Of a stretch of DNA of 64,000 nucleotides, positions 1 to 64,000 are shown piece by piece. The position numbers and the translations under genes were made by a program. Under the pieces are notes generated by a model, which ran no database searches, was not told the DNA's origin, and saw nothing but the letters and a program-made list of their open reading frames with translations. Location of the stretch: positions 62,001 to 126,000 of the forward strand of contig JACDGS010000007.1 of the NCBI GenBank assembly GCA_013821455.1. Direction: 5' to 3'. The stretch is from Chthoniobacterales bacterium (lineage in GTDB: Bacteria; Verrucomicrobiota; Verrucomicrobiia; Chthoniobacterales; UBA10450). Positions within the stretch are counted from its first letter, which is position 1. Each line of letters begins with the position of its first letter.

Positions 1-3000
1 CGGCGAACATCTCGCGGAAGTTAATTTTCACCTGCGCGAAAGTCTCAGCGAAAAGTTTCTCCGTCGTTTGGTTGATCCGCGCAATGACGTCGAGCAGCTC
101 GCGGCGCGAGTTCGTTAGGTCGGTGTTCTGCGTTTCGAGAAAAGTATGGCGCTCTTCCAGCTCGTCGTATTCCTGCACGGCGTCGAGATTCACCGGCCCC
201 ATGGCGTCGAGCTGGCGGGTCAGCTCGGCGATAATCTGGAAAAGCTCGGCCGCATCCGGTTCGTTAGGCTCGTCCTCTTTCGCATTGCGTTTGATTTGGG
301 CGCGCAACGTTTTCGTAAACGCATAACGATCCGGCGCGAACTCGCGCAGATCGATCTGGTAACGGCGCATGACGTGTTCGGTCAGGTTCTCGATTTTTAT
401 TTGCAGCTGCGTCTGGCGCACTTCCTCTTTGCCGCGCGCTTCATGCAGATCGCTCAGCGCTTTGCGCGCGGTGCGCAGCTCGGCCTCAAACGCTGTCACT
501 CTCGTTAGGCGGGAGGAGCGCGTCGCCGCGATTTCGCGCACGTTGGCGACGGCCTGCGCCAATGCCTCTCCGATGCTTTCGATCGCTTCCTCCGCCGCGC
601 TGGATTCAATCGCCTGCTGCTCGCGGCGTGATTGGTAGGCCGCGATATCGGCGCGGCGCGTGGCAATCAATTCCGCCAGTTCCGCCTGCCGCGCGGTCAT
701 CGGTTGGCGTTGACTGCGCAGACCTTCGTGACGTTGACGTTCGGTTGCGACGGCGAGACGCAGTTCGCTCAGTTGTTCGGCCAGTTCGGCGTCGCGCAGG
801 CGCGCTGCTTCCGCGGCCGAACGGCGGTTGGTCCGCTCCGCGTGTTTTGAATCGAGAGCATTTTGCAGGTCGATTGTTTCGCTCTCCAACGCGGCAACTC
901 TTTCGGTCGCGACGACGAGCTGTTGATCGAGCGTCGTCTTCTCCCATGCGAGCGCGTCGGCTTTGCGATTGGCTTCGTGCAGCTCGCGCTCCAGAGCGTT
1001 GATTTCGACCGAGGTCGCCGAATGCGCGCCGCGTGCGGTCTGGTGCGTCTCGCGGATTTCGTCCAGTTTTTCCGCCGCGCGCTTGACGGCGCGTTCGGCT
1101 TTCGTCCGCTGGTTTTGCAAAGTCTCACGCGCCGCCAGGAGCTCCCGATGTTCCGCGCCTAACGACGCGATCTGCGCTTTGCGGGCGAAGAGCGAGCTGC
1201 TCTCGGCATCAACGCGGCCGCCGTAAATGATCCCGCGACGGGAGACGAACTCGCCGTTGAAGGTGGCGAAGGCCAGACTCGGGTTTTGCGCCTTCAGCGT
1301 TCGAGCCTGCGCGAGATCGGAGACAAGCGCTACTCCGCCTAACAATTGCCTAACGACTGCTTCGAGATCGGGTGGCGCCTGCACTTTTTCACTCGCCCAG
1401 CCGAGTGTTCCTGCCGGGAGCGCGTTTTCCTTTTCGGTCGCGCCCTCGCGCAATAGCTCCGGCGCGATGAGCGCGGTCTGGCCCAGTTTTTTGTCGGAAA
1501 GCTTCGTGATGATCTCGACCGCGACGGCGTCATCGCGCAGGACGATTGCGTGCAGATTGCGGCCGAGCGCGGCCTCGACCGCAGGAATAAATTTCTCCTC
1601 CACTTCGATGAGCGAGGCGAGCGCGCCGACCAGCGCGGGCAGCAGGCGATCGGGATCGTCCAAGCCCTTGAGCAGCGCCTGCGAACCTTCCGCCAGACCT
1701 TCACCTTCGCGGTTGAGCTGCTGCAAAACTTCAAGACGCGACTGGCGTTCGGTTAACGCGCGTTCGCCCGTAAGCAAGGCCGACTCGGTCTCGCGCACAC
1801 TCGCGTTGAGGCGATTTAATTCCTCTTCGGCCGCGGGAATTTTAACGGCGGCGGACTGCATCGATTCCGCCTGTTCGTGCGCCGTCGCGCGCAACGCTTC
1901 GAGACGGCTCGCGATTTGATCGCGTTCCGCTCCCGCGTTGCCTAACGACGCTTCCAGCTCCGCCACCCGCGGCCTCGTCGCGCCGTGACGCTCCTGTGTG
2001 CCGACAATTTCCTGCGCGAGATCTTCAAGCCGGTGTTCCGTTTTTGAAATCGCCAGCTCGAGTGTTTGCAAAGCCTGATCCTGCTCTTCACGTTCGCGCC
2101 GCACCGCGGCGGCGCGGTCGGCCGCGGTCGTCAGCTCTTCTTTCTTGGAAGCGAGAAGCCGCTCGGTTTCTCCAAGCAGCGCGTCGGTGTCATGAATCTC
2201 GGTTTCCTGTTGTGCGAGCTTCGACTCGGCGGCGGCGACGTCACTCTCGTAGCGCTCGATCAGCGTCGCCAGTTCCTGGGCGCGTTCGCGATTGAATTCG
2301 ATCCGGCTGCGATGTGCGGCGATCTGATTTTCCAGCCGCTGCACCTCGGCGCGCGCGTCGTTGATTTGCGCGTCGATTTCGTCGAGCCCGCGGCGTTCGG
2401 TCGCGACCGCGTTCTCCTGTTCTTCGATCGCGCCCTCGGTGGTGTGCTGCTGCTCGTCGAGACGAGCGGTCGTCGCGCGCGAGATTTCGAGTTCCGTGCC
2501 TAACGAGTCGAGCTGGTCGCGCGAATGATGCGTGTCGAGCACCTGCAAATCGGCCAGCAACGCCTGATATCTGCGCGCTTTTCCGGCCTGGCGCTGGAGC
2601 GAGCCGATTTGGCGTTTCACTTCCTTGATGATGTCGCCGAGCCGCAAAAGATTCGCTTCGGTCGCTTCGAGTTTGCGCAGCGCCTCGCGTTTTTGCGTTT
2701 TGTATTTCGTGATGCCGGCGGCTTCTTCAAAAACCGCGCGCCGATCTTCCGGCCGCGAGCTGAGGATCTGATCGATCCGGCCCTGTTCCATGATCGAATA
2801 GGCGCTGCGGCCGACGCCGGTGTCGGCGAAAAGCGCCTGCACATCCTTCAGCCTAACGACTGTCTTGTTGAGCAGATATTCCGAAAGCCCGTCGCGATAA
2901 ACACGCCGCGAAACGCGCACGTCGTGCCAGTCCACGCCGAGCTCGCTCGCGCAGTCGCTGAACGTTAGGCTGACTTCCGCGTAGCCGACCGGTTTGCGCG

Positions 3001-3211
3001 TGTCGGTGCCGTTGAAAATGACGTCGGCCATTTCGCCGCCGCGGAGCGCTTTCGCGGACTGCTCGCCGAGAACCCAGCGCACGGCATCGAGGACGTTGGA
3101 TTTGCCGCAGCCGTTAGGCCCGACGATCGCGGTCACACCTTCGTGGAAATTAAAAACGGTTTTATCGACGAAGGATTTGAAGCCGAAAAGTTCGAGTGAT
3201 TGGAGGTGCAT
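1..3211 (-). CDS. smc: Chromosome segregation ATPase SMC (3' end outside window)
   Basis: Reading leftward from an ATG at 3211, about 1,070 codons stay open to the window edge. The N-terminus (MHLQSLELFGFKSFVDKT) and the Walker A motif GPNGCGKSN are classic SMC, followed by long heptad-rich coiled coil, a hinge-like globular segment in the middle (about residues 510-660, around 1240-1680) and a second coiled coil. The C-terminal head with Walker B and the ABC signature would lie beyond base 1. SMC compacts and segregates the chromosome with ScpA/ScpB, neither of which is seen here. Eight exact copies of the GCCTAACGA-type core word fall inside the gene, so its coding sequence tolerates the word in several frames. 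Identity is secure; only the truncation by the window is open. Confidence 0.96.
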   Translation of the reverse strand, partial: MHLQSLELFGFKSFVDKTVFNFHEGVTAIVGPNGCGKSNVLDAVRWVLGEQSAKALRGGEMADVIFNGTDTRKPVGYAEVSLTFSDCASELGVDWHDVRVSRRVYRDGLSEYLLNKTVVRLKDVQALFADTGVGRSAYSIMEQGRIDQILSSRPEDRRAVFEEAAGITKYKTQKREALRKLEATEANLLRLGDIIKEVKRQIGSLQRQAGKARRYQALLADLQVLDTHHSRDQLDSLGTELEISRATTARLDEQQHTTEGAIEEQENAVATERRGLDEIDAQINDARAEVQRLENQIAAHRSRIEFNRERAQELATLIERYESDVAAAESKLAQQETEIHDTDALLGETERLLASKKEELTTAADRAAAVRREREEQDQALQTLELAISKTEHRLEDLAQEIVGTQERHGATRPRVAELEASLGNAGAERDQIASRLEALRATAHEQAESMQSAAVKIPAAEEELNRLNASVRETESALLTGERALTERQSRLEVLQQLNREGEGLAEGSQALLKGLDDPDRLLPALVGALASLIEVEEKFIPAVEAALGRNLHAIVLRDDAVAVEIITKLSDKKLGQTALIAPELLREGATEKENALPAGTLGWASEKVQAPPDLEAVVRQLLGGVALVSDLAQARTLKAQNPSLAFATFNGEFVSRRGIIYGGRVDAESSSLFARKAQIASLGAEHRELLAARETLQNQRTKAERAVKRAAEKLDEIRETHQTARGAHSATSVEINALERELHEANRKADALAWEKTTLDQQLVVATERVAALESETIDLQNALDSKHAERTNRRSAAEAARLRDAELAEQLSELRLAVATERQRHEGLRSQRQPMTARQAELAELIATRRADIAAYQSRREQQAIESSAAEEAIESIGEALAQAVANVREIAATRSSRLTRVTAFEAELRTARKALSDLHEARGKEEVRQTQLQIKIENLTEHVMRRYQIDLREFAPDRYAFTKTLRAQIKRNAKEDEPNEPDAAELFQIIAELTRQLDAMGPVNLDAVQEYDELEERHTFLETQNTDLTNSRRELLDVIARINQTTEKLFAETFAQVKINFREMFA

Positions 3212-3321
3212 GGAGCGTTAAATTTACATACGCCCCGCGCTCGGCGGTGACAATGAAAATAAACGCTATCTTGGGGGAGGTGGCGACGTTCCGCACAAGA
3301 TGTAGTGCGCAGCGAACTGGA

Positions 3322-3398
3322 CGAATTTGGAGGCCAGGAAACCAGGATGAAGAACGATTTCCCCTATCCCCTTCCTGGTTTCCTGGTTTCCAAATTCG
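3322..3398. terminator. Imperfect inverted repeat between smc and the permease gene
   Basis: Arms 3322-3348 and 3372-3398 are complementary at about 24 of 27 positions around a 23-base loop. The right arm lies inside the 3' end of the permease gene and the left arm just beyond its stop codon, so the transcript could fold into a strong hairpin. The arms carry the short phrase CCAGGAAACCAGGA. It could end permease transcription (no clear U-tract) or be a mobile-type palindromic repeat. Confidence 0.55.
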
Positions 3399-4710
3399 TT
3401 CCTTCCTGTTTCCGCCGGAAGAGGAACAGAACCGAAGCGACTGCGAGCACGATGCCGGTAATGAGAAATTCCGTGCGCGTCGCGTGCGCTAAAATCCAAA
3501 TGATGACCACGATCGCGATTGGCGGGACGATCCAGGCGCCGGGAAAGGAGAAAGGTTTGCCATCTGCGCGCACATCGCGACGGGTCAACTCCAGCGCCGC
3601 CGCGCAGCAGAGCAAATAAAGAATGAGAACGGAAACATTCGCGAGAATCGCGAGCTGCTGGAAACTCGAGCTGAGCGACAGGGCCAGGCAAATCACGCAA
3701 TAAGAAACAATCGCAATATCCGGCGTCCGAAAACGCGGGTGCACATGCGCAAGAACCGCCGGCAAAAAACGGTCGCGGCCCAAAGCGAAAAGAATCCGCG
3801 GCGAGCTGAGCACGTCGCTCGCGACAAAGCCAAAGGCGGAAACGGTCGCGCCGAGGACGAGGAAATTGCGGCCGGCCGGTCCAGCGAATCGCCCCGCCGC
3901 TTCCGCGAGTGGCGCGGTGGTGAATTTGCCCAGATCGCCGAGGAGAATTCCCTGCGCGACCATTTGGATAAGGATGTAGAGCAGCGTCGTTAGGCCAAGC
4001 GCGAGATAGATCGCCCGCGGCACGGTGCGCGAGGGATTTTTCACCTCGCCGCTCGGGACCAGCGCCACCTCGATGCCGGCAAAAGCGAAGATGAGCAGGA
4101 GCACGCCTTTGCCGAGGGCCTGCGGTTCGGGCAACGCGATCGCCAGCGCGTCCGCTCCCCTAACGAAAAAGAAACCGACGCCAACGAAGAGAATAAGCGG
4201 AACAAGTTTAATCACCGTGATCAGGCCGACGGCCGTCGTGCCGCCGCGCACGCCGCGGACGTTGATCCAGGCGAGCGCGCCGAAAACGAGTCCGCTGATG
4301 AGAAAGTGTCCGAGCGTCGAAGCCAGCGCGGGCAAGAGCACGGTGACGGAAGCGGAAAAGAGACTAACGACTCCGGAAACGCTCGTGATCGCGGTGAGAA
4401 AATAAAGAACGCCACCGAGAAAACCGACGAACGGTCCGAAAGCGGCCTCGACATAAGCGTAAAGTCCGCCCGTGAGCGAGACGCGGCTGCCCGCGATGGC
4501 GAGAGAGGTTACGACCAGCGCCATCACCACGGCGCAGACCAGAAACGCGACCGGCGCGGCCGCGCCTAACGACGCCGCGACCAGCGCCGGGATCGCGAAA
4601 ATGCCCGCGCCGACGGTGGAGTTAACAATATTTGCGGCCAGTCCCGGGACGCCGATGGCACGAACGAGTTGATCATCGACGCGTGCGGTTGCGGGTGGCA
4701 GATCCGTCAC
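3364..4710 (-). CDS. APC-superfamily amino acid permease
   Basis: A 448-residue integral membrane protein with about 12 hydrophobic segments and the N-terminal signature NSTVGAGIFAIPA typical of the amino acid/polyamine/organocation superfamily. It should be a secondary transporter in the cytoplasmic membrane moving amino acids with protons or by exchange; the substrate cannot be read from the sequence. The middle shows FAFAGIEVALVPSGEVKNP, the conserved TM6-7 region of the family. The start is a GTG at 4710. The last dozen residues (about GTNLETRKPGRG) are encoded by the right arm of the inverted repeat at 3322-3398, so the repeat has probably extended the original C-terminus. The next gene upstream is gamma-glutamyltransferase on the same strand, 87 bp away; a link through glutathione-derived amino acids is possible but only suggestive. 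Confidence 0.9.
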   Translation of the reverse strand: MTDLPPATARVDDQLVRAIGVPGLAANIVNSTVGAGIFAIPALVAASLGAAAPVAFLVCAVVMALVVTSLAIAGSRVSLTGGLYAYVEAAFGPFVGFLGGVLYFLTAITSVSGVVSLFSASVTVLLPALASTLGHFLISGLVFGALAWINVRGVRGGTTAVGLITVIKLVPLILFVGVGFFFVRGADALAIALPEPQALGKGVLLLIFAFAGIEVALVPSGEVKNPSRTVPRAIYLALGLTTLLYILIQMVAQGILLGDLGKFTTAPLAEAAGRFAGPAGRNFLVLGATVSAFGFVASDVLSSPRILFALGRDRFLPAVLAHVHPRFRTPDIAIVSYCVICLALSLSSSFQQLAILANVSVLILYLLCCAAALELTRRDVRADGKPFSFPGAWIVPPIAIVVIIWILAHATRTEFLITGIVLAVASVLFLFRRKQEGTNLETRKPGRG

Positions 4711-4797
4711 GCGTGCATGGTGGGCGCAGGGGCGGATGGTGACAAGCTAGAATCGCGGGATAGGCCCTATGCGACCCATGGGTCTTATAGGACCTGT

Positions 4798-6540
4798 CTA
4801 ATAGCCGGCGGCCTGCCCGTCCTTGCGGCTCTCGCTCGCACCGGCATACACGCGTTCGCCGTCGTGCATCTGCACTTCGATCGCCTGATAACCGCCGTAG
4901 TCGCCGACATCGAAACGCATGTCGTGCCCCTTCGCCTTTAACGCGCGCACGCTTTCGTAGGGGACACCGCTTTCGACTTCAACATAGCCGCCGTTAGGCG
5001 ACAGCTTTTCGCCGGTCGGTTCGTTGTCGTCTTCGTGCTGCCAGCGCGACGCGTCGCCTGCTTCCTGCAGCCCCATCCCGAAATCGATCATGTTCGTCAA
5101 TACCTGCACGTGACCTTGCGGTTGCATGTCGCCGCCCATGACCCCGAAGGCGAGCCACGGCTTTTTGTCCTTCATGACGAAGCCCGGAATGATGGTGTGA
5201 AACGGGCGCTTGCCCGGCGCGTAAACGTTGGCGTGTCCTGGCTCCATCGAGAAAAGCTGACCGCGATCCTGGAACATGAAGCCAAGGCCGGGAACGACGA
5301 TGCCGCTGCCCATGCCGCGGAAGTTGCTTTGAATCAGGCTCACCATATTTCCCTCATCATCCGCAGTGCACATGTAGATGGTATCGCTTTGGCCTAACGA
5401 TGGATTTCCCGGCGCGACGCTCTTCGCGGCGTGATCGGGATCGATCAACTTGCGCCGTTCCGTCGCGTAACTTTTCGAGATCAAACCGGCGATCGGAATT
5501 TTTGCGAAGTCCGGGTCGGCGTAATATTTCGCGCGATCGGCGAAGGCGAGTTTCTTCGCTTCGATCATGGCGTGGAGCGTGGAGGGCGAATTGGAGCCCC
5601 ACGTTTTCAAATCGTAACCTTCGAGCAAATTCAACATCTCGAGCGTGGCGAGACCCTGCCCGTTAGGCGGTAGTTCGAAGACATCGTAACCGCGATAATT
5701 CGTCGAGACCGGTTCCACCCAAGTCGAGGTGTGCTGCTCGAAATCCGTCTTGCGCAAATAACCGCCGTTCGCACGCATAAAGACGTCGACCTTGTCTGCG
5801 ATCTCGCCTTTGTAATAAACGTCGCGCCCTTGTTCGGCGATCAGGCGCAGACTGTGCGCGAGCGCGGGATTTTTGAAAATATCGCCCTCGTTAGGCGCGC
5901 GGCCTTTGCCATCGAGCGTGTAAGTCTCGAGAAACGCGCCCGGGAATCCTTGGTAGATCGGCACGCTCCGGCTCCAATAATGCGAGATGAGCTGCGTCAC
6001 GGGAAAGCCTTCCTCGGCATAATGAATCGCGCCGGCGAGATCGTCGCCGAACGAGAGCTTCCCGAATTTTTTGTGCAGCTCCGCCCAGGCATCGACGCAG
6101 CCCGGGACACTGATCGGGAGCATGCCGGCCGGCGGGATAAATTCGCGATGGAGTTTGGCCAGCTCGCTCTTCATCTGCTCGTAGCTGAGCCCGCGCGGAG
6201 AGCGGCCGCTGCCATTCAAGCCGTATAGTTTCTGCTCCTTCGCGCTATAGACGATCGCGAAAAGATCGCCGCCGATTCCGTTCGAGACCGGCTCCATCAA
6301 ACCGAGCGTCGCGTTCGCCGCGATCGCGGCATCGACCGCGCTCCCGCCGCGTTTCAAGACATCGAGCCCGACTTGCGTCGCCGCCGGCACGCTCGTGCAA
6401 ACCATGCCGTGGCGTGCGAGCACGGGCGAACGCGTCGCGAAATTCCTGCCCGTAATGCGATCGATCTGGGCGTGCGCGTGGTGAACGGCGCCTAACGAAA
6501 AGCAGAACGCGAGGAAAATTCCGCATGACGAATTTTTCAT
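4798..6540 (-). CDS. ggt: Gamma-glutamyltransferase (periplasmic, self-processing)
   Basis: A 580-residue Ntn-hydrolase that removes or transfers the gamma-glutamyl group of glutathione and related compounds. A signal peptide (MKNSSCGIFLAFCFSLG...AHA) directs export. The large-subunit motif MEPVSNGIGGDLF and the small-subunit region GQSDTIYMCTADDEGN, SNFRGMGSG and GVMGGDMQPQGH are present. Autocleavage should occur just before Thr387 (codon 5380-5382), which becomes the N-terminal nucleophile, as at Thr391 of the E. coli enzyme. Length fits the family. It is followed on the same strand by an APC permease that could take up the released amino acids (inference). Three exact copies of the GCCTAACGA core lie in the gene, one within the signal-peptide codons (6491). 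Confidence 0.95.
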   Translation of the reverse strand: MKNSSCGIFLAFCFSLGAVHHAHAQIDRITGRNFATRSPVLARHGMVCTSVPAATQVGLDVLKRGGSAVDAAIAANATLGLMEPVSNGIGGDLFAIVYSAKEQKLYGLNGSGRSPRGLSYEQMKSELAKLHREFIPPAGMLPISVPGCVDAWAELHKKFGKLSFGDDLAGAIHYAEEGFPVTQLISHYWSRSVPIYQGFPGAFLETYTLDGKGRAPNEGDIFKNPALAHSLRLIAEQGRDVYYKGEIADKVDVFMRANGGYLRKTDFEQHTSTWVEPVSTNYRGYDVFELPPNGQGLATLEMLNLLEGYDLKTWGSNSPSTLHAMIEAKKLAFADRAKYYADPDFAKIPIAGLISKSYATERRKLIDPDHAAKSVAPGNPSLGQSDTIYMCTADDEGNMVSLIQSNFRGMGSGIVVPGLGFMFQDRGQLFSMEPGHANVYAPGKRPFHTIIPGFVMKDKKPWLAFGVMGGDMQPQGHVQVLTNMIDFGMGLQEAGDASRWQHEDDNEPTGEKLSPNGGYVEVESGVPYESVRALKAKGHDMRFDVGDYGGYQAIEVQMHDGERVYAGASESRKDGQAAGY

Positions 6541-6565
6541 CCCCGCAGCGTAGCAGCGAGCGGGC

Positions 6566-6673
6566 GGAAGTCAGGCTTCCAGCCTGACTCGGCCGACGGG
6601 CTTCCAGCCGGTCGGTTCTATTTCGGACAGGCTGGAAGCCTATCCGCCGAGTCAGGCAAGATGCCTGACTTCC
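6566..6673. repeat. Compound palindromic repeat with GGCTTCCAGCC cores
   Basis: Between the divergent ggt and M20 genes lies a nested hairpin. Outer arms 6566-6592 and 6647-6673 match at about 23 of 27 positions. Inside are further small palindromes, including three copies of the core GGCTTCCAGCC/GGCTGGAAGCC (about 6574, 6600 and 6630). The same core recurs at 9099, 10466 and 10591. The pattern resembles REP/REPIN elements. It would sit in the 5' leader or promoter region of both neighbours. Confidence 0.75.
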
Positions 6674-6708
6674 GTGACAAACTTTTCCGCGCGCACTAAC
6701 GTCTGCGC

Positions 6709-8043
6709 ATGCGCCAAGATTATCTCGACGACTATTTCACGTTTCTTCGCTTCCCCAGCATTTCGACGGACGACGCTTACACCGAGAAGCTCGCCGAGTG
6801 CGCGCATTGGCTGGTAAAAAAACTGAAGGGGATTGGCCTAACGACTGAGCTCGTCTCCACGCCGGGGCATCCGGTGGTTTGGGCGAGAAACAAGCATCAG
6901 CCCGGCCGCAAAACCGTCATGATTTATGGCCACTACGATGTCCAGCCGCCTGATCCGCTCGAGCTTTGGGAGTCGCCGCCCTTCGATCCGGTTTTGAAGA
7001 ACGGCTATGTCTTCGCGCGCGGCGCGACCGACAACAAAGGCCAGATCCTCGCGCACATTCTCGGCTTGCAGGAAACGATCGCGGAGCAGGGCGATCTGCC
7101 GGTGAATCTGCATCTGGTGATCGAAGGCGAAGAAGAAATCGGCAGCGGAAATCTGCCCGGCTTCCTGGAGAAACATCGCGACTCGTTAGGCTGCGATGTC
7201 GTCGTCGTCTCCGACACCGGCATGATCGCGCGCGGCGTGCCGACTTTGAGCTACGGATTGCGCGGGGTGACCGCGCTCGAATTAAAAGTGACCGGGGCGA
7301 AAATGGATTTGCACTCCGGCGTTTTCGGCGGCGCGGTCGCGAACTCCGTCACGGCGCTGGCGCGTTTGCTCGCGACTTTGCACGACGCAAATGGCCGCGT
7401 CGCAATCGAAGGCTTTTACGACGATGTAAAACCACTGGAGGATTGGGAGCGCGAGGCGTGGCGGAAATTGCCGATCGACGGCGATAAGGAAATCCTAACG
7501 GAAACTGGATCGCCCGCGCTTTTCGGCGAGGAAGGCTACAGCACGCTCGAACGGCTTTGGGCCAGACCGACCGCGGAGATCAACGGCATCGGCGGCGGCT
7601 ACCAGGGGAAGGGGACGAAGACCGTGATCGCGAGCCACGCGATGGCGAAACTGACTTTTCGCCTCGTGCCGAATCAGGATGGTGACAAAATTTTGCAGCT
7701 CGCGCACAAGCATCTCGAGAAAAATTTGCCGCCCGGCGTCACGATGGAGATCACCGACGGCCACAGCGGCCCGTGGTATTTGACCGACCCGCATTCAGCG
7801 TTTGGCGAGGCGGCGCAGAGCGCGTTGAAGGGGGCGTTCAAAAAAGATGTCGCGCTCATTCGCGAGGGCGGGAGCATTCCGATTGTCTCGCAGTTCCGCG
7901 ACATTCTCGGCGTGGAAACTTTGCTCCTCGGCCTCGCGCAGGCGGATTGCCGGGCGCATTCGCCTAACGAGAATTTTCCGCTCGAAAATCTCGAGGTGGG
8001 AATCAAGATGAACAAGGCGATCCTGGCCGAGCTGGCTCGTTAG
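6709..8043 (+). CDS. M20 family metallopeptidase (dipeptidase-like)
   Basis: A 444-residue cytosolic zinc peptidase. The metal ligands are recognisable: His/Asp in YGHYDVQPP, Asp in ARGATDNKGQ, the catalytic and ligand Glu pair in IEGEEEIGSGN, the Asp in VVSDTGM and the C-terminal His in CRAHSPNE. The dimerisation-domain motif KMDLHSGVFGGAVANS places it in the carnosinase/PepV-like branch (M20F/DUG1-type) that cleaves di- and tripeptides such as Cys-Gly. The start is ATG 6709. Its stop codon TAG lies inside a copy of the word TCGTTAGG (8037-8044), and two other copies lie in the gene. The next gene begins 13 bp downstream, so the two are probably co-transcribed. Confidence 0.92.
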   Translation: MRQDYLDDYFTFLRFPSISTDDAYTEKLAECAHWLVKKLKGIGLTTELVSTPGHPVVWARNKHQPGRKTVMIYGHYDVQPPDPLELWESPPFDPVLKNGYVFARGATDNKGQILAHILGLQETIAEQGDLPVNLHLVIEGEEEIGSGNLPGFLEKHRDSLGCDVVVVSDTGMIARGVPTLSYGLRGVTALELKVTGAKMDLHSGVFGGAVANSVTALARLLATLHDANGRVAIEGFYDDVKPLEDWEREAWRKLPIDGDKEILTETGSPALFGEEGYSTLERLWARPTAEINGIGGGYQGKGTKTVIASHAMAKLTFRLVPNQDGDKILQLAHKHLEKNLPPGVTMEITDGHSGPWYLTDPHSAFGEAAQSALKGAFKKDVALIREGGSIPIVSQFRDILGVETLLLGLAQADCRAHSPNENFPLENLEVGIKMNKAILAELAR

Positions 8044-8056
8044 GGAAGGATCGCCC

Positions 8057-9094
8057 TTGCGAGTTCTCGCGCTCTTTCTGCTTCTCCTCGCGCTCGCACC
8101 GCTGCCCTTGCACGCGGAAGAGGATTCGTTAGGCAGTAAGATCAAGAAAATCTTCGCCACACCGACTCCAACGCCGTCGCCTCGACGGCACAAAAACACG
8201 GCGAAGAAAAGCACACCAACTCCTTCTCCAAGCCTATCGGCATCGCCCGGGGCCGGTAAAAAACACTCGCACAAGAAATCTCCGAGTCCTTCGGCGGAAG
8301 AGGCAGAAACGCCCACGCCTTCACCAAGTCCGTCCGCGACGAAGAAGAAACTGAAACATAAGACCTCGCCCACACCCTCCCCGGAAGAGGACGAGACACC
8401 GACGCCAAAGCACAAGAAGTCTTCTCCTTCCCCAAGCGAAACGCCCTCGCCCACACCGAGCGAAACTCCGACGTCGAGTCCAGACGAAGAATCTCCCTCG
8501 GCTTCGCCTAACGAATCGCCGGAAAAACAGTCGCTCGTCGCGACGGTCGCGCCCGATGAAATCAAAGGCTACGACGAGAATTCCGAGCCGATTCGCAAGT
8601 TGCTCGACACGGGGCTGGACCTGACAAAACGCGATTTGAAATACATCTACGGCTCTGCCGATCCGGCGAATGGCGGGATGGATTGCTCCGGTTTCATCTA
8701 CTACGTCCTGCGCGAAAACGGGGTGAAGGATGTGCCGCGCGACGCGAGCGGGCAATACGTTTGGGTGCGCAAGGCTGGAACTTTCCGCGCCGTTCTCAGT
8801 CGCGATTTGGATTCGTTCGAGCTCGACGAATTGAAGCCGGGCGATCTGCTTTTTTGGACCGGCACCTACGACGTAGAGAAAGATCCGCCAGTGACGCACA
8901 CCATGATTTACCTCGGCATTAGCAAAGAGACCGGGAAGCCGATCATGCTCGGGGCAAGCGACGGCCGCACTTTTGATGGCAAGCAACGCTACGGAGTCAG
9001 CGTCTTCGATTTCAAAACCTCCGGCGCGAAAAACGAAACTTCGTCAGGAAGACACCCGCGTTTTGTCGGCTACGGACGCATCCCCGGGTTGTAA
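8057..9094 (+). CDS. Secreted NlpC/P60 cell-wall hydrolase with long Pro/Ser/Thr/Lys linker
   Basis: A 345-residue protein with a signal peptide (MRVLALFLLLLALAPLPLHA), then about 120 residues of low-complexity Pro-Thr-Pro-Ser and Lys-rich sequence (roughly 35-155) and a C-terminal NlpC/P60 domain. Catalytic Cys210 sits in GGMDCSGFIYY and the partner His281 in VTHTMIYLG. It should cut peptide stems of peptidoglycan in the periplasm or at the cell surface. The repetitive linker probably spans the envelope or binds wall polymers. The start is TTG 8057 with a good ribosome site (GGAAGGA) seven bases upstream. It follows the M20 peptidase by 13 bp. Two copies of the GCCTAACGA core encode Ser-Leu-Gly near residue 25 and Pro-Asn-Glu in the linker. 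Confidence 0.9.
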   Translation: MRVLALFLLLLALAPLPLHAEEDSLGSKIKKIFATPTPTPSPRRHKNTAKKSTPTPSPSLSASPGAGKKHSHKKSPSPSAEEAETPTPSPSPSATKKKLKHKTSPTPSPEEDETPTPKHKKSSPSPSETPSPTPSETPTSSPDEESPSASPNESPEKQSLVATVAPDEIKGYDENSEPIRKLLDTGLDLTKRDLKYIYGSADPANGGMDCSGFIYYVLRENGVKDVPRDASGQYVWVRKAGTFRAVLSRDLDSFELDELKPGDLLFWTGTYDVEKDPPVTHTMIYLGISKETGKPIMLGASDGRTFDGKQRYGVSVFDFKTSGAKNETSSGRHPRFVGYGRIPGL

Positions 9095-9117
9095 CACAGG
9101 CTGGAAGCCTGTGTTAC
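9091..9117. terminator. Perfect 12-bp stem hairpin between convergent genes
   Basis: GTAACACAGGCT, then GGA, then its exact complement: a 12-bp stem with a 3-base loop. It overlaps the stop codon of the upstream hydrolase (9092-9094) and the stop codon of queC on the other strand (9114-9116), so it can act as a bidirectional terminator. The loop and inner stem are the GGCTGGAAGCC core of the palindrome family at 6566 and 10454. Confidence 0.8.
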
Positions 9118-9980
9118 GGCGGGTGGGCTTTGGCCGCGGGCATCTCGACTTTCGCATGCTCCTGAGCGGGCCCCGTCGCCTGATGCGTGACGCGATAATG
9201 CTTAACCGCCAAACCAAGGGCAAACATCAGGACAACGAAGGCAATCGTCCGCTGCTCTTCTTTCGTTAGGGCAAAAATTCCGAGTTTATCGCGTAGGTTC
9301 ATCAGGTAGGCGATCGGATCTTCGAGGCCGGCGGCACGAAAGCCCTGGCGGCGGAGCTGGCAGGAGTCGCATTCGCCACAGGCGAGGCCGTCCGGCGTCG
9401 GATCGTAGCAACTGTGGGTGAGAGAAAAATCCACGCCTAACGAATGACCCCGCTGGATAATTTCGGCCTTTGTCATTTGGAGGAGCGGCGCGTGAATTTT
9501 GTAACGCGTGCCCTCGACCCCGGCGCGCGTGGCGAGGTTAGCCAGTTGCTCGAAGGCGCGAAGGAATTCCGGCCGGCAATCGGGATAGCCGCTGTAATCG
9601 ACCGCGTTGGCGCCGATAAAAATATCGGCCGCGCCTAACGACTCCGCGTAGGCCAGCGCGTAAGCGAGGAAGACGGTGTTGCGCGCCGGGACGTAAGTCG
9701 TGGGAATCGCCGCCGCCATTTCTTTGGTCGCGCGTCCTTTCGGGACGGGAAGGTCCGAGGTCAGGGCCGATCCGGCAAAGAGGCGAAGGTCGATTTCCGC
9801 GATGCGATGCTCTTTTGCGCCTAACGAGTGCGCAATCTTTTCGGCCGCGGCAATCTCGCGCGCGTGGCGTTGCCCGTAGCGAAACGAGAGCGCGTGGGCT
9901 TCGAAATCCTGCTCGCGGCATATTGCCAAAGTCGTCGCGGAATCGAGGCCGCCACTTAAGAGCACGACCGCGCGCTTCAT
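9114..9980 (-). CDS. queC: 7-cyano-7-deazaguanine synthase with C-terminal membrane extension
   Basis: Makes preQ0 from 7-carboxy-7-deazaguanine and ammonia using ATP, for queuosine or 7-deazaguanine DNA modification. The N-terminus VVLLSGGLDSATTLA is the ATP pyrophosphatase P-loop, and four zinc cysteines are visible in HSCYDPTPDGLACGECDSC. The enzyme proper ends near residue 226. A further 62 residues then begin MNLRDKLGIFALTKEEQR and carry a hydrophobic stretch (about 243-260, IAFVVLMFALGLAVKHY) and an Ala/Pro tail, which ordinary QueC (about 225-230 residues) lacks. I chose ATG 9980 because it starts at the P-loop strand and overlaps the queF stop as ATGA; a longer frame upstream is open but meaningless. 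Co-transcribed with queF. Confidence 0.93.
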   Translation of the reverse strand: MKRAVVLLSGGLDSATTLAICREQDFEAHALSFRYGQRHAREIAAAEKIAHSLGAKEHRIAEIDLRLFAGSALTSDLPVPKGRATKEMAAAIPTTYVPARNTVFLAYALAYAESLGAADIFIGANAVDYSGYPDCRPEFLRAFEQLANLATRAGVEGTRYKIHAPLLQMTKAEIIQRGHSLGVDFSLTHSCYDPTPDGLACGECDSCQLRRQGFRAAGLEDPIAYLMNLRDKLGIFALTKEEQRTIAFVVLMFALGLAVKHYRVTHQATGPAQEHAKVEMPAAKAHPP

Positions 9981-10396
9981 TCCGCGGCGTCGGGGAACAT
10001 CGCCGTGACCGTGAGCGCGATCCCGCCGCGCGAGGCGAACTCGGCTTTGATGATCATTTTTCGCGGGGCGCATGCCCTAACGAGATCGTCGAGAATGTGG
10101 TTGGTGACTTTTTCGTTGAACGCTTTCTCGTTGCGAAAGGAAGCAAGGTAAAATTTGAGCGATTTGGTTTCGAGACAGCGCTCGTTAGGCACGTAATCGA
10201 TCGTAATCTCGGCGAAATCGGCCTGGCCAGTGATGGGACAGAGGGAGGTGAAATCGGCGGAGTGAAACTGAATCCAGTAGGGGCGAGCGGAGGGGTTTTC
10301 GAACGTTTCGAGGATTGTGGCGGACGGACTTGTTGGTACCTTGGTTTCGCTTTTGCCGAGGAGCGTTAGGTGCTTTTTGTCTTTCTTTTTCGCCAC
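9977..10396 (-). CDS. queF: NADPH-dependent preQ0 reductase
   Basis: A 139-residue short-form (YkvM-type) QueF that reduces the nitrile preQ0 to preQ1 in queuosine synthesis. The catalytic Cys lies in FTSLCPITGQADF and the family motif ETKSLKFYLASFRNE follows. It starts at GTG 10396 without a clear ribosome site, and its TGA overlaps the queC start by four bases, so the two enzymes are translationally coupled. The upstream leader shows no convincing preQ1 riboswitch. A QueF next to QueC points to a tRNA queuosine pathway rather than only a DNA-modification system. Confidence 0.95.
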   Translation of the reverse strand: MAKKKDKKHLTLLGKSETKVPTSPSATILETFENPSARPYWIQFHSADFTSLCPITGQADFAEITIDYVPNERCLETKSLKFYLASFRNEKAFNEKVTNHILDDLVRACAPRKMIIKAEFASRGGIALTVTAMFPDAAE

Positions 10397-10453
10397 CCGG
10401 GCAACTTACGGTTCGTTAGTCATGCGGCAATTGTGTTTTGCGGGCGCTTCTTT

Positions 10454-10614
10454 CCGGGGAGGACGGGCTGGTAGCCCGTCGTTCGGCGCAGTCTGCGCCG
10501 AACTCTTTGGGTGTGACTCGCGCGCCGATATTTAGCTCGGCGAGTTGCGCTGCGCGCAAATTTTGCAGCGGGCAGACTGCCCGCTGCGACGGGCTACCAG
10601 CCCGTCCTCCCCGG
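10454..10614. repeat. Perfect 28-bp inverted repeat enclosing further hairpins
   Basis: Arms 10454-10481 and 10587-10614 are perfect inverted copies. Each arm is itself a palindrome (GACGGGCT-GGT-AGCCCGTC). Between them lie two more perfect stem-loops with 3-base loops, 10482-10502 (around GCGCAGTCTGCGC) and 10566-10586 (around GGGCAGACTGCCC), plus weaker ones. Together with 6566-6673 and 9091-9117 this is a family of REP-like palindromes sharing GGCTGG(A/T)AGCC. It fills the 238-bp gap between queF and the next gene, which hold no other feature I can see. Confidence 0.8.
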
Positions 10615-10634
10615 AGGTGAGGGGTCGCTTCTCG

Positions 10635-11498
10635 TTAGTCTGGCGGGCGGAGCATCGGGTCGGCGAGGGCGCGCTCGCGGTCGCCGTTCTTGCCGTATTT
10701 CCAGTAGGCGACTTTCAGGGTGCGTTTCAGTTTCAGGTGGCTGCCGTCGGCCGCGATCCATTCGCGGAGGAGGTGCGGAAAATCGCGGTCGAGCACGAAT
10801 TCATCCCGGCCGCCGATGTGCTCCACGGTGACGTTGATGAATTTCTCGCCGGTCTTGTAGCTCACCTGCGCGGGCTTCCAGATGAGCTCGGTTTTCTTTG
10901 CGCTGATGATAGTCGGCGCGAGCTGAATTTCGAATTGGCCGCTCGGTTTAGTGAAGTCGATCGTGCGCACGCGCAGTGGCAGTTCGTCGTAGAAAAATCC
11001 GTTAGGCGGGAGACTGACCTGCTCGCGGCCGTCGGCCATGCCGTCCCAATAGGTGTGCCATTCGCAGGTAAAAATTTCACCGCTGCGGCGGCCTTCCTTG
11101 CAGGTGTTGCCGCAACTGTCGCTGCTCGTTAGGGAAAATTTCGCGAGTCGCGCGTTATCGGCGCGCCAGAAGTTCGAGTGCATCTGTTGCACGACATAAA
11201 GACCAGTCGGCGCATGCAGAATCTGGTTCATCTTCAAAACTGGAATCACGCCGGGCCGTTGCGCGTCGTCGGCTTTGACGAGCTGCTTTAAATCGAACGG
11301 CTCGCGCACGAGGATGTGCAGCACTTCGGTCTGGCGCGGCTGGCCTTCACGGACGAGTTGCGCGTCGTAAAGATCAAACTCAGCTTTGCCATCGTTCCAG
11401 TAACTGCTGTTTTGGACGAAGGCCGGATTGAATTGCGCATGCGCGTTCGTTAGGCAAAAGGCGAGAATTCCTAACGCGCGCAACGCGGTCATCTTCAT
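10635..11498 (-). CDS. Secreted protein of unknown function
   Basis: I do not recognise the family. The 287-residue product starts with a signal peptide (MKMTALRALGILAFCLTNAHAQ), so it should be periplasmic or secreted. The mature part is hydrophilic, mixed alpha/beta in look, with a Cys-containing segment SSDSCGNTCKEGRRSG followed by FTCEWHTYWDGMADG, which may hold disulfides. I chose ATG 11498 because it puts the signal peptide at the N-terminus; the frame is open for another 87 codons upstream, overlapping the divergent gene at 11553, which is unlikely to be translated. A copy of the 9-mer encodes part of the signal-peptide region (11447). Confidence 0.75.
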   Translation of the reverse strand: MKMTALRALGILAFCLTNAHAQFNPAFVQNSSYWNDGKAEFDLYDAQLVREGQPRQTEVLHILVREPFDLKQLVKADDAQRPGVIPVLKMNQILHAPTGLYVVQQMHSNFWRADNARLAKFSLTSSDSCGNTCKEGRRSGEIFTCEWHTYWDGMADGREQVSLPPNGFFYDELPLRVRTIDFTKPSGQFEIQLAPTIISAKKTELIWKPAQVSYKTGEKFINVTVEHIGGRDEFVLDRDFPHLLREWIAADGSHLKLKRTLKVAYWKYGKNGDRERALADPMLRPPD

Positions 11499-11552
11499 TC
11501 GCGCGAGCATCTCGCTTGCGCGCGCGATGGCAAGCGACAAGCTTTTGCGACG

Positions 11553-11939
11553 ATGGCGAACAAGGCAGAGCAACCGCGCGGTCTCGAACATGCCGGTGTG
11601 ATCGATTTTTTTGCGTACGAGGCGCAGGCCGACGAGATCCTCCTCGCGATGTGGGAGACGCGGCCTTGGGATGATTCCGACCTGCAGCTCTTCCAGCTTC
11701 AGGAGAAATTTAACGCCTACGTTTCCTTTCTCCTCGATGGCGAATTGGCGGAAGCGCATCCGGAACTGGCCGGGAAAAAAGCGCGGATCGAGTTGCGTTG
11801 CGCGACGGTGCCGGACGGGCGCGCGCTCGATCTAGTCACCGCGATTCACGATCAGCTCATGCTCCAGGAGATTGTGGTGCAAGTGATCGCCGGGCGCACA
11901 ACGGAGAGCGGGTTTGGCGAAGGTTGTGGTTGTCACTAA
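11553..11939 (+). CDS. DUF6572-like small protein with CGCH tail
   Basis: A 128-residue soluble protein starting at ATG 11553. The central block ETRPWDDSDLQLFQLQEKFNAY and SFLLDGEL resembles the small DUF6572-type proteins, which share the pattern RPWDD...QLQEK.NAY; their role is not known to me. The C-terminus GFGEGCGCH could bind a metal. It is divergent from the secreted protein at 10635-11498, with only 54 bp between the two starts, so they share a promoter region. A hairpin repeat follows 9 bp after the stop codon. Confidence 0.75.
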   Translation: MANKAEQPRGLEHAGVIDFFAYEAQADEILLAMWETRPWDDSDLQLFQLQEKFNAYVSFLLDGELAEAHPELAGKKARIELRCATVPDGRALDLVTAIHDQLMLQEIVVQVIAGRTTESGFGEGCGCH

Positions 11940-11948
11940 CGAGAATTA

Positions 11949-12034
11949 GACAGGATTAACAGGATTCAGAGGATTAGGAAGAGAGGCTGCGGGGGCTTTC
12001 TCTGATTCTTTCTTCTCATCCTGTTAATCCTGTC
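11949..12034. repeat. ACAGGATTAACAGGAT inverted repeat, copy 1
   Basis: GACAGGATTAACAGGAT (11949-11965) is repeated as its reverse complement at 12018-12034, enclosing about 50 bases. The sequence is a recurrent intergenic palindrome; a diverged copy follows at 12453-12525. It may end transcription of the gene at 11553-11939. Confidence 0.7.
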
Positions 12035-12057
12035 CAAAACCCGGCTATGTTTGCGAG

Positions 12058-12447
12058 ATGAAAGTTCCGTTCACAGTTGGTCCGGTCGGGCATTTCGGGC
12101 TCTCCGTGCGTTCGCCGAAGAAGAGCGCGAAATGGTTTGAGGGCGCTCTTGGCCTAACGAAACAGTTTGAATTTGAAGACGGCGTCGCAATCGGCAATGC
12201 CAACGTCACGCTCGCGCTGCACAAAGGGAAACCGAGGCCGAAAACTTTCGGCCACATGTCGTTTCATCTTGCGAATATGACTGCGCTGCGCAAGGCGCTG
12301 GAACATTTACAAAAACTGGAAGTCGAGTTGGAGGATCCGGGCGACGAGATCGGTCCGGAAGCTCCCGGCTCGAAGCACATGGGCCTTTGGTTTCGCGATC
12401 CCGATGGCTACCGCTGGGAGCTTTCCGTGCAGAATGGAAAGCGCTGA
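12058..12447 (+). CDS. VOC superfamily (glyoxalase/bleomycin-resistance fold) protein
   Basis: A 129-residue protein with two paired beta-alpha-beta modules. The first has GPVGHFGLSVRSPKKSAKWFEGALGL, where His12 is a likely metal ligand; the second has GHMSFHLANMTALRKALEHL and ends with GLWFRDPDGYRWELSVQ, where the Glu is the usual last ligand. Members include glyoxalases, extradiol dioxygenases and antibiotic-binding proteins, and the substrate cannot be told here. The start is ATG 12058, inside a short gap that also carries the palindrome ending at 12034. Diverged copies of the ACAGGATTAACAGGAT repeat flank it on both sides. Confidence 0.88.
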   Translation: MKVPFTVGPVGHFGLSVRSPKKSAKWFEGALGLTKQFEFEDGVAIGNANVTLALHKGKPRPKTFGHMSFHLANMTALRKALEHLQKLEVELEDPGDEIGPEAPGSKHMGLWFRDPDGYRWELSVQNGKR

Positions 12448-12452
12448 AGAGA

Positions 12453-12525
12453 GACAGGATTTACAAGATTACAGGATGAAAAAGCCTCTTCCGCAATCCT
12501 CAAAATCCTCTTAATCCTGTCCTAG
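12453..12525. repeat. ACAGGATT-type inverted repeat, copy 2
   Basis: GACAGGATTTACAAGATTACAG near 12453 pairs imperfectly with the segment ending TTAATCCTGTCC near 12522. It lies between the convergent VOC and apt genes and runs into the apt stop codon (12522-12524), so it is placed as a bidirectional terminator. It is related to the copy at 11949-12034. Confidence 0.6.
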
Positions 12526-13052
12526 TATTTCAGGAACGAAACCACCGGCGTCGGAGCGAGCTTCGGTTTTCCATCGAGGAATTTCAGCTCGATCAGGAAC
12601 TGCGCTTCCAGTAGCTCACCGCCGACTTTTTGAATCAGCGCCGCTGCCGCCGCGGATGTCCCGCCCGTCGCGAGCAGATCGTCGATGAGCACGATTTTTT
12701 CGCCGGGCTCGATGCTGTCGATGTGCATCTCCATCTCAGCGTCGCCGTATTCGAGGGAATAAGCGGCGCTCTCGGTTTTAAAAGGCAGCTTGCCCTTTTT
12801 GCGAATCGGGACGAAGCCGACCCCGAGCGCATAAGCCACCGCCGCCCCGAAAAGGAATCCGCGCGCGTCGATCCCGACGATTTTATCCGGCTGCAGGGCG
12901 CGACATCTTTCGAGGAAGCACTCGATCGATTCGCGGAAGAGCGATGCGTCCACCAGGATCGGCGTGATGTCTTTGAACATGACGCCGTGCTTGGGGAAAT
13001 TCGGCACATCGCGCACGGCCGCGCGCAGTCGATCGATCGAGTCAGCAACCAT
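12522..13052 (-). CDS. apt: Adenine phosphoribosyltransferase
   Basis: Converts adenine and PRPP to AMP (purine salvage, cytosol). The 176-residue length is typical. The PRPP-binding motif VLIDDLLATGGTS, the N-terminal FPKHGVMFKDITPIL and the GIDARGFLFGAAVA region are all family hallmarks. It starts at ATG 13052. It is a single-gene unit, convergent with the VOC gene, with the repeat at 12453-12525 reaching its stop codon. No copy of the GCCTAACGA word lies in the gene. Confidence 0.96.
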   Translation of the reverse strand: MVADSIDRLRAAVRDVPNFPKHGVMFKDITPILVDASLFRESIECFLERCRALQPDKIVGIDARGFLFGAAVAYALGVGFVPIRKKGKLPFKTESAAYSLEYGDAEMEMHIDSIEPGEKIVLIDDLLATGGTSAAAAALIQKVGGELLEAQFLIELKFLDGKPKLAPTPVVSFLKY

Positions 13053-13114
13053 GCGCGCAGGCTAACGGGTGGCTCGGAAAGGTCAACGCCACGCGGCGCG
13101 CGTTCCGTTCCGTT

Positions 13115-14017
13115 TCAAGCCAGATTGCCTAACGACTCCAAAAGGGCGCTGCGCAGACGGTTCGCGCGCGCGCCGGTAATCTCGAATGGGCGCGACATGA
13201 GGCGGAGGGCGAAGGGAATGAGCACGGTCTTGTTGGGCGGAAGTTGGATCGCCCCGATATTGCCGCCGCTAATTTTCCGAAAAGGCCAGCTCTCGAAAAG
13301 CCACTGTGCGCCGGCTGGTTCTCCGAGACGAATATCGTGAAGCACGGTCCAGCCGCCGCGACGGGTGAACGGCGCGAGTCGGAGCAGATCGAGCAGCGGA
13401 TACGGATGACAATGATTCGCATCGATGAAAACAAGCTCGAGCTCATCGCGCTGCGCGAGCTGGCGCACGAGGGCAGAATCGTGAGGCACGTGCACGCGCA
13501 CCATCGACTCAAGCTCCGGGACTAATTCAGCGATTTCGAAACCGGTGGGTCTGGTTTCTTCGACTAGGCATTGTGCGCGAGTGTCGATAGTATCGAGTCG
13601 TACGCTGGCATTGTCCCCATGTGTCCGAGCCAACGCTCCGGCAAGGACAGCGGCGGAGAAACCGGTGAGAGTTCCGATTTCGACAATGCGTTTTGGCGCG
13701 AGAATGCCGGCGAAGGCGGTGAGAAAATAGCAATCTTCCAGCCCGAGCGCGCCCGGGTAAACGGCTCGGCGGTGCTTCATGCGGAGGAGAAAGCTCTGCT
13801 CGTTAGGCGGCGGCTTTTTTCTCGATTGTCCGAGGATGGCGGCGAGCTGTGCGTAACTTTTCTCGTAGCTTTCGATCGATGGGAACTCACAGATCTCTGC
13901 CCGGCTCGGCGGCAGAACTTCGCGGCGAGCCTCCGCCCATTTTCGCAGGAGTGTCGGCCACGACGAGAACGACGCGTGGCGAAGCGTCCGGAAATATTTT
14001 GCCAGCGAAACGCTCAA
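13115..14017 (-). CDS. Class I SAM-dependent methyltransferase (Methyltransf_24 type)
   Basis: A 300-residue protein whose middle carries a Rossmann methyltransferase motif I, IVEIGTLTGFSAAVLAGAL, motif II ...VRLDTIDTRAQ and LELVFIDANHCHPYPLLDL, a pattern of small-molecule or sugar methyltransferases (Methyltransf_24). The acceptor is unknown. The start is a TTG at 14017 with AAGGAA a few bases upstream. The first copy of the 9-mer (13128) encodes Ser-Leu-Gly four residues from the end; another is at 13800. It lies 32 bp downstream of secG on the same strand, so it may share that transcript, though no functional link is evident. Confidence 0.85.
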   Translation of the reverse strand: MSVSLAKYFRTLRHASFSSWPTLLRKWAEARREVLPPSRAEICEFPSIESYEKSYAQLAAILGQSRKKPPPNEQSFLLRMKHRRAVYPGALGLEDCYFLTAFAGILAPKRIVEIGTLTGFSAAVLAGALARTHGDNASVRLDTIDTRAQCLVEETRPTGFEIAELVPELESMVRVHVPHDSALVRQLAQRDELELVFIDANHCHPYPLLDLLRLAPFTRRGGWTVLHDIRLGEPAGAQWLFESWPFRKISGGNIGAIQLPPNKTVLIPFALRLMSRPFEITGARANRLRSALLESLGNLA

Positions 14018-14049
14018 CGTTTCCTTACCCGGATGAGCGGTGGGAATCG

Positions 14050-14565
14050 TTAGGGCGCCGGGGAAGCACTCGCCGTCGCGGAAGGAGCAACCGGTGCGCC
14101 CGCCGGCACAACTCCGACCGCGGCCGCCGCAGCGTCAGGAGACGAAGCTGCGCCAGGAGACGACGCGGCACCGGCTGAACCAGGAACCGCTTTCGCGACC
14201 GGATCGAGGTGTGCTTTCGCATCCGCGGCGGCGCCTTGCGCGGCGGCCTTCGCAGGTAAAGGGCCCGCCGCCTTCTGCGTCGCGGAAGTTTTCATCAATT
14301 CCCGGCGCACGTCGGAACTGGCGACGCCTTTGTGCGCATAAAGCACCGACAAAAGCAGGATGGTACCGAAGAAGATGCTCGCGAGCCAGGTGGTGATCGT
14401 GGTCAGGACATTAGTGGTCTGAGCGCCGAAAATGTTCTCCGTCACTCCGCCCCCAAATGCCGCGCCGAGGCCTTCGCTTTTCGGGCGTTGCATAAGGATG
14501 ACGAGCATCATGAGCAAAGCGACGACCGCCTCGAAAACGAGCAGAGAATTGATGAAAATGTTCAT
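14050..14565 (-). CDS. secG: Preprotein translocase subunit SecG with Ala/Pro-rich tail
   Basis: The first 75 residues are a normal SecG: two transmembrane helices (about 5-25 and 55-75) around the conserved cytoplasmic loop MQRPKSEGLGAAFGGG. SecG assists SecYE during protein export. An unusual 90-residue tail rich in Ala, Pro and Ser follows. Its stop codon TAA is part of a GCCCTAACGA copy (core 14047-14054). The gene lies between rodA (52 bp upstream) and the methyltransferase, all on the minus strand. Confidence 0.93.
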   Translation of the reverse strand: MNIFINSLLVFEAVVALLMMLVILMQRPKSEGLGAAFGGGVTENIFGAQTTNVLTTITTWLASIFFGTILLLSVLYAHKGVASSDVRRELMKTSATQKAAGPLPAKAAAQGAAADAKAHLDPVAKAVPGSAGAASSPGAASSPDAAAAAVGVVPAGAPVAPSATASASPAP

Positions 14566-14617
14566 CGGGACGGGGAATATGTCCGGGACGACGGCTTTGT
14601 AAACCGCCGCGATGGCC

Positions 14618-15730
14618 TCAGCGCACCGGCACTTTGCGATGCACCCAGACGCTGTTCACGATGCCCAAGCCAAACATGATCATCAGCGCAAACGAGCCGC
14701 TGTAACTAATCAGCGGCAAAGGCACGCCGGTAATCGGCAGGATGGAAATCGTCATGCCGACATTCTGAAAAATGTGGGTGAAAATAAGAGTGGTGATGCC
14801 GATCACCAGCAGCGTGCCGAAGAGGTCGCCCGCCATAAAGGCAACGAAGAGACACGTCACAAGCAGCAATGCGAACGCGCTCAAGAGCGTGATGCCACCG
14901 ATAAAACCCCATTGCTCGCCGATGGCGGAGAAAATGTAGTCGTTATGCACCGCCGTCGCCGGCAAAAAGCCGAGCTCGATCTGCGTGTTCGGCGCCTTGT
15001 AGCCTTTGCCGCCCCAGCCGCCCGAGCCGATTGCGATCAACGATTGATTGATCGCCCAAGCCGAACCCTGCCGATCGATATCGGGATTTATGAACGCGGT
15101 GATGCGCTCCTGTTGGTACGGCTTCAGCCCGATATATGCGATCGGAATGAAGGCGAAAGCGATCAGGACGACGCAGATGAGGTAGCGCAACGGGAGACCG
15201 CCGACGTAAAGCAACGCCAGCACGACGGGTCCCCAGATCATGCATTCGCCGAGATCGGGCTGCATCAGGATGAGCAAGCACGGCGCGCCGACGATCGCCC
15301 CGCAAAGAGTGAGCCGAAGCAGGGGATGCATCTGGCGGAATTGGCTGAGAAAAAGTGCGAGCACCATGATGCCCGCAACTACCGCGAGTTGCGCGGGCTG
15401 GAAATTAATCGGACCGAGATGCAGCCAACTGCGCGCGCCGTAAACCTTCGAGCCGATGAAACGAGTCAAAATCAGGAAGACCAAACCCGCAAAATACATC
15501 GGGAGCGCGCCCCATTTTATCCAGCGATAATCGATCAGGCTCACCACGAGAAACGCGAGGAAACCGACGGCGACCCAGTTGGCTTGTTTGCGCCAAAACT
15601 CCGAGGCAGTCGGGTCCTGTCGCATGAAAGTCGCGCTATAAATCGCGATAATGCCGAAGATGGCCAGCGCCAGCATGTTCACGAGCAGGAGCCAGTTGAG
15701 GCCGAGGAGTTTGCGGAGAAACGGAGTCAT
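14618..15730 (-). CDS. rodA: Rod-shape SEDS glycosyltransferase RodA
   Basis: A 370-residue polytopic membrane protein that polymerises lipid II glycan strands for side-wall growth with a class B PBP. About ten transmembrane segments are visible. Family motifs include the essential region LMQPDLGECMIW, GSGGWGGKGYKAPNTQIELGFLPA and the periplasmic NDYIFSAIGEQWGF, with PLPLISYSGSFALMIMFGLG near the end. It starts at ATG 15730. FtsW is less likely because the length and the LPATAVHNDYIF region fit RodA better. The gene contains no copy of the 9-mer, unusual for this half of the window. The 208 bp upstream to the SprT-like gene hold nothing I can identify beyond presumed divergent promoters. Confidence 0.93.
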   Translation of the reverse strand: MTPFLRKLLGLNWLLLVNMLALAIFGIIAIYSATFMRQDPTASEFWRKQANWVAVGFLAFLVVSLIDYRWIKWGALPMYFAGLVFLILTRFIGSKVYGARSWLHLGPINFQPAQLAVVAGIMVLALFLSQFRQMHPLLRLTLCGAIVGAPCLLILMQPDLGECMIWGPVVLALLYVGGLPLRYLICVVLIAFAFIPIAYIGLKPYQQERITAFINPDIDRQGSAWAINQSLIAIGSGGWGGKGYKAPNTQIELGFLPATAVHNDYIFSAIGEQWGFIGGITLLSAFALLLVTCLFVAFMAGDLFGTLLVIGITTLIFTHIFQNVGMTISILPITGVPLPLISYSGSFALMIMFGLGIVNSVWVHRKVPVR

Positions 15731-15938
15731 TCGGAGCGCTCTCGCCGGGCGCAGCGTAAGATGGGCGAGACGGTGAGAAAGTCCAGTGAGGGAATAAACT
15801 CACGGGATCTTTCAACTGTAACCGCTGAGCACTAAGAGAGTTACACTCAAGACGGAGAATTCCTTCAACGCTCCACCTTGTCAGCCGGTCAAAGCCTCTT
15901 TAACTTATCCCTATTCCCTCCTCATCCGGGTCTCTCCG

Positions 15939-16391
15939 ATGGCGAAAAAAACGAAACGAAAATTATCTCGCCCGACGCTGCCGATGCAGCGCCAGCTCAA
16001 CCTTCGTCACGAAGGCCGCCACTTCGATTTGCGCGCTATTTTTGATCGAATGAATGCGCGGCACTTCCGCGGCCGGCTGCGCGGATACAAAGTGGTCTGG
16101 GGTAGGAAGCGGCGGCAACGGCCAAAAGAATACTTCATCTTCGGCACGATCCAGGAAGAGGACCGCGTCATTCGGATTCATCCGCTACTCGATCAGCCTT
16201 TCGTTCCCGGCTGGTTTTTAGAGTACGTCCTTTACCACGAAATGCTGCATTCCATGGTTCCCGAAGAAACGGATTCCGCCGGCCGTCGCCGCGTGCATAC
16301 CGCTGAATTCAATCGCCGGGAAAAAGCCTTCCCCCGTTATCGGCGAGCGCGTCGGTGGGAAGAAGAAAATCTCGCACGTTTCCTGCGATAA
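15939..16391 (+). CDS. SprT-like zinc metalloprotease-fold protein
   Basis: A 150-residue basic protein with the zinc motif YHEMLHSM (His100, Glu101, His104), the YKVVWGRKRRQRPKEYFIFGTI strand region and the HTAEFNRREKAFPRYRRA helix of the SprT/WSS1-like domain. Relatives cut protein-DNA crosslinks or are of unknown role in bacteria. The third zinc ligand is probably His in RVHTAEF. It starts at ATG 15939. Convergent with metF across a 298-bp gap that holds a gene remnant. Confidence 0.85.
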   Translation: MAKKTKRKLSRPTLPMQRQLNLRHEGRHFDLRAIFDRMNARHFRGRLRGYKVVWGRKRRQRPKEYFIFGTIQEEDRVIRIHPLLDQPFVPGWFLEYVLYHEMLHSMVPEETDSAGRRRVHTAEFNRREKAFPRYRRARRWEEENLARFLR

Positions 16392-16392
16392 C

Positions 16393-16611
16393 TTTAGCCT
16401 AACGAGTGTAAGTCGAGCTGGTGTAACAATTCAGTTACTAAGTCTTACCTTTAGGACTGACGGCAAAGTCCGCACTTCCTTTGGCAATCGCAATGGCGGA
16501 GCGACCGCAGCTACCTTGCAACCGGATGGCAAAATTACTGCCGTCGGCTTCAATGCCACTTCCACCGGTAAGGGAGTGAATGTTGCGTTAGCGCGCTATC
16601 TCGGGAACTAA
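16393..16611 (+). pseudogene. Remnant of a delta-60 repeat protein (C-terminal end only)
   Basis: From 16453 to the stop at 16609-16611 the plus strand reads RTDGKVRTSFGN...TAATLQPDGKITAVGF...NVALARYLGN, which matches the delta-60 repeat pattern (LQPDGKI.V.G, ending ALARYL.N) of large extracellular beta-propeller-like proteins. The frame is open back to 16393 without a start codon or signal peptide, and only about one and a half repeats remain. It is therefore a broken gene end left between sprT and metF. Codon use (TTA, ACT) differs from its neighbours. Nothing suggests it is translated. Confidence 0.7.
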
Positions 16612-16689
16612 GTGGAACTAGTTACTGACTTAGACGAAGGCGGACGGGAGCTCTAACGAAGATGAGTCTTAGACTCCGAGTTAGTCTTA

Positions 16690-17613
16690 CTAGCCCATCG
16701 ATAACTGCGCATCGCGCCGCCGTGGAATGCCCAGGCTATCAAAGATGACGCGCGTCGCGTCGGAACGATTCAAGGTGTAGAAATGAATCCCGGCGACATC
16801 GTTATCGAGAAGGTCGTGACATTGTTCCAAAGCAAAGTGCACCCCGACGCGGTTAACCATCTCGCGATCGTTTTCACAACGCTGTAAAGCGCGGATCAAC
16901 TTAGCCGGAAAGCGCGCGCCTGCGGCCAGCTCGGCCAGCTTTTTGAACCCACTCATCGAGGTAATAGGCATGATGCCGGCGATGATAGGAACATTGATGC
17001 CGGCAAGCGCACAACGTTCCCGGAAATCCAAGTAGTCGCGGTTGTCGAAGAAGACTTGGGTCACAATGTAGTCGGCTCCAGCGTCCACTTTCGCTTTAAG
17101 ATGATCCATCTCCGCCAGGCGATTCGGAGTCGCGGGATGGCCCTCCGGGAAACCGGCGACGCCAATCCCAAACCCGCGCGGGTCGGGATGCGCGCCGCTG
17201 TCATTAAACCGGCGAATGAACTTCACCAAATCTACCGCATGCTGAAAGAAGTCGCTCTTCTTGTCATAGGCCAATCCGCGCGGTGGATCGCCGCCGAGGG
17301 CGAGGATATTGCCGATCTCGGATTGTGCGTAGCGCTGCAGGATACCGTCTATTTCTTCCTCGGTGTGACAGACGCAGGTAAGATGAGGAATGGGGTCGAG
17401 CTTCGTTGTCGCCTTGATCCGCTCTACTAGCTCGTGCGTAAGGTCGCGCGTCGATCCGCCAGCGCCATAAGTCACACTTACGAAGTGCGGCATGTAAGTC
17501 TCCAGCTCACGGATAGTCTGGTAAAGAGTCTCGGCCGCCTCGGGCGTTTTCGCCGGGAAAAACTCGAAGGAAAACGTCGGCGTACCACCGCGCATGATGT
17601 CCGTGATGTGCAT
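16690..17613 (-). CDS. metF: 5,10-methylenetetrahydrofolate reductase
   Basis: A flavoprotein of 307 residues that reduces methylene-THF to methyl-THF for methionine synthesis. Motifs seen: FEFFPAKTPEA with the catalytic Glu, FVSVTYGAGGSTRD, HLTCVCHT, NILALGGDPP and DYIVTQVFFDN, in the usual barrel order. It starts at ATG 17613. I looked for a SAM or SAH riboswitch in the 110 bp upstream and could not make one out. The gene has no copy of the 9-mer. Regulated alone; the ArsR gene ends 110 bp upstream on the same strand. Confidence 0.96.
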   Translation of the reverse strand: MHITDIMRGGTPTFSFEFFPAKTPEAAETLYQTIRELETYMPHFVSVTYGAGGSTRDLTHELVERIKATTKLDPIPHLTCVCHTEEEIDGILQRYAQSEIGNILALGGDPPRGLAYDKKSDFFQHAVDLVKFIRRFNDSGAHPDPRGFGIGVAGFPEGHPATPNRLAEMDHLKAKVDAGADYIVTQVFFDNRDYLDFRERCALAGINVPIIAGIMPITSMSGFKKLAELAAGARFPAKLIRALQRCENDREMVNRVGVHFALEQCHDLLDNDVAGIHFYTLNRSDATRVIFDSLGIPRRRDAQLSMG

Positions 17614-17723
17614 GATTCGAAGGAAGGATGAACTGTCGGTTAACCTCGCGCTCCAGCAATCCGGTTAACGGCCACGTCCAGTTCCTTGCGAAGGTAGCAT
17701 AGCACCTCCTGCCGAGGCTACAG

Positions 17724-18089
17724 TTATTCGGGACGGTCGGATTCCACAAAAGACTTCAATCTTTCCAACGCGCCATCCCATTGCGTCGAAACTCGCGCGA
17801 GAAAGTCTCTCGCTTCCTCCAGGGGTTCGGGGGCGAGCTCAAAGACACAGGCGCGTCCGATGGCTTCCGCCCTAACGAGTCCAGCACTTTCCAAGACGCG
17901 CAAATGCCGCGTCACCGCCTGACGGGTGATAGACGAGCCTTGTGTCAGGTCGGCGATGGAACAGGGAGCGCGTTCGCAAATCCGCGCAAGCAAGGTCAGC
18001 CGGGTCTCGTCGCCCAGCGCCGCGAACACCGGCGCATAACGCCGGCGCGAAGGCGCCGCGGCAGCGCCTCTACTTCGTCTCGCTGACAT
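17724..18089 (-). CDS. ArsR-family winged-helix repressor
   Basis: A 121-residue DNA-binding regulator with FAALGDETRLTLLARICERAPCSIADLTQ, then the recognition helix region SITRQAVTRHLRVLESAGLVRAEAIGR, the standard ArsR/SmtB winged helix. It carries no obvious metal-binding Cys pair, which fits the branch paired with SRPBCC proteins. ATG 18089 is preferred over an in-frame TTG at 18098. Its start overlaps the end of the SRPBCC gene by about 20 bp, so the two are translationally coupled; it probably represses its own operon through the palindrome at 18568-18583. Confidence 0.9.
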   Translation of the reverse strand: MSARRSRGAAAAPSRRRYAPVFAALGDETRLTLLARICERAPCSIADLTQGSSITRQAVTRHLRVLESAGLVRAEAIGRACVFELAPEPLEEARDFLARVSTQWDGALERLKSFVESDRPE

Positions 18090-18537
18090 GTTTCGCAATA
18101 TTCTCCATTTGCTCTTCCCACCCGTCGTTATTCATTCGGAAAGCTTTTGTCCGACGGTGAGCGGGAATGTCTTTAAAACCAGTCTCCACTACTTTGAGTA
18201 AGGTCCCGCCAGAAATTTCTTCCAAGGTAAACTCGACCAACGTCGGCTTCTCCGTCGAATAATCGACTTGCGGATCGATGGCATAGGGATGCCAGGTGAA
18301 GGAGAAGAAGCCTTCCGGCTCCAGTTTCTGCGTGATTACTTCCATCCGGACATGCTCGTAGCCGGGATAAGTAATCTGTCCGCGCGACGTCTGTTGCGGC
18401 ACGAACGGGTTTTCCAGCTTCACCCCGAACCATGCGCCAAACTCACGGTAGTCGGTGAGTGCGCGCCAGACGCGCGCGCGAGGTGCTTTTAGCTCTATTT
18501 GTTTTTCGATTCGATCCTCATCAATATGCAAGCTCAT
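18070..18537 (-). CDS. SRPBCC/AHSA1-domain protein
   Basis: A 155-residue START-like ligand-binding fold of the Aha1 C-terminal-like (AHSA1) type: KQIELKAPRARVWRALTDYREFGAWFG at the N-terminus, FTWHPYAIDPQ in the middle and EMENIAKHV-like helix at the end (GWEEQMENIAKHVSE). Such proteins are usually encoded next to an ArsR repressor and bind hydrophobic small molecules; the ligand is unknown. The start is ATG 18537. First gene of the two-gene operon. Confidence 0.9.
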   Translation of the reverse strand: MSLHIDEDRIEKQIELKAPRARVWRALTDYREFGAWFGVKLENPFVPQQTSRGQITYPGYEHVRMEVITQKLEPEGFFSFTWHPYAIDPQVDYSTEKPTLVEFTLEEISGGTLLKVVETGFKDIPAHRRTKAFRMNNDGWEEQMENIAKHVSETK

Positions 18538-18567
18538 GGTTGCATGTTAAAGAGGCTTTTTAGATAT

Positions 18568-18583
18568 GCAACAATATTGTTGC
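18568..18583. promoter_or_regulatory. Perfect 16-bp palindrome, candidate ArsR operator
   Basis: GCAACAATATTGTTGC is an exact palindrome 31 bp upstream of the SRPBCC start codon. The size, AT-rich centre and position fit an operator for the ArsR-type repressor encoded in the same operon. That it binds this repressor is inference. Confidence 0.6.
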
Positions 18584-18687
18584 CTTTAGTGCTCTCACCG
18601 GCGGGAGTAAACCTAGGGGCTACTTCAAATGAGATAACGCTTTTCCTACCAGATTGCGTCAAGCCATTTCATAAGACGTGTTCCCTG

Positions 18688-18783
18688 TCCTCCCGAGCGA
18701 AGCCGAAGGCGCAGTCGAGGGATCTCGTGGAGCAATCCGTAAACGTCATTCCGCGGGATCCTTCGACTCCGCTCAGGATGACG
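18688..18783. repeat. Intergenic hairpin repeat of the GATCCTTCGACT(C)CGCTCAGGATGA type, copy 1
   Basis: The 350-bp gap 18538-18887 contains no gene. Apart from the operator palindrome it holds this element: a left arm around CGAAGCCGAAGGCGCAGTCG (about 18697-18716) and a right arm GGGATCCTTCGACTCCGCTC (18755-18774) followed by AGGATGAC. The arms are partly complementary. A second, longer copy lies at 29696-29856. It is a dispersed repeat family of unknown role. Confidence 0.65.
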
Positions 18784-18887
18784 CGCGTGTTTGCGAGATG
18801 TTTTATAATCCCTCGATGGTCAATTGTTCAAGCTCCGCGAAGGGCGGGCGATCTTCGGATTTGAGACCTTAGGTTAGGAAAACTCGA

Positions 18888-18959
18888 TGGGCGGTGAGGG
18901 AATCGAACCCCCGACCAACACGGTGTAAACGTGCCGCTCTACCGCTGAGCTAACCGCCC
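18888..18959 (-). tRNA. tRNA-Val (anticodon TAC)
   Basis: On the minus strand the acceptor stem GGGCGGT pairs with ACCGCCC, discriminator A at 18888. D arm TAGCTCAGCGGTAGAGC, anticodon loop TTTACAC giving TAC, and T arm GGGGGTTCGATTCCCTC all fold. 72 nucleotides; CCA is not encoded. It lies 16 bp beyond the purM stop. Confidence 0.97.
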
Positions 18960-18975
18960 GCGCCCGACTCTTACC

Positions 18976-20013
18976 TTATGGTCGTGAGACTGTCGAGTTA
19001 CCAAGACGGACATGGCCGTCCCCGCTTTCGATTCGGCCGATCGTTTTCGCGCGCAATTGCTTGGCCAGCGCGGCGGCGTCTTTTGGGGCGACGATCGCGG
19101 CCATGCCGATGCCCATGTTGAAGACCTGATACATCTCCGAGTGGTCCACTCGCCCGCGTTGTTCCAGCACGCGAAAAATAGTCGGGACTTTCCAGCGCGC
19201 GGTTTCGATCACTGCGTCGCAGTCGTTAGGCAAAACACGGGGCAGGTTGTCGATCAAACCGCCTCCGGTGATGTGAGCCAGTCCTTTCAACTTGTCGTTA
19301 GGCAGGCTAGCCAGGAGCGGTTGGTAGTTTCGGTGTGTGCGGAGCAGTTCCTCACCTAAGGAGAGACGTAAGCCGGGGAGCCGTGCCGAGGGTTTCAGCC
19401 GTAGTTGCTCGAAGAAAATCTTGCGTGCGAGTGAGTAGCCGTTGGTGTGCAAGCCATTTGAAGGCAGACCCAGAACGATGTCGCCGGCTTTAATGCGGCC
19501 GCCGTCGATCATTCGCGCGCGGTCGACTACGCCGACGATGCAGCCGGCCAGATCGTATTCGCCGCGCCGATACATGCCGGGCATCTGCGCAGTCTCTCCG
19601 CCGACCAGCGCGCAACGGCCAGCGCGACACGCTTTGGTAAAGCCACGGAGGATTTGCCGGAAGACGCGCGGCTCCAGTTTTTCGGCGCCGATGTAATCGA
19701 GGAAAAACAACGGCTTCGCGCCGAGGACAGCGATGTCGTTGATGCAATGGTTAACGAGATCGGCGCCGACGGTGTCGTGTCGGTCGAGCGCGAAGGCGAT
19801 CTTTAGTTTTGTCCCGACGCCGTCGATGCTGCTAACGAGAACTGGCTCACGCATCCCCGAAAAATCCGGCGCGAACAAACCGCCGAAGCCGCCGATTTTG
19901 CCGAGGACTTCGGGTCCATGGGTTTGCCTAACGAGTTGGTGGATGCTGCCTTTGAGACGATTGCCCAGATCGACATCAACGCCGGCGCAGGCATAGGCTT
20001 TCTTTTGATCCAC
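18976..20013 (-). CDS. purM: Phosphoribosylformylglycinamidine cyclo-ligase (AIR synthetase)
   Basis: Fifth step of purine synthesis: ATP-dependent ring closure of FGAM to AIR. The 345 residues show the family's YACAGVDVDLGNRL start, SSIDGVGTKLKIAF, NDIAVLGAKPLFFLDY, ALVGGETAQMPGMY, LPSNGLHTNGYSLAR and HITGGGLIDNLPRVLP. The start codon is GTG 20013 and it sits within a run of ACAGATTT repeats, with no visible ribosome site, so translation may depend on the upstream purF transcript. Last gene of the purL-X-purF-purM group. Four copies of the 9-mer core or close variants lie inside. Confidence 0.96.
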   Translation of the reverse strand: MDQKKAYACAGVDVDLGNRLKGSIHQLVRQTHGPEVLGKIGGFGGLFAPDFSGMREPVLVSSIDGVGTKLKIAFALDRHDTVGADLVNHCINDIAVLGAKPLFFLDYIGAEKLEPRVFRQILRGFTKACRAGRCALVGGETAQMPGMYRRGEYDLAGCIVGVVDRARMIDGGRIKAGDIVLGLPSNGLHTNGYSLARKIFFEQLRLKPSARLPGLRLSLGEELLRTHRNYQPLLASLPNDKLKGLAHITGGGLIDNLPRVLPNDCDAVIETARWKVPTIFRVLEQRGRVDHSEMYQVFNMGIGMAAIVAPKDAAALAKQLRAKTIGRIESGDGHVRLGNSTVSRP

Positions 20014-20039
20014 AGATTTCGCAGATTTACACAGATTTT
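20011..20039. repeat. Triple ACAGATTT repeat at the purM start
   Basis: CACAGATTTC, GCAGATTTAC, ACAGATTTTA: three near-identical 9-10 base units end to end, with a complementary AATCTGTG at about 20114-20121. It covers the purM start codon and its leader. It resembles the ACAGGATTAACAGGAT elements in character but is a separate family. Confidence 0.6.
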
Positions 20040-20127
20040 ATGAAGAGTGGGCCGGTTTCTTCAAGCTGTGAAAATCGGCGCTGCAACGGACGCGAAGCGA
20101 CGGCCAGGCTTTCAAATCTGTGAACGA

Positions 20128-21612
20128 CTATTTCAGGCCGGCAAACAACGTCGGCTGCGCTTCTTCAGCCAGCGCGCGTGCCCGCGTCCCGCGCTTTTCC
20201 ATGATGAATTTATCCAACTCCGGATCGACCGGCAGCGGATAATCGCCCGTAAAACAAGCGAGGCAGAATTCGTTAGGCTTTTTCCCGGTAGCTTCGATCA
20301 TTCCTGCGAGGTCGAGGTAACCGAGACTATCCACGCCGAGGTAATCGCAAATTTCCGGCATGGTTTTCTGGTTCGCGATCAGCTTCTCCGGATCGGGAAA
20401 ATCGATCCCGTAGTGGCAGGCGAAACGATGCGGCGGACAGCTCACGCGCATGTGCACTTCCTTCGCGCCGGCCTCGCGCAGGTTGACCACGCGCGCGCGT
20501 GCGGTCGTTCCCCTAACGATGGAGTCGTCGACCACCACGACGCGTTTTCCTTCGACCGCTTCCTTGATCAGATTCAATTTTACCCGGACGTCGAAGTCAC
20601 GGATGAGCTGACTCGGCTGCAGGAACGTGCGCCCGATGTAGTGATTGCGCACGAAAGCGTGTTCGTAGGGAATGTTCAGCTCCTGGGCAAAGCCGAGCGC
20701 GGCGTAGTTCCCCGAGTCGGGCACAGGCACGACGATGTCGGCTTCGACCGGAAATTTGCGTGCGAGCTGGCGGCCCATCTCCGTGCGCACTTTGGCGACG
20801 TTGATTCCGCCGATGATGCTGTCGGGCCGCGAAAAATAAACATACTCGAACATGCAAAAGGCCGGGTTCTCCTCGCGAAACGGCCATTCCGAGCGCAAGC
20901 CATTCTCGCTAATGATGAGCACTTCTCCCGGCTCGATATCGCGAATGAATTCCGCGTGGACGAGATCGAAGGCGCAGCTCTCGGACGAGAGCACGTAGGC
21001 GCCATCGAGTTTGCCTAACGACAGAGGCCGGAAGCCAAACGGGTCGCGCACCGCGATGATCTCCCGCTCGCTCATGAGGATGAGCGAGAACGCGCCTTCG
21101 ATCCGGCGGAGTGCGGTGAGTATACCGCCGCCATTACTCGAGGGCTGGGCGAGAAGATGGAGGATGATCTCGCTGTCCGCCGTCGTCTGGAAAATGGAGC
21201 CTTTGCTTTCCAGCTCATCGCGCAGGATGTCGGCGTTGATCAGGTTGCCATTGTGCGCGATCGCGAGCTGGCCGCGAAAGCAATCGACCACGAAAGGCTG
21301 CGCATTTTTCAAAGTGCTCGAACCGGTCGTGGAGTAGCGCGTGTGCCCAACCGCGCAGGTGCCCTTGAGCCGTTCCAATTCCGCCTGGCCAAAAACCTGC
21401 GAGACCAGCCCCATGTCGCGGTGCAACTGGAAACTGGAACCAGGTCCGTTGTTGGTGACGATGCCGGCGCTCTCCTGGCCGCGATGCTGCAGCGCGAAGA
21501 GGCCGTAGTAGGTCAGGACCGCGGCGTTCGGGTGCCCGTAGACCGCGAAAATGCCGCACTCGTGCATCGGGTAGGGCGGAGTGGGCAGCGGGAGAATTTC
21601 TTCCGGCGTCAT
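20128..21612 (-). CDS. purF: Amidophosphoribosyltransferase
   Basis: First committed step of purine synthesis: PRPP + glutamine to phosphoribosylamine. The N-terminal nucleophile glutaminase begins at Cys19 in MHECGIFAVYGH after a short propeptide that must be removed, as in the Bacillus-type enzyme. The four cysteines that hold the [4Fe-4S] cluster in that type are present (in FCMFEYVYFSRPD, RFACHYGIDFPD and FCLACFTGDYP). The PRPP motif VVVDDSIVRGTTA lies in the C-terminal domain. I start it at ATG 21612 rather than the adjacent TTG 21615. Purine nucleotides should feed-back inhibit it. Confidence 0.96.
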   Translation of the reverse strand: MTPEEILPLPTPPYPMHECGIFAVYGHPNAAVLTYYGLFALQHRGQESAGIVTNNGPGSSFQLHRDMGLVSQVFGQAELERLKGTCAVGHTRYSTTGSSTLKNAQPFVVDCFRGQLAIAHNGNLINADILRDELESKGSIFQTTADSEIILHLLAQPSSNGGGILTALRRIEGAFSLILMSEREIIAVRDPFGFRPLSLGKLDGAYVLSSESCAFDLVHAEFIRDIEPGEVLIISENGLRSEWPFREENPAFCMFEYVYFSRPDSIIGGINVAKVRTEMGRQLARKFPVEADIVVPVPDSGNYAALGFAQELNIPYEHAFVRNHYIGRTFLQPSQLIRDFDVRVKLNLIKEAVEGKRVVVVDDSIVRGTTARARVVNLREAGAKEVHMRVSCPPHRFACHYGIDFPDPEKLIANQKTMPEICDYLGVDSLGYLDLAGMIEATGKKPNEFCLACFTGDYPLPVDPELDKFIMEKRGTRARALAEEAQPTLFAGLK

Positions 21613-21687
21613 CAAGACGGCAAGATAACCGGACTTCGCCGGCCCGCATCTTTGCGACCCAGCAAAAAAGTTACGACCAGCGGTTCG

Positions 21688-22104
21688 TTAGGCGTCCAAC
21701 AACGACGTCGCCGGCCGCTTCACCGCGCCGGCGCGACAGGCCGGGCAGATACCGTGCGAAGACTGCACGTCGTGCTCGTGCTTGAGGTATTTCTCAAAGG
21801 AGACCCATTGCTCGCCGACGTTTACTTTGCGGCACCAGGCACAGACCTGGACGATGCCTTCCAGAATGCGCAGTCTTCGGAAGACCCAGAGCGTGGACGA
21901 GATGACCGCGGTGGCGACCAGGAGAACCGCGATCGCTTCGAACCAGAACTCCTGCGGCCGCAACGGCGTCTTCAACGCGCCAAGGTAGCGAAACGGGACA
22001 TCGATATATTCATCGAGCCAGAGGACGACGAGCAGCAGCGAAAAGCCGGTGACTTCGATCCCGAGAACTACCCGCTCATAGGTGTACGAGTCTTTGATCT
22101 TCAT
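21688..22104 (-). CDS. Two-helix membrane protein with C-terminal CxWC...CPxC module
   Basis: A 138-residue protein with two transmembrane helices (about 12-30 and 57-75) followed by [20 protein letters not shown] and [11 protein letters not shown]. This four-cysteine module is the small segment (pattern CsWCKk.R...W..le.Yi......SHGICp.C) seen at the ends of some sensor kinases and response regulators, probably a zinc or redox site. Here it faces the cytoplasm at the membrane. Its ATG overlaps the purL stop as ATGA and purF begins 75 bp later, so it is co-expressed with purine genes; why is unknown. Its stop codon lies in a copy of the 9-mer (21685-21692). Confidence 0.8.
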
Positions 22105-24362
22105 GAGGCGGCAAAATCTTTTTGGACCGCGTGTGCGATAGCGTTGTGCCAGTCATCGTGAATTTCCTGGATCGGCCAGGCGAGAGAATCGGCCCCGACT
22201 GTGATGCGAAGTTCCTGGCCGCCCACGGTCCCGAGACGAATGGCCGGCACCTCGCGGTTCTCCAGGGATTGCATCACCGCCTCCGCTTTTTCGGGCACGG
22301 TAGAGATGACAATGCGCGACTGCGATTCGTTGAAGAGAATTTGCGGGGACGCAGATTTTCCCGCCGCCGTACAGTCAATCGTCGCGCCTAACGAACCGTC
22401 GGGATTGAAGCAACTCTCCGCCAGCGCGACTGCGAGGCCGCCTTCGCTGCAATCATGTGCGCTCCGGATCTGGCCGGCGCGGATCAATTCGCGCAGAGCG
22501 TTCTGCACCGCGAGCTCGCGCTCAAAATCGAGCCGGGGAGGTGGTCCTGCTTTCAACCCGTGAATGACTTTGAGGAATTGGGAGCCTCCCATTTCATCGC
22601 CGAATTCGCCGAGCAAAATGATCACGTCGCCGGGCGCTTTGAAGAATTGGGTGGTGATCCATTCTTCTCGCTCGATCAAGCCGACCATCGCGACGGTCGG
22701 TGTCGGATCGACCACTCCCGCAGGGCTCTCGTTATAAAGTGAGACGTTGCCGCCGATCACCGGCGCGCCAAACGCGCGGCACGCTTCCGCCATGCCTTCC
22801 ACTGCCTCGCGCAACTGCCAGAAATTTTCCGGCTTATAGGGATTGCCGAAGTTCAGGTTATCCGAGATCGCGAGCGGAACCGCGCCCGAGCAGGTGAGGT
22901 TGCGCGCCGCTTCCGCGACGGCGATGCGTCCGCCGGCGCGCGGGTCGAGCCGGCAATAGAGGGAGTTACAATCCGTGGTAGCGGCAAGGAATTTGTTCGC
23001 CTCGCGCAGATGGAAAACCGCCGCATCCGATCCTGGCCTAACGACGGTGCCGGTTCGCACCATGTGATCGTACTGCCGGTAAACCCAATTCTTCGAGGCA
23101 ATCGACGGATCGCGCAGCAACTGCCGAAGGTGGGCGCTCGTCTCGGATGTATTGGACATATAGGACGCATAGGACCTATCGGGCTCTGAAAACGTGGCTG
23201 TTTTTTTGGCTTCGCGCTCGTAGAGGGGCGCCTCATCCGCCAACGGCTTCGCGGGAATTTCCGCCGCCACCGTACCGCCGTTGAGCACGCGCATCATGCC
23301 GTCTTCGGTCACGCGGCCGATCTCGGCGCAAGGCACATCCCATTTTTCGAAAATCCGCCTAACGACACCTTCTTTTCCCTTCCGCGCGATGATCAACATG
23401 CGCTCCTGCGATTCGCTCAGGAGAATTTCATACGGGGTCATGCCGGTCTCGCGTTTTGGCACCTTCGCGAGATCGATCTCCACGCCGGTGCCGCCACGGC
23501 TCGCGGTTTCGCAGGTGGAGCAGGTAAGCCCAGCGGCGCCCATATCCTGAATCCCGGCGACCGCGTCGGTCGCGAGCAGTTCGAGACAGGCTTCCAATAA
23601 AAGTTTTTCTTTGAATGGGTCGCCGACTTGGACTGCCGGCCGGTCCTCGCGCGATTCCTCGGTCAACTCGCGCGAGGCAAAGGCCGCGCCGGCCAAACCG
23701 TCGCGACCAGTTTCCGCGCCAACGTAGAAAACCGGATTCCCCACGCCGCTGGCCGCGCCGCGCGCGAGCTGCTCGTGCCGCAGAGAACCGAGACAAAAGA
23801 CGTTGACCAGCGGATTGCCCTCGAAGCTTTCGTCGAAATAAATCTCGCCGCCGATCGTGGGCAGTCCGATGCAGTTGCCGTAGTGCGCGATCCCCGCGAC
23901 CACGCCTTGAAAAAGCCGTCGGTTGGTCGCGACATTTTTAGAGTTGCCGGTGATCGGTCCGAAGCGGAGCGAGTTTAGGCAAAATTCCGGCCGCGCGCCC
24001 ATCGTGAAAATGTCGCGAATGATTCCGCCGACGCCGGTGGCCGCACCTTGGAAAGGCTCGATCGCGCTCGGATGATTGTGCGATTCGATCTTGAAACAAA
24101 CCGCCCAGCCATCCCCGATATCGACCACGCCGGCGTTTTCCTCGCCCGCCCGAACGAGGATATTCGGCCCGGTCGTTGGAAATTTTTTCAGCTCCCGGCG
24201 CGAGTTTTTGTAGGAGCAATGCTCACTCCACATGACCGAGAAAATTCCGAGCTCGGTGAAGTTCGGCTCCCGCCCGAGGATGCGCCGAACGCGCTCGAAT
24301 TCTTCGATCGTTAGGCCGTGTTTCGCGACCAGTTCGGGCGTGAGCGGAGGGTCGGCGGTCAT
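22101..24362 (-). CDS. purL: Phosphoribosylformylglycinamidine synthase, large subunit
   Basis: A 753-residue small-type PurL that uses ammonia from a separate PurQ (with PurS) to make FGAM; neither partner gene is in the window. Motifs: [52 protein letters not shown], and in the second half [12 protein letters not shown] and [18 protein letters not shown]. It has no C-terminal glutaminase domain, as expected for the length. ATG 24362 is preferred over TTG 24374. It heads a four-gene minus-strand run with the CxWC membrane protein, purF and purM. Confidence 0.96.
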
Positions 24363-24425
24363 CTTTGCGCGCAAGATTCAACGGCGCGCGGGCCGCGTCC
24401 AATGGCGCTTTCGCCTAACGAGTGC

Positions 24426-24572
24426 CTAACGACCAAGCAGAATAAAAATTCCCGCGAGGAGCGCGACGATCGCCGGGATGATGCCAAGAAAGACGCCCGC
24501 CAGAGCGTTGATGCCAACCAGAATCAGGTAAACCGCGAGCAGGATCATGCCGATGTTTTTATTGAAGTTCAT
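24426..24572 (-). CDS. Small two-helix membrane protein (48 residues)
   Basis: Reads from ATG 24572 to TAG 24426-24428: starts MNFNKNIGMILLAVYLILVG, then a loop INALAGVFLG and a second helix ending AGIFILLGR. Two hydrophobic helices with a short turn, matching a type of small conserved membrane protein common in bacteria whose role is unknown. The stop codon lies inside one copy of TCGTTAGG and a second copy follows 3 bases later. It is easily missed because it is short. Confidence 0.7.
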   Translation of the reverse strand: MNFNKNIGMILLAVYLILVGINALAGVFLGIIPAIVALLAGIFILLGR

Positions 24573-24661
24573 GCCGCCATCCTGTGAAGGCCGGGCGAAG
24601 GTTGCACGCCTTATTTCTGCGACGGTGAAATTCCCGCGCCGACTCGTTAGGCGCGCGCTCG

Positions 24662-25525
24662 CTAAAAGCGGAAACTGAAACCGACGAACGGTTGGTAGTC
24701 CGGCGCGGCGTCGGTCACGCCAAAGTTGCAGCCGAGATCGATCTCAGCATTGGGCAGAATCTGATAGATCAATCCGGTATCGATGAAAGCCGCGTGTGTG
24801 GTTTCTGAATTCGCCGTGCCAACATCGTAATATTCCAGGTAGCCAGTCAGCTTATCGACGAAGAGCGAATGGCTCAGCAGGACCGCATTAAAAAATGCCG
24901 GATCGTAGCCGGTATCGGAATCGTTTCGCACCGCCTGCGCACCAGTCTCCAGGGCGAGCGTGAGCCCACCCGGAAGCATCGCCTGAAATGGAATTCCCAA
25001 GCCGCCCTCGACGGAGTCATTGCCGAGACCATTGGTGTTCGTCGGGATTTTCAGGAAGGGAATGAGACTGAGAGCAACCTTGCCGCCGTCGTTGCCGAGC
25101 AGATTGATCTTAGCTTGCAGCACGAAATCTCCGAGGCCATCGTGCGTTTCCGTTTTCCCGCTGGCGCGATCCTCGATCCGCAGGTGGATGTAATCGGCGT
25201 AGGCGAAATCGAGCTCGACGTCGTTCGTTAGGCCAATGCGAAAATTAAATGGCGCCACGTTCCAACGCTCGACGCGCGTGCCGCCGCCCGGTTCGTCGAA
25301 AAGATAACTGTCCGCGCTGATCTCAAGATAGAAATGACCGGCATCGACCGTGTAAGGCCCGGTCGATTGGCTGGGTCGGTCTGCCGAAAAACTGCGTAGG
25401 AGGTTGTTCGGCGTGGGATGGAAAAGGTTAAACTCGCTCTTATCCGTTCGAGTTTCGCTTTCGCCTCTGCTTACGGATCGCAGGAGCGCGCCGAAGCACA
25501 GGGCCAGAGTTGCGGTGCGGATCAT
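24662..25525 (-). CDS. Outer-membrane beta-barrel protein (phenol MetA-pathway-like transporter)
   Basis: A 287-residue protein with a signal peptide (MIRTATLALCFGALLRSVSRG) and alternating hydrophobic/polar strands ending in a terminal aromatic residue (PFVGFSFRF), as expected for BamA-inserted barrels. The layout DAGHFYLEISADSYLFD ... FRIGLTNDVELDF ... FLKIPTNTNGLGNDSVEGGLGIPF fits the 'putative MetA-pathway of phenol degradation' transporter group (PF13557-like), whose substrates are mostly unknown. ATG 25525 is chosen because it places the signal peptide first; the frame runs 24 codons further. Confidence 0.75.
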   Translation of the reverse strand: MIRTATLALCFGALLRSVSRGESETRTDKSEFNLFHPTPNNLLRSFSADRPSQSTGPYTVDAGHFYLEISADSYLFDEPGGGTRVERWNVAPFNFRIGLTNDVELDFAYADYIHLRIEDRASGKTETHDGLGDFVLQAKINLLGNDGGKVALSLIPFLKIPTNTNGLGNDSVEGGLGIPFQAMLPGGLTLALETGAQAVRNDSDTGYDPAFFNAVLLSHSLFVDKLTGYLEYYDVGTANSETTHAAFIDTGLIYQILPNAEIDLGCNFGVTDAAPDYQPFVGFSFRF

Positions 25526-25614
25526 CAGCGTGAGCCTAACGACGTCGCAAGATCTGACAATCTGAAAGCCAGATCTTCTTTGACATCTCTGGCGCACGAG
25601 AACGAAACTTAGTG

Positions 25615-25827
25615 ATGGACGCTTCGCTCATTGAAAATCTCATCAATGAGAACAAGCCGTTCCGGATAGAGACGGCGTCGGGACGTGTTTTCGACGTTCC
25701 GCACCGGGATTTTATCAACCTGACGCCGCGAAAGACTTCGGCCTTCGTTTTCTACGAAGAGGAAGGCAAGGAGCATTTCGCTATCGTTCCGCTGCTCACC
25801 ATTACCTCTGTCATGGCGCGGTCGTGA
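25615..25827 (+). CDS. Small conserved protein of unknown function
   Basis: A 70-residue soluble protein: IENLINENKPFRIETASGR then VPHRDFINLTPRKTSAFVFYEE and FAIVPLLTITSV. The pattern (polar N-terminal helix, then beta strands with HRDF and PLLTITSV) recurs as a short stand-alone protein in many bacteria; I know no function. The ATG at 25615 follows a GTG directly. It is convergent with mutL, 17 bp between the stops. Confidence 0.6.
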   Translation: MDASLIENLINENKPFRIETASGRVFDVPHRDFINLTPRKTSAFVFYEEEGKEHFAIVPLLTITSVMARS

Positions 25828-25844
25828 CGTGACGTGGGCGAGCG

Positions 25845-27590
25845 TTAGGGCTTCCGCCCGAATTTTTTCTCCAGCTCGCCTAACGAAATCTGAATCATGG
25901 TCGGCCGGCCGTGCGGACAGCAGTAGGGCAGCTCGCATTCGAGCAGATCGCGGATCAACTTTTCCACTTCCTGCTGGCGCAATGGGTCGTTCGCTTTCAC
26001 CGCATGGCGGCAAACCGTCTTCGCGATCATGTCTTCGCCGAGACGCAACGGCGAGGTGCTTTGGCTGGCCGATTTTAGGCTTTCGATCACGTCATGAAGC
26101 AGCCGTGCGGGATCGGCTCCGCTGAGAAAAGGCGGCAGGCTTTCCAGCTTAAAAGTGTGCCGGCCGAATTCTTCCACGCCGAGCCCCATCTTTTGCAGCG
26201 TGGCGAGGTTACGCTCGATCCATTCCGCGTCGCGCGGCGGGAGCGAGACGACTTGCGGCAGGAGCAGGCGTTGCGAAGGGACGCCTTGCTCTTCCATGCG
26301 CCGCCGCAATTCCTCGAACAAAATGCGCTCGTGCGCGGCGTGTTGATCGACCAGCACAAGACCCTCGGCGTTCTCCATCAGGACGTAGAGTTTGTTCAGC
26401 ACGCCGAGGATTTGGAAACGATGCGCCGGCAGCGTCGGCCGCTTTTCGTTAGGCGGCGCGAAACTCTGGTCGCGCACCGGGGGCTCGGTCGGCGCGATGA
26501 CGAATGCCGGCTCGGGTGCGAGCGGCGGAGATGACTCTGGCCTAACGAATGGCGGCTGGGTCGGCGGCGGCCCGCGAAACTGTTCCTGCCATGTGTGGCG
26601 ATCGCTTTCCAACGTGCGCCGAATCGCCGCAACTACAGCCTCGCGCACCCCCGCGGGATCGCGGAAGCGCACTTCGCGTTTCGCCGGGTGCACATTCACG
26701 TCCACCTCCGCGGGATCGAGCGCGATGAATAAAAACGTCACTGGAAACTGCCCCTTCATGAGCGCGGTGTGATAACCCTCTCTCAAGGCTGCGCCGACGA
26801 CCGGGCTCTCGATCGCGCGCCCGTTGACGAAGATGAACTGCTGCGCGCGGCTCGCCCGGCTCACTCCGGCCTGGCCGATGAATCCGCGCAGTTGGATTTT
26901 CGCGCGGGCACGTGGCTCGATCTCGAGCAGACGCGCGAGCAGTTCGCTGCCTAACAAGTCGCGGATGCGTTCGCGCAACAATTTTGTCCCGGGCAATTGG
27001 AAGACGAGCCGCTCGTCGCGCACAAAAGAGAATGCGATCTCGGGATGGCCGATGGCCTGTAGATTGAGCTGGTGCTCGATGTTGCGCGTCTCCGTGTTTT
27101 CCGAACGCAGAAATTTTCGGCGCGCCGGGAGATTATAAAAAAGCGAGCGCACTTCGACCTGCGTGCCCGGCGCTTCTCCGCCGTCGCGCGCGGTTTCCAA
27201 TTTCCCGCCTGAGACGATGACCTCGGTCCCGGCGACGGCTTCTTTCTCGCGAGTCGTTAGGCGAAACCGCGCCACGCTCGCAATACTAGGGAGCGCTTCG
27301 CCCCGAAAACCGAGCGTGCCGATTGTCGCGAGATCGGCCGCCGTGCGGATCTTGCTCGTCGCGTGCCGCTCGAGGCACAGAAGCGCATCGTCGCGGTCCA
27401 TCCCGACGCCGTCATCGGTCACGCGGATAAGCGATATGCCGCCGCGCCGAATCATGATTTCGATCGCCTGCGCGTGCGCGTCGATGCTGTTCTCGACCAA
27501 CTCCTTCACCACTGATGCCGGCCTTTCGATCACTTCGCCGGCCGCAACCTGGCTGGCGAGGGTATCGGAAAGAAGGTGGACACGGCTCAT
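25845..27590 (-). CDS. mutL: DNA mismatch repair endonuclease MutL
   Basis: A 581-residue GHKL ATPase that couples MutS mismatch recognition to strand removal. The N-terminal ATPase shows VAAGEVIERPASVVKELVENS, DDGVGMDRDD and GFRGEALPSIASV. The C-terminal part has the endonuclease motif DQHAAHERILFEE, CRHAVKANDPL and CPHGRPT, so this MutL should nick DNA itself and no MutH is needed. A Pro-rich linker (about 340-395) separates the halves. It starts at ATG 27590. Four copies of the 9-mer core occur inside; the stop codon is part of a near-match. Confidence 0.97.
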   Translation of the reverse strand: MSRVHLLSDTLASQVAAGEVIERPASVVKELVENSIDAHAQAIEIMIRRGGISLIRVTDDGVGMDRDDALLCLERHATSKIRTAADLATIGTLGFRGEALPSIASVARFRLTTREKEAVAGTEVIVSGGKLETARDGGEAPGTQVEVRSLFYNLPARRKFLRSENTETRNIEHQLNLQAIGHPEIAFSFVRDERLVFQLPGTKLLRERIRDLLGSELLARLLEIEPRARAKIQLRGFIGQAGVSRASRAQQFIFVNGRAIESPVVGAALREGYHTALMKGQFPVTFLFIALDPAEVDVNVHPAKREVRFRDPAGVREAVVAAIRRTLESDRHTWQEQFRGPPPTQPPFVRPESSPPLAPEPAFVIAPTEPPVRDQSFAPPNEKRPTLPAHRFQILGVLNKLYVLMENAEGLVLVDQHAAHERILFEELRRRMEEQGVPSQRLLLPQVVSLPPRDAEWIERNLATLQKMGLGVEEFGRHTFKLESLPPFLSGADPARLLHDVIESLKSASQSTSPLRLGEDMIAKTVCRHAVKANDPLRQQEVEKLIRDLLECELPYCCPHGRPTMIQISLGELEKKFGRKP

Positions 27591-27745
27591 GCGTTTCGAC
27601 TTTAGACAGCGGCTTGCGCAAACGCGAACAACCGTGCCGTCAGAAACCGCAGCTAAGATTTTTAGCTAACATCCTCGCCTGATGCATCCTCCGGAAGATC
27701 ATGTCTCGATTCAGTTTTAGCGGCGCGCGTGCGCTCAGAAACGTT

Positions 27746-28018
27746 ATGAAAAAACCTTTGATCCTTTTAGTCGGTCTCGCTATGAGCACGGCGGCGTGTG
27801 AAACCTATGTTGCCGGTCCTCCTCCTCCGCCACCGGGGCCGGGTTATTATGGCCCTGGTCCTTCGATTGGAGTGGTTGTGGAAGATCGTCCGTATTACGT
27901 CCATGGACCAAGGTATTACTCCCGCGGCGTGGTCTATCGCTGGAGACCCGGCCATTACGTTATCCGGAACGGCCGCCGCGTGTGGATTCATGGTCGCTAC
28001 GCCGGGACTGGCCCCTAG
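27746..28018 (+). CDS. Small lipoprotein with Gly/Pro/Tyr-rich YxWRxGHY motif
   Basis: Starting at ATG 27746, MKKPLILLVGLAMSTAACETY is a signal peptide with lipobox TAAC, so the protein should be lipidated at that Cys and anchored in the envelope. The mature 70 residues are rich in Pro, Gly and Tyr, and contain VYRWRPGHYVIRNGRRVWIHGRY, related to the YXWXXGHW repeats of small periplasmic proteins. No function can be given. The frame extends 15 codons upstream but the signal peptide decides the start. Confidence 0.75.
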   Translation: MKKPLILLVGLAMSTAACETYVAGPPPPPPGPGYYGPGPSIGVVVEDRPYYVHGPRYYSRGVVYRWRPGHYVIRNGRRVWIHGRYAGTGP

Positions 28019-28030
28019 ACCTCGTGATCG

Positions 28031-29623
28031 TTAGGCGAGGAGGAAGTGGCGGTTGAAATACAGCTGCAGGCCGGCCTCCGCTAGCTCGCCACGGTAGCCG
28101 ATATAACCGTCCGGCCTAACGAGTATAAGTCCGCTTTTCGTTAGGCCGTAGGCGCCATGGGCCAGGCCGGTGAGATCGTACAGGTCGGCTTTGCTCTCCG
28201 GTTCCCCGCGCGCGATGAGATAAGTGTCCACGAACCCGCCCGGTAAAGTGGTTAGCATTTTACCGAGAGCTTCGCGTTGGGAGTCGATGGCGCCGCTTGC
28301 GCCCAGAAAGAGCAGGAGGACGTGTCGCGGCAAGCGGAAAAGTTCGAAGAGCCGGCGCGCTCTCCCTTCGCCGTCGCGCAGCTCCGCGTCGGGCGCGCGT
28401 TCCCCCGCGCGCGGGCGGCCCGGGCCGTGGTTTTCCACAATGGGACTGAGGCGATAATTAATGTCCAGCTCGCTGAGATGATCGACTAGTTTGTCGGTCA
28501 GCAACCCAATTCCGCTCACCGCCGGGAGCAGAAAATCGCGCACATTTTGTGCGACGGAATTTCGCAAAGTGCCCATGCGCGTGATGCGATCGGTCAGGTT
28601 GAGCACTCCGCGCGCAACCGGCTCGCGCTCGAGCTGGTAGCTGGCCAGCAATTGGGCCGAGGCGCGACCGTTGAGGACGAGCGCGAGTTTCCAAGCCAAG
28701 TTAAACGCATCCTGGATTCCGGTGTTCATGCCCTGCCCACCGGCCGGGCTGTGAATGTGCGCGGCGTCGCCCGCGAGGAAGACGCGCAGCCTGCGGAAGT
28801 CGCGCACTTTGCGATGCGAAATATGAAAACGCGAGAGCCAGACCGGATCGCTCAACTGCGTCTGGGCGGGGCCGCGGCGATTCGTTAGGCTTTGCACGTC
28901 GTCGAGCGTGAGCTCGGGCAAATTTTCCGTGCGCGTTTGCGGCGGGATGCTCGCGACGATGCGCCAGCGCTCGCCCCCGAACGGAAACAGGCCGAGCAGC
29001 CCGTCGTCGCCCAGGTAAAGATGGATACGATCGCGCACCAGCGGCGACTCGGCGCGAACGTCGGCAAGAATGAAACTCTCCTCGTACTGCGCGCCCTCGA
29101 ATTCCACCCCGAGGGCGTGACGGGTGGTGCTATGCGCGCCGTCGCACCCGAGCAGCCACGGCGTCTCCACATTTTCGAGCTGGCCATCCGCGTGTCGCAA
29201 GGTGGCGTGGACCACATCGCTCGTTTGTTCCAAAGTCGTTAGGCAAACTTCGCGCTCGACCGCGAGGCCGAGACTGGCGAGGTGCTCGAGCAGGAGACGT
29301 TCGGTTTCCGATTGCGGCAGACTGAGCGCAAACGGAAAAGGGCTGGCGACCGAAGCGAAATCAACCGCCGCGAGCGTTTTCTCGCGGTGATGAATGGACA
29401 AGCCGCGCAGACGATGGCCAGCCGCGAGAAAGCGGTCCGCGAGGCCCATGCTTTGAAAGACCTCGAGCGTGCGCGGAAAAATGCCGAGCGCTTTGGAGTG
29501 TTGCGAACGTTCCTTATTTTGATCGACGACGCGGCAACGGATTCCGTGGCGGGCCAGCTCGCAGGCCATCGTTAGGCCAACCGGTCCGGCGCCGATGATG
29601 AGCGGGATGGGAGTGGTGGACAT
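28031..29623 (-). CDS. FAD-dependent aromatic monooxygenase (PheA/TfdB-like)
   Basis: A 530-residue flavoprotein hydroxylase. Motifs: dinucleotide fold IIGAGPVGLTMACELARHG, second FAD motif WLLGCDGAHSTTRHALG and third motif VFLAGDAAHIHSPAGGQGMNTGIQDAFNLAWKL. The C-terminal thioredoxin-like domain typical of phenol hydroxylases follows (about 400-530). It should use NAD(P)H and O2 to hydroxylate an aromatic substrate; which one is unknown, though resistance enzymes (rifampicin or tetracycline monooxygenases) share the fold. It starts at ATG 29623 and its TAA stop lies inside a 9-mer copy (28028-28035). Three further exact copies plus an inverted pair lie in the gene. Confidence 0.9.
   Translation of the reverse strand: MSTTPIPLIIGAGPVGLTMACELARHGIRCRVVDQNKERSQHSKALGIFPRTLEVFQSMGLADRFLAAGHRLRGLSIHHREKTLAAVDFASVASPFPFALSLPQSETERLLLEHLASLGLAVEREVCLTTLEQTSDVVHATLRHADGQLENVETPWLLGCDGAHSTTRHALGVEFEGAQYEESFILADVRAESPLVRDRIHLYLGDDGLLGLFPFGGERWRIVASIPPQTRTENLPELTLDDVQSLTNRRGPAQTQLSDPVWLSRFHISHRKVRDFRRLRVFLAGDAAHIHSPAGGQGMNTGIQDAFNLAWKLALVLNGRASAQLLASYQLEREPVARGVLNLTDRITRMGTLRNSVAQNVRDFLLPAVSGIGLLTDKLVDHLSELDINYRLSPIVENHGPGRPRAGERAPDAELRDGEGRARRLFELFRLPRHVLLLFLGASGAIDSQREALGKMLTTLPGGFVDTYLIARGEPESKADLYDLTGLAHGAYGLTKSGLILVRPDGYIGYRGELAEAGLQLYFNRHFLLA
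28114..28146. repeat. Inverted pair of the 9-mer inside the monooxygenase gene
   Basis: GCCTAACGA and TCGTTAGGC are separated by 15 bases, a perfect 9-bp inverted repeat. It lies near the 3' end of the monooxygenase gene (28031-29623), so the mRNA could form a hairpin. A second such pair, 17 bases apart, spans the start codon at 34655 (34629-34663). Confidence 0.7.
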
Positions 29624-29695
29624 GAATTAACTTATCACGGCGGGTGCAAAGGCGAACGGGTTTGCCGCGCTCAGCGCATCGGGAAAAAGCAGACT

Positions 29696-29856
29696 GTCAT
29701 CCCGAGCGGAGCGCAGCGGAGTAGAGGGATCCCGGGGAGCTTCCGTGAAGGTGCGCGGGCGCAACAAATTCTTCCGCGGAATGCCCTAACGAGTTCGAAA
29801 TCTTTCGGGAAACCCGGCGGGATCCTTCGACTGCGCTGCGCTCCGCTCAGGATGAG
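29696..29856. repeat. Intergenic hairpin repeat, copy 2
   Basis: The 298-bp gap 29624-29921 holds no gene but this element: left arm from TGTCATCCCGAGCGGAGCG (29695) and right arm GGGATCCTTCGACTGCGCTG to AGGATGAGG (29820-29858), partly complementary, with an internal spacer of about 95 bases. It is a longer version of the element at 18688-18783 and contains one copy of the 9-mer at 29785. Confidence 0.65.
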
Positions 29857-29921
29857 GGGTGGCGTTTACGGGGAGAGGCGCGTTTTTGCGAACCGGGCCC
29901 TCAGCTACGTCGGATGCGCTC

Positions 29922-32837
29922 CTAGGAAGATCCGTCGCGCTTGCGGCCTAGCAATTCGCGCAGGACGAAAGGCAGAATTCCGCCATGCCGGTAGTAATCG
30001 ATTTCAATCGCCGTATCGATCCGCAGCTTGACCGGGATGCTCTCCGTCGTGCCATCGGCGCGCGCGATTTCCAAGGTGAGTGTTTGGCCCGGCTGAATCG
30101 TGGCGTCATCCAAGCCGGTCACGCTGAAGACTTCCGAGCCATCCAAGCCTAACGACTGCGCGCTCGTCCCCTCGATAAATTGCAATGGCAGCACGCCCAT
30201 CCCAACGAGGTTCGAGCGGTGAATACGTTCGTAACTCGCGGCCACGACCGCTTTCACCCCTAACAATCGCGTCCCTTTCGCCGCCCAATCGCGGCTCGAG
30301 CCCGTGCCGTATTCGTGGCCGGCGAGAATGATGAGAGGCGTATTCGTTAGGCGATACTTCTCCGCCGCGTCGAAGATCGACATCTGTGCGCCTGTAGCGT
30401 CCGCTGTCTCAGCGGATTTCGGCGCGAAATACTTTGTCACGCCGCCTTCCACACTGGGCACCATTAGGTTTTTGATGCGCACGTTCGCAAACGTCCCGCG
30501 CGTCATCACGAGATCGTTCCCGCGCCGGCTGCCGTAGCTGTTGAAATCCTCCGGCTTGATCCCGCGCGAGACGAGGTATTTGCCCGCGGGCGAATTGGCC
30601 TTGATCGCGCCGGCCGGCGAGATGTGATCGGTCGTGACGGAGTCCCCGAAAATGCCTAACGGACGCGCGTCGCGAATTTCGTCGATCCTGCCGGCATTCA
30701 TGGTGAAGTCGGCAAAGAAGGGCGGGTCGTGGATGTAATCGCTGGCCTCATCCCACTCGTAAACGTCGCCCGTGCTGGAGGAAATTTCGTTCCACTTCGG
30801 ATTTTGGTCGGCGAAGTCGCGATATAATTTGCGAAAGACTTCCGGTTTAAGGGCCGACTGCATGGCGTCGCGGATTTCGCCTAACGACGGCCAGAGTTCC
30901 TTCAGGAAAACGTCGCGCCCGTCTTTGTCCTGCGCGATCGGGTCGTGCGCGAGATCGAGATTGATCTGGCCGGCGAGAGCGAAGGCGACGACGAGCGGCG
31001 GCGACATGAGGAAGTTCGCCTTGATGTTTTGGTGCACGCGCGCTTCGAAGTTGCGGTTCCCGGAAAGGACCGACGCGGCTATGAGATCGTGTTCGTTAAT
31101 GGACTTTTCGATCTGCGGATGGAGCGGCCCCGAGTTGCCGATGCAAGTGGTGCAGCCGTAGCCGACAATGTTAAAGCCGAGCTGGTCGAGATACTTTTGC
31201 AACCCGGTTTTCGCGAGGTAATCGGAGACGACACGCGAGCCGGGCGCGAGTGAAGTCTTGACCGCGGGGCTGATCGTTAGGCCGCGCTCGACCGCTTTTT
31301 TCGCGAGCAAGCCCGCGGCAAGCATGACGCTCGGGTTGCTCGTGTTCGTGCAACTCGTGATGGCAGCGATGAGGACGCTGCCGTGGCCGATGCGGCTCTG
31401 GCCCTGCTCAAAAACCTGCGCGTTTTCCGCGGCAATTTCGTTGCCCGGATCGGGCGTTGGCCGGTTGCTCACCATTTCGATTTTGTTCAGCTCATCGCCC
31501 GGCTCGATGCCTTGCTCGAGGCGATCGGTCGAGACCATCTGCTCCGTTTCCGGCGGCGCGCCGTTTAGCCTAACGAAATGGCGCGCGCCCAGATCGCCGT
31601 TGCTCTTGCCGTAGCCCCCGTCCCTGACCGGTTTCTCGAGCAGCGCGCGAAAAGCGCGGCCGAGCTCCGGCAGGTTGATGCGGTCCTGCGGACGCTTCGG
31701 CCCGGCGACGCTCGGCTGCACCTCGGCGAGGTCGAGCTCGAGATCGACGCTGTAGTCGATCTCGCCTTTGCGCGGCATGCCGAACATTTTTTGGGCGCGG
31801 AAATAATTTTCGAAAGCAGCGCATTGCTCGTCGGTGCGGCCGGTGGCGCGCAGATAATTCACGGACTCGGCGTCCACCGGGAAGTAGCCCATGGTCGCGC
31901 CGTACTCGGGCGACATGTTGCCGACGGTCGCGCGATCGGGGAGGGGAAGTTTGGCCGCGCCTTCGCCGTAGAACTCGACAAATTTTCCCACCACCTTTTG
32001 CGCGCGCAGCATTTGCGTGATGTGGAGCGCGAGGTCGGTCGCGGTGACGCCTTCGCCTAACGAGCCGGTGAGGTGCACGCCGACGACTTCCGGCGTTAAA
32101 AAATAAACGGGTTGTCCGAGCATGCCGGCTTCTGCTTCGATGCCGCCCACGCCCCAGCCCACGACACCGAGGCCGTTGATCATGGTCGTGTGGGAGTCGG
32201 TGCCGACGAGCGTGTCGGGATAGAAGATTTCCTGGTCGTTAGGCAACTTTGCGCTGAGCACACCCTTGGCGAGATATTCGAGATTCACCTGGTGCACGAT
32301 GCCGATGCCCGGCGGGACGAGGCCGAAAGTCTTGAAGGCTTGCTGACCCCATTTCAGAAATTCGTAGCGCTCACGGTTGCGCTTGAATTCCATGTCCATG
32401 TTGAGCTGCAGCGCCTGCGCGGAGCCGGCGAAATCGACCTGCACCGAGTGATCGACCACGAGATCGACCGGCACGAGCGGCTCGATAATTTTCGGATCGC
32501 CGCCGACGCGCGCCACCGCGCTGCGCATCGCCGCGAGATCGACCACGAGCGGGACGCCGGTAAAATCCTGCAAGACAATCCGCGCGACGACGAAGGGGAT
32601 TTCTTCGTTCGCGGGCGACTTCGCGTTCCAGTTCGCGAGCGTCTCGACATCCTTGCGCTGCACCTTTTTCCCGTCGCAATTGCGCAGGACCGACTCGAGC
32701 ACAATGCGGATGCTGACGGGCAGGCGCGAAATTTTCCCGACGCCTTGTTCCTCGAGCGCGGGCAGGGAATGGAACCGGCCGGTGCGACCAAGGCCGGCGT
32801 CGAACTGCTGCAAAGTCGAGAAAGTGTTGTCGCTCAT
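29922..32837 (-). CDS. acnA: Aconitate hydratase AcnA
   Basis: TCA-cycle enzyme interconverting citrate and isocitrate, 971 residues. The three [4Fe-4S] ligand cysteines are in [13 protein letters not shown] and [13 protein letters not shown]. The N-terminal [38 protein letters not shown] and C-terminal [26 protein letters not shown] complete the domain set. It is about 75 residues longer than E. coli AcnA, mainly because of extra sequence between about residues 350 and 500 (the region from [19 protein letters not shown] to [10 protein letters not shown]). It starts at ATG 32837. It may moonlight as an iron-sensitive RNA-binding protein, as AcnA does in other bacteria. Confidence 0.97.
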
Positions 32838-32876
32838 GCGCTCAGATTAAATTGAGCGGGCGCGGACGCAACGCGG

Positions 32877-34655
32877 CTATTTCTCGAGGAGAACAAACGT
32901 GCAGTGAGAGATCCGCGGTCCGCTGGGCCAATTCTTTAATTGAACGTTATCAAAGACGAGCCGGTAACTGTGTTGGCCGGTTTTGAAATCGATCGTGGAA
33001 GCTTCGACCTGAAGCTCCGACCCATTCTCGACGGCAGTGATGAGAGCTTGCGGAAGCGGAAGGATTTGAGGGGTCGTTTCCCCAACGCCCACGACCTCAA
33101 TCTTCCCGTCGGTCTGGCCGATGGAAACGTTGCCGAACTGCTTCGGCATCCACTTCCCAGAGTCACCGCCTAAAAGCGTGACCTGCCAAAGGCGCCGATA
33201 TCCATCTATAGGCAGAGCCGTTGTCTGGTCACGGTGTGACATTTTCGAGTCAGGGGTCGACGACAGACTTCGGACGGGCGTTTTCGTCGCGATATGAAGC
33301 GCATCGATGATACCGCTCGCGTCGTTTGCGCTATTTAGTTTGGCGGGGTCCAGGACCTTGGCAAAGAATGGGCGCAACGAATCGCTGCCGTGCATCCGTA
33401 GAAGATAAACAAGTGACGAGCGGAGGCGCTCGTTATCCTGTGCAGATAAGTTGAGCGGTTCCGCGGCCGCCTGCGCAGCATTCCCCGACCAAAGATGGTG
33501 TTCCTGAAGAATTGCGACCAGGCGATGAAGCTGACTGCGCTGCGAAACCGCGCCGGCACTCCAAGGGCCGTAGGCACACGTCAGGCAAAGGATAGCCAAC
33601 GCTGCTGAAATCCAGCGTATGTCCGCGTGCCGGCGAAAAGTGAAAACGAGCGACCAGATAAAGATACAGACGCTCGCGAGCAGGCCGAAATAGCGATCTT
33701 CAGTTACGCCGTAGTCGGCGATGCGTTTGTGCACGGCCATGAAAAGGAGCACGGCCAGGGGGCCGAGCGCGGGAGGGAAAATGCGCAGGAAAATTCGCGC
33801 CCACTTTTCGTTAGGCAAATCCTGCAACGGATGCAGGAGCAAGGCGGCGAAGATTCCAACCGAGGATAAAATCAAAACAGGCAAGGCCACCCAGCCGTGG
33901 GGCCAGGCGCGCTGCGCCATGATTTTGATCGCGTAGGTATAGAGAATCGCGGCGTAAACGAAAATGAGCGGTGCGAGGGCGGATTGGGTGAAGATTTTTA
34001 GCCAGCGCGGATAATCGAGGTTCGTTTCGAGAACGGGGAAGTCGGCCGGAACGTCGCTGAGGAAAAAGATCGGCCAAAAAACTCCGGCGAGGAAGAGCCA
34101 CAAATCGAGAAAGGAGTGGTCGAGATGCAGCTCGAAAAGTTGATCGGCGCTCCAAAGGGCGATTTCCAAACCACCGGTAAGGATGGCGGCGTAAAGTGTC
34201 GTTAGGCAAAAGCGAAAGCCGAGGTAAAAATCCCATGGCCAGAAGCCGAGCTCGGGCGCGCGGCGAAGATACGGCGAGAGTGACGCGAAAAAATTGAGCG
34301 CGGCGAAAACGAGCGCCCAGCGAATGAAAACGATCAGCGGCTCATCGTTAGGCCGGGCGGAATGCGCGAGGAACCACGCCACGAGAATCGCGATGCCTAA
34401 CGACTCCGCGATGAAGCGCAGGCGCGGCGTGCGCTCGCGCAAAATGCGCAGGCCGAACAGAAGCGGAATGCCGAGGAGCGCCGTGAGCGCGAGTCGTTCG
34501 CATTGGCCGACGATGGCTTCGTTTTCGTGCCAGTGATTTGCAACGGTGCCGCAGGCGGCCGCAATCACGCCGCACAAAATGACGAGCGGAAAACGGGTTA
34601 ACGCGATCGCGATCCCCGTGCGCCATCGGCCTAACGAGAAACGCGGCCAGCTCAT
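32877..34655 (-). CDS. DUF4153-type polytopic membrane protein
   Basis: A 592-residue protein with about ten to twelve transmembrane segments in the first 400 residues and a 190-residue hydrophilic C-terminal domain. The middle contains SALAPLIFVYAAILYTYAIKI and KRIADYGVTEDRYFGLLA, which are the marks of the DUF4153 family; no function is known. The C-terminal part after about residue 400 is probably periplasmic or cytoplasmic and unrecognised. It begins at ATG 34655, whose codon lies between an inverted pair of the 9-mer (34629-34637 and 34655-34663). It follows the peroxiredoxin by 7 bp. Confidence 0.8.
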   Translation of the reverse strand: MSWPRFSLGRWRTGIAIALTRFPLVILCGVIAAACGTVANHWHENEAIVGQCERLALTALLGIPLLFGLRILRERTPRLRFIAESLGIAILVAWFLAHSARPNDEPLIVFIRWALVFAALNFFASLSPYLRRAPELGFWPWDFYLGFRFCLTTLYAAILTGGLEIALWSADQLFELHLDHSFLDLWLFLAGVFWPIFFLSDVPADFPVLETNLDYPRWLKIFTQSALAPLIFVYAAILYTYAIKIMAQRAWPHGWVALPVLILSSVGIFAALLLHPLQDLPNEKWARIFLRIFPPALGPLAVLLFMAVHKRIADYGVTEDRYFGLLASVCIFIWSLVFTFRRHADIRWISAALAILCLTCAYGPWSAGAVSQRSQLHRLVAILQEHHLWSGNAAQAAAEPLNLSAQDNERLRSSLVYLLRMHGSDSLRPFFAKVLDPAKLNSANDASGIIDALHIATKTPVRSLSSTPDSKMSHRDQTTALPIDGYRRLWQVTLLGGDSGKWMPKQFGNVSIGQTDGKIEVVGVGETTPQILPLPQALITAVENGSELQVEASTIDFKTGQHSYRLVFDNVQLKNWPSGPRISHCTFVLLEK

Positions 34656-34662
34656 CGTTAGG

Positions 34663-35157
34663 CTATTTTAACTCGGCGAGCTTGGCTTTGATCTTGTCGA
34701 AGTCGGGGACTTCGCGCGCGTCTTCGCGGACTTCGGCGTATTGAATCACGCCGTCGCGATCGACGATGAAGGCGGCGCGTTTGGCGACTCCGGCAAAACC
34801 GAGATTGAGCTGCGGAAGGAACGAGTCGTAGGCCACGCCGTAATCCTTGGTCACTTTGTGTTCGTAATCACTCAGGAGCGTGACTTTAATTTTCTCTTTC
34901 TGCGCCCAGGCTTCCTGCGAAAAAGGATTGTCGCCGCTGATGCCGTACACTTCGGCGTTGAGATCGCCGTATTCGCTCAGGCCGTTGCCGACGCTGCACA
35001 TTTCACTCGTGCAGGTGCCGGTGAAGGCCATCGGGAAAAAAAGCAGGAGAGTATTTTTGCGGCCGAAGTTTTCGCTCAGCCTAACGGGACGCGGGCCGTC
35101 GGCGGTTTTGGTGGGAAGGGTGAAATCAGGTGCCTTGCTGCCGACTGTGAGTGCCAT
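34663..35157 (-). CDS. Peroxiredoxin (AhpE/BCP-like)
   Basis: A 164-residue thiol peroxidase that reduces hydrogen and organic peroxides. The peroxidatic Cys49 is in FPMAFTGTCTSEMC, with a second Cys54 five residues on that could be the resolving residue. The remainder KVTLLSDYEHKVTKDYGVA and KRAAFIVDRDGVIQYAEV is the thioredoxin-fold core. It starts at ATG 35157 and should need an external reductant. It reads into the DUF4153 gene with 7 bp spacing, so the two form one unit. A copy of the 9-mer begins 1 base after its stop. Confidence 0.9.
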   Translation of the reverse strand: MALTVGSKAPDFTLPTKTADGPRPVRLSENFGRKNTLLLFFPMAFTGTCTSEMCSVGNGLSEYGDLNAEVYGISGDNPFSQEAWAQKEKIKVTLLSDYEHKVTKDYGVAYDSFLPQLNLGFAGVAKRAAFIVDRDGVIQYAEVREDAREVPDFDKIKAKLAELK

Positions 35158-35238
35158 AATAATCTCGGTTGAGGTTGCGCGGGGGCGTTCAGTATAGAAA
35201 CGCGCGCGGCTGGGTCAAAGGATTTGCGGACCAACAGT

Positions 35239-35306
35239 CTCGTTAGGCTAACGGACCGCCGGCGTATTCGTTAGGCAACGGCGGCCACGCCGTGTCTTCG
35301 TTAGGC
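35239..35306. repeat. Three 9-mer copies in 66 bp between genes
   Basis: TCGTTAGGC occurs at 35240, 35268 and 35298, all in the same orientation, in and just before the end of the L,D-transpeptidase gene. The first is extended to CGTTAGGCTAACG, a 13-bp palindrome, so it is half of an inverted pair. The third supplies the transpeptidase stop codon. This is the densest cluster in the window. Confidence 0.85.
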
Positions 35307-35990
35307 GCGCTTCTGTGCGGGAGGCGCTTTGCGCGTCGCGGCGGCTGTCGCAGCCTGCTCCGGCGCCGCGGCGAAGATCACTTTGTCGGGCGTGTGCGCC
35401 GGCTTGTATTTGGGAAGCTTTGGGAGCGAATCGGGAATGATCCGGACGAGCGCTCCGAGATCGAGCTGCGCGTAAACTTCCGCGACGTCCTTTGAGCACA
35501 TGCGCACGCAGCCGTAGCTGGCCGGTTTGCCGATGCTCTTTTCTTCCGCGGTCCCGTGGATGTAGATGCAGCGATAAAAGGCGTTGGCGTTTTCCGCTTG
35601 GAGACCGCGCAGCCAGATGATGCGGGTCACAATCGGATCCCGGCCGGGCGCGTTCGGCGCGAGGATTTCTCCGGTGAATCGTCGCTTGTGAAAGACGGCG
35701 CCAACCGGCGCATGGTCGCCGATTTTTTGCGCGACCTGCAGCCAGCCTAACGGCGTCGCCATCGAGCCCCAACGATCGCCGATGCCAAACTTCGAGGTCG
35801 AGACCGGGTAGACTGCGGCACGCTTACCGCCTTCGATCACCATCAATTTCTGATCTTTGACGCTGATGATGATACGTGGCGGGACGACCACTGTTTCCGT
35901 GCCCGCTCGCAAATCGAACGCGGCCGAAATCAGAAGAGCCAGAGCGAGCAAGCCACTGCGCAGAAACACGAGCGCTTTATTACTGGGCAT
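35301..35990 (-). CDS. L,D-transpeptidase (YkuD domain)
   Basis: A 229-residue exported enzyme that forms 3-3 peptidoglycan cross-links or attaches lipoproteins. A signal peptide (MPSNKALVFLRSGLLALALLISAA) leads into the YkuD fold: IIISVKDQKLMVIEGG, then the active site IHGTAEEKSIGKPASYGCVRM with the His and Cys161. The C-terminal 40 residues are Pro/Ala/Lys-rich. ATG 35990 is preferred because it starts the signal peptide; the open frame extends 22 codons upstream. Its stop codon lies in the third copy of the word at 35298-35305. It lies 11 bp after the glycosyltransferase stop and may be co-transcribed with it. Confidence 0.9.
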   Translation of the reverse strand: MPSNKALVFLRSGLLALALLISAAFDLRAGTETVVVPPRIIISVKDQKLMVIEGGKRAAVYPVSTSKFGIGDRWGSMATPLGWLQVAQKIGDHAPVGAVFHKRRFTGEILAPNAPGRDPIVTRIIWLRGLQAENANAFYRCIYIHGTAEEKSIGKPASYGCVRMCSKDVAEVYAQLDLGALVRIIPDSLPKLPKYKPAHTPDKVIFAAAPEQAATAAATRKAPPAQKRA

Positions 35991-36001
35991 AGGGGATGTT
36001 G

Positions 36002-37510
36002 TCACGCAGAAACTGCATTTCCGCGCGAACCGGTGAAAAGATATCCGGGCCACCACTGCGCGACCGAGGAAAGTGCCACGTAGAGAAAACCGAGCTGGAA
36101 CATGAGAAGGAAAGGCAGATTCAAAAACTGGCGATGCTCGATCGCGAAATAAACGAAGTAGCTGAAGTAAGCCGCGAATCCGATCTCGATGATCGGGAGG
36201 AGTGACTTCAGGGGCATGTAACGGCAGGAACGCCAGGCCTGCGCTTTGTGCTCGATGCCGTACTTCGGCGTCCGCTTGAATTCCGACTGATGATTGAAAA
36301 CTGCCTCGAGGACGGCGCGGGCATTATTAATGGAGAGCCCAACCCCGAGCGCGAGGAGCGCGGGAAGGAGAAGGATTTCCTTCATCCAAGTGTGGGGATG
36401 CAATTCGCGTTGCGCGCAAATGTAAAACACGGCGACGGAAAGCGAGGCGCTAAGAAAAATCGGCACGTCAATGAGGAACATGCGAAGCCAGCCGGTTTGC
36501 GGCCCGCCTAACGACGGATGCAGGAGCACGCAAAGGCAGGCGAGGAGCAGGTAGGCGAAGTTGGAGGTGAGATGCCCGGTGGCTTCGATCTTGATCGGCA
36601 ACGGCAGCCCGCTGCGCCAAATGCGTGGGAGCAATTTCTTGCAGGTCTGGATCGACCCTTTAGTCCAGCGATGCTGCTGCGATTTGAAGCCATTCATGTC
36701 CACGGGTAATTCCGCCGGCGTCACCACATCGGTGAGGAAGACGAATTTCCAGCCTTCGAGCTGTGCGCGATAGCTGAGGTCAAGGTCTTCGGTCAAGGTG
36801 TCGTGTTGCCAGCCACCCGAATTTTGGATGCAGGATTTGCGCCAGAGACCGGCCGTGCCGTTGAAATTAAAAAATCGTCCGCTGCGGCTGCGCGCGACTT
36901 GTTCGAGAAGAAGATGCCCGTCGAGGAACATCGCCTGGACGCGAGTGAGGAGCGAATAGCTACGATTGATGTGGCCCCAGCGAGTTTGAATCATTCCGAC
37001 CTTCGGATCGGTGAAGAAGTGGACTGTTTTATTGAGCAGCTCCGGTTGCGGAACGAAGTCGGCGTCGAGGATGCAAACGAAATCGCCGCGTGCCGAATCG
37101 AGCCCGCGCTCGAGTGCGCCGGCTTTGAACCCGACCCGATCGGTCCGATGAATCAGTTCGACATCGAAGCCGCGCTCACGCAGCCGGGCGACGCAGGTTT
37201 GGGTGACGTCGCGCGTCTCATCAGTCGAATCATCGAGGACTTGGATCTGCAAACGCTCCCTCGGATAATCGAGCTCGCTGACCGATTTGAGGAGCCGTTC
37301 GACGACGTAAATCTCGTTGAAGAGCGGTAGCTGAACTGTCACGACCGGCAGTTCGTCGAAATGCGCGAGCGGCTGCGGCGGGCGGTCCCGGTTTTTCAGA
37401 AACAAATAGACGATGAAATATCGGTGTAGTCCGTAACCGGAGAGGCCGATCAGGACGCTCAGGTAACAGACTGTCCAGATCACATCGGCGATGCTTCCTT
37501 GCATAGTCAT
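36002..37510 (-). CDS. Processive family 2 glycosyltransferase (cellulose-synthase-like)
   Basis: A 502-residue membrane enzyme with a large cytoplasmic GT-A domain. Conserved Asp and acceptor motifs: VLDDSTDETRD, CILDADFVPQPE, LTEDLDLSYRAQL and the processive signature QQHRW. One helix precedes and four or five follow the catalytic domain, which forms the glycan channel. It should polymerise a beta-linked polysaccharide (glucan or mannan) while extruding it; no BcsB or c-di-GMP PilZ domain is visible. ATG 37510 starts it. It is next to an L,D-transpeptidase, so an envelope role is likely. Confidence 0.88.
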   Translation of the reverse strand: MTMQGSIADVIWTVCYLSVLIGLSGYGLHRYFIVYLFLKNRDRPPQPLAHFDELPVVTVQLPLFNEIYVVERLLKSVSELDYPRERLQIQVLDDSTDETRDVTQTCVARLRERGFDVELIHRTDRVGFKAGALERGLDSARGDFVCILDADFVPQPELLNKTVHFFTDPKVGMIQTRWGHINRSYSLLTRVQAMFLDGHLLLEQVARSRSGRFFNFNGTAGLWRKSCIQNSGGWQHDTLTEDLDLSYRAQLEGWKFVFLTDVVTPAELPVDMNGFKSQQHRWTKGSIQTCKKLLPRIWRSGLPLPIKIEATGHLTSNFAYLLLACLCVLLHPSLGGPQTGWLRMFLIDVPIFLSASLSVAVFYICAQRELHPHTWMKEILLLPALLALGVGLSINNARAVLEAVFNHQSEFKRTPKYGIEHKAQAWRSCRYMPLKSLLPIIEIGFAAYFSYFVYFAIEHRQFLNLPFLLMFQLGFLYVALSSVAQWWPGYLFTGSRGNAVSA

Positions 37511-37712
37511 TTCCCAGAATGCGACCTAACGAGGCGCAACAGAGGCGACATGATGCCGCGTCCGTGAGATGCGTCAAATCAAATCTCGGTCGCGGCGAGG
37601 GAGCAAATTTGTGCTCGCGCCCGACTGAAAAAGCGTCGCGCGGCGCGGTATTCGCCGGTTGCTTCGCGCGCGAAGTAGCCGAAAACTGACGCCGGTAGAA
37701 GAGAACCGAATC

Positions 37713-40208
37713 GTGCGAGAAAAAAGCAATTTCCCCAGCGGCAGCCGTGGCCGCTTCGAGCGTTTGAATGTGATCGTGAGCATCCTGATCGCGGGCTGGG
37801 TGCCTTCGATTTTGATGCTCGTCGTCTCCTATACGATCCTTACTCGCACTCTGGAATCTAAAATCCTGCGCGACCGGCTGGCCTTCGTGCAGCTCATCGC
37901 GCATCTCGTCGGCGACGACCTCAGCGGAACAGGTGGCGTGGTCGGGTACTATCAAAGCTCGCCGCCGCTGCGCGCGGTCTTTACTGCGGCCGACCCCAAA
38001 GATGAAGGGCGAAAATGGTTGGCGGAGACTTTCTACTCTCACCCGCGCATCGACGGAATGTTTCTGGCGTCGGCGGAGGGAAAACTTATCGCCTCAATTC
38101 CCGCTGAACCGGCGCGAATTGGACAGGATTTTAGTTCGCAGCACTGGCTTGCCGGCGCGAGTGCGGCGAAGGAAATTTATGTCTCGCCCGTGTATCCGCG
38201 GACGATCGATGGGCGCAGCGCGGCCGAAGTTATGGGAACCGTTCGCGCGCAGGACGGCTCCACGCTCGGATATATCGGCGTCTCTGTTCTGGTCGAACGA
38301 ATCGGCCGTCGGCTTTCTGCGATTAATTTCGCCGACGAAACGCATTGCCAGATTGTCGATCAGAACGCACAGGCGCTTTTCGCGGGAAATTTTCTGGCGA
38401 ATACGGTTCCTATTTCGAGCGCGGACCAAAAGCTAATCACAGAGATTCGCAAAGAAAAGGCGGGCCAGCTCGAGCGGCAGGGAAGTATCTACACTTTCGC
38501 GCCAGTAGAATATACCGGCTGGACGACAGTGGTGGATCAGCCTCGGACGGTGGCGTTCGCGCCGGTGCACGATTTGTTGAAAAAAACCGCGCTGCTTGCG
38601 CTGTGGTTGATTATCGGGACGGCCATCATCGCGTGGCTCGCGAGCAAGGTCTATCGCCGGCAGAGCGAGGCCGCGGCGCGGATCGAGCGGGAGGTCACTT
38701 TTAACGACAAAATCCTGGCGAACATGCCGAGCGGGATCGCGTTGGTCGACCCTGAAACCCGACGTTTTCTGCAGGCTAACGAAGCGTTTGGGCAAATGGC
38801 GCGGCGGTTGGGAAAGCTGTCGCCGGAGAAGGAAATCACCGAGGCAGTGTATGAAGAAGTCGAGATCGCGCCGCGCGAGGCGATCGAGAAGGTGCTCGCT
38901 TTCGGCACTCCTTATCAACTTGTAGAACAGCCGCTCGTCGATCGCGAGGGCGCGACCAATTTCGTCAACGTCAATCTTTTGCGGTTGCAGGATTCCAAGC
39001 AGACCGTCCAAGGCGTGCTCTATCTGGTGGAAGATAAGACGCGCGATGTCCGGCTGCGGCAGGAGTTGATTTCAGCTAATGCGTCCAAGGATTCGTTTCT
39101 CGCATTGCTCTCACACGAGCTGCGCAACCCGTTGTCGCCTGTGCTCGCAATGGTCGGCGAACTGGAGGCGCGCGCCTCGGACGGGCCGGAAGTGCGCCAG
39201 GCTCTCGCGGTCATTCGCCGCAATGTGGAATTGGAGGCGCGCCTGATTGACGACCTCCTCGACATCACCCGCATCTCAAAAGGCAAATTGCAGCTCACGC
39301 TCGAGGTCACTTCGGTGCACGAGACGTTGCTCCGTTCCTATGAAATTTGCCGCGAGGATATCCTGCAAAAAAAATTGGAATTCGAGTTCCGGCTGAATGC
39401 CGCGGAAGAGCATGTCAACGGAGACCCCGCGCGTTTGCAGCAGGTCTTTTGGAACCTGATCAAGAACGCGGTTAAGTTCACGCCGGAAGGTGGAAAGATC
39501 GAAGTCGCGACATCAAACCCAGCGCCCGACAAAATCGAAATCAGCACGAGTGATAGCGGCATCGGCATCGAGCCGCAAAAAATCGGGAGAGTCTTCAACG
39601 CGTTCGAGCAGGGACAAAGCTCAATTACACGTCGGTTTGGTGGACTCGGTCTTGGTCTGGCCATTTCCAAGACAATGGTGGCGGCACATGGCGGGACGAT
39701 TTCGGTGCATTCGGAAGGAGCCGACAGGGGCTCGCTCTTCCGCGTCGTCCTCAATACTATGGCGGCCCCAGCGGTCGAAAAACAATTCGTTAGGCAAACG
39801 CCGGATCCCCCACGTGCGGATTTGGCCGATCGCAAAACGCATCTTCTCGTGGTGGACGACCATCACGACACTTGCCTCGGCATGAAAATGCTTTTGGAGC
39901 GGCGCGGCTATCGGATCACCCTGGCGCACAGCGCGAACCAAGCAGTCGAGAAAGCGCAAGAAGAGGATTTTGATCTTCTCATTAGCGACATCGGTTTGCC
40001 GGACCGAAGCGGCTACGAATTAATGAGGGAACTGCGCGCCACTCGCTCCCTCCGCGGAATCGCACTGAGCGGTTTTGGTATGGAAAGCGACATCAACAAG
40101 GCGCGGGCCGCCGGCTTCTCCGAACATCTGACCAAGCCGATCAATTTCGAGCGGCTCGATCAGACGATTCGTGCCTTGCTTGAATCCGAACCTGCTGAGA
40201 CCTCTTAA
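37713..40208 (+). CDS. Hybrid sensor histidine kinase with periplasmic sensor domain
   Basis: About 831 residues. Two transmembrane helices (about 20-43 and 290-312) enclose a periplasmic dCache-type sensor domain. A PAS-like domain (about 330-440) follows, then a HisKA dimerisation helix with phosphoacceptor His468 in SHELRNPLSPV, a HATPase domain (NLIKNAVKFTPEGG, DSGIGIEP, GGLGLGLAISKTMV) and a C-terminal receiver with Asp759 in ISDIGLPDRSGYELM. It should autophosphorylate on sensing an envelope signal and pass the phosphate to its own receiver and on. I use GTG 37713; an in-frame TTG at 37659 is also possible. No partner regulator is beside it. One copy of the 9-mer lies inside (39787). 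Confidence 0.9.
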   Translation: MREKSNFPSGSRGRFERLNVIVSILIAGWVPSILMLVVSYTILTRTLESKILRDRLAFVQLIAHLVGDDLSGTGGVVGYYQSSPPLRAVFTAADPKDEGRKWLAETFYSHPRIDGMFLASAEGKLIASIPAEPARIGQDFSSQHWLAGASAAKEIYVSPVYPRTIDGRSAAEVMGTVRAQDGSTLGYIGVSVLVERIGRRLSAINFADETHCQIVDQNAQALFAGNFLANTVPISSADQKLITEIRKEKAGQLERQGSIYTFAPVEYTGWTTVVDQPRTVAFAPVHDLLKKTALLALWLIIGTAIIAWLASKVYRRQSEAAARIEREVTFNDKILANMPSGIALVDPETRRFLQANEAFGQMARRLGKLSPEKEITEAVYEEVEIAPREAIEKVLAFGTPYQLVEQPLVDREGATNFVNVNLLRLQDSKQTVQGVLYLVEDKTRDVRLRQELISANASKDSFLALLSHELRNPLSPVLAMVGELEARASDGPEVRQALAVIRRNVELEARLIDDLLDITRISKGKLQLTLEVTSVHETLLRSYEICREDILQKKLEFEFRLNAAEEHVNGDPARLQQVFWNLIKNAVKFTPEGGKIEVATSNPAPDKIEISTSDSGIGIEPQKIGRVFNAFEQGQSSITRRFGGLGLGLAISKTMVAAHGGTISVHSEGADRGSLFRVVLNTMAAPAVEKQFVRQTPDPPRADLADRKTHLLVVDDHHDTCLGMKMLLERRGYRITLAHSANQAVEKAQEEDFDLLISDIGLPDRSGYELMRELRATRSLRGIALSGFGMESDINKARAAGFSEHLTKPINFERLDQTIRALLESEPAETS

Positions 40209-40234
40209 GCGCGAACTCGACTCGGCGGCAGCGA

Positions 40235-40813
40235 CTACTCTTTCGGCAGGCGCGCGTCGACCATCCCGCAGATCGTGTGCAGAAGAAATTTGTGCGCTTC
40301 CTGAATCCTGGCCGTCGTCTCACTCGGCACGAGCAACTCGATTTGGGCTCGACCTTTTGCCGGGCCGCCGCCGCGCCCGAGGAGCGCGACCGTCGTTAGG
40401 CCGCGAGCCTTTCCCTCTTCCAGCGCGCGCAGAATATTCTTCGAATTCCCGCTCGTCGTGATTACGACGAGGACATCGCCGGGTTTCGCCAGCCCCGCGA
40501 CCTGCCGCGCAAAGACTTCGTCGAAGCCGTAGTCATTCCCTATCGCGCTCATCAAGCTCCCGCCTTGGGCCAGGTTTAACGCCGGGTATGGCCGGCGATC
40601 GGTGACGAAACGACAGCCGAACTCCGCCGAGAAATCCGCGCCGTCTGCGGCGCTTCCGCCATTCCCGCAGACGAGCAGTTTCCCGCCCGCGCAAAGACAT
40701 TGCACCATCGCGTCGGCGGCTTGGGCGACCGGTTCCGCTAAATTCTCGAGAGAACGAAATGTCGTGACGGCTTCTTCGATTGCGTCTTTGAGTCGGTTAG
40801 TAGTTTTGCTCAT
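40235..40813 (-). CDS. gmhA: Sedoheptulose-7-phosphate isomerase
   Basis: A 192-residue SIS-domain enzyme that makes D-glycero-D-manno-heptose 7-phosphate, the first step to ADP- or GDP-heptose. Motifs: LLVCGNGGSAADGADFSAEF, VLVVITTSGNSKNILRALE and AHKFLLHTICGMVD. I start at ATG 40813 because the extra upstream reading frame has no recognisable protein. The last exact 9-mer of the region (40394) is inside it. Its substrate path continues in the GHMP kinase at 43728, so it probably belongs functionally to the cluster that follows. Confidence 0.93.
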   Translation of the reverse strand: MSKTTNRLKDAIEEAVTTFRSLENLAEPVAQAADAMVQCLCAGGKLLVCGNGGSAADGADFSAEFGCRFVTDRRPYPALNLAQGGSLMSAIGNDYGFDEVFARQVAGLAKPGDVLVVITTSGNSKNILRALEEGKARGLTTVALLGRGGGPAKGRAQIELLVPSETTARIQEAHKFLLHTICGMVDARLPKE

Positions 40814-41162
40814 CGTCAAAATATATAGGGATGCCAATAGCCTCCGACCGGAAAGGTTGTAAAGATTTTCTTCAATCTTCTTAGTTGGTAGCCGCCTTTT
40901 TCCGTTGGCGAACGCGCTGGAGTTTGGTAAAAGGACGCGCTCATGGGCAAACGATCCTTCTCCTCTTCCTTGTGCCCATCCCCCATTTCCCCGCGCATCA
41001 TTCCCCCAGCTCCGGCCGCCTTCTACTTTCACGGCGCCAGAAGCAAAGTAGCGGTAGCCTAAGCCGGGCTTCGCAGCTTGGCGGGCGCAGATTTCCATAT
41101 ACAAAAATGTTCAAAGTTCATAAACTCCATAACGACCCGAGGATTCTTGCGGGTAAAAATAC
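40814..41162. other. Gap without a gene, boundary of the cluster
   Basis: 349 bp between divergent gmhA and the GT2 gene. I see no RNA fold or regulatory palindrome I can defend; the minus-strand frame upstream of gmhA stays open for about 90 codons but encodes nothing recognisable. From here the 9-mer all but disappears and codon use changes, so this may be an island edge. Confidence 0.4.
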
Positions 41163-42053
41163 ATGAAGGATTCACTTAACAGCTCGAACGGTACGCGGGT
41201 CGCTCCCGCAGTTTCACTTTCAGTTATTTTCCCGGCCTTTAACGAGGAGGCTAACATCCAGCGCACGGTTGAATCGGCCCGCTTGGTGCTCCCGAAGTTG
41301 GCCGACACTTGGGAAATCATTTTGGTGAATGATGGAAGCAAAGACGCCACGACACCGCTTTGCGACGAGTTAGCGGAACGCTATCCCGAAGTGCGCGCGA
41401 TTCACCACGTCGACAACCGCGGCTACGGCGCGGCCCTCAAGAGCGGGATCCTCGCCGCGCGGCATGACTTTATTTTCTTCACGGACTCGGACGGACAGTT
41501 CGACCTCGAGGAACTCAAGCACCTGATCGAATGGGCCGGCCATTACGACATCGTGACCGGTTACCGGGGCAAACGCCAGGATCCGCCGCATCGCCTCATC
41601 AATGCCTTTGGCTGGAAAATGCTCGTCCGGATGGTGCTCGGCGTGAAAGTGCGCGACATCGATTGCGCTTTCAAAGTCTTTCAGCGTTCGGTTTTCGATC
41701 GCGTGCAGATTCGCTCGGTGGGAGCGATGGTGAACACGGAGATTCTGGCGCAGGCGAACGCATTTGGGATGAAAATTCACGAGGTGCGGGTGAGCCATTA
41801 CCCGCGGCAATTTGGCAAGTCTTCGGGCGCGAACCTGCGCGTCATCCTCAAGGCCTTTAAGGAGCTGATGCGGCTCTATCGGCAGCTACGCACTGTGACG
41901 CATGAGCAGGATGGTTTGTTCCGGACCGACACGCAGATCCATCACAAGATCTTTCGACACTATGGAGTGGCCGACGAGGGCGCCGTTTCCCGCCGTTTCG
42001 GCACGGGCTCGGCCAACCAATCGCGTTCAAACCAGGAGTGCTTCGTGGACTAA
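41163..42053 (+). CDS. GT2 glycosyltransferase (dolichyl-phosphate-mannose-synthase-like)
   Basis: A 296-residue cytosolic glycosyltransferase, GT-A fold: SVIFPAFNEEANIQRTVESA, VNDGSKDATT, HVDNRGYGAALKSGILAA and FFTDSDGQFDLEEL for nucleotide-sugar binding, then the DIDCAFKVFQRSVFDRV region. There are no membrane segments, unlike two-domain GtrB/PglA types. It likely moves a sugar onto a polyprenyl phosphate, supplying the large GT-C enzyme at 53989 that uses such donors. First gene of the plus-strand cluster; 206 bp follow before the next gene, with nothing visible in them. Confidence 0.88.
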   Translation: MKDSLNSSNGTRVAPAVSLSVIFPAFNEEANIQRTVESARLVLPKLADTWEIILVNDGSKDATTPLCDELAERYPEVRAIHHVDNRGYGAALKSGILAARHDFIFFTDSDGQFDLEELKHLIEWAGHYDIVTGYRGKRQDPPHRLINAFGWKMLVRMVLGVKVRDIDCAFKVFQRSVFDRVQIRSVGAMVNTEILAQANAFGMKIHEVRVSHYPRQFGKSSGANLRVILKAFKELMRLYRQLRTVTHEQDGLFRTDTQIHHKIFRHYGVADEGAVSRRFGTGSANQSRSNQECFVD

Positions 42054-42259
42054 CGAGGTGCGGCCGCGAGTTTGCGATTGGCCCTAAGTCTGCTAGAGAC
42101 AACGCTCATTTTAGCAGGGCAGTAAGCGCGGTTGCTTGCTCGTCCGACTTCCATTTTCGCGAGGTTGCGAAGGTCGAAGGAGAAAAGGGTATCCAAAGGA
42201 CAATTCGAGAGAGCAGGGCGATTGTTTCTTCCACTCACCGTTAATTTTGTAGTCTTATC

Positions 42260-43720
42260 ATGTTAAAGAAACTCTTCACGCGATCCTCGACAGAGCCCGT
42301 TGCGCGGGACAACCCCGCGTCTCAGACTTCCCCCGCCAAAAAGCGCGTCCTGCTCATCGGCCTAGACTGCGCGGAACCCGATCTCGTGTTTGGTCGGTGG
42401 CTCGATGAGCTCCCGAATATTCGCTCGCTTTATCAGCGTGGGCTACATGGCCCGCTGCGCTCCTGCGATCCGCCCATCACGGTGCCTGCGTGGTCGGTCA
42501 TGATGTCTTCGAAAAGTCCGGGCATGCTTGGTGTCTATGGCTTCCGTAACCGCGCCGATCATTCCTATGATCGTTATGCTATCGCGAACTCACTCGCGAT
42601 TAAGGAAGACCGGCTTTGGGAAATCCTTTCGCGCGCGGGTAAGCGCTCGATTGTTATTGGGGTTCCGGGCACTTATCCGCCGAAGCCGCTTAATGGCATG
42701 ATGGTGACTGACTTTCTTACTCCCGACATCAGTTGTGAGTATACTTATCCGCCGGAACTAAAAGCTGAGATCGAGCAAGTGGTGGGGGAATACATTCTCG
42801 ATGTGCGCGATTTCCGCTCGGGAAATAAGGCGAAGATCCTGGCTGATATCTATGAAATGACGCGCAAACGCTTTCAGCTCGCGCGGCATCTTATCCAAAA
42901 GGAAGACTGGGATTACTTCATGATGGTCGAGATGGGGACCGACCGCATTCACCACGCGCTCTGGGATAACATGGATCCCGCGCACCGTTTCTATGAGGCT
43001 GGGAATGAGTTCGAGAATGCTATCCATGACTACTATGTGGAAGTAGACCGCGAGATAGGAGAGTTACTTAAGCTCGTCGATGAGAATACGGACGTGCTGA
43101 TCGTTTCCGATCACGGCGCGAAGCGGATGGACGGCGGTATCTGTGTCAACGAATGGCTCATGACTAATGGCTATCTTGCCATTCGCGATAAACCGGAAGG
43201 CGCCGTGCCTTTATCGAAAGTAAAGATCGACTGGCCGAAGACTAAAGCCTGGGGCGATGGCGGCTACTACGCGCGGGTCTTTCTGAATGTCGCGGGTCGC
43301 GAACCAGAAGGCACTATTCCGCCCGAAGATTACGAGAAAGTGCGCGACGAACTCATCGCCGGTTTGAAATCGATCCGCGATGAAAACGGCAACGAAATCG
43401 GCACGCAGGTTTACCGGCCGGAAGAATTATACAAAGAGGTGAGGGGAGTCGCGCCCGACCTGATTGTTTACTTCGGCGACCTCTACTGGCGCTCCGTCGG
43501 CACCATCGGTGGTGGAAAGCTGCATACCTTCGAGAACGACACTGGCCCGGATGGCGCTAATCATGCTCAACACGGCATCATCATGCTTCGACCTGCCGGT
43601 GGATTAGCAGAAGGTCGCGTCCTGGACGGCGCGAAAATCGTGGACGTCGCACCGACTATCCTGCAGTTGCTCGGTCTTCCTATTCCTGGAGATATGGAAG
43701 GCAAAGCACTCACCGTCTAA
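42260..43720 (+). CDS. AlkP-superfamily phosphohydrolase/phosphomutase-like enzyme 1 (COG3379-like)
   Basis: A 486-residue soluble enzyme with the alkaline-phosphatase-superfamily core: metal Asp in VLLIGLDCAEPDLV, the PPITVPAWSVMMSSKSPGM segment holding the nucleophile, DRIHHALWDN and LIVSDHGAKRMDGGI. No signal peptide or helix, so it is cytoplasmic. Relatives are called 'predicted phosphohydrolase or phosphomutase' and none is well characterised. A heptose-kinase-like gene follows 7 bp downstream and a paralogue after that, so a phosphorylated sugar is the likely substrate (inference). Starts at ATG 42260. Confidence 0.85.
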   Translation: MLKKLFTRSSTEPVARDNPASQTSPAKKRVLLIGLDCAEPDLVFGRWLDELPNIRSLYQRGLHGPLRSCDPPITVPAWSVMMSSKSPGMLGVYGFRNRADHSYDRYAIANSLAIKEDRLWEILSRAGKRSIVIGVPGTYPPKPLNGMMVTDFLTPDISCEYTYPPELKAEIEQVVGEYILDVRDFRSGNKAKILADIYEMTRKRFQLARHLIQKEDWDYFMMVEMGTDRIHHALWDNMDPAHRFYEAGNEFENAIHDYYVEVDREIGELLKLVDENTDVLIVSDHGAKRMDGGICVNEWLMTNGYLAIRDKPEGAVPLSKVKIDWPKTKAWGDGGYYARVFLNVAGREPEGTIPPEDYEKVRDELIAGLKSIRDENGNEIGTQVYRPEELYKEVRGVAPDLIVYFGDLYWRSVGTIGGGKLHTFENDTGPDGANHAQHGIIMLRPAGGLAEGRVLDGAKIVDVAPTILQLLGLPIPGDMEGKALTV

Positions 43721-43727
43721 GTGCCGC

Positions 43728-44783
43728 ATGAGTAATCCGCCGAAAAACTACCTTAGCCAGATCAAGATGGTGCGCGCACGCACACCGCTCCGGTTGAGTT
43801 TCGGCGGAGGCGGCACCGATGTCTCTCCTTACTCAGATACCCGCGGCGGTTGTGTGCTGAACGCGACTATCTCGCGCTATGTCTATGCGACCTTGGTGCC
43901 TAAGTCGGAACGCTCCATTGGCTTTCGTTCCTTTGACTATGGGACGGTAGTTTACTGGACGCAGGAGGAACACTTCAAGTTCGATGGTCAGATGGACCTT
44001 GTTAAAGGTGTCCTGAAGCGTTTCGAGCTGGATAAGTTTCGCGCCGATGGCTTCGATCTTTTTGTGCACGCCGATGCGCCTCCTGGCTCTGGTCTTGGTA
44101 GTTCCTCTACTTTTACGGTAGCGCTGATAGGTCTCTTTCGAGAGTTACTCGGTTTACCTATTACTTCTGAAGGTATGGCTGGGTTAGCCTACGATATCGA
44201 ACGCAACGAGATAGGTATCAAAGGTGGACGGCAGGACCAGTATGCGGCCGCATATGGTGGTTTTAATTTTATGGAATTCCACGGCGACGAAACTGTCGTG
44301 ACGCCACTAAGACTAAGTGAGTATTTAATTAACGAACTCGAATACAACCTCATCCTCTGTTTCACGGGCAGTCGCGAGTCTCAGCCTATCATCGAGAGCC
44401 AGATGGAAAGCGCGAAGAACGAAGAAGCCGACCCAATGGCAGCGATGGATCAGGTTAAGGCCATCGCCTACGAAATGAAGAAGGCACTCCTCGCGCATGA
44501 CCTCGATCGCTTTGGCGATCTCTTAAACGAAGGTTGGGTGCAAAAGAAAAAAATGGCCAAGGGTATAACTACTCCGAGGATCGATGAGCTCTATTCTGAA
44601 GCGCGCAAGGCGGGCGCGATCGGGGGTAAAATAACCGGTGCCGGCGGTGGCGGGCACCTTCTCCTGTATTGCCCTTTCAACAAACGTCACATTGTGCGCG
44701 AGCGCCTGACCGAGCTTGGTACTTCGGTGACCGATTTTCGCTTCGACCCGATCGGTATGCAGACTTGGCGGGTTTATAAGTAA
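43728..44783 (+). CDS. GHMP kinase, heptose-7-phosphate-kinase-like (HddA type)
   Basis: A 351-residue kinase. APLRLSFGGGGTDV-like start (RTPLRLSFGGGGTDVSPYSD), ATP loop PPGSGLGSSSTFTVALIG and motif 3 GKITGAGGGGHLLLYC are all present. This branch phosphorylates D-glycero-D-manno-heptose 7-phosphate at C1 (HddA, GDP-heptose route), though a fucose or other sugar kinase of the same shape is possible. With gmhA at 40235 it gives the first two steps of a heptose pathway. Its TAA overlaps the ATG of the next gene (TAATG), so they are tightly coupled. Confidence 0.85.
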   Translation: MSNPPKNYLSQIKMVRARTPLRLSFGGGGTDVSPYSDTRGGCVLNATISRYVYATLVPKSERSIGFRSFDYGTVVYWTQEEHFKFDGQMDLVKGVLKRFELDKFRADGFDLFVHADAPPGSGLGSSSTFTVALIGLFRELLGLPITSEGMAGLAYDIERNEIGIKGGRQDQYAAAYGGFNFMEFHGDETVVTPLRLSEYLINELEYNLILCFTGSRESQPIIESQMESAKNEEADPMAAMDQVKAIAYEMKKALLAHDLDRFGDLLNEGWVQKKKMAKGITTPRIDELYSEARKAGAIGGKITGAGGGGHLLLYCPFNKRHIVRERLTELGTSVTDFRFDPIGMQTWRVYK

Positions 44784-46498
44784 TGAAGAAACCCAAAGTA
44801 GTAGTCATAGGTCTTGACGCGGCGACTTGGACTCTTATCCAGCCGTGGATGGCGGAAGGCAGCATGCCTAACCTGGCTAGACTTATGAAAGGCGGGGCGA
44901 AGGGAACCCTGCAATCAGTCCTTCCGCCGATCACGCCGCCCGCCTGGACTTCTTTCATGACCGGCAAGCAACCGGGCAAACACGGCATCTTTAATTTCGT
45001 CGAAAGTGAGCCTGATGGTTACGCGATGAACTACGCGAACGCTACTTCGCGCCGCTCGCCGACGGTTTGGAAATTGTTAAACGACGCCGGCTTTACCGTC
45101 GGCACGATGAACATTCCGTTCACTTATCCGCCGGAGAAGCTCAATGGCTTTCAGATCTCTGGAATGGATACGCCCTCCGAGACAAGTCCTTTCATTCACC
45201 CACGTGAGTTAAAGGATGAGTTAGTCAAACACTTGGGTCACGACCTTCAGCTTGACCTGCGTTTTCTCGGCTCCATGACTAACGATGTGCGCCGTTCTCA
45301 GGTGCTCGATGAAATGCGCGAGATGGACGAGCAATGGTCCAAAGTCGCACTCTATCTCTTAGAGAAGCATCCGCAGGACGTGATGATGTTCGTCTTCATG
45401 TCGATCGATACCGTGCAGCATTACTTTTGGCAGTACATGGATAAGAGTCATTTCCTTTATGACCCACCTTTAGCTGCTAAGTTCGGCGATGCGATCCGCA
45501 AGGTCTATGAACGCCTTGACGTAGTAGTTGGCCAGATCGTCGATCGTCTGCCGGCTGAGACTGCGGTCTTCGTCGTTTCCGATCACGGTGGCGGGCCAGT
45601 GGTGGATAGGACCATTTATCTAAACCGCTATCTCGCACAGTTAGGTCTTCTTCATTACAAAGAGAACGCTACTTCCGGCTTGCGCACGCTAGGTCAAAAA
45701 GTTATGCGCGCGGGCTTCTCGGCGATCCGCAGCACACTGACTTCGCGGCAGAAGGTCAAGCTCGCGGCCCTCTTCCCCGAGATGCGGCGTAAGAGTGAGT
45801 TAGCATTCTCATCCTTTACCGCCATCGATTGGAGCCGCACGAAAGCTTACTGCAGCGAAGTCCTGGCCGCGCCGCCGAGTATCTATATCAACCTTAAAGG
45901 TGTGAAACCGGAAGGAATCGTCGATCCGAAAGATTACGATTCACTGGTCAATGAGATCATTGCGAAAATCTATGCGTTGAAGGATCCGCGCGACGGCCAG
46001 CCTGTGATCAAAAAAGTCTGGCGCCGCGAAGAGATTTTCCACGGCCCCTTTGCCGAGGAGACGGCAGATCTCATTCTCGATTGGTGGAACGAGAACAGTT
46101 TGTTCTCGACTTCACCAAGTTTCCCCGAGGATACGGACCAGCCTGCGCTCGTCATCCGCGAGCATAAGGCTTCGGAAACTTCCGAGTGGGGCGGAACTCA
46201 TCGACTTTTTGGTATCCTTGTTGCTCGCTCGCCGGTCATCAACCCAAACATGGAAGTGCAAAGCCCGCGTCTCATCGATATTTCGCCGACCATCCTTCAC
46301 TTGTTAGGCGTGCCCGTGCCGGAAGACATGGATGGCCGCGTCCTGGAGAGTATCTTCAAGCCCGAGTTTCTGCGGGCTCATCCGCTTCGTTCTGGCGCCG
46401 CCTCCGGCACGTCGGAAATGGAACAAAATAGCGGCTATACCGACGAAGAATCGGCCAAGGTCGAAGAGCGCCTCCAGGCCCTCGGTTATCTCGAATAA
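44783..46498 (+). CDS. AlkP-superfamily phosphohydrolase/phosphomutase-like enzyme 2 (COG3379-like)
   Basis: A 571-residue paralogue of the enzyme at 42260, again with no signal peptide. VVVIGLDAATWTLIQPWM carries the first metal Asp, PPITPPAWTSFMTGKQPGKHGIFNF the nucleophile region, FMSIDTVQHYFWQYM and FVVSDHGGGPVVDR the other metal ligands, and SPTILHLLGVPVPEDMDGR near the end. It is about 85 residues longer, mostly in an insertion between about 280 and 380. The two could act on successive intermediates or the two anomers of one sugar phosphate. It starts inside the kinase stop codon. Confidence 0.85.
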   Translation: MKKPKVVVIGLDAATWTLIQPWMAEGSMPNLARLMKGGAKGTLQSVLPPITPPAWTSFMTGKQPGKHGIFNFVESEPDGYAMNYANATSRRSPTVWKLLNDAGFTVGTMNIPFTYPPEKLNGFQISGMDTPSETSPFIHPRELKDELVKHLGHDLQLDLRFLGSMTNDVRRSQVLDEMREMDEQWSKVALYLLEKHPQDVMMFVFMSIDTVQHYFWQYMDKSHFLYDPPLAAKFGDAIRKVYERLDVVVGQIVDRLPAETAVFVVSDHGGGPVVDRTIYLNRYLAQLGLLHYKENATSGLRTLGQKVMRAGFSAIRSTLTSRQKVKLAALFPEMRRKSELAFSSFTAIDWSRTKAYCSEVLAAPPSIYINLKGVKPEGIVDPKDYDSLVNEIIAKIYALKDPRDGQPVIKKVWRREEIFHGPFAEETADLILDWWNENSLFSTSPSFPEDTDQPALVIREHKASETSEWGGTHRLFGILVARSPVINPNMEVQSPRLIDISPTILHLLGVPVPEDMDGRVLESIFKPEFLRAHPLRSGAASGTSEMEQNSGYTDEESAKVEERLQALGYLE

Positions 46499-46518
46499 GA
46501 CTAACCCAAATCTTTCCT

Positions 46519-47136
46519 ATGTTTGAACTCATTCGTGACGATATCCGTCGTAAGACGTTAGGCTTCGGCATTCGTCCGGAAGATCAGACTTTCTTCCGCA
46601 AGCGCGTCACTCCTTTTCTCGAATTCGGCACCTTCGGGGTGATGGTTTATCGGTTCGGTTCCTGGGCTTATACGGTGAAGATCCCGGTGATCCGCCAACT
46701 CCTGATCCTGACTTATCTTTTCGTGAATGTCTTCTGCATGGCGGTCACGGGGATTCATATCGCCCGCGAAACTAAGATCGGTCCCGGACTCGTTATTCAT
46801 AACTTCTCCGGCATCCTCGTCCTGGCTGATGAAATAGGTCATAGCTGCACGCTCAACCAGCAAGTCAGTATCATGAATGCCCGGGGAGTCGGCCGCGCGA
46901 CGATTGGCAATAACTGCTACTTCGGCGCGGGTTGCAAAGTGGTCGGCAAGGTAAAGATCGGCGATAACGTCGTAGTGAGTGCGAATTCACTCGTGGTCAT
47001 GGATGTGCCGAGTAACTCCACTGTTCTCGGCGTTCCGGCGCGAATCATCTCGCGCGAAGCGAACAGTCCTTATCTCAAGAATCCTATTATTCCGATGCCG
47101 GTGGAAACACCCGCGCCAGCTCCTACTGCTTCGTGA
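46519..47136 (+). CDS. Hexapeptide-repeat acyltransferase (serine-acetyltransferase-like)
   Basis: A 205-residue left-handed beta-helix enzyme. The repeat region begins around IHIARETKIGPGLVIHNFSGIL and continues VSIMNARGVGRATIGNNCYFGAGCKVVGKVKIGDNVVVSANSLV; it resembles CysE and sugar O-acetyltransferases. In a glycan cluster, O-acetylation of a sugar is more likely than cysteine synthesis, but the sequence alone does not settle it. The N-terminal 60 residues include a hydrophobic stretch (IRQLLILTYLFVNVF) that may hold it at the membrane. The GT4 gene starts at a GTG that overlaps its stop. Confidence 0.82.
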   Translation: MFELIRDDIRRKTLGFGIRPEDQTFFRKRVTPFLEFGTFGVMVYRFGSWAYTVKIPVIRQLLILTYLFVNVFCMAVTGIHIARETKIGPGLVIHNFSGILVLADEIGHSCTLNQQVSIMNARGVGRATIGNNCYFGAGCKVVGKVKIGDNVVVSANSLVVMDVPSNSTVLGVPARIISREANSPYLKNPIIPMPVETPAPAPTAS

Positions 47137-48416
47137 GTAACTCTTCTCCTAACAAGCGCAGTGGCAATGGCGGTTATTCCATCGCGATGGTCGCGGCTTG
47201 TCCTTTCCCGGCTAACCATGGCTCGGCGGCCAGCATTCGTGAGATGTCTGACACACTCACGGATATGGGTCATAACGTGACCATCGTGACTTATCCTATC
47301 GGCCAGGAAAGCATCCGTGTCCGTCGCGCGAAAGTGCGCCGCACCGGTCCTTTCCAACCCGAGACCAATGCCAAAGTAGGTCCTTCGGCGGATAAGTTCG
47401 TTCTCGATTTCAAGTTACTCAAGTTACTCTGCCGAGTTATCCGCGAAGAACAGGTTGATATCATTCACGCGCATAACTATGAGGGCGCGCTTGTCGGTAT
47501 CATGGCTAAGTGGATCACGCGCCGGCCTCTGCTGTATAATGCAGTTAATCTGATGTCGGACGAGCTGGCCGGTTATAAGTTCATTCGCCCGGCATTTATT
47601 GCGAATTGGCTGGCGGCCGCACTCGATTGGTTCATTCCTATTTTCCCGGATCGTATCACTGCGGTTTCGCCAGATTTGAAGGACTGGTTCGTCCAACACG
47701 GGGTGCGCGAAAGCAAAGTGGACATGGTTCCCGCCGGGATCGAGCCGGACTTATTCGATAATCCGCAGCCGGAAAAATTCCGCGACCAGCTACCCATCAA
47801 AGGCCGCCCGGTCGTAATGTATACCGGCGTCCTGAATGCCTTCCAGCGCGTCGATTATTTGCTGCGCGCTTTTGCGGTGACTTTGCGCGAAGTGCCGGAC
47901 GCGCTGCTACTCATCGTTAGCCCGCTCGTTTCGGCAGCGAACGAACGCGAGCACCAACAACTCGCCACCGAACTCGGCATTACCGACTCGATCATTTGGA
48001 TCGCGCCGCATGAACTGGCCGATCTTCCGAGTTATCTCGCGCTCGCGGACGTGACCGTGGTCCCGCGGCCGGAATGTCCCGGCCATCCGATAAAGCTTCT
48101 TAACTACATGCTCGCCGGCAAACCGGCCGTGACTTTCGCCGGCTCGGCCAAGGGAGTCCGCCACTTGCACGACGCCTACATCGTTCCTAATCACGACTTC
48201 GAGGGCCTTGGCCGCGGCATCAGCGCGCTGCTCAAAGACAAAGCCCTCGCGGCCGAGATCGGCGCGAACGGCCGGGCGACCGTGCTCAACGATTTTGATT
48301 GGCGCAATATCTGCCGGAAAATCGAGCACATTTACGACGAACTCCTGGGAGCTTCCGCGAAGGTCGCCTCCGCCCCGCGCGAAACCGCAACAACCACGGC
48401 GGTGGCGGAACGTTAG
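47133..48416 (+). CDS. GT4-type glycosyltransferase
   Basis: A 427-residue GT-B enzyme. The N-terminal domain starts SIAMVAACPFPANHGSAASIREM and has DIIHAHNYEGALVG; the C-terminal nucleotide-sugar domain has VVMYTGVLNAFQRVDYLLRAF, EREHQQLATELGI, and PRPECPGHPIKLLNYMLAGKP (the E-x7-E-like region). Retaining family 4 enzymes add hexoses or heptoses to lipid-linked glycans. Start GTG 47133 overlaps the previous stop by four bases. A gap of 134 bp follows, with only a 27-codon reading frame (48458-48541) I would not call a gene. Confidence 0.88.
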   Translation: MSNSSPNKRSGNGGYSIAMVAACPFPANHGSAASIREMSDTLTDMGHNVTIVTYPIGQESIRVRRAKVRRTGPFQPETNAKVGPSADKFVLDFKLLKLLCRVIREEQVDIIHAHNYEGALVGIMAKWITRRPLLYNAVNLMSDELAGYKFIRPAFIANWLAAALDWFIPIFPDRITAVSPDLKDWFVQHGVRESKVDMVPAGIEPDLFDNPQPEKFRDQLPIKGRPVVMYTGVLNAFQRVDYLLRAFAVTLREVPDALLLIVSPLVSAANEREHQQLATELGITDSIIWIAPHELADLPSYLALADVTVVPRPECPGHPIKLLNYMLAGKPAVTFAGSAKGVRHLHDAYIVPNHDFEGLGRGISALLKDKALAAEIGANGRATVLNDFDWRNICRKIEHIYDELLGASAKVASAPRETATTTAVAER

Positions 48417-48550
48417 GAATCCCTTGCCTTACCTCTCTCGACTCTGTTATACGGTTTATGACTTCAACAGTGATTGCTCTCGACAACTCATGGCCCCAAG
48501 CCTATGAAATCGCTTTCTTCGGTGGTAAAACAATCGGTTAGCTAAGTATT

Positions 48551-49744
48551 ATGGACACTAAAACTGAATATCCGGAATCGTCAGCGCGCCGCGGCCTGCA
48601 CCCCGACGGACGCCCCTCGACTGGCATGAAGCCTGTACATTGGATCATCTTTCTGGTGGTCTGTGTTGTTCTCGGCATCCTCGTCTTCGAGACAGTCATC
48701 CACGTCATCGGCACCAACACGAGTACGGCGCGGCACCTGAATTTGTCCGCGCCCGTCGAGACCGTTGTGGCAGAGCGCCAGTCTCTGGACGAAGTGATCG
48801 GGGGCAGTGGTGCCGTCGAGCAATCGACCACGGTCCAACTTACCAGCCAGGTCACCGCCGAGGTTCTCGATGTTAAGGTCAAGGTGGGCGACATCGTGAA
48901 GAAGGGCGACCTGCTCATGAGCTTCGATGCCAGACTGATCGAGGCGCAGATGACTGCGAACAAAGAGTACGTCGATGTGAGTAACATCAAGATTAAAGAC
49001 CAGCAAAAGCAGGTCGATCGCTATACGGCGCTGGAAAAGAAATCGATGGGCACTCCCTTAGAGTTGGAAAAGAGCGAGATCGCTTTGGCCGACGCGCGGC
49101 AGGATTTAGCCAAGGCCCAACTCACTTTGCGCCAGGCCGAGATCGATCTCGAGCATGTAAAGGTCACCGCACCGCTCGATGGCATTGTGCTCGAGCGTTT
49201 GGTTAACCCCGGCGAATCGACTCATCGCGATCAGATTATTCTTAAGCTCGGATCGCTTAATACCATTCTCGTGACGCCAAAAATCACGGAAGAAAAAATG
49301 CACGCCGTCCAGCTCGGTATGCCGGCGGAAGTCGCTTTCCCTGCTTTTTCCGGCGAAGTCTTCGCGGGCAAAATCGTGAAGATCGATCCTAACATCGACC
49401 CGGTGACGCGGACTTTCACCGCGTATGTGGAGGTGAAGAACGACGACTTCCGTCTGAAGCCCGGACTGTCCGGCTTCGCGCGCATTCGTCGGAGCTTGAA
49501 AGATGTGCTGGCTGTGCCCAGTATCGCGATTATGAATCCTTCCGGCGAACAGGCTACGGTCTTTGTCGTGGATGGCACCGGGCACGCGAACCAGCGCAAG
49601 GTTAAGACGGGCTCAGTCGTCAATGCCATGACCGAGATCACCAGCGGCCTGCAGGCCGGCGAAAATGTCGTCACGGTGGGTCAGTTGTATCTGAAAGAAA
49701 ATGACAAAGTCCATACTACCTCACGCTCGAAGACTCAGAAGTAG
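48551..49744 (+). CDS. HlyD/RND-type periplasmic adaptor protein
   Basis: A 397-residue adaptor with a single N-terminal membrane helix (about 31-52), a lipoyl half-motif GSGAVEQSTTVQLTSQVTAEVLDVKVKVGDIVKKGD, a coiled-coil hairpin (about 135-200, ending LEHVKVTAPLDGIVLERLVNPGE) and beta-barrel domains. It should bridge an inner-membrane exporter to the TolC-type channel encoded next. The exporter itself is not visible. The downstream tolC-like gene begins 44 bp before this stop, so both are made together. Confidence 0.9.
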   Translation: MDTKTEYPESSARRGLHPDGRPSTGMKPVHWIIFLVVCVVLGILVFETVIHVIGTNTSTARHLNLSAPVETVVAERQSLDEVIGGSGAVEQSTTVQLTSQVTAEVLDVKVKVGDIVKKGDLLMSFDARLIEAQMTANKEYVDVSNIKIKDQQKQVDRYTALEKKSMGTPLELEKSEIALADARQDLAKAQLTLRQAEIDLEHVKVTAPLDGIVLERLVNPGESTHRDQIILKLGSLNTILVTPKITEEKMHAVQLGMPAEVAFPAFSGEVFAGKIVKIDPNIDPVTRTFTAYVEVKNDDFRLKPGLSGFARIRRSLKDVLAVPSIAIMNPSGEQATVFVVDGTGHANQRKVKTGSVVNAMTEITSGLQAGENVVTVGQLYLKENDKVHTTSRSKTQK

Positions 49745-51173
49745 CGCGACCGCCGCCGCGGTCGTCCTTTACTCGTTAGGCACAGCCGGCGCGCAGGCGC
49801 AGCAGGCGATCGAGGAACCGCGCCCGCATTTGCTTACGCTCAACGACTGTATCTCGATGGCTTTGAATGAGAGCCCCGCGCTCGAGGCCAGCCGCTTCGA
49901 TGTCGCGGCCGCGACGGAAGAGGCGCGCATGGCGAGGGCAAAACTGCTGCCGCAACTGACAGGCTCAGCTGCGGCGGAGGTCTTCTCCGGCAGCCCCACG
50001 AGCAAGTTCTCGGTTGTGAATGTAGGGGATAATGGCGCGATCATTACTTCCACGCCGCCGCCCGGAAAGAATCCGGGGAATTTTCCGCCGGGCACCGTTA
50101 ATACCAAGAACAACCGCGGAACTAGAAGCGTCGATGTCGGAGGGGTAGAACTTTATTCGGCGCATTTTAGCTATGGGCTTTTTAAGGATGGCAGCATCCT
50201 CGGGTTAAATAACGCTCCCGCCATCGCGAAGGACCGGGCGAAGGTACGGAACCTGGCTTGGACCAGTAAACTGCGCCGCGACGAAGTGGTCGATCGCATT
50301 ACCGACGCCTACATCACGACTGCTTCCGCCCTGAACCGTGCGGGCTATGCCGAGCGGCGGGTCCGCCTTCTCGATCTTCTTGTTGGCATAACTCAGGAGC
50401 AGCAGAAGCAAGGTCTTTTATTGCCGATCGATCTCAAGCTCGCGCAAGGACAGCTCTCGGGTGCGCGCTCGCTCGCGAAAATTCTGCGCGAGCAGGGTGT
50501 GGCCGGCTCGATCGAGTTATCGCGCGCGCTGGGGATGGATTCGATGAATGAGTTACATCTCGATACGACTCTTCCCGAGCCGCCCGACCCGCCAAGCGCA
50601 GCAACTCTACTTGGTTCTTCTTTGAATCATCACCCCAAGCTGGAAGCGCAACGCGCTGTGATCGACGAAGCAAAAGAGGATTACCGTCTCGAACGTTATC
50701 GTTTGTATCCTTCGGTTAACCTCGACGGCTCTGCTCTCCACATCGACGATTTCGGTAATAACAATGCCAATGTCTATTCCGGCACGATTTCGGTTTCGAT
50801 ACCTATCTTTGATTTCGGTGCGCAGATCGCGACGACCCGGGCCAAGCTGCTGAAGTATAAGGCGGAACGCGCGCGTTTACTCTCCGTCGCCGACGATGTG
50901 ACTTTCGAAGTGGTGAAGACTTATCAGGAGATTTATGTCCTGAGTCAGAACATTCTTTCTCTCCAGGAAGAAGTGTCCAAGGCTGATAGAGATCTGCAGG
51001 TCATCAGCTCGCAGCAGCAACAGGGCATCGCGCCGCCTCTCACCGCGATCGAAAAGGAATTGCGACTTATCGCCAAGAAGGACGATCTCGACGGGGTTGA
51101 AGTCCGTCGTCTTATTCTTTACGCCGTGCTTCAAAAAGCGGCGGGCGGTTCGTGGCAGTGGACGGCTAAATGA
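49701..51173 (+). CDS. TolC-family outer-membrane channel
   Basis: A 490-residue outer-membrane efflux protein with a signal peptide (ATAAAVVLYSLGTAGAQA) and two related helical repeats: LTLNDCISMALNESPALEASRFDVAAA and ATLLGSSLNHHPKLEAQRAVIDEA. The N-terminal half contains a Gly/Pro/Asn-rich insertion (about 110-145, STPPPGKNPGNFPPGTVN). It should trimerise as an export duct working with the adaptor. The one exact copy of the 9-mer in this part of the window (49773-49780) falls in its signal-peptide codons. Its stop overlaps the flippase start as ATGA. Confidence 0.9.
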   Translation: MTKSILPHARRLRSSATAAAVVLYSLGTAGAQAQQAIEEPRPHLLTLNDCISMALNESPALEASRFDVAAATEEARMARAKLLPQLTGSAAAEVFSGSPTSKFSVVNVGDNGAIITSTPPPGKNPGNFPPGTVNTKNNRGTRSVDVGGVELYSAHFSYGLFKDGSILGLNNAPAIAKDRAKVRNLAWTSKLRRDEVVDRITDAYITTASALNRAGYAERRVRLLDLLVGITQEQQKQGLLLPIDLKLAQGQLSGARSLAKILREQGVAGSIELSRALGMDSMNELHLDTTLPEPPDPPSAATLLGSSLNHHPKLEAQRAVIDEAKEDYRLERYRLYPSVNLDGSALHIDDFGNNNANVYSGTISVSIPIFDFGAQIATTRAKLLKYKAERARLLSVADDVTFEVVKTYQEIYVLSQNILSLQEEVSKADRDLQVISSQQQQGIAPPLTAIEKELRLIAKKDDLDGVEVRRLILYAVLQKAAGGSWQWTAK

Positions 51174-52657
51174 AGCAGTCGCAACGGATCGTAAAGAATG
51201 CGGTCGTTGGTATCCTCGCTGGTGTTATTGCCGGCCTGGTCTATCTGCTCACGACTGTTGCGCTCGCGCGCAATAGCCATGTCAGTCTCGCGGAGTTCGG
51301 TAAATATCAGTGGGTTCTTTCTTTCGCACTTATCGCACAGTTAGTGGCTGACTCTGGCCTGCCGCGAATGATGATTCGCGAGATAGCCAAAGATCCGGAC
51401 TGCGCTGGTAGTATTACCGGCGCCGCGCAGGCTTTGATCTGGGCTATCTCCGGAGTGGTCGTCCTGGTTGTCGGAGTCATCGCGCTCTTCCTACCCTACG
51501 GTAACGACGTGAAGATAGCCGTTCTCGTGATGACCGGGGCGACGCTGGCCACGTTTCACGCCGCGGGTTATAGCGCAGTCCTGCGTGCCTTTGAGGATAA
51601 CGAGTTAAACTATCTCGGCTTTATCCTGCAAAAGGTCCTGCTCTTGGGTTTCATCCTGATCATGCTGCATTATCGCATAGGGCTGATTGGATTCGTTATC
51701 GCCCACTTAGTCTCCAACGTCCTGCTTTGGGGTTTCTATCATGTCCTGGTGTCTCGTCTTTATACCAAGGTCAAACTGAGAGTAGATTTGCCTTTATGGA
51801 AGTCACTCTTCTTCTCGGCTATCCCGATGGGTGGTGGAGTCATGCTGCGCTCGCTCGCCATGCAGATCGATATCTTTGTCCTCGGCCTGATGACCAGTAT
51901 GAATACCGTAGGTCTCTTCGGTGGTCCTTATCGACTTAGCTGGACGCTGCGCACTGTGCCGCAGACTCTTTCGCTACCGTTATATCCACTCTATTCCCGC
52001 ACCGCTCATCTTTCGCCGGAGCGCTTTCTGCAGGCTTATCAGCAAAGCGTAAAGTTCTTCGCCCTGATTAGTATTCCCTTTGCGGCGTTCTTCGTTGCCT
52101 GGTCGGGACCTATCCTGCATCTCGCGCTCGGCGAAAAGTTCACCCCGGCCTTGCCGGCGATGCAATATCTCGGCCTCGGGCTAGTGCCTTTCTTTCTCTC
52201 TACGCTATACCAATATCTCTTTGCCGCGCTCGACGAACAGAAGCGCTTTCTTTATAGCACGGCTATCGGAACTGTCCTGCGCATCGGAATGTTGATTTAT
52301 CTCATTCCCCGCTTGGGCTTGGTTGGTCCGGCGATTGCCTTTACCTGCGCTGAGACACTTATCGTTGGGATGTGGATTGTGCAGCTCGCACGCCTGGGCT
52401 ATCCGGCTAAGTTAGGCGAAGTCTTCGTGCGACCCCTTCTCGCGGGGATATGTATGGCCGCAGTTCTTTATGCCGTAAATAGCGCGCCTCTCGTCTGGCA
52501 GCTCGGCGGCGCCGTTCTTTCTGGTGTTGTCTATCTTGTCGCCTTGTTCGCTTTGCGGACCTTCTCCTCGGAGGAAGTCGAGCAAGCGCGCGAAGGTATG
52601 TCCTTTATCTCTCCCTTTATTGAGTCCTGGTCGAAGAAACTAAAGCGAAACACGTGA
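51170..52657 (+). CDS. Wzx-like polysaccharide flippase (MATE/MOP fold)
   Basis: A 495-residue integral membrane protein with about 14 hydrophobic helices. The N-terminal helix IVKNAVVGILAGVIAGLVYLLTTVALAR and the sequence PRMMIREIAKD fit the polysaccharide-transport family that flips undecaprenyl-linked sugars to the periplasm. It overlaps the TolC-type gene before and the TPR gene after (GTGA), so the three are one transcript. In the Wzx/Wzy scheme a polymerase is expected; the GT-C enzyme at 53989 could be its counterpart or a different step. Confidence 0.88.
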   Translation: MKQSQRIVKNAVVGILAGVIAGLVYLLTTVALARNSHVSLAEFGKYQWVLSFALIAQLVADSGLPRMMIREIAKDPDCAGSITGAAQALIWAISGVVVLVVGVIALFLPYGNDVKIAVLVMTGATLATFHAAGYSAVLRAFEDNELNYLGFILQKVLLLGFILIMLHYRIGLIGFVIAHLVSNVLLWGFYHVLVSRLYTKVKLRVDLPLWKSLFFSAIPMGGGVMLRSLAMQIDIFVLGLMTSMNTVGLFGGPYRLSWTLRTVPQTLSLPLYPLYSRTAHLSPERFLQAYQQSVKFFALISIPFAAFFVAWSGPILHLALGEKFTPALPAMQYLGLGLVPFFLSTLYQYLFAALDEQKRFLYSTAIGTVLRIGMLIYLIPRLGLVGPAIAFTCAETLIVGMWIVQLARLGYPAKLGEVFVRPLLAGICMAAVLYAVNSAPLVWQLGGAVLSGVVYLVALFALRTFSSEEVEQAREGMSFISPFIESWSKKLKRNT

Positions 52658-53985
52658 AAATTTTGTGGCGCCTTTTCGCACGGGCGATGGCATTGGCGGA
52701 GAAATGGGGTGGGAAGATTGAGAGGATTTGGGCGCCTTACTGGCTGCTCATCGTCGGTGGCTTTCTCGTGGTCGCTTCGACGGGTCTCAAGTGGGTGGAG
52801 TTTCCCTTTAGCCGTAACCTGAAGGGTGTGCAGTTACCCTTATTTCAGCATATCGGATTGCTGCCGCATCTAAGTATCTTTTCCTTTGGCGTTCTTGCCA
52901 TCGGCGTGTTGCTGGTCGGGATTATCCTATCACGCTTCTCAGTCGCGTTTCTTGCGGCCGCGGCGGCGATCCTGCTCACTATCTTTGCCCTGGTTCCGGC
53001 GCACCTGGCCTTTGAACAGCCAGGCTTACTTAGCCGCCTGACCGAGGAAGATCAAACCATGCCGATCGTGAACGCTTTCAGCAAAAACTTCCTCCCGCAA
53101 AACTATGGTGCGTCGGAGATCGTTCCGAAAAGGTTGCAGCTTTACAGCGGTTGGGGTCGTTTCGTGGGGGCGTGGTCCTTTCTCCGGCTAGGTTGGACCT
53201 GCTTTGGGATAGGTGCGCTTTTAGTTGGCTTATATGCTTTGAGCCGTTTACGCGGCGCGCGTCTCTCAGTTGCTCTGGTTCTCTTTGGCTTGCCCTTCGC
53301 GGCACTGGTGATCGTTCTGGCTCCGGCGATGATCGGCCAGTATTATTTCACCAAGGCTTCCCTGGCCAAGGCCGAAGGGAGAAGTCTCGATGCGATCGCG
53401 GCCTTTAGGAGTTCTATGCGCTGGGATGGATGGCACGCTCAGGACATCGACCTTTACGCGACTATCGGTGACCTGCAAAGGTCTGCCGGCGTTGAACCCA
53501 ATTCGCGGGAACGCAGCATTAGTCAGGCCTTGACCTTGGAAAAGGCCGCGCAGTTCGAGCAGGCAGTCTTTGAGCTGGAAGGTGTTGCACAAAAAGATGA
53601 CATCATGGCCTTAACCGCGCGCCGGGAAGCCGCGCGTGCGCATACCAGTCTGGGGCTGGCTCTCTATCAAGCCGGCGGCATTGGGAGCGCGGTGACTAAC
53701 TGGCAGGCAGCACTGGCCGAAGATCCTACTCAGGTTTATGCGCTGACTTATCTCGCGCGCGGTTATTTTATGATTGGCAGTTATGAGGCTTCGATCAAGG
53801 CCGTGGACCAGCTCGTGCCTATCGTGCGCGACCATAACCAACTCCTTGCTAATGCCTACTCCATCGGCGCCGACTCCTATGCCAAGCTAGGTCGCGACGC
53901 GGAGGCTCGGAATTACTACAATCTATCCCTCGCGGCCGACCCGCTGGAGAACTACTGGGCCTTAACCGGTCTGGTCGGAGAGTAA
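52654..53985 (+). CDS. Membrane protein with C-terminal TPR repeats
   Basis: A 443-residue protein: four or five transmembrane helices in the first 230 residues (about 25-43, 70-90, 100-120, 170-187 and 200-225) and then repeats of helix-turn-helix length, e.g. ARAHTSLGLALYQAGGIGSAVTNWQAALAEDPTQVYALTYLARGYF, that form TPRs. Such proteins scaffold glycan or lipoprotein assembly. It uses GTG 52654 inside the flippase stop. I recognise no specific family. Confidence 0.75.
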   Translation: MKILWRLFARAMALAEKWGGKIERIWAPYWLLIVGGFLVVASTGLKWVEFPFSRNLKGVQLPLFQHIGLLPHLSIFSFGVLAIGVLLVGIILSRFSVAFLAAAAAILLTIFALVPAHLAFEQPGLLSRLTEEDQTMPIVNAFSKNFLPQNYGASEIVPKRLQLYSGWGRFVGAWSFLRLGWTCFGIGALLVGLYALSRLRGARLSVALVLFGLPFAALVIVLAPAMIGQYYFTKASLAKAEGRSLDAIAAFRSSMRWDGWHAQDIDLYATIGDLQRSAGVEPNSRERSISQALTLEKAAQFEQAVFELEGVAQKDDIMALTARREAARAHTSLGLALYQAGGIGSAVTNWQAALAEDPTQVYALTYLARGYFMIGSYEASIKAVDQLVPIVRDHNQLLANAYSIGADSYAKLGRDAEARNYYNLSLAADPLENYWALTGLVGE

Positions 53986-53988
53986 GAT

Positions 53989-56900
53989 ATGAACGAGAAC
54001 CTAACACCTGCTACGGCAGGACGCTCCTACGCCGTACGCTGGTCTCTCGGTCTGGTCATCTTTTGCGGCCTCTTACTGGGTTACTTTATCCAGCAGACTT
54101 ACTTCACCCCGAAGCATCGGCAGTATCAGCTAGACTTTGGTAATGCCCAATGGATCGAGCCGGTGGAGAAAGGTCCCACGGCGTACTTCCGCACCAAAGT
54201 TTTTCTTAACGCTGAGCCCGAGCAAGCCTGGATGGAAGTCGCGGCGGTCGATAATTTCAAAGCCATCGTCAATAGTCATACCGCCGGGGTAGAAGACTCA
54301 GTCAAGACGCGCGTCGCCGGTATCTATGACATTAAGAAACGGCTAAAATCCGGGACTAACGTCATCGCGGTCTCAGTCAATCGCACGTCTTTCCCGGGCC
54401 CCGCACAAATCATGGTGCGGGCTTACATCAAGCAGCACGGCGGGAAAGTAACTGAGTTAGTGTCCGACGCCCAATGGAGAGTTACCACCGAACAAGGAAT
54501 TGTGCGGGGTTCGGAGGATTGGACCTCGGCGGCCGTGCCCGATGAGTTATGGCCTTTGGCGGTGCGCTCGCCGGTTAACGATCGCCCCTACGATCTCTCC
54601 TGGGTCGATCTTAATCCGATGGTCCTACAATCACCGGTGACTGGCTCTTGGCTTTTATCGGGCGACGCCGCGAGCAGCGCTACTTTTTCCAAGACTATTC
54701 AGGCGGACCATTCGCGCCAGGAGACATGGCTTCAAATCGCCAGCTCAGGACAACTTGATCTACTGGTTAATGGGCACCTTCTTACCTCGACGATTGATTA
54801 CGGGTCAAGCAGCGCGCGGTTACCGCACTTAGCGACCGAAGCGAAGGAGACTTCGCCGAAAGCCGAAGGCCGCCAGCGCGCGGGCGGGCAATCCGCCGGT
54901 AAGCCGGCGAAGAAGGGCGGTTCGACTTTTGAGAAAGCAACCTTGGAATCCTACGATATCAGTTACTGGATAAAGAGTGGCGCTAACTCTATTACAGCTA
55001 CCGTCCGCGCCGATCATCGGCCAGCTAGTGTTCTGGTCTCGGGATTTCTGGTTAACTCAGATGGCAGTCTGCAAAAATTTGATAGTAACTCGTCCTGGCA
55101 TGTGATTGATAGCATGGCGCCGCCCGACACGGCGCAGCCCGCCGTGGAGTTCGGCGAAGTAGGATCGGCGCCGTGGGGTTATCTAGCTCAGGAGTTAGGC
55201 AAGCCAGTTGATCGTGCTGGTTTCCTTACTTATGCCGGCAATCTTCTGGTTATTGTCCTCACTGCCGCGGTCGTGCTGGCGCTTTGGCTGCTCTTCTCCG
55301 GGTTGATGGCGGGAAGCCGCCAGGAATTACTTCGGCACACGATGGTGCGCGATGCTTTGTTCCATGCGCCGATTGCCGTTGGCTTGCTCTTCCTTTTGCT
55401 GCCTAACTATGACATCCGTTTTCCGGATGAATGGTCTTTCCGGACCGCTTTTATTCTGGCGGCGGTCATTGCCTTGCTCGGCATTCGTTTGTTCCATCTT
55501 TTCCCTGTTGAAGAGTTAGCCGGTCGCGCCCGGGCCCGCGTGACGGCGACCTTCAGCGATGTCCGCACCGCGGCTCCTTACATCCTGCTCATTCTCATTA
55601 TGTCGCTGGGATTGGCTCTACGATTTCATAACATTGCTGCCATTTCGTTTGATCATGACGAGATGGGCCTGGTGACCAAGTCGAAAGGGATATACTCGTT
55701 AGGTATTCCTTATACGACCTATGCGGGGGATGTCCGCTGGATCACGACTTACGAGGCCGTTCCTTATCCTTTGGCCTTGTCAGGTTTATTTGGCTACTCG
55801 GAGCTGACCATGCGTTTGCCTTCGTGCCTTATGGGCACACTTTGCATCGGCCTTATGGGTCTCCTTGGGGTTCGTCTCTTTAATTGGCGGACGGGACTGA
55901 TCGCTGCCTTTATCTACGCCTGTCTCCCGCTCGATATTCGTTGGGCGCAGAATGCCTTCTATCCGCAGCAATGTCAGTTCATGAGTCTGCTGACTATCTT
56001 GCTTTTCTACGAAGCAATCCGAGTCCGGCCTTTCCATGGCAAGTTCTTTATCGCGGCGTCGATTAGCTTTTGTATCACTTACCTCTCGTGGGAAGGAAGC
56101 GCCTTCCTGCTCCCTTCGCTCTTCGTCGCACTCATGATTTATCGCTGGGGCGAATGGTGGTGGCTTAAGGAACTCAATCTCTATTTCGGTCTCTTCTTCC
56201 TGGGCACGGTGGTGGTGGCGCAATATTGTTCGCGCACACTCGCGGGTGAGCCTTACCTGCAAATTGGTTCGGGCCTTTCCAACCTGACTGGACCTTCCCT
56301 CTTCTTCCTTACTTCGGCTTATCAGCCGATGTTCTACATTAATAAGCTCTGGCTTTCGGAGAACCATGTCTTCTTTACCCTCCTGGCCGTGCTGGGGCTG
56401 CCTGTCTGCTGGGGTAACAGAAGCTATCGCTATCTCTTTCCGATGTTGGTGAGTCTCTGGTTTTGTCATACGAACTTCATCGCGGCCTTGGCGCCTCGCT
56501 ATTGCTACTACTATCAGCCGTTGCTTGTCCTCTCCGGAGTCGCGGCTGGAGTTATGATTTATGACCGGATGATTGCCCTCGCCCAACGCGAGAGTGACTC
56601 CGCGATCGCCTGGGTTTGCGCGCACGCGGCGGGTATTGCGGCGATCCTCCTTCTCTTTCTCCAGAGTAACGAATGGATGTTCCATGTCTATAAGCTCTCG
56701 AGCACCGGTGACACGCCGGGTCTTATGACGCGGATGGGTATGTATCGCTACGACTATCGCGATGCCGATCGCTATGTGAAGGAGCACCTACAGCCGGGCG
56801 ACGTGGTTTTTCCCGGCATCCCGCACGTGTATGCCTACTACGCGAAACAGCCGGGCGATTACTTTCTCGATACGCTCCTGGGATCGAAAGTGCCTTACAA

Positions 56901-57180
56901 CCAGTTGCTCGGTGAGCCCCGCTTTGTCGATAAGTTTGGCGGCTTACCCGTAGTGCGAAATCTGACTGAGTTAAAAGAAGTCACTCATCGCGCGCGTCGG
57001 ACTTGGCTGATCTTTGCGCCCTATGCTTCCTTCGAGAAGCTAAGTGCTCCTAATGTCCTCGAATACCTGGACTCCAATGCCCGGATCGTCTTCGAGACTT
57101 ATCGCGCGAAGGTGCTCCTGATCGAAGGAGACGCGCAGGTCAAACCCGCGAAGGGCGAGCAAAGGACCGCTGCTAAATAG
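53989..57180 (+). CDS. Giant GT-C glycosyltransferase (PMT/ArnT-like) with two carbohydrate-binding-like N-terminal domains
   Basis: 1,063 residues. An N-terminal membrane anchor (about 18-36) is followed by two beta-sandwich segments (about 45-195 and 210-385) that resemble galactose-binding folds (e.g. DFGNAQWIEPVEKGPTAYFRTKVFL), then about 12 transmembrane helices from residue 420 on. The GT-C catalytic loop Asp/Glu pair is in ISFDHDEMGLVTKSKGIY. Such enzymes use polyprenyl-phosphate sugars to glycosylate lipids or proteins at the periplasmic face. Residues 280-310 are a Lys/Gly/Ala-rich linker. The gene converges with a sulfotransferase and their stops overlap by 8 bp. Confidence 0.82.
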   Translation: MNENLTPATAGRSYAVRWSLGLVIFCGLLLGYFIQQTYFTPKHRQYQLDFGNAQWIEPVEKGPTAYFRTKVFLNAEPEQAWMEVAAVDNFKAIVNSHTAGVEDSVKTRVAGIYDIKKRLKSGTNVIAVSVNRTSFPGPAQIMVRAYIKQHGGKVTELVSDAQWRVTTEQGIVRGSEDWTSAAVPDELWPLAVRSPVNDRPYDLSWVDLNPMVLQSPVTGSWLLSGDAASSATFSKTIQADHSRQETWLQIASSGQLDLLVNGHLLTSTIDYGSSSARLPHLATEAKETSPKAEGRQRAGGQSAGKPAKKGGSTFEKATLESYDISYWIKSGANSITATVRADHRPASVLVSGFLVNSDGSLQKFDSNSSWHVIDSMAPPDTAQPAVEFGEVGSAPWGYLAQELGKPVDRAGFLTYAGNLLVIVLTAAVVLALWLLFSGLMAGSRQELLRHTMVRDALFHAPIAVGLLFLLLPNYDIRFPDEWSFRTAFILAAVIALLGIRLFHLFPVEELAGRARARVTATFSDVRTAAPYILLILIMSLGLALRFHNIAAISFDHDEMGLVTKSKGIYSLGIPYTTYAGDVRWITTYEAVPYPLALSGLFGYSELTMRLPSCLMGTLCIGLMGLLGVRLFNWRTGLIAAFIYACLPLDIRWAQNAFYPQQCQFMSLLTILLFYEAIRVRPFHGKFFIAASISFCITYLSWEGSAFLLPSLFVALMIYRWGEWWWLKELNLYFGLFFLGTVVVAQYCSRTLAGEPYLQIGSGLSNLTGPSLFFLTSAYQPMFYINKLWLSENHVFFTLLAVLGLPVCWGNRSYRYLFPMLVSLWFCHTNFIAALAPRYCYYYQPLLVLSGVAAGVMIYDRMIALAQRESDSAIAWVCAHAAGIAAILLLFLQSNEWMFHVYKLSSTGDTPGLMTRMGMYRYDYRDADRYVKEHLQPGDVVFPGIPHVYAYYAKQPGDYFLDTLLGSKVPYNQLLGEPRFVDKFGGLPVVRNLTELKEVTHRARRTWLIFAPYASFEKLSAPNVLEYLDSNARIVFETYRAKVLLIEGDAQVKPAKGEQRTAAK

Positions 57181-58057
57181 CCGAGTAAACTCGGTTAAGA
57201 GCTTTCCGGCCCGCGGAACGAAGCGCAAAGAGTTTGGCCGTCATGGGAGCCTGAGTGCGGTCGCGTGAGGCTTGTAAGTCGGCGGTGATACGCGCGACTT
57301 CGGCTGCATTTTGACTGACTTCTTCCTCGAAGCGTTTCGCCGCGTAGGCGTAGAGAGAAACGTCGTAGGAGTTCTTCTCCGTGATGAGGTCGAGAGTGGA
57401 TTGCGGCAGGTCGCGCTTCTTCGGTCGCGCGCGCGTGACGTTAAAGCTGGAATAGGTCTCGAGTTTCCAACCGTAGCGTAGTTTCATGAGCGCGAGGCTT
57501 TCTTCGAAGCGCTCGGAAAGTCCGACAACACTAAAGTGGCGATCTATGTTAGACATCGCCGTGGCGCAGATCTCGGCGGTGCAAGGCGCTTCGTACTCCG
57601 CGCCGGCGATGATCTTACATTGCACATTTGTTCGCGGCGACCGATGCACGAAATCTTCGAGGGTCCAATTCTCGCGACGGAATTTCCAATACAAAGGATG
57701 CAGCTTGTAACTGCGCATGAAGTAATAGGCCGATAGGACTCGATCGACCGGTTCGCGCAGGACAGTGATATAAGTGGCGGATTGGGGGAGAATAATATGA
57801 AGGCCGAAAAGCATATGTCCCTTAAACATACGAATCCCTTCCAGGCGCTTCTTCGACAGGCCGTGCAAATGCTTGCTTGACCACTTAAAGAGCACCGGAT
57901 CGACCGAGTACATTTGCAGGACTGGATACTCCCATTCGATCAGGCGATTAAGAGTAGTGCCGGCGGTCTTAGGAACGTGCAGGAAGATCACCGACTCGCC
58001 GGGCTTTTGTTCGTGCGGACTTACCGCGTGGTCGGGAATGGTAGTTGAAGTATTCAT
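57173..58057 (-). CDS. Sulfotransferase 1 (PAPS-dependent, Sulfotransfer_2-like)
   Basis: A 294-residue cytosolic enzyme. The 5'-phosphosulfate motif VIFLHVPKTAGTTLNRLIEW and the 3'-phosphate region YITVLREPVDRVLSAYYFM are those of the heparan-sulfate-2-O-sulfotransferase-like group acting on sugars. ATG 58057 places the motif near the N-terminus; upstream codons only overlap the next gene. It shares clear blocks with the sulfotransferase at 59156 (HVPKTAGTTLNR / HIPKTAGTTLNR), so the pair is a duplication. Its end overlaps the end of the large GT-C gene on the other strand. Confidence 0.88.
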   Translation of the reverse strand: MNTSTTIPDHAVSPHEQKPGESVIFLHVPKTAGTTLNRLIEWEYPVLQMYSVDPVLFKWSSKHLHGLSKKRLEGIRMFKGHMLFGLHIILPQSATYITVLREPVDRVLSAYYFMRSYKLHPLYWKFRRENWTLEDFVHRSPRTNVQCKIIAGAEYEAPCTAEICATAMSNIDRHFSVVGLSERFEESLALMKLRYGWKLETYSSFNVTRARPKKRDLPQSTLDLITEKNSYDVSLYAYAAKRFEEEVSQNAAEVARITADLQASRDRTQAPMTAKLFALRSAGRKALNRVYSAI

Positions 58058-58061
58058 CCGG

Positions 58062-59159
58062 TTAGTTGCGATATTTTCCCTCGGCCGCCAGCTTCTGCTT
58101 GTAGCCTTCGTAGCCTGCCTGTTTCGCATCGTCCCAGGCTTTTGCTACTGCGGCTGAGGTCGCAGAACTCATGCCATCGCCGTGCCACAATTCCCAGTAC
58201 TCACCCTGCGCGTGGACAACGTTAAGAGCCGCCATCTCGACCGAACCCATGCGATCATTAGGATGAGACAGGCCGGCGAGGCTTTGGAAGCCATGGTGGA
58301 TGCGATCGCGGTACCTCAGCACTAACTCGTAAGTCTTATTACCGATGTCTTCCCGGCGGCCGGTGAGCTGACAGTTCTGAATAGTGAAGCGGTCCGGATA
58401 CTTGCTTGCGCCGTAGTCCACTATCTGCTCGGTAAAGGATATCGGAAGATCGAGCACCTTCGCCAGGTGGAGCGACACTTCTTGTTTAGGAAAGGCAGTG
58501 GCCCACTCATCGGTGTAGCGCTTATAAACTTCGAGTAACTTCGTGTCGTAATGGCCTAGCGCAGCCCAACGCGAAATGTCGCCGCGCGTTTTGGGAAGAT
58601 GCATTTCCGCACTAACAAAGTTAGCGCAAGTAAGAACGACGCTGACACAGAGCGGATCGGAGGCGTAGCGCTGTCCTAGCTCTTGAATGATGGAGGAAAA
58701 GTCCTTCTCGTAAATGAGATCCCAGGGCACGGGAATTCGAATCGCCTGGCCGACGTCCGCGCGATGAGGATTTGTCACCTGGGTAGGAAAAGCTTGGGCG
58801 CCCTGATTGTAAACAAAGTCGGGAGTGTTAGCTCCCGGTTTAAGGCAAAGCTGATACTTCATGTTCAGCTTGCGCAGGACATCCACCGTCTTATCCAGCG
58901 CGGTGAAGTCGGGCTTGCCTTGCTCTTTCTCGATCGTCTTCCAGGCGAAGTTAAGGCAGACACCACTTAGGTGTGAGTTAGACCGGACATGGCTGGAAAA
59001 CTCTTCGAAGCTGGACGGATCTTCGGGCAGTTTCTGCATCACCCAGATGCCGGTTCGTATCGGTGGTTTTCGCTCGCTCGCAGCCTGTGCGAAACCGGTT
59101 AGGCCGACAACTAAGAGCAACAGAAGAGAGCTAAGTCGATAAGCTCGTGAATGACTCAT
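58062..59159 (-). CDS. Secreted TIM-barrel protein resembling glycoside hydrolases
   Basis: A 365-residue protein with a signal peptide (RLSSLLLLLVVGLTGFAQAA). The mature part has LSGVCLNFAWKTIEKEQGKPDFTALDKTVDVLRKLNMKYQLCLKPG, as in GH42/GH-A clan barrels, and NFVSAEMHLPKT with a Glu at the place where a catalytic acid often sits. I could not assign a GH family. It lies between two sulfotransferase genes with a 4-bp gap and an ATGA overlap, so all three are one unit; it may trim or hold the sulfated glycan. Confidence 0.7.
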   Translation of the reverse strand: MSHSRAYRLSSLLLLLVVGLTGFAQAASERKPPIRTGIWVMQKLPEDPSSFEEFSSHVRSNSHLSGVCLNFAWKTIEKEQGKPDFTALDKTVDVLRKLNMKYQLCLKPGANTPDFVYNQGAQAFPTQVTNPHRADVGQAIRIPVPWDLIYEKDFSSIIQELGQRYASDPLCVSVVLTCANFVSAEMHLPKTRGDISRWAALGHYDTKLLEVYKRYTDEWATAFPKQEVSLHLAKVLDLPISFTEQIVDYGASKYPDRFTIQNCQLTGRREDIGNKTYELVLRYRDRIHHGFQSLAGLSHPNDRMGSVEMAALNVVHAQGEYWELWHGDGMSSATSAAVAKAWDDAKQAGYEGYKQKLAAEGKYRN

Positions 59160-59986
59160 AACACTGAAGTTACCTTACTCACAAGAAAGCGCCCGGTCCC
59201 AACGGTTGTTTGTAAAAAGTTCTCAAGCTTGCCTGGCTTCGGCGTTGCGGCCAGCTTCTGCATGGCTTGTTGCACAGCCTCGGCGTTTTTCTGCAGATCC
59301 TCATCCAGCCGCTTCTTTCCTAACTCATAGAGAGCCATGTCGTAGCGATTGTGCTCACGGATCATTTCGATCATCGCAGGATCGACCGCGGAACGGCTCT
59401 TGGTGACTTTGCGATTTTCGTAGTGCGGAATTTTCCAGCCAAAGGAAGATGCGATGAGAAACAGACTTTCCTCAAACCGCTCGCTAATTCCTACAACACG
59501 AAAACTCGTCGCCATGTTTTGCTGTGCGGTCTCGAAGACGCGCTCGTCGCAGGGTCCGACGTAGGGGACGCCGGCAAGCATCTTAGTCTGCAAGTTTTGG
59601 CGTTGTGCGGTGAACTGGAGAAAGTCTTCGACTCCGATTCCTTTGGCTTTCAATTTCCAATGCAGCGGATGGAGCGGGCGGCGTAAAATGAAGAAGTAAG
59701 ATGAAAGGAAGCGCTTCACTGGATCGCGCAACATCGTGATATAAGTGCCGCCTTGAGGAAGGCATTCATGCACGCCGTAGATCAAATGTCCGCGCACCAC
59801 GCGCAGCGAGCGGCGCCGTTTCTCCGAAAGCGTTTTTAGGCGCTGCACTGTCGCGCGGATTTGGTAGGGATCGACCGTGTAAATCGTGCGCGGATCGTAT
59901 TGCCATTCGATGATGCGGTTGAGCGTCGTGCCCGCAGTCTTCGGAATATGCAGGAAGATCAGGGCCTCACCGTTTGTCTGATCCAT
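59156..59986 (-). CDS. Sulfotransferase 2 (paralogue)
   Basis: A 276-residue paralogue of the enzyme at 57173. LIFLHIPKTAGTTLNRIIEW binds the PAPS 5'-phosphate and YITMLRDPVKRFLSSYFFI the 3'-phosphate; the C-terminal 40 residues form a helix (ETAQQ... style in NAEAVQQAMQKLAA). Two sulfotransferases in a cluster usually place sulfates on two positions or two sugars. It begins at ATG 59986 and its TGA overlaps the start of the glycosidase-like gene. Confidence 0.88.
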   Translation of the reverse strand: MDQTNGEALIFLHIPKTAGTTLNRIIEWQYDPRTIYTVDPYQIRATVQRLKTLSEKRRRSLRVVRGHLIYGVHECLPQGGTYITMLRDPVKRFLSSYFFILRRPLHPLHWKLKAKGIGVEDFLQFTAQRQNLQTKMLAGVPYVGPCDERVFETAQQNMATSFRVVGISERFEESLFLIASSFGWKIPHYENRKVTKSRSAVDPAMIEMIREHNRYDMALYELGKKRLDEDLQKNAEAVQQAMQKLAATPKPGKLENFLQTTVGTGRFLVSKVTSVL

Positions 59987-60062
59987 GGCGATTTGTCTTC
60001 GAGTGAAAGTGAGTGTGCAGATGACTTACCCGAGCCATCCGCACACTTAGACTTAGCAGTTC

Positions 60063-61409
60063 CTAGCGACCGAAAGCGGACGCAGGCGCCGGCGCTTCCG
60101 CAAAAGCGGGAGCTTCCATAGCCTGAGAGCGCGGCGCGGCGGCAGCGGCGGCGGCGTATTCGGCGCGTCGCTTTATCATCAGCCGGCGCATGGCGGCGCG
60201 TGACTTGTTATTCTCGACGATCTCTCCGTAAAGCCGGCCCGCGAACAGGTCGGTGATATCGTCCTTGGCGTGGCCGCTGGCCATGCGCGTAAAGACAAGC
60301 GGATACTCCCAGAAGCAATCGATCAAATCCTGCACCGCATCCTGACCCTGAGAGTTGACCTCTTCGTAGTGCGCGAAGGGATTCCCATTTGTGCCACCTT
60401 CTTCGCCGAGGAGCTTACCGATCGCTTCCGCGGCAAACTCTCCTTCGCGCATGGAAAGAAAGACGCCAAAGGAAAAGATAGGATCGGTAAACTGATGCGC
60501 GTCGCCGACACAGAGATAGCCTTGGCCGGTATAGTTATCGGCCTTGTAGCTGTAACTCGTCGTCGTGCGCACTTCTTCGAGGAAGTTAGTGTTAGTAATA
60601 CGCCGAGTCAGGTCGGGATTAAGACTTAGGATTTCTTTACGGAGATACTCAGTCTTGTCGAGACCCGTCTTCTTGAAGTAACTGGCCGGCGCAACGACAC
60701 CGATACTCATCTCCTCGTCGTTCAACGGGATCATCCAGGCCCAATGCCCCTTCTCTTTGTAGAAAATGAGAGTGTTGCCCGGGACTTTTGACGGCGTGTC
60801 GCCGTTGTCGCGAATCACTCCGGAGAGTTGCGAGTAAACGGCGATTTGGTTGGCGTAGCCGCCTTTCACCTTGGGTGCCGTCAACCCGCGGTTGGCCAGG
60901 AAAGTCGCCTGTCCGGAACAATCCGCGAACACCTCGGAACGGAGATCTTCCAGCGCGCCGCCGGGGGTGCGGATCTGCAAGCCGACGACGCGATCGCCAT
61001 CACGTAAAGGCGAGACTGCTTCGCATTCCATATATTCCGCCCCGCGTTGGCGCGCGGCATTGAGCAGAATGTCATCGTAAGTGCTGCGCACGACAGACCA
61101 CGTCGCGGTCGGGATGAGTTCGTGTGTCTCCGGGCAGCGCCGTTTCACCTCTACCCAAAATGGAACGCCGTTGGGATTGAAAACGTTGACGCCATGCTTG
61201 ACCGGGAAATTCTTGGACAGCATTTCTTCTTCGAGACCCAGCGCGCGGACCGCGCCGCGGCATTCGCCGCTGAGTGATTCACCGATGTGATAGCGAGGAA
61301 ATGCCTGCCGTTCGACGATGAGCGGCTGGATGCCGGTTCGCAAAAGGTGAAGAGCTGTCGAGGACCCCGCAGGGCCGCCTCCGAGGATAATAGCTGGTCG
61401 CTTTTTCAT
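60063..61409 (-). CDS. Flavin-dependent halogenase-like oxidoreductase
   Basis: A 448-residue FAD enzyme. GGGPAGSSTALHLLRTG binds FAD, GESLSGECRGAVRALGLE follows, and Lys71 in FPVKHGVNVF is at the place of the catalytic Lys of halogenases. The halogenase signature WxWxIP is exact as WAWMIP (residues 223-228). The later GYLCVGDAHQFTDPIFSFGVFLSMREG is the FAD C-terminal motif. The relatives are phenol/pyrrole halogenases acting on carrier-bound substrates rather than free tryptophan. Ends in an Ala/Pro-rich tail. ATG 61409 is chosen for the FAD motif; 40 codons upstream are open but without sense. Divergent to the adenylation enzyme. Confidence 0.85.
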   Translation of the reverse strand: MKKRPAIILGGGPAGSSTALHLLRTGIQPLIVERQAFPRYHIGESLSGECRGAVRALGLEEEMLSKNFPVKHGVNVFNPNGVPFWVEVKRRCPETHELIPTATWSVVRSTYDDILLNAARQRGAEYMECEAVSPLRDGDRVVGLQIRTPGGALEDLRSEVFADCSGQATFLANRGLTAPKVKGGYANQIAVYSQLSGVIRDNGDTPSKVPGNTLIFYKEKGHWAWMIPLNDEEMSIGVVAPASYFKKTGLDKTEYLRKEILSLNPDLTRRITNTNFLEEVRTTTSYSYKADNYTGQGYLCVGDAHQFTDPIFSFGVFLSMREGEFAAEAIGKLLGEEGGTNGNPFAHYEEVNSQGQDAVQDLIDCFWEYPLVFTRMASGHAKDDITDLFAGRLYGEIVENNKSRAAMRRLMIKRRAEYAAAAAAAPRSQAMEAPAFAEAPAPASAFGR

Positions 61410-61743
61410 TGTTTTTGTTTGGCAAACTGCGGGGGAAAAGAAGACGAGGTTTGGAAGATGGTTTTCCCCGTCGAGCCGTGGTGTGTCCGGGTTGTTTTGG
61501 GATATTTTGGCGAGATTGTCAAGCGACAACCCGCAATGAGAGGCGGATAATCGGCTGCGTCAGCGGGGCGAGAGAATCCTGCCAGGCAAATTGACCGGGC
61601 TGTTGTGAAATGTATCATGAGCGCCGTGAACAGAATAAGAGAGCAGCCGGCGCGCCATTGGCTCGTCATTTGCTGGTAGGTATACGCCGCGGCGCATCGA
61701 ACGGATGTCGCGCGGGAATTGCTTTTCCGAACTGTTAATCCTC
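61410..61743. other. Divergent intergenic region, probable promoters
   Basis: 334 bp between the halogenase and the adenylation gene. No gene or repeat is visible; short frames do not resemble proteins. It must contain the promoters for both divergent genes; no clear -35/-10 can be singled out. Confidence 0.4.
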
Positions 61744-63342
61744 ATGTCCTATTTATTGCACCAATTACTCAGGGCAAGTGCTGCGGCCCATCCCGAATCA
61801 GACGCGGTTCGGCTCGTGGACGACGCTATCACTTACCGCGACTTAGAAACTCAGAGTAACCAGTTGGCACATGCACTTATCGCGGCCGGCGTCGCGCCCG
61901 GCGATCGGGTGGGGATTTATTTAAAGAAGTCACCGCGCGCGATCGTCAGTATTTTTGGGATTCTCAAGACGGGCGCGTGCTATGTGCCGGTGGATGCGAA
62001 TGCGCCCGGCGCGCGTCTGGTGGAGATCGCGCGGCAATGTGCTTTTCGCGCGCTGGTCACGAGCGCCTCGCTCTACGGCAAAATCGAAGACGGTCTGAAG
62101 GAAGAGTGTAAGGACGCCGCTTTGTTTTTTGTCGATGAGTTACCAAAGGATGCTCACTCTTCCGGATATCAGTCCTTCTCGGAAGTGTTACTGCAATGTC
62201 CGAAGGATTCTCCCGTGGTCGATGTCATCGGTCATGACCTCGCTTATATCCTATTTACTTCCGGTTCTACGGGAACGCCTAAGGGAGTTATGCTATCCCA
62301 TCTTAACGCTCTGACTTTTGTTAACTGGGCGGCGGAGACGTTTGGTATCACATCCAGCGATCGCCTTTCACAGCACGCGCCGTTTAATTTCGACCTTTCA
62401 GTCTTCGATATCTTTGTCGCGGTAAAAGCGGGCGCGGCTATCTGTCTCGTCCCGGAAGGGCTGGCTGTGTTTCCGCTCCAGCTCTCAGCCTTTATCCAAA
62501 AGCAGAAGATAACTGTTTGGTATTCTGTTCCTATGGTGTTGATGCTGCTGCTGGGTCGCGGCAAACTGGATGAGGGCGACTTCAGTTCGCTTCGTATTAT
62601 CCTCTTCGCAGGCGAGGTTTTTCCCACGAAACACCTGCGCGCGCTGATGGAAAAACTGACTCATCCTCGCTACGCCAACCTTTACGGGCCGACAGAGACT
62701 AATGTGTGCGCTTATTACGAAGTGGCGCCTTTATCTCCTGAAGCTACAGCACCTATTCCGATCGGAAAAGCTTGCGCTAACACTGAGCTCATCGCGATCG
62801 ATGAGGCAGGTGAGAGAGTTAGTGGGCCGGGCCGGGAAGGATTACTCTACGCGCGAGGTTCTACAGTTATGCAGGGGTACTATGGCCGGCCTGAAAATAC
62901 CAGGGCCGCCTTTTCGCCTAATCCCTTCGCGGTCGGAAGGGAAGAGAACCTCTACTGCACCGGCGACTGGGTCACTCTGGATGAGGACGGCAATTACCTC
63001 TTCGTTGGCCGCAAGGATCACATGATTAAGACACGCGGTTATCGCGTAGAGTTAGGTGAGATTGAAGCAATCATGGTAACTCATCCGGCGGTGGATGAAG
63101 CCGTCGCTTTGGCTATTCCGGATGAGGCGGTAGGCAATACCATTCAGGCGGTAGTTACACTCGCCGGAGATAGCTCGCTCGAGGTTGCGGAGTTAAAGCG
63201 ACACTGCGCGGAGAAGCTCCCCGCTTATATGGTGCCAGAGAAAATAGACTTCGCTGCGACATTACCGCGGACAGACAACGGAAAGATCGATCGCCGCCGT
63301 CTGCAGAGCGAGCGAGTGCCGTCGGGTACGTCCGCGGACTGA
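61744..63342 (+). CDS. Stand-alone NRPS-type adenylation enzyme
   Basis: A 532-residue acyl/aminoacyl-AMP ligase. Core motifs: A3 ILFTSGSTGTPKGVMLSH, A5 NLYGPTETNVCAYY, A7 LYCTGDWV, A8 GRKDHMIKTRGYRVELGEIE and A10 LPRTDNGKIDRR with the catalytic Lys. The A4 region FNFDLSVFDIF has the substrate-binding Asp that favours an alpha-amino group; similar sequences activate small amino acids (Ala, Pro). No carrier-protein or condensation domain follows. The nearby halogenase suggests a PltF/PltA-like step, in which an amino acid is loaded on a carrier and halogenated; no carrier is encoded in the window. ATG 61744 starts it. Confidence 0.88.
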   Translation: MSYLLHQLLRASAAAHPESDAVRLVDDAITYRDLETQSNQLAHALIAAGVAPGDRVGIYLKKSPRAIVSIFGILKTGACYVPVDANAPGARLVEIARQCAFRALVTSASLYGKIEDGLKEECKDAALFFVDELPKDAHSSGYQSFSEVLLQCPKDSPVVDVIGHDLAYILFTSGSTGTPKGVMLSHLNALTFVNWAAETFGITSSDRLSQHAPFNFDLSVFDIFVAVKAGAAICLVPEGLAVFPLQLSAFIQKQKITVWYSVPMVLMLLLGRGKLDEGDFSSLRIILFAGEVFPTKHLRALMEKLTHPRYANLYGPTETNVCAYYEVAPLSPEATAPIPIGKACANTELIAIDEAGERVSGPGREGLLYARGSTVMQGYYGRPENTRAAFSPNPFAVGREENLYCTGDWVTLDEDGNYLFVGRKDHMIKTRGYRVELGEIEAIMVTHPAVDEAVALAIPDEAVGNTIQAVVTLAGDSSLEVAELKRHCAEKLPAYMVPEKIDFAATLPRTDNGKIDRRRLQSERVPSGTSAD

Positions 63343-63450
63343 CAACGGCAGGATCAAAGCGCCGCTTTCTTGCTGAGCGAACGAGTGTAGCCGGGCCGCC
63401 TGAAAACATCATCACGATCAGGCTGAGCTATGGTTTCGTGGGTAGCTTAT

Positions 63451-63479
63451 AAACTCGACTGGTTAAACCAGTCGAGTTT
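63451..63479. terminator. Perfect 14-bp stem hairpin after the adenylation gene
   Basis: AAACTCGACTGGTT, one base, then its exact complement. It lies 109 bp after the adenylation stop and before the convergent gene's stop at 63528, so it can serve as a bidirectional terminator. No T-run follows directly. Confidence 0.65.
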
Positions 63480-63527
63480 CGGAAGCGCTTCCTGCCAAAC
63501 CCAAGTTTCTCGATCCGGTCCGATTAG

Positions 63528-64000
63528 TCACGGAACCACCGTCAGGGCAAGATCATTGCCATCGCCGCCTTCGTAGCTGGCTTGGAAATTATTTCCACTC
63601 ATCGTTAGGATGGCGCCATCGGGCAGGTTACTGAAGGTTCCGTTGATGGGTGTAGAGCTGGTGTTACTGAGGACAGTGAAGACAGTTCCAGCCTGTAGCG
63701 TTCCTTGCACTTTTCCCTGGAAGGTAAAGGTCGCGCCGGTGTTGATGGTAACTCCTTCGGCGATAACTTCGTCAGCGCTCGTTTTTTTCAACTTGGCTTT
63801 CAAGGTGCAGATATAGGTGGCATCAGCTTTCAGGGTGAGCTTGCCCTGGATGGTCAGTGCGGATTGCACACCGGTCCCATTTGCTGGGGCGAGGAAAGCT
63901 CCTGTGCCATTGCCCTGGCCGATCGTCGCCGCGCCAGCGATTGTCCCGTTACCCGCCAGGGTGCCGCCATTCACCTGCACGGCCTCCGTCCCGGTAGCTG
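63528..64000 (-). CDS. Autotransporter-type/beta-strand repeat secreted protein, C-terminal part (5' end outside window)
   Basis: Reading leftward from base 64000, about 157 codons stay open. ATGTEAVQVNGGTLAGNGTI...GATFTFQGKVQG...AILTMSGNNFQASYEGGDGNDLALTVVP is the repeat pattern of the autotransporter-associated beta-strand proteins (parallel beta-helix with GNGT and NDL ends), common in Verrucomicrobiota. There is no outer-membrane barrel at the end, so the protein either carries a sorting signal elsewhere or is released. The start lies beyond the window. One near-terminal 9-mer core (63602) lies inside. Confidence 0.75.
   Translation of the reverse strand, partial: ATGTEAVQVNGGTLAGNGTIAGAATIGQGNGTGAFLAPANGTGVQSALTIQGKLTLKADATYICTLKAKLKKTSADEVIAEGVTINTGATFTFQGKVQGTLQAGTVFTVLSNTSSTPINGTFSNLPDGAILTMSGNNFQASYEGGDGNDLALTVVP

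What the first reader, a model, noticed from the sequence alone, without database searches (positions are those of the whole stretch)
112..40401. A nine-base word (GCCTAACGA) repeated about 80 times in 40 kb
Reading the sequence I counted about 81 exact copies of the core CCTAACGA/TCGTTAGG between 112 and 40401, roughly equal in both orientations, and mostly preceded by G so that the unit is nine bases. Chance is about one or two. The copies are in unrelated genes, in all workable reading frames and in some gaps. Such density (about one per 500 bases) exceeds well-known uptake words (H. influenzae about one per 1.2 kb) or HIP1. Candidates: a DNA uptake sequence for natural transformation, a recognition or modification site, or a nucleoid/segregation mark. 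I know of no described word of this sequence in this phylum.
Basis: partly seen in the sequence, partly recalled or inferred. Interest (0 to 1): 0.92.

Follow-up and report, generated by a model that had tools for sequence, protein, structure and literature searches.

The report
DNA-uptake-like watermark word in soil Verrucomicrobiota
A nine-letter DNA word is stamped about 4,600 times over the chromosome of a Verrucomicrobiota bacterium, looks like a self-recognition tag for taking up kin DNA, and is replaced by a quite different word in a sister group of its family.

Summary
GCCTAACGA occurs 71 times in the window (0.35 expected) and 4,605 times in the 4.30 Mb assembly, 2306/2299 by strand, against 62 for the reversed word. 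Synonymous-codon shuffling leaves 9 of 357 coding copies, so codon bias fails. Copies sit in the four stop-free frames and in gaps, without local strand bias, and are kept at aligned sites in four congeners above background, strongly in two. Relatives place the organism in Verrucomicrobiota, Chthoniobacterales. The word is abundant in two genera and one further genome of its family, weaker in the rest, and near absent in most other sampled genomes of the phylum. A sister clade on a ComEC tree carries an unrelated word, AAGATCGACA (up to 4,653 copies); its first-branching genome carries both, with GCCTAACGA mostly at the window's sites. This is the pattern of DNA uptake sequence dialects, known to me only from Neisseriaceae and Pasteurellaceae, with a word replacement apparently caught midway. 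ComEC, DprA, pilus-type ATPases, secretins and prepilins are present. Competence, uptake and receptor are untested; a methylation-driven word remains possible.

The parts
261..40401 (.). word-rich tract: 70 exact copies of GCCTAACGA on both strands, about one per 590 bases
   Evidence: one search lists every copy. + strand starts (35): 1157 1348 1940 2498 2851 4564 5392 6490 6836 7962 8506 9435 9633 9819 12152 13127 16397 19926 21013 22386 23036 23357 24413 24424 25534 25878 26540 28114 30147 30879 31568 32055 34395 34629 36506; - strand starts (35): 261 502 3987 5888 7183 8126 10182 11447 13800 19223 19295 20270 21685 24308 24644 25225 26446 27254 28028 28138 28882 29236 29569 30344 31274 32236 33808 34199 34345 34655 35240 35268 35298 39787 40393
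24413..24432 (+). example of a tandem pair of words 11 bases apart
28114..28146 (.). example of a convergent (inverted) pair of words
   Evidence: such pairs are not enriched in the 393 kb sample (6 of 29 neighbouring pairs within 40 bases)
34629..34663 (.). second convergent (inverted) pair of words, at the junction of two ORFs
41001..64000 (.). word desert: one copy in 23 kb (39 expected at the rate of the first 41 kb, 25 at the genome mean); lower GC; glycosyltransferase, polysaccharide, sulfotransferase and export genes among others
   Evidence: the homologous tract is as empty in four congeners
49773..49781 (-). the only copy of GCCTAACGA in the desert

Best explanation
GCCTAACGA is most likely the DNA uptake sequence of this Verrucomicrobiota lineage: a minor pilin or other surface receptor of a type IV pilus binds the word in free DNA, the pilus pulls it through a secretin, ComEC imports one strand and DprA hands it to recombination. 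Because fragments that carry the word are taken up more often, each new copy is spread by recombination, and the genome fills up with copies on both strands wherever homologous recombination works. The receptor's specificity has changed in a sister clade, whose genomes filled up with AAGATCGACA instead; one genome (G014) carries both words. Shown: abundance, symmetry, independence from coding, site conservation, concentration in one family, two clade-specific words, presence of machinery genes. Inferred: natural competence, the receptor, the uptake bias, and the pathway of this sentence, which is taken from the known systems.
For: 4,605 copies genome-wide, strands equal, 62 for the reversed word. 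Coding copies 357 against a synonymous-shuffle mean of 9.2, largest 17 of 50. Kept at aligned sites: G003 20 of 29, G004 11 of 22, G002 8 of 22, G001 7 of 23, against 17.6, 15.0, 12.3 and 12.3% for other 9-mers of equal GC (binomial P 1.6e-9, 1.2e-4, 0.0055, 0.017). Concentration in the family: 36 of 37 genomes of family f1 exceed the reversed control, 0 of 21 of other families in the order do; of the 285 non-f1 genomes (four of them also) three of one genus hold 61, 75 and 133 copies, the rest at most 29. Second word AAGATCGACA: 147-4,653 copies in 16 of 37 f1 genomes, 11-85 in the other 21, 1-21 in the 21 outside; all 12 tree rows that have it form one ComEC clade (99/98) and the five abundant GCCTAACGA rows outside it another (100/100). 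In G014 both words are interspersed along one contig (45 and 132 in 80 kb), and 4 of 5 aligned GCCTAACGA copies are at the window's own sites. Word density rises from 0.12 to 2.38 per kb with GC from under 53% to over 63% (rho 0.69 in 193 bins), which the word's own GC of 5 in 9 does not predict. One ComEC, one DprA, 11 T2SSE-domain matches, 4 secretins and 14 prepilin motifs over the cut-off in the genome, with PilB/GspE-like and PilC/GspF-like proteins together at one locus.
Against: No competence, uptake or binding data exist. The two machinery families that were searched in relatives do not discriminate: ComEC is in 18 of 21 genomes outside f1 and 35 of 37 inside, T2SSE in 57 of 58; DprA, secretins and prepilins were searched in the own genome only. 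Of the NCBIfam pilus, secretion and ComEC equivalog models, GspG alone reached its curated cut-off. Inverted close pairs, said to be common in known uptake-sequence genomes, are not enriched: 6 convergent of 29 pairs within 40 bases. The word desert is not a recent foreign island: the tract is largely collinear in four congeners. Conservation is modest in the farther congeners, and only 4 of 15 window words are kept in G014 (P 0.052) and 0 of 14 in G009. The GC trend is not significant in G014 for either word. The tree is of one gene.
Confidence: 0.72

Rival explanations
1. A HIP1-like word: a modification enzyme and a modification-guided mismatch repair or similar process creates and maintains the word, without any part in DNA uptake.
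For: HIP1 and alternate HIPs in cyanobacteria reach like densities, are replaced by other words in some relatives and are matched by methyltransferases (PMC4390886, abstract and passages). AAGATCGACA contains GATC.
Against: HIPs are palindromes; both words here are asymmetric. One-base variants of GCCTAACGA are few in a strict centre and commoner at both ends, and AAGATCGACA is strict over ten bases, 0 to 8 copies for any one-base variant against 177, longer than the sites of most orphan methyltransferases (recalled). Methyltransferases were not searched here.
Confidence: 0.15
2. A chromosome-wide binding or polarity mark (Chi-like recombination site, KOPS-like segregation guide, nucleoid protein site).
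For: Such words can also be far above chance (recalled).
Against: Polar marks are skewed along each replichore (recalled); here the strand split is even locally, chi-square 17.8 over 17 loci. Nucleoid and terminus marks are fewer and palindromic as a rule (recalled). Spacing is close to random (CV 1.18). The genome is a draft, so ori and ter were not placed.
Confidence: 0.07
3. A by-product: codon-pair or amino-acid bias, or a dispersed mobile repeat.
For: Most copies are coding, as is most of the genome.
Against: Synonymous shuffle 9.2 against 357; four frames used; flanks carry little information beyond a few bases, so no longer repeat is being copied.
Confidence: 0.01

Closest known systems
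DNA uptake sequences (DUS) of Neisseriaceae, read by the minor pilin ComP
   Same: Asymmetric word of about ten bases, thousands of copies, coding and intergenic, dialects that follow phylogeny, one genome with two dialects (S. muelleri); PMC3630211, passages seen
   Different: Other phylum; the two words here share no evident common core (only A-(A/T)-C-G-A can be lined up), whereas all eight neisserial dialects share CTG; no excess of inverted pairs seen; receptor unknown
Uptake signal sequences (USS) of Pasteurellaceae (predicted receptor PpdA/ComN)
   Same: 9-base core, hundreds to thousands of copies; PMC12616744, passages seen
   Different: Unrelated sequence; [quoted passage not shown]
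HIP1 and alternate HIPs of cyanobacteria
   Same: Very abundant short word, replaced by other words in some relatives; PMC4390886, abstract and passages
   Different: Palindromic and linked to methyltransferases; here asymmetric, link untested

Membership tests
DNA uptake sequence (DUS/USS) | short asymmetric word in hundreds to thousands of copies, far above chance, on both strands | tested here: met
   4,605 copies, 2306/2299, reversed control 62
DNA uptake sequence (DUS/USS) | excess independent of coding content | tested here: met
   357 coding copies against 9.2 after synonymous shuffle; intergenic density 1.39, coding 1.11 per kb
DNA uptake sequence (DUS/USS) | dialects congruent with phylogeny | tested here: met
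   two abundant words, each in one clade of a ComEC tree, G014 with both; one gene, 27 of 37 f1 genomes
DNA uptake sequence (DUS/USS) | inverted pairs frequent, often as terminators (usual, not defining) | tested here: not met
   6 convergent of 29 neighbouring pairs within 40 bases, 2 of them non-coding; second word in G014: 0 convergent of 11
DNA uptake sequence (DUS/USS) | transformation machinery in the genome | tested here: met
   ComEC, DprA, PilB/PilC-like proteins, secretins, prepilin motifs; PilT and ComEA not tested; ComEC and ATPases do not discriminate between families
DNA uptake sequence (DUS/USS) | word-bearing DNA is taken up preferentially | not testable with these tools
   needs a cultured competent strain
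DNA uptake sequence (DUS/USS) | a sequence-specific surface receptor | not tested
   prepilin motifs listed, none assigned
HIP1-like iterated palindrome | the word is a palindrome | tested here: not met
   GCCTAACGA / TCGTTAGGC and AAGATCGACA / TGTCGATCTT (by inspection)
HIP1-like iterated palindrome | matching methyltransferase in the genome | not tested
   no methyltransferase search was made
Chi / KOPS-type polar mark | strand bias along a replichore | tested here: not met
   chi-square 17.8 over the 17 loci with at least 8 copies, total 257/226; tested as local bias within loci, ori and ter unknown

The most novel reading that the evidence does not exclude
An independent, third origin of a DNA uptake code, in Verrucomicrobiota, in which the receptor's word was not merely tweaked but exchanged for an unrelated one; G014 is a living intermediate that still carries the ancestral word at ancestral sites while it fills with the new one.
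Probability: 0.6. Interest if true: 0.92.

Novelty: new variant of a known kind. Interest (0 to 1): 0.87.

Why it matters
Uptake sequences are, in the papers seen, a matter of two proteobacterial families, taken as convergent or as of deep proteobacterial root (PMC12616744, passages). A third case in a distant phylum, here known mostly from metagenome assemblies, would show that the strategy recurs, would say that these bacteria practise frequent kin transformation, would give a handle for transforming them (add the word to the donor DNA), and would offer a natural experiment on how a genome-wide recognition code is replaced.

Tried and rejected
Codon and amino-acid bias: rejected. Longer dispersed repeat: rejected, flanks are nearly free. 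Polar mark: no strand heterogeneity. Recent foreign island as cause of the 41-64 kb desert: rejected, the tract is largely collinear in four congeners, whose homologous stretches also lack words (2, 0, 0, 0 in 70 kb). Terminator role: no excess of inverted pairs. Own words of other families of the order: samples of 11 to 40 kb from ten families gave no word as strong as the two, but G049 and G053 showed enriched longer words that were not examined further; the stretch from f7 (G042) was not analysed. Third dialect in genus g4: CTAACGAG 20 seen, 2 expected in 124 kb; its context may be a repeat; left open. Viral contigs with two close words (23 and 28 stretches): the richest hold 4 and 5 copies in about 13 kb, far below host density; uninformative. 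Prepilin isoelectric points (16 of 18 loci gave a protein, two of these the same one) showed basic ones on C51, C109 and C40 but gave no basis to choose a receptor.

Paper searches, lists capped: word A, 20 of 49 papers listed, none on a bacterial genome word by title; both words, 4 of 4, unrelated; uptake-sequence terms with Verrucomicrobia or Verrucomicrobi-, 1 of 1, 4 of 4 and 15 of 72 listed; Udaeobacter with competence or repeat terms, 15 of 1,570 and 15 of 70; competence genes with the phylum, 15 of 126; uptake sequences in general, 20 of 113; HIP1, 10 of 28. No description of either word was seen. The library holds hardly any bioRxiv preprints and lacks most subscription journals. Three papers were looked into, passages only.
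Full report
Observation. The word is real and extreme. The window has 71 copies of GCCTAACGA against 0.35 expected; 81 copies of the eight-base core lie before base 41,000, 70 of them preceded by G. The window is part of a 4.30 Mb, 117-contig assembly, completeness 97.5%, which has 2306 copies on one strand and 2299 on the other; the word read backwards has 62.

Nature of the word. In a 393 kb sample (window plus 20 stretches, one of them without usable letters) there are 483 copies. One-base variants are few in the centre (0 to 7 copies each at the four middle positions) and more common at the ends (up to 61), and the flanks carry only weak preferences, T at -3 and -4 and T at +9 counted from the first C of CCTAACGA. 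So this is a short recognition word, not a copied repeat. Of the 483, 357 are within predicted genes, in the four frames in which the word holds no stop, 103, 103, 86 and 65; 98 are intergenic and 28 straddle. Shuffling synonymous codons within each gene, which keeps protein and codon use, leaves a mean of 9.2 copies, at most 17 in 50 rounds. Gene prediction was my own simple ORF scoring. Spacing is close to random (CV 1.18, with two gaps over 6.4 kb where 0.1 was expected). Strand choice within loci is random.

Selection. At sites aligned with four congeners the word is kept in 20 of 29 (G003), 11 of 22 (G004), 8 of 22 (G002) and 7 of 23 (G001) cases, against 12 to 18% of other 9-mers of equal GC in the same alignments. 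The first two are strong, the last two modest (P 0.0055 and 0.017). In G003, all 20 aligned words of the relative coincide with words of the window. In the neighbouring genus (G005) 6 of 14 are kept. Only window 21.0-40.5 kb was compared. Overlapping 9-mers are not independent and conserved genes may hold more words, so the P-values are guides.

Who it is. PurL searches give Verrucomicrobia, Spartobacteria and Chthoniobacterales MAGs as nearest named records. A stretch of the congener G004 lies letter for letter in PNAA01000025.1, Spartobacteria bacterium isolate palsa_1392. So the host is a Chthoniobacterales bacterium; that it lives in soil and that its GTDB family is the one of Udaeobacter is inferred or recalled, not tested.

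Distribution. Among 58 genomes, the own one counted (37 of its family f1, 21 of other families of the order), 36 of 37 f1 genomes have more GCCTAACGA than of the reversed word; G016 does not (60 against 79). Counts run from 60 to 4,605. None of the 21 others does (1 to 30 copies). The call on the phylum covered 288 genomes, 285 of them outside f1 (four of these also); the highest are three genomes of one genus with 61, 75 and 133, a little above their reversed controls of 49, 48 and 66, then 29.

A second word. k-mer counts in samples of relatives showed a word in some f1 genera. Genome-wide, AAGATCGACA has 147 to 4,653 copies in 16 of 37 f1 genomes in seven genera, strands about equal, reversed control 0 to 3; the other 21 hold 11 to 85, the 21 outside f1 1 to 21. 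In G014 it is strict over ten bases and followed by A or T in 97%. It occurs in all six frames, unevenly (46, 39, 20, 10, 10, 3), 128 coding copies against 10.6 after synonymous shuffling (at most 17 in 100 rounds), and is denser outside genes (49 of 177 in 14% of the sequence). G014 has 1,802 GCCTAACGA as well, interspersed along the same contig, with 48 coding copies against 0.9.

History. A ComEC tree of 27 f1 rows and 2 outgroups puts the five abundant GCCTAACGA rows of g1 and g2 in one clade (100/100) and all 12 AAGATCGACA rows in another (99/98), G014 branching first in it (the next fork has 85/92). Of the five GCCTAACGA copies of G014 that align with the window, four are at the window's own sites, and of four that align with G005, three are shared; read from the window's side 4 of 15 are kept in G014 (P 0.052). 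None of up to six G014 copies is kept in G009, G016 or G023, and 0 of 14 window copies in G009. For AAGATCGACA, 7 of 22, 6 of 20 and 2 of 9 aligned G014 copies are shared with G009, G016 and G023, against 1 of 14 with the window (background 8 to 11%). The numbers are small. The simplest reading is that GCCTAACGA is ancestral to both clades, was replaced by AAGATCGACA in one, and fades elsewhere. Lining up the words gives A-(A/T)-C-G-A in common, which may be chance.

Where words are and are not. Density climbs with GC from 0.12 per kb below 53% (4 bins) to 2.38 above 63% (4 bins); rho 0.69 in 193 bins of 2 kb, 0.64 without the desert, 0.48 in 72 bins of other loci of the genome. The reversed word shows -0.12 but has only 5 copies, so it is a weak control; in G014, whose bins span 0.54-0.60, the trend is not significant (0.16 and 0.24). 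Density is also a little lower in bins of unusual tetranucleotide make-up (rho -0.25). A word of five G or C in nine should hardly respond to GC in this range. If GC reflects recombination (recalled idea), this fits words spread by recombination; it could also mean that low-GC tracts are younger. The desert of 41-64 kb has one copy and holds glycosyltransferases, a GHMP kinase, HlyD-type and outer membrane efflux proteins, a polysaccharide synthesis protein, sulfotransferases and a halogenase-like protein. The tract is largely collinear in all four congeners at 65-80% identity, with gaps, and in G002 and G004 with a part elsewhere; there it is as empty (2, 0, 0, 0; expected 13.1, 8.8, 12.8, 4.4). 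It is therefore an old desert, not a recent import; why is open.

Machinery. The genome has one ComEC of 757 residues with the Competence, DUF4131 and lactamase-like domains, one DprA, four secretins, 11 T2SSE matches, a locus with two PilB/GspE-like ATPases, a PilC/GspF-like protein and a prepilin (L240), a type II secretion-like cluster (L211) and 14 prepilin motifs over the cut-off. Of the NCBIfam equivalog models for these proteins only GspG reached its cut-off, so names beyond the Pfam domains are by resemblance. ComEC is missing in the two 0.9 Mb genomes of f8, in G046 and in two incomplete f1 genomes. It is as common outside f1 (18 of 21) as inside (35 of 37), as are the ATPases (57 of 58 in all); the other genes were searched in the own genome only. 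PilT, ComEA and RecA were not tested.

Verdict. The pattern meets the sequence-level features of a DNA uptake sequence that I could test, except inverted pairing, and has in addition lineage-specific replacement words, which I know only from uptake sequences and HIPs. I take uptake sequence as most likely (0.72), an asymmetric HIP-like word as the main rival (0.15). Novelty: uptake sequences are a known kind; the phylum is new as far as my capped searches show, and exchange for an unrelated word within one family goes beyond the neisserial dialects, which share a CTG core (PMC3630211, passages).

Noticed in passing
window 29694-29860: Intergenic dispersed repeat with inverted ends (GTCATCCCGAGC ... 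GCTCAGGATGA type), dozens of partial matches in this genome and in relatives; it holds one CCTAACGA.
   Followed up: partly
window 41163-63342: Lower-GC, word-free cluster of polysaccharide, sulfotransferase, export and halogenase-like genes, largely collinear in four congeners.
   Followed up: partly
L214 and L215 (G000 contigs C32 and C69): The same gene order, a large enzyme - prepilin - xseA-like protein, occurs on two contigs with diverged sequence, perhaps a second strain in the assembly (contamination 3.1%) or a duplication.
   Followed up: no
L209, L212, L213: Operons with prepilin-like proteins beside a 1442-residue or 600-residue protein without Pfam match; two other prepilins weakly match the NCBIfam model Verru_Chthon cassette protein D, below its cut-off, so these may be such cassettes.
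   Followed up: no
L144-L148, L115, L126 (genus g4): CTAACGAG enriched tenfold in a genus that has little of either main word; possible third variant or part of a repeat.
   Followed up: partly
genomes G239, G242, G251 (family f18, genus g63): GCCTAACGA slightly above the reversed control, 75, 133 and 61 copies, in another family of the class.
   Followed up: no

Follow-up and report, generated by a model that had tools for sequence, protein, structure and literature searches.

The 64,000-nucleotide stretch of DNA analysed here (hereafter the window; contig C67:62001-126000 of assembly G000, 4.30 Mb in 117 contigs) contains a gene cluster that is nearly devoid of a 9-nucleotide word repeated throughout the genome. 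We consider it more likely than not that the cluster represents an old, mosaic locus for a surface glycan which never acquired the word; the word itself resembles a DNA uptake sequence (DUS) and is characteristic of the family. The basis of this reading was obtained directly: word statistics, synteny, a word desert shared with relatives, conflicting gene trees and a lack of near-miss words.

Among the 9-mers of the window, the word, TCGTTAGGC/GCCTAACGA, ranks first in frequency. G000 contains 4605 copies, balanced between the strands (2306 and 2299), or about 1.07/kb on average over the whole assembly. The reversed control occurs 62 times (33 and 29). Every one of the family's 37 genomes carries the word, in 60 to 4605 copies, and genomes from other families of the order have 0 to 30. 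Its core is sharp, with 335 exact copies in one sample and at most 39 of any single-base variant. The density is 2.02/kb between genes and 0.90/kb within genes, and words in coding DNA occupy just the four reading frames in which they introduce no stop codon. No preference for inverted, terminator-type pairing was observed among the 57 word pairs separated by less than 60 bp (22 inverted, 35 direct). The 7-mer CGTTAGG is strongly avoided in the order's other families, for example in G051 (18 copies versus 948 for the reversed control). A literature search, with subscription journals and preprints outside its scope, yielded no report of the word. Within the same scope, Verrucomicrobia and DNA uptake sequences were named together solely in one review on methods for detecting gene transfer. 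The identity of the word, its range across the family and its conserved placement appear to be unreported so far.

Within the window, 70 exact copies are found in 1-40401, the last one at 40393, and one (49773) in 40402-63601. The corresponding features are:

1..40401, no strand assigned, word-rich stretch with the 70 copies of TCGTTAGGC/GCCTAACGA; includes smc, purL-type, mutL and aconitase genes
40235..41104, minus strand, SIS-domain protein, phosphoheptose isomerase (GmhA)-like (best NCBIfam matches under curated cut-offs); contains the last word before the desert
41163..42053, plus strand, family 2 glycosyltransferase (GT2_41163), first gene of the desert; tree agrees with the core
42260..43720, plus strand, type I phosphodiesterase-family protein (PDE1)
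43728..44783, plus strand, GHMP kinase, closest to D-glycero-D-manno-heptose 7-phosphate kinase (under curated cut-off)
44783..46498, plus strand, second type I phosphodiesterase-family protein (PDE2); tree conflict
46519..47136, plus strand, hexapeptide-repeat transferase
47133..48416, plus strand, family 4 type glycosyltransferase
48551..49744, plus strand, HlyD/RND-type membrane-fusion protein
49701..51173, plus strand, TolC-like outer membrane protein
49773..49781, plus strand, sole exact 9-mer of the desert, inside the TolC-like outer membrane protein gene
51170..52657, plus strand, Wzx-like flippase; vertical placement rejected by its tree
52654..53985, plus strand, TPR-repeat protein, tentatively assigned on a weak basis
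53989..57180, plus strand, PMT-type membrane glycosyltransferase, 1063 aa
57173..58129, minus strand, sulfotransferase
58062..59159, minus strand, glycoside hydrolase 42-like protein
59156..59986, minus strand, second sulfotransferase
60063..61529, minus strand, FAD-dependent oxidoreductase/halogenase-like protein
61705..63342, plus strand, AMP-binding adenylation/acyl-CoA ligase-type enzyme

Judging from these protein families, the cluster product is likely a surface or secreted glycan.

The sequence-only reading had reported a single core copy in this region. This holds for the exact 9-mer, but a second copy of the 8-mer TCGTTAGG, at 55696, had been overlooked: the 8-mer occurs 81 times in the first 40.4 kb and twice in 40402-63601 (49773 and 55696). 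The same reading expected about 46 copies. This figure fits the density of the 8-mer and overstates the expectation for the word, because the local density (1.73/kb in the word-rich part of the window) exceeds the genome mean. About 25 words are expected in the desert at the genome mean and 13.5 in the cluster genes from GC3-matched genes, with one seen. The proposed left edge, in the gap between gmhA and the GT2 gene, is confirmed and is common to the relatives described below. The right edge, placed at a terminator at 63451, is unsupported, since site 63602 bears only the 8-mer and no exact 9-mer follows 49773 as far as the contig end (window coordinate 65512).

The stretches sampled amount to about 19% of G000 and 27% of G004, with crude gene calls made by script. 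The desert is the poorest 23-kb window in the 817 kb sampled from G000 (850 words, 1.04/kb). Five other word-free stretches of 11-16.5 kb were found in this sample, some of them clipped by contig or sample ends. The idea that the cluster contains decayed words was rejected, as variants differing by one base show no clear excess over chance: 9 are found in the cluster versus 5.4 expected (sd 2.4), compared with 30 versus 8.9 in the word-rich part. In the clusters of the relatives such variants are also near chance, the highest value being that of G005 (7 versus 4.0 expected, sd 1.3).

The composition of the cluster is atypical, as would be expected of a recently acquired genomic island, with a GC content of about 0.55 and shifted codons. 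The codon shift noticed earlier persists when words are masked; per 1000 codons, the word-rich part and the cluster have 3.1 and 10.8 TTA, 6.8 and 17.0 ACT, 12.4 and 19.4 CTT, and 5.7 and 9.7 AGT, respectively. Word density tracks GC in G000 (rho 0.70, 5-kb windows) and also increases with gene GC3. Composition therefore accounts for part of the desert, because low-GC3 genes in general carry fewer words. These correlations would also suit another view, in which weakly expressed, lower-GC3 genes lose words and the desert is a mere run of such genes. We regard this view as rather unlikely, because one word is seen in the cluster genes although genes of matching GC3 would give 13.5, and because the PDE1 and GHMP genes of G004 and G005 are wordless despite a host-like GC3 of 0.73-0.76.

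The cluster was located in other genomes with the 1063-aa PMT-type protein as query. G001, G003 and G004 belong to the same genus (g1) as G000, and G005 to a sister genus (g2); these relatives are metagenome assemblies. According to tblastn searches with the window proteins, the cluster adjoins the same aconitase, glycosyltransferase, histidine-kinase and gmhA-like genes in all four. Words end near the gmhA/GT2 junction in each of them, G004 having one further copy at 20386, right after GT2. Past the junction, 0 words are found in 20.5 kb of G001, 2 in 27.5 kb of G003, 2 in 59.6 kb of G004 and 0 in 20.6 kb of G005. Together this makes 4 words in 128 kb versus about 73 expected from the genomes' own densities and rounded sizes, although the four deserts are not mutually independent because the loci share ancestry. 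The OEP gene of the clusters in G001, G003, G004 and G005 contains no word. In G002, whose genome is 84% complete, the GHMP gene is present and a PMT match is absent. In G004, the cluster has about 31 kb of extra, nearly word-free genes (G004:C2:37904-69351), which separate the GH42-like gene from the second sulfotransferase gene.

The sequence-only reading had explained the desert by proposing that the whole cluster came recently from another host and arrived without the word; it would then have had too little time to gain any. A recent island would be missing from the same site in close relatives; here the cluster is syntenic, beside the same neighbours and with the same left edge, in three congeners and a genome of the sister genus, and word-poor in all of them. 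Recent transfer as a block is contradicted by this synteny, and a gap that the congeners and the sister genus have in common gives no date for an arrival. The different codon use and lower GC of the cluster speak for a recent arrival in G000. So does the content of other G000 deserts, in which restriction-modification, phage-baseplate-like and orphan genes are found, as well as the desert C40:140001-160000, which matches the congeners in short repeats only. Against it, besides the shared neighbours, the left-hand genes of the cluster have core-like trees. Single genes may still have been replaced. Overall, recent arrival of the whole cluster is very improbable. That reading had also named, as evidence that would tell against it, many wordless core genes, or vertical trees together with a common codon signature. 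The first of these is observed: of the 41 genes that have a counterpart in a reduced, endosymbiont-sized genome of the order, 15 are wordless.

As for these other deserts, G000:C45:33958-50468 and C15:3929-17372 contain restriction-modification genes (Eco57I-type methylase and GmrSD/HNH; C5 methylase fused with a Vsr-like domain, and helicase). G000:C38:1-16225 contains genes of phage-baseplate or contractile-injection type (Phage_GPD, Baseplate_J). A repeat of about 50 bases at L075:16065-16114 (G000:C40:156065-156114) has dozens of near-identical copies across G000 and G003, and a few occur in G001 and G004. The same C40 locus has another repeat, a palindromic one, at L075:13335-13371.

Gene trees argue for a mosaic history of the old locus. 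The core tree, built from five neighbouring genes, separates {G000, G001, G003} from {G004, G005} with support of 100/100. The trees of GT2_41163 and of PDE1 plus GHMP do not conflict with it. Fourteen grouping tests were considered on seven genes; in two the group was already a clade and no AU test was needed, and likewise for ST1 (five genomes). The AU test rejects the core grouping for Wzx (p 1e-6 and 0.0008), PDE2 (0.0002, three-genome group) and PMT (0.002 and 0.002). These rejections survive correction for 14 tests, and that of OEP (0.004, three-genome group) narrowly fails it; the p-values are somewhat flattering because the genes were picked after the trees had been seen. For HlyD, TPR and ST1, the core grouping is not rejected by AU tests. 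The conflict of the Wzx, PDE2 and PMT trees with the core indicates that pieces of the locus were exchanged within the family. GHMP proteins are 88-93% identical within g1 and g2 and 88% identical in G032, a member of another genus with MutL identities of 61-78%. Elsewhere in the family, GHMP is at most 44% identical or absent. This patchy distribution, together with the 88% identity in G032, makes it quite possible that part of the locus was acquired long ago, and the sequences suggest that exchange came later.

A sharper form of the favoured explanation is that alleles of the locus are repeatedly swapped among family members that are often word-poor, so that the locus is reset before words accumulate. 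The tree conflicts of Wzx, PDE2 and PMT are in line with such recurrent replacement, as is the low identity at four-fold sites, which lies under the prediction from protein identity and GC3 in 15 of 15 cluster orthologs (mean residual -0.089). The middle of the cluster is also present in word-poor genera, for instance in G009. Conversely, GT2_41163, PDE1 and GHMP are core-like and yet wordless in five genomes, a limited objection since these genes are short and few words are expected in them. We see recurrent replacement as a serious candidate that falls somewhat short of even chances. Because it sharpens the explanation of an old mosaic locus, our confidences in the two overlap.

In the rest of the genome, words tend to stay in place. 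Over 74 syntenic G000-G004 orthologs, G004 has the identical sequence at 35 of the 91 word sites of G000, versus 12% for other 9-mers. The 23 genes outside the cluster that are wordless in G000 are wordless in G004 too. Genes of this kind make up 31% of the length and contain none of the 47 words (p 2.6e-8, assuming independent placement, an assumption violated by shared ancestry). Word density is 1.21/kb in the 41 genes that also occur in a 0.9-Mb genome from the order and 0.91 elsewhere outside the cluster. Core and all non-core genes differ in density (Mann-Whitney p 0.009), but within bins of GC3 the effect is not clear. We considered, and dropped, the idea that synonymous identity is generally linked to word density: the partial rho of 0.40 over the 74 orthologs depended on the cluster genes, and the link is weak without them. 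Outside the cluster, rho is 0.20 (p 0.13) and partial rho 0.32 (p 0.014, one of several tests).

In the mechanism that we propose for the old mosaic locus, the word, a DUS-like 9-mer repeated across the family, kept at fixed sites in many genes and missing from others, would promote the uptake of DNA from kin. The locus after 40402, which we infer to make a surface polysaccharide, keeps its chromosomal position in at least two genera and would have stayed outside the word process. It would evolve as family members swap single genes or blocks of it. Words might fail to accumulate in it since its alleles turn over or are seldom kept after transformation. More tentatively, and with rather less than even confidence, this verrucomicrobial family may own a DNA uptake word, with the glycan locus outside word-guided exchange over at least two genera. 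If so, core genes would be exchanged among kin and the surface coat would evolve by a separate route.

The word could also be thought to derive from integron recombination sites, as GTTAGGC fits the attC core GTTRRRY. G038, a member of another family, has 19 word copies that are mostly integron attC ends in the same orientation, followed at 95-117 nt by GTTAGGC and forming strong folds, and integrases above cut-off are found in both G038 and G000. In G000, the word is not paired with GTTRRRY at attC spacing, attC-like partners following 7.9% of words versus 10.9% of random places. Moreover, the integrase is also present in word-poor genomes and in other families and does not track word number. 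An integron origin is therefore extremely unlikely, and the seven letters common to word and attC may be due to chance. The copies of G038 were also considered as word-bearing DNA moved between families, which was rejected as they are mostly attC ends. G038 loci L183-L196 are integron-like cassette arrays with attC sites starting with GCCTAACGA, the integrase being at G038:C10:677-1612, and L184 bears an apparent IS110-type transposase. In G000, L198 (G000:C81:2902-3858) encodes an integron integrase above the curated cut-off, with one attC-like element nearby.

Mosaic polysaccharide loci of the capsule or O-antigen type combine glycosyltransferases, a flippase and modifying enzymes at a fixed chromosomal place, with exchanged genes and variable content. 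The cluster, whose product is predicted, resembles them in gene set, fixed place, exchange and variable content, and additionally lacks a genome-wide word. Uptake words established by experiment are, to our knowledge, confined to two families, both proteobacterial. Another one, in a widespread soil phylum, would allow asking how such words arise. By analogy with those families, the word of G000 perhaps functions in uptake; it behaves like a DNA uptake sequence and we do not class it as one. ComEC and DprA are present in G000, ComEC being equally common in members of the order without the word. Like the DUS of Neisseriaceae (PMC3630211) and the uptake signal sequences of Pasteurellaceae, the word is short and non-palindromic, occurs in thousands of copies on both strands at about 1 per kb, is restricted to one family and may be less frequent in accessory DNA. 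For Neisseriaceae, an accumulation of DUS in the core genome has been described (PMC3630211). Unlike these words, that of G000 belongs to another phylum, has another sequence, shows no excess of inverted pairs and is known from genomes alone; in addition, the poorest locus sampled in G000 is old and syntenic. Large gaps between DUS serve as a proxy for genomic islands in Neisseriaceae (PMC7371117). As in such DUS-poor islands, a big word gap here coincides with a distinct block that has a gene set of its own. However, whereas the gap is an island sign there, here it is old and common to congeners and a sister genus. A word gap alone is thus no proof of recent transfer, and the DUS-gap proxy would mislead on the age of this locus. 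The sugar-coat cluster of this soil bacterium appears rather as a long-term resident whose lack of words is common across species.
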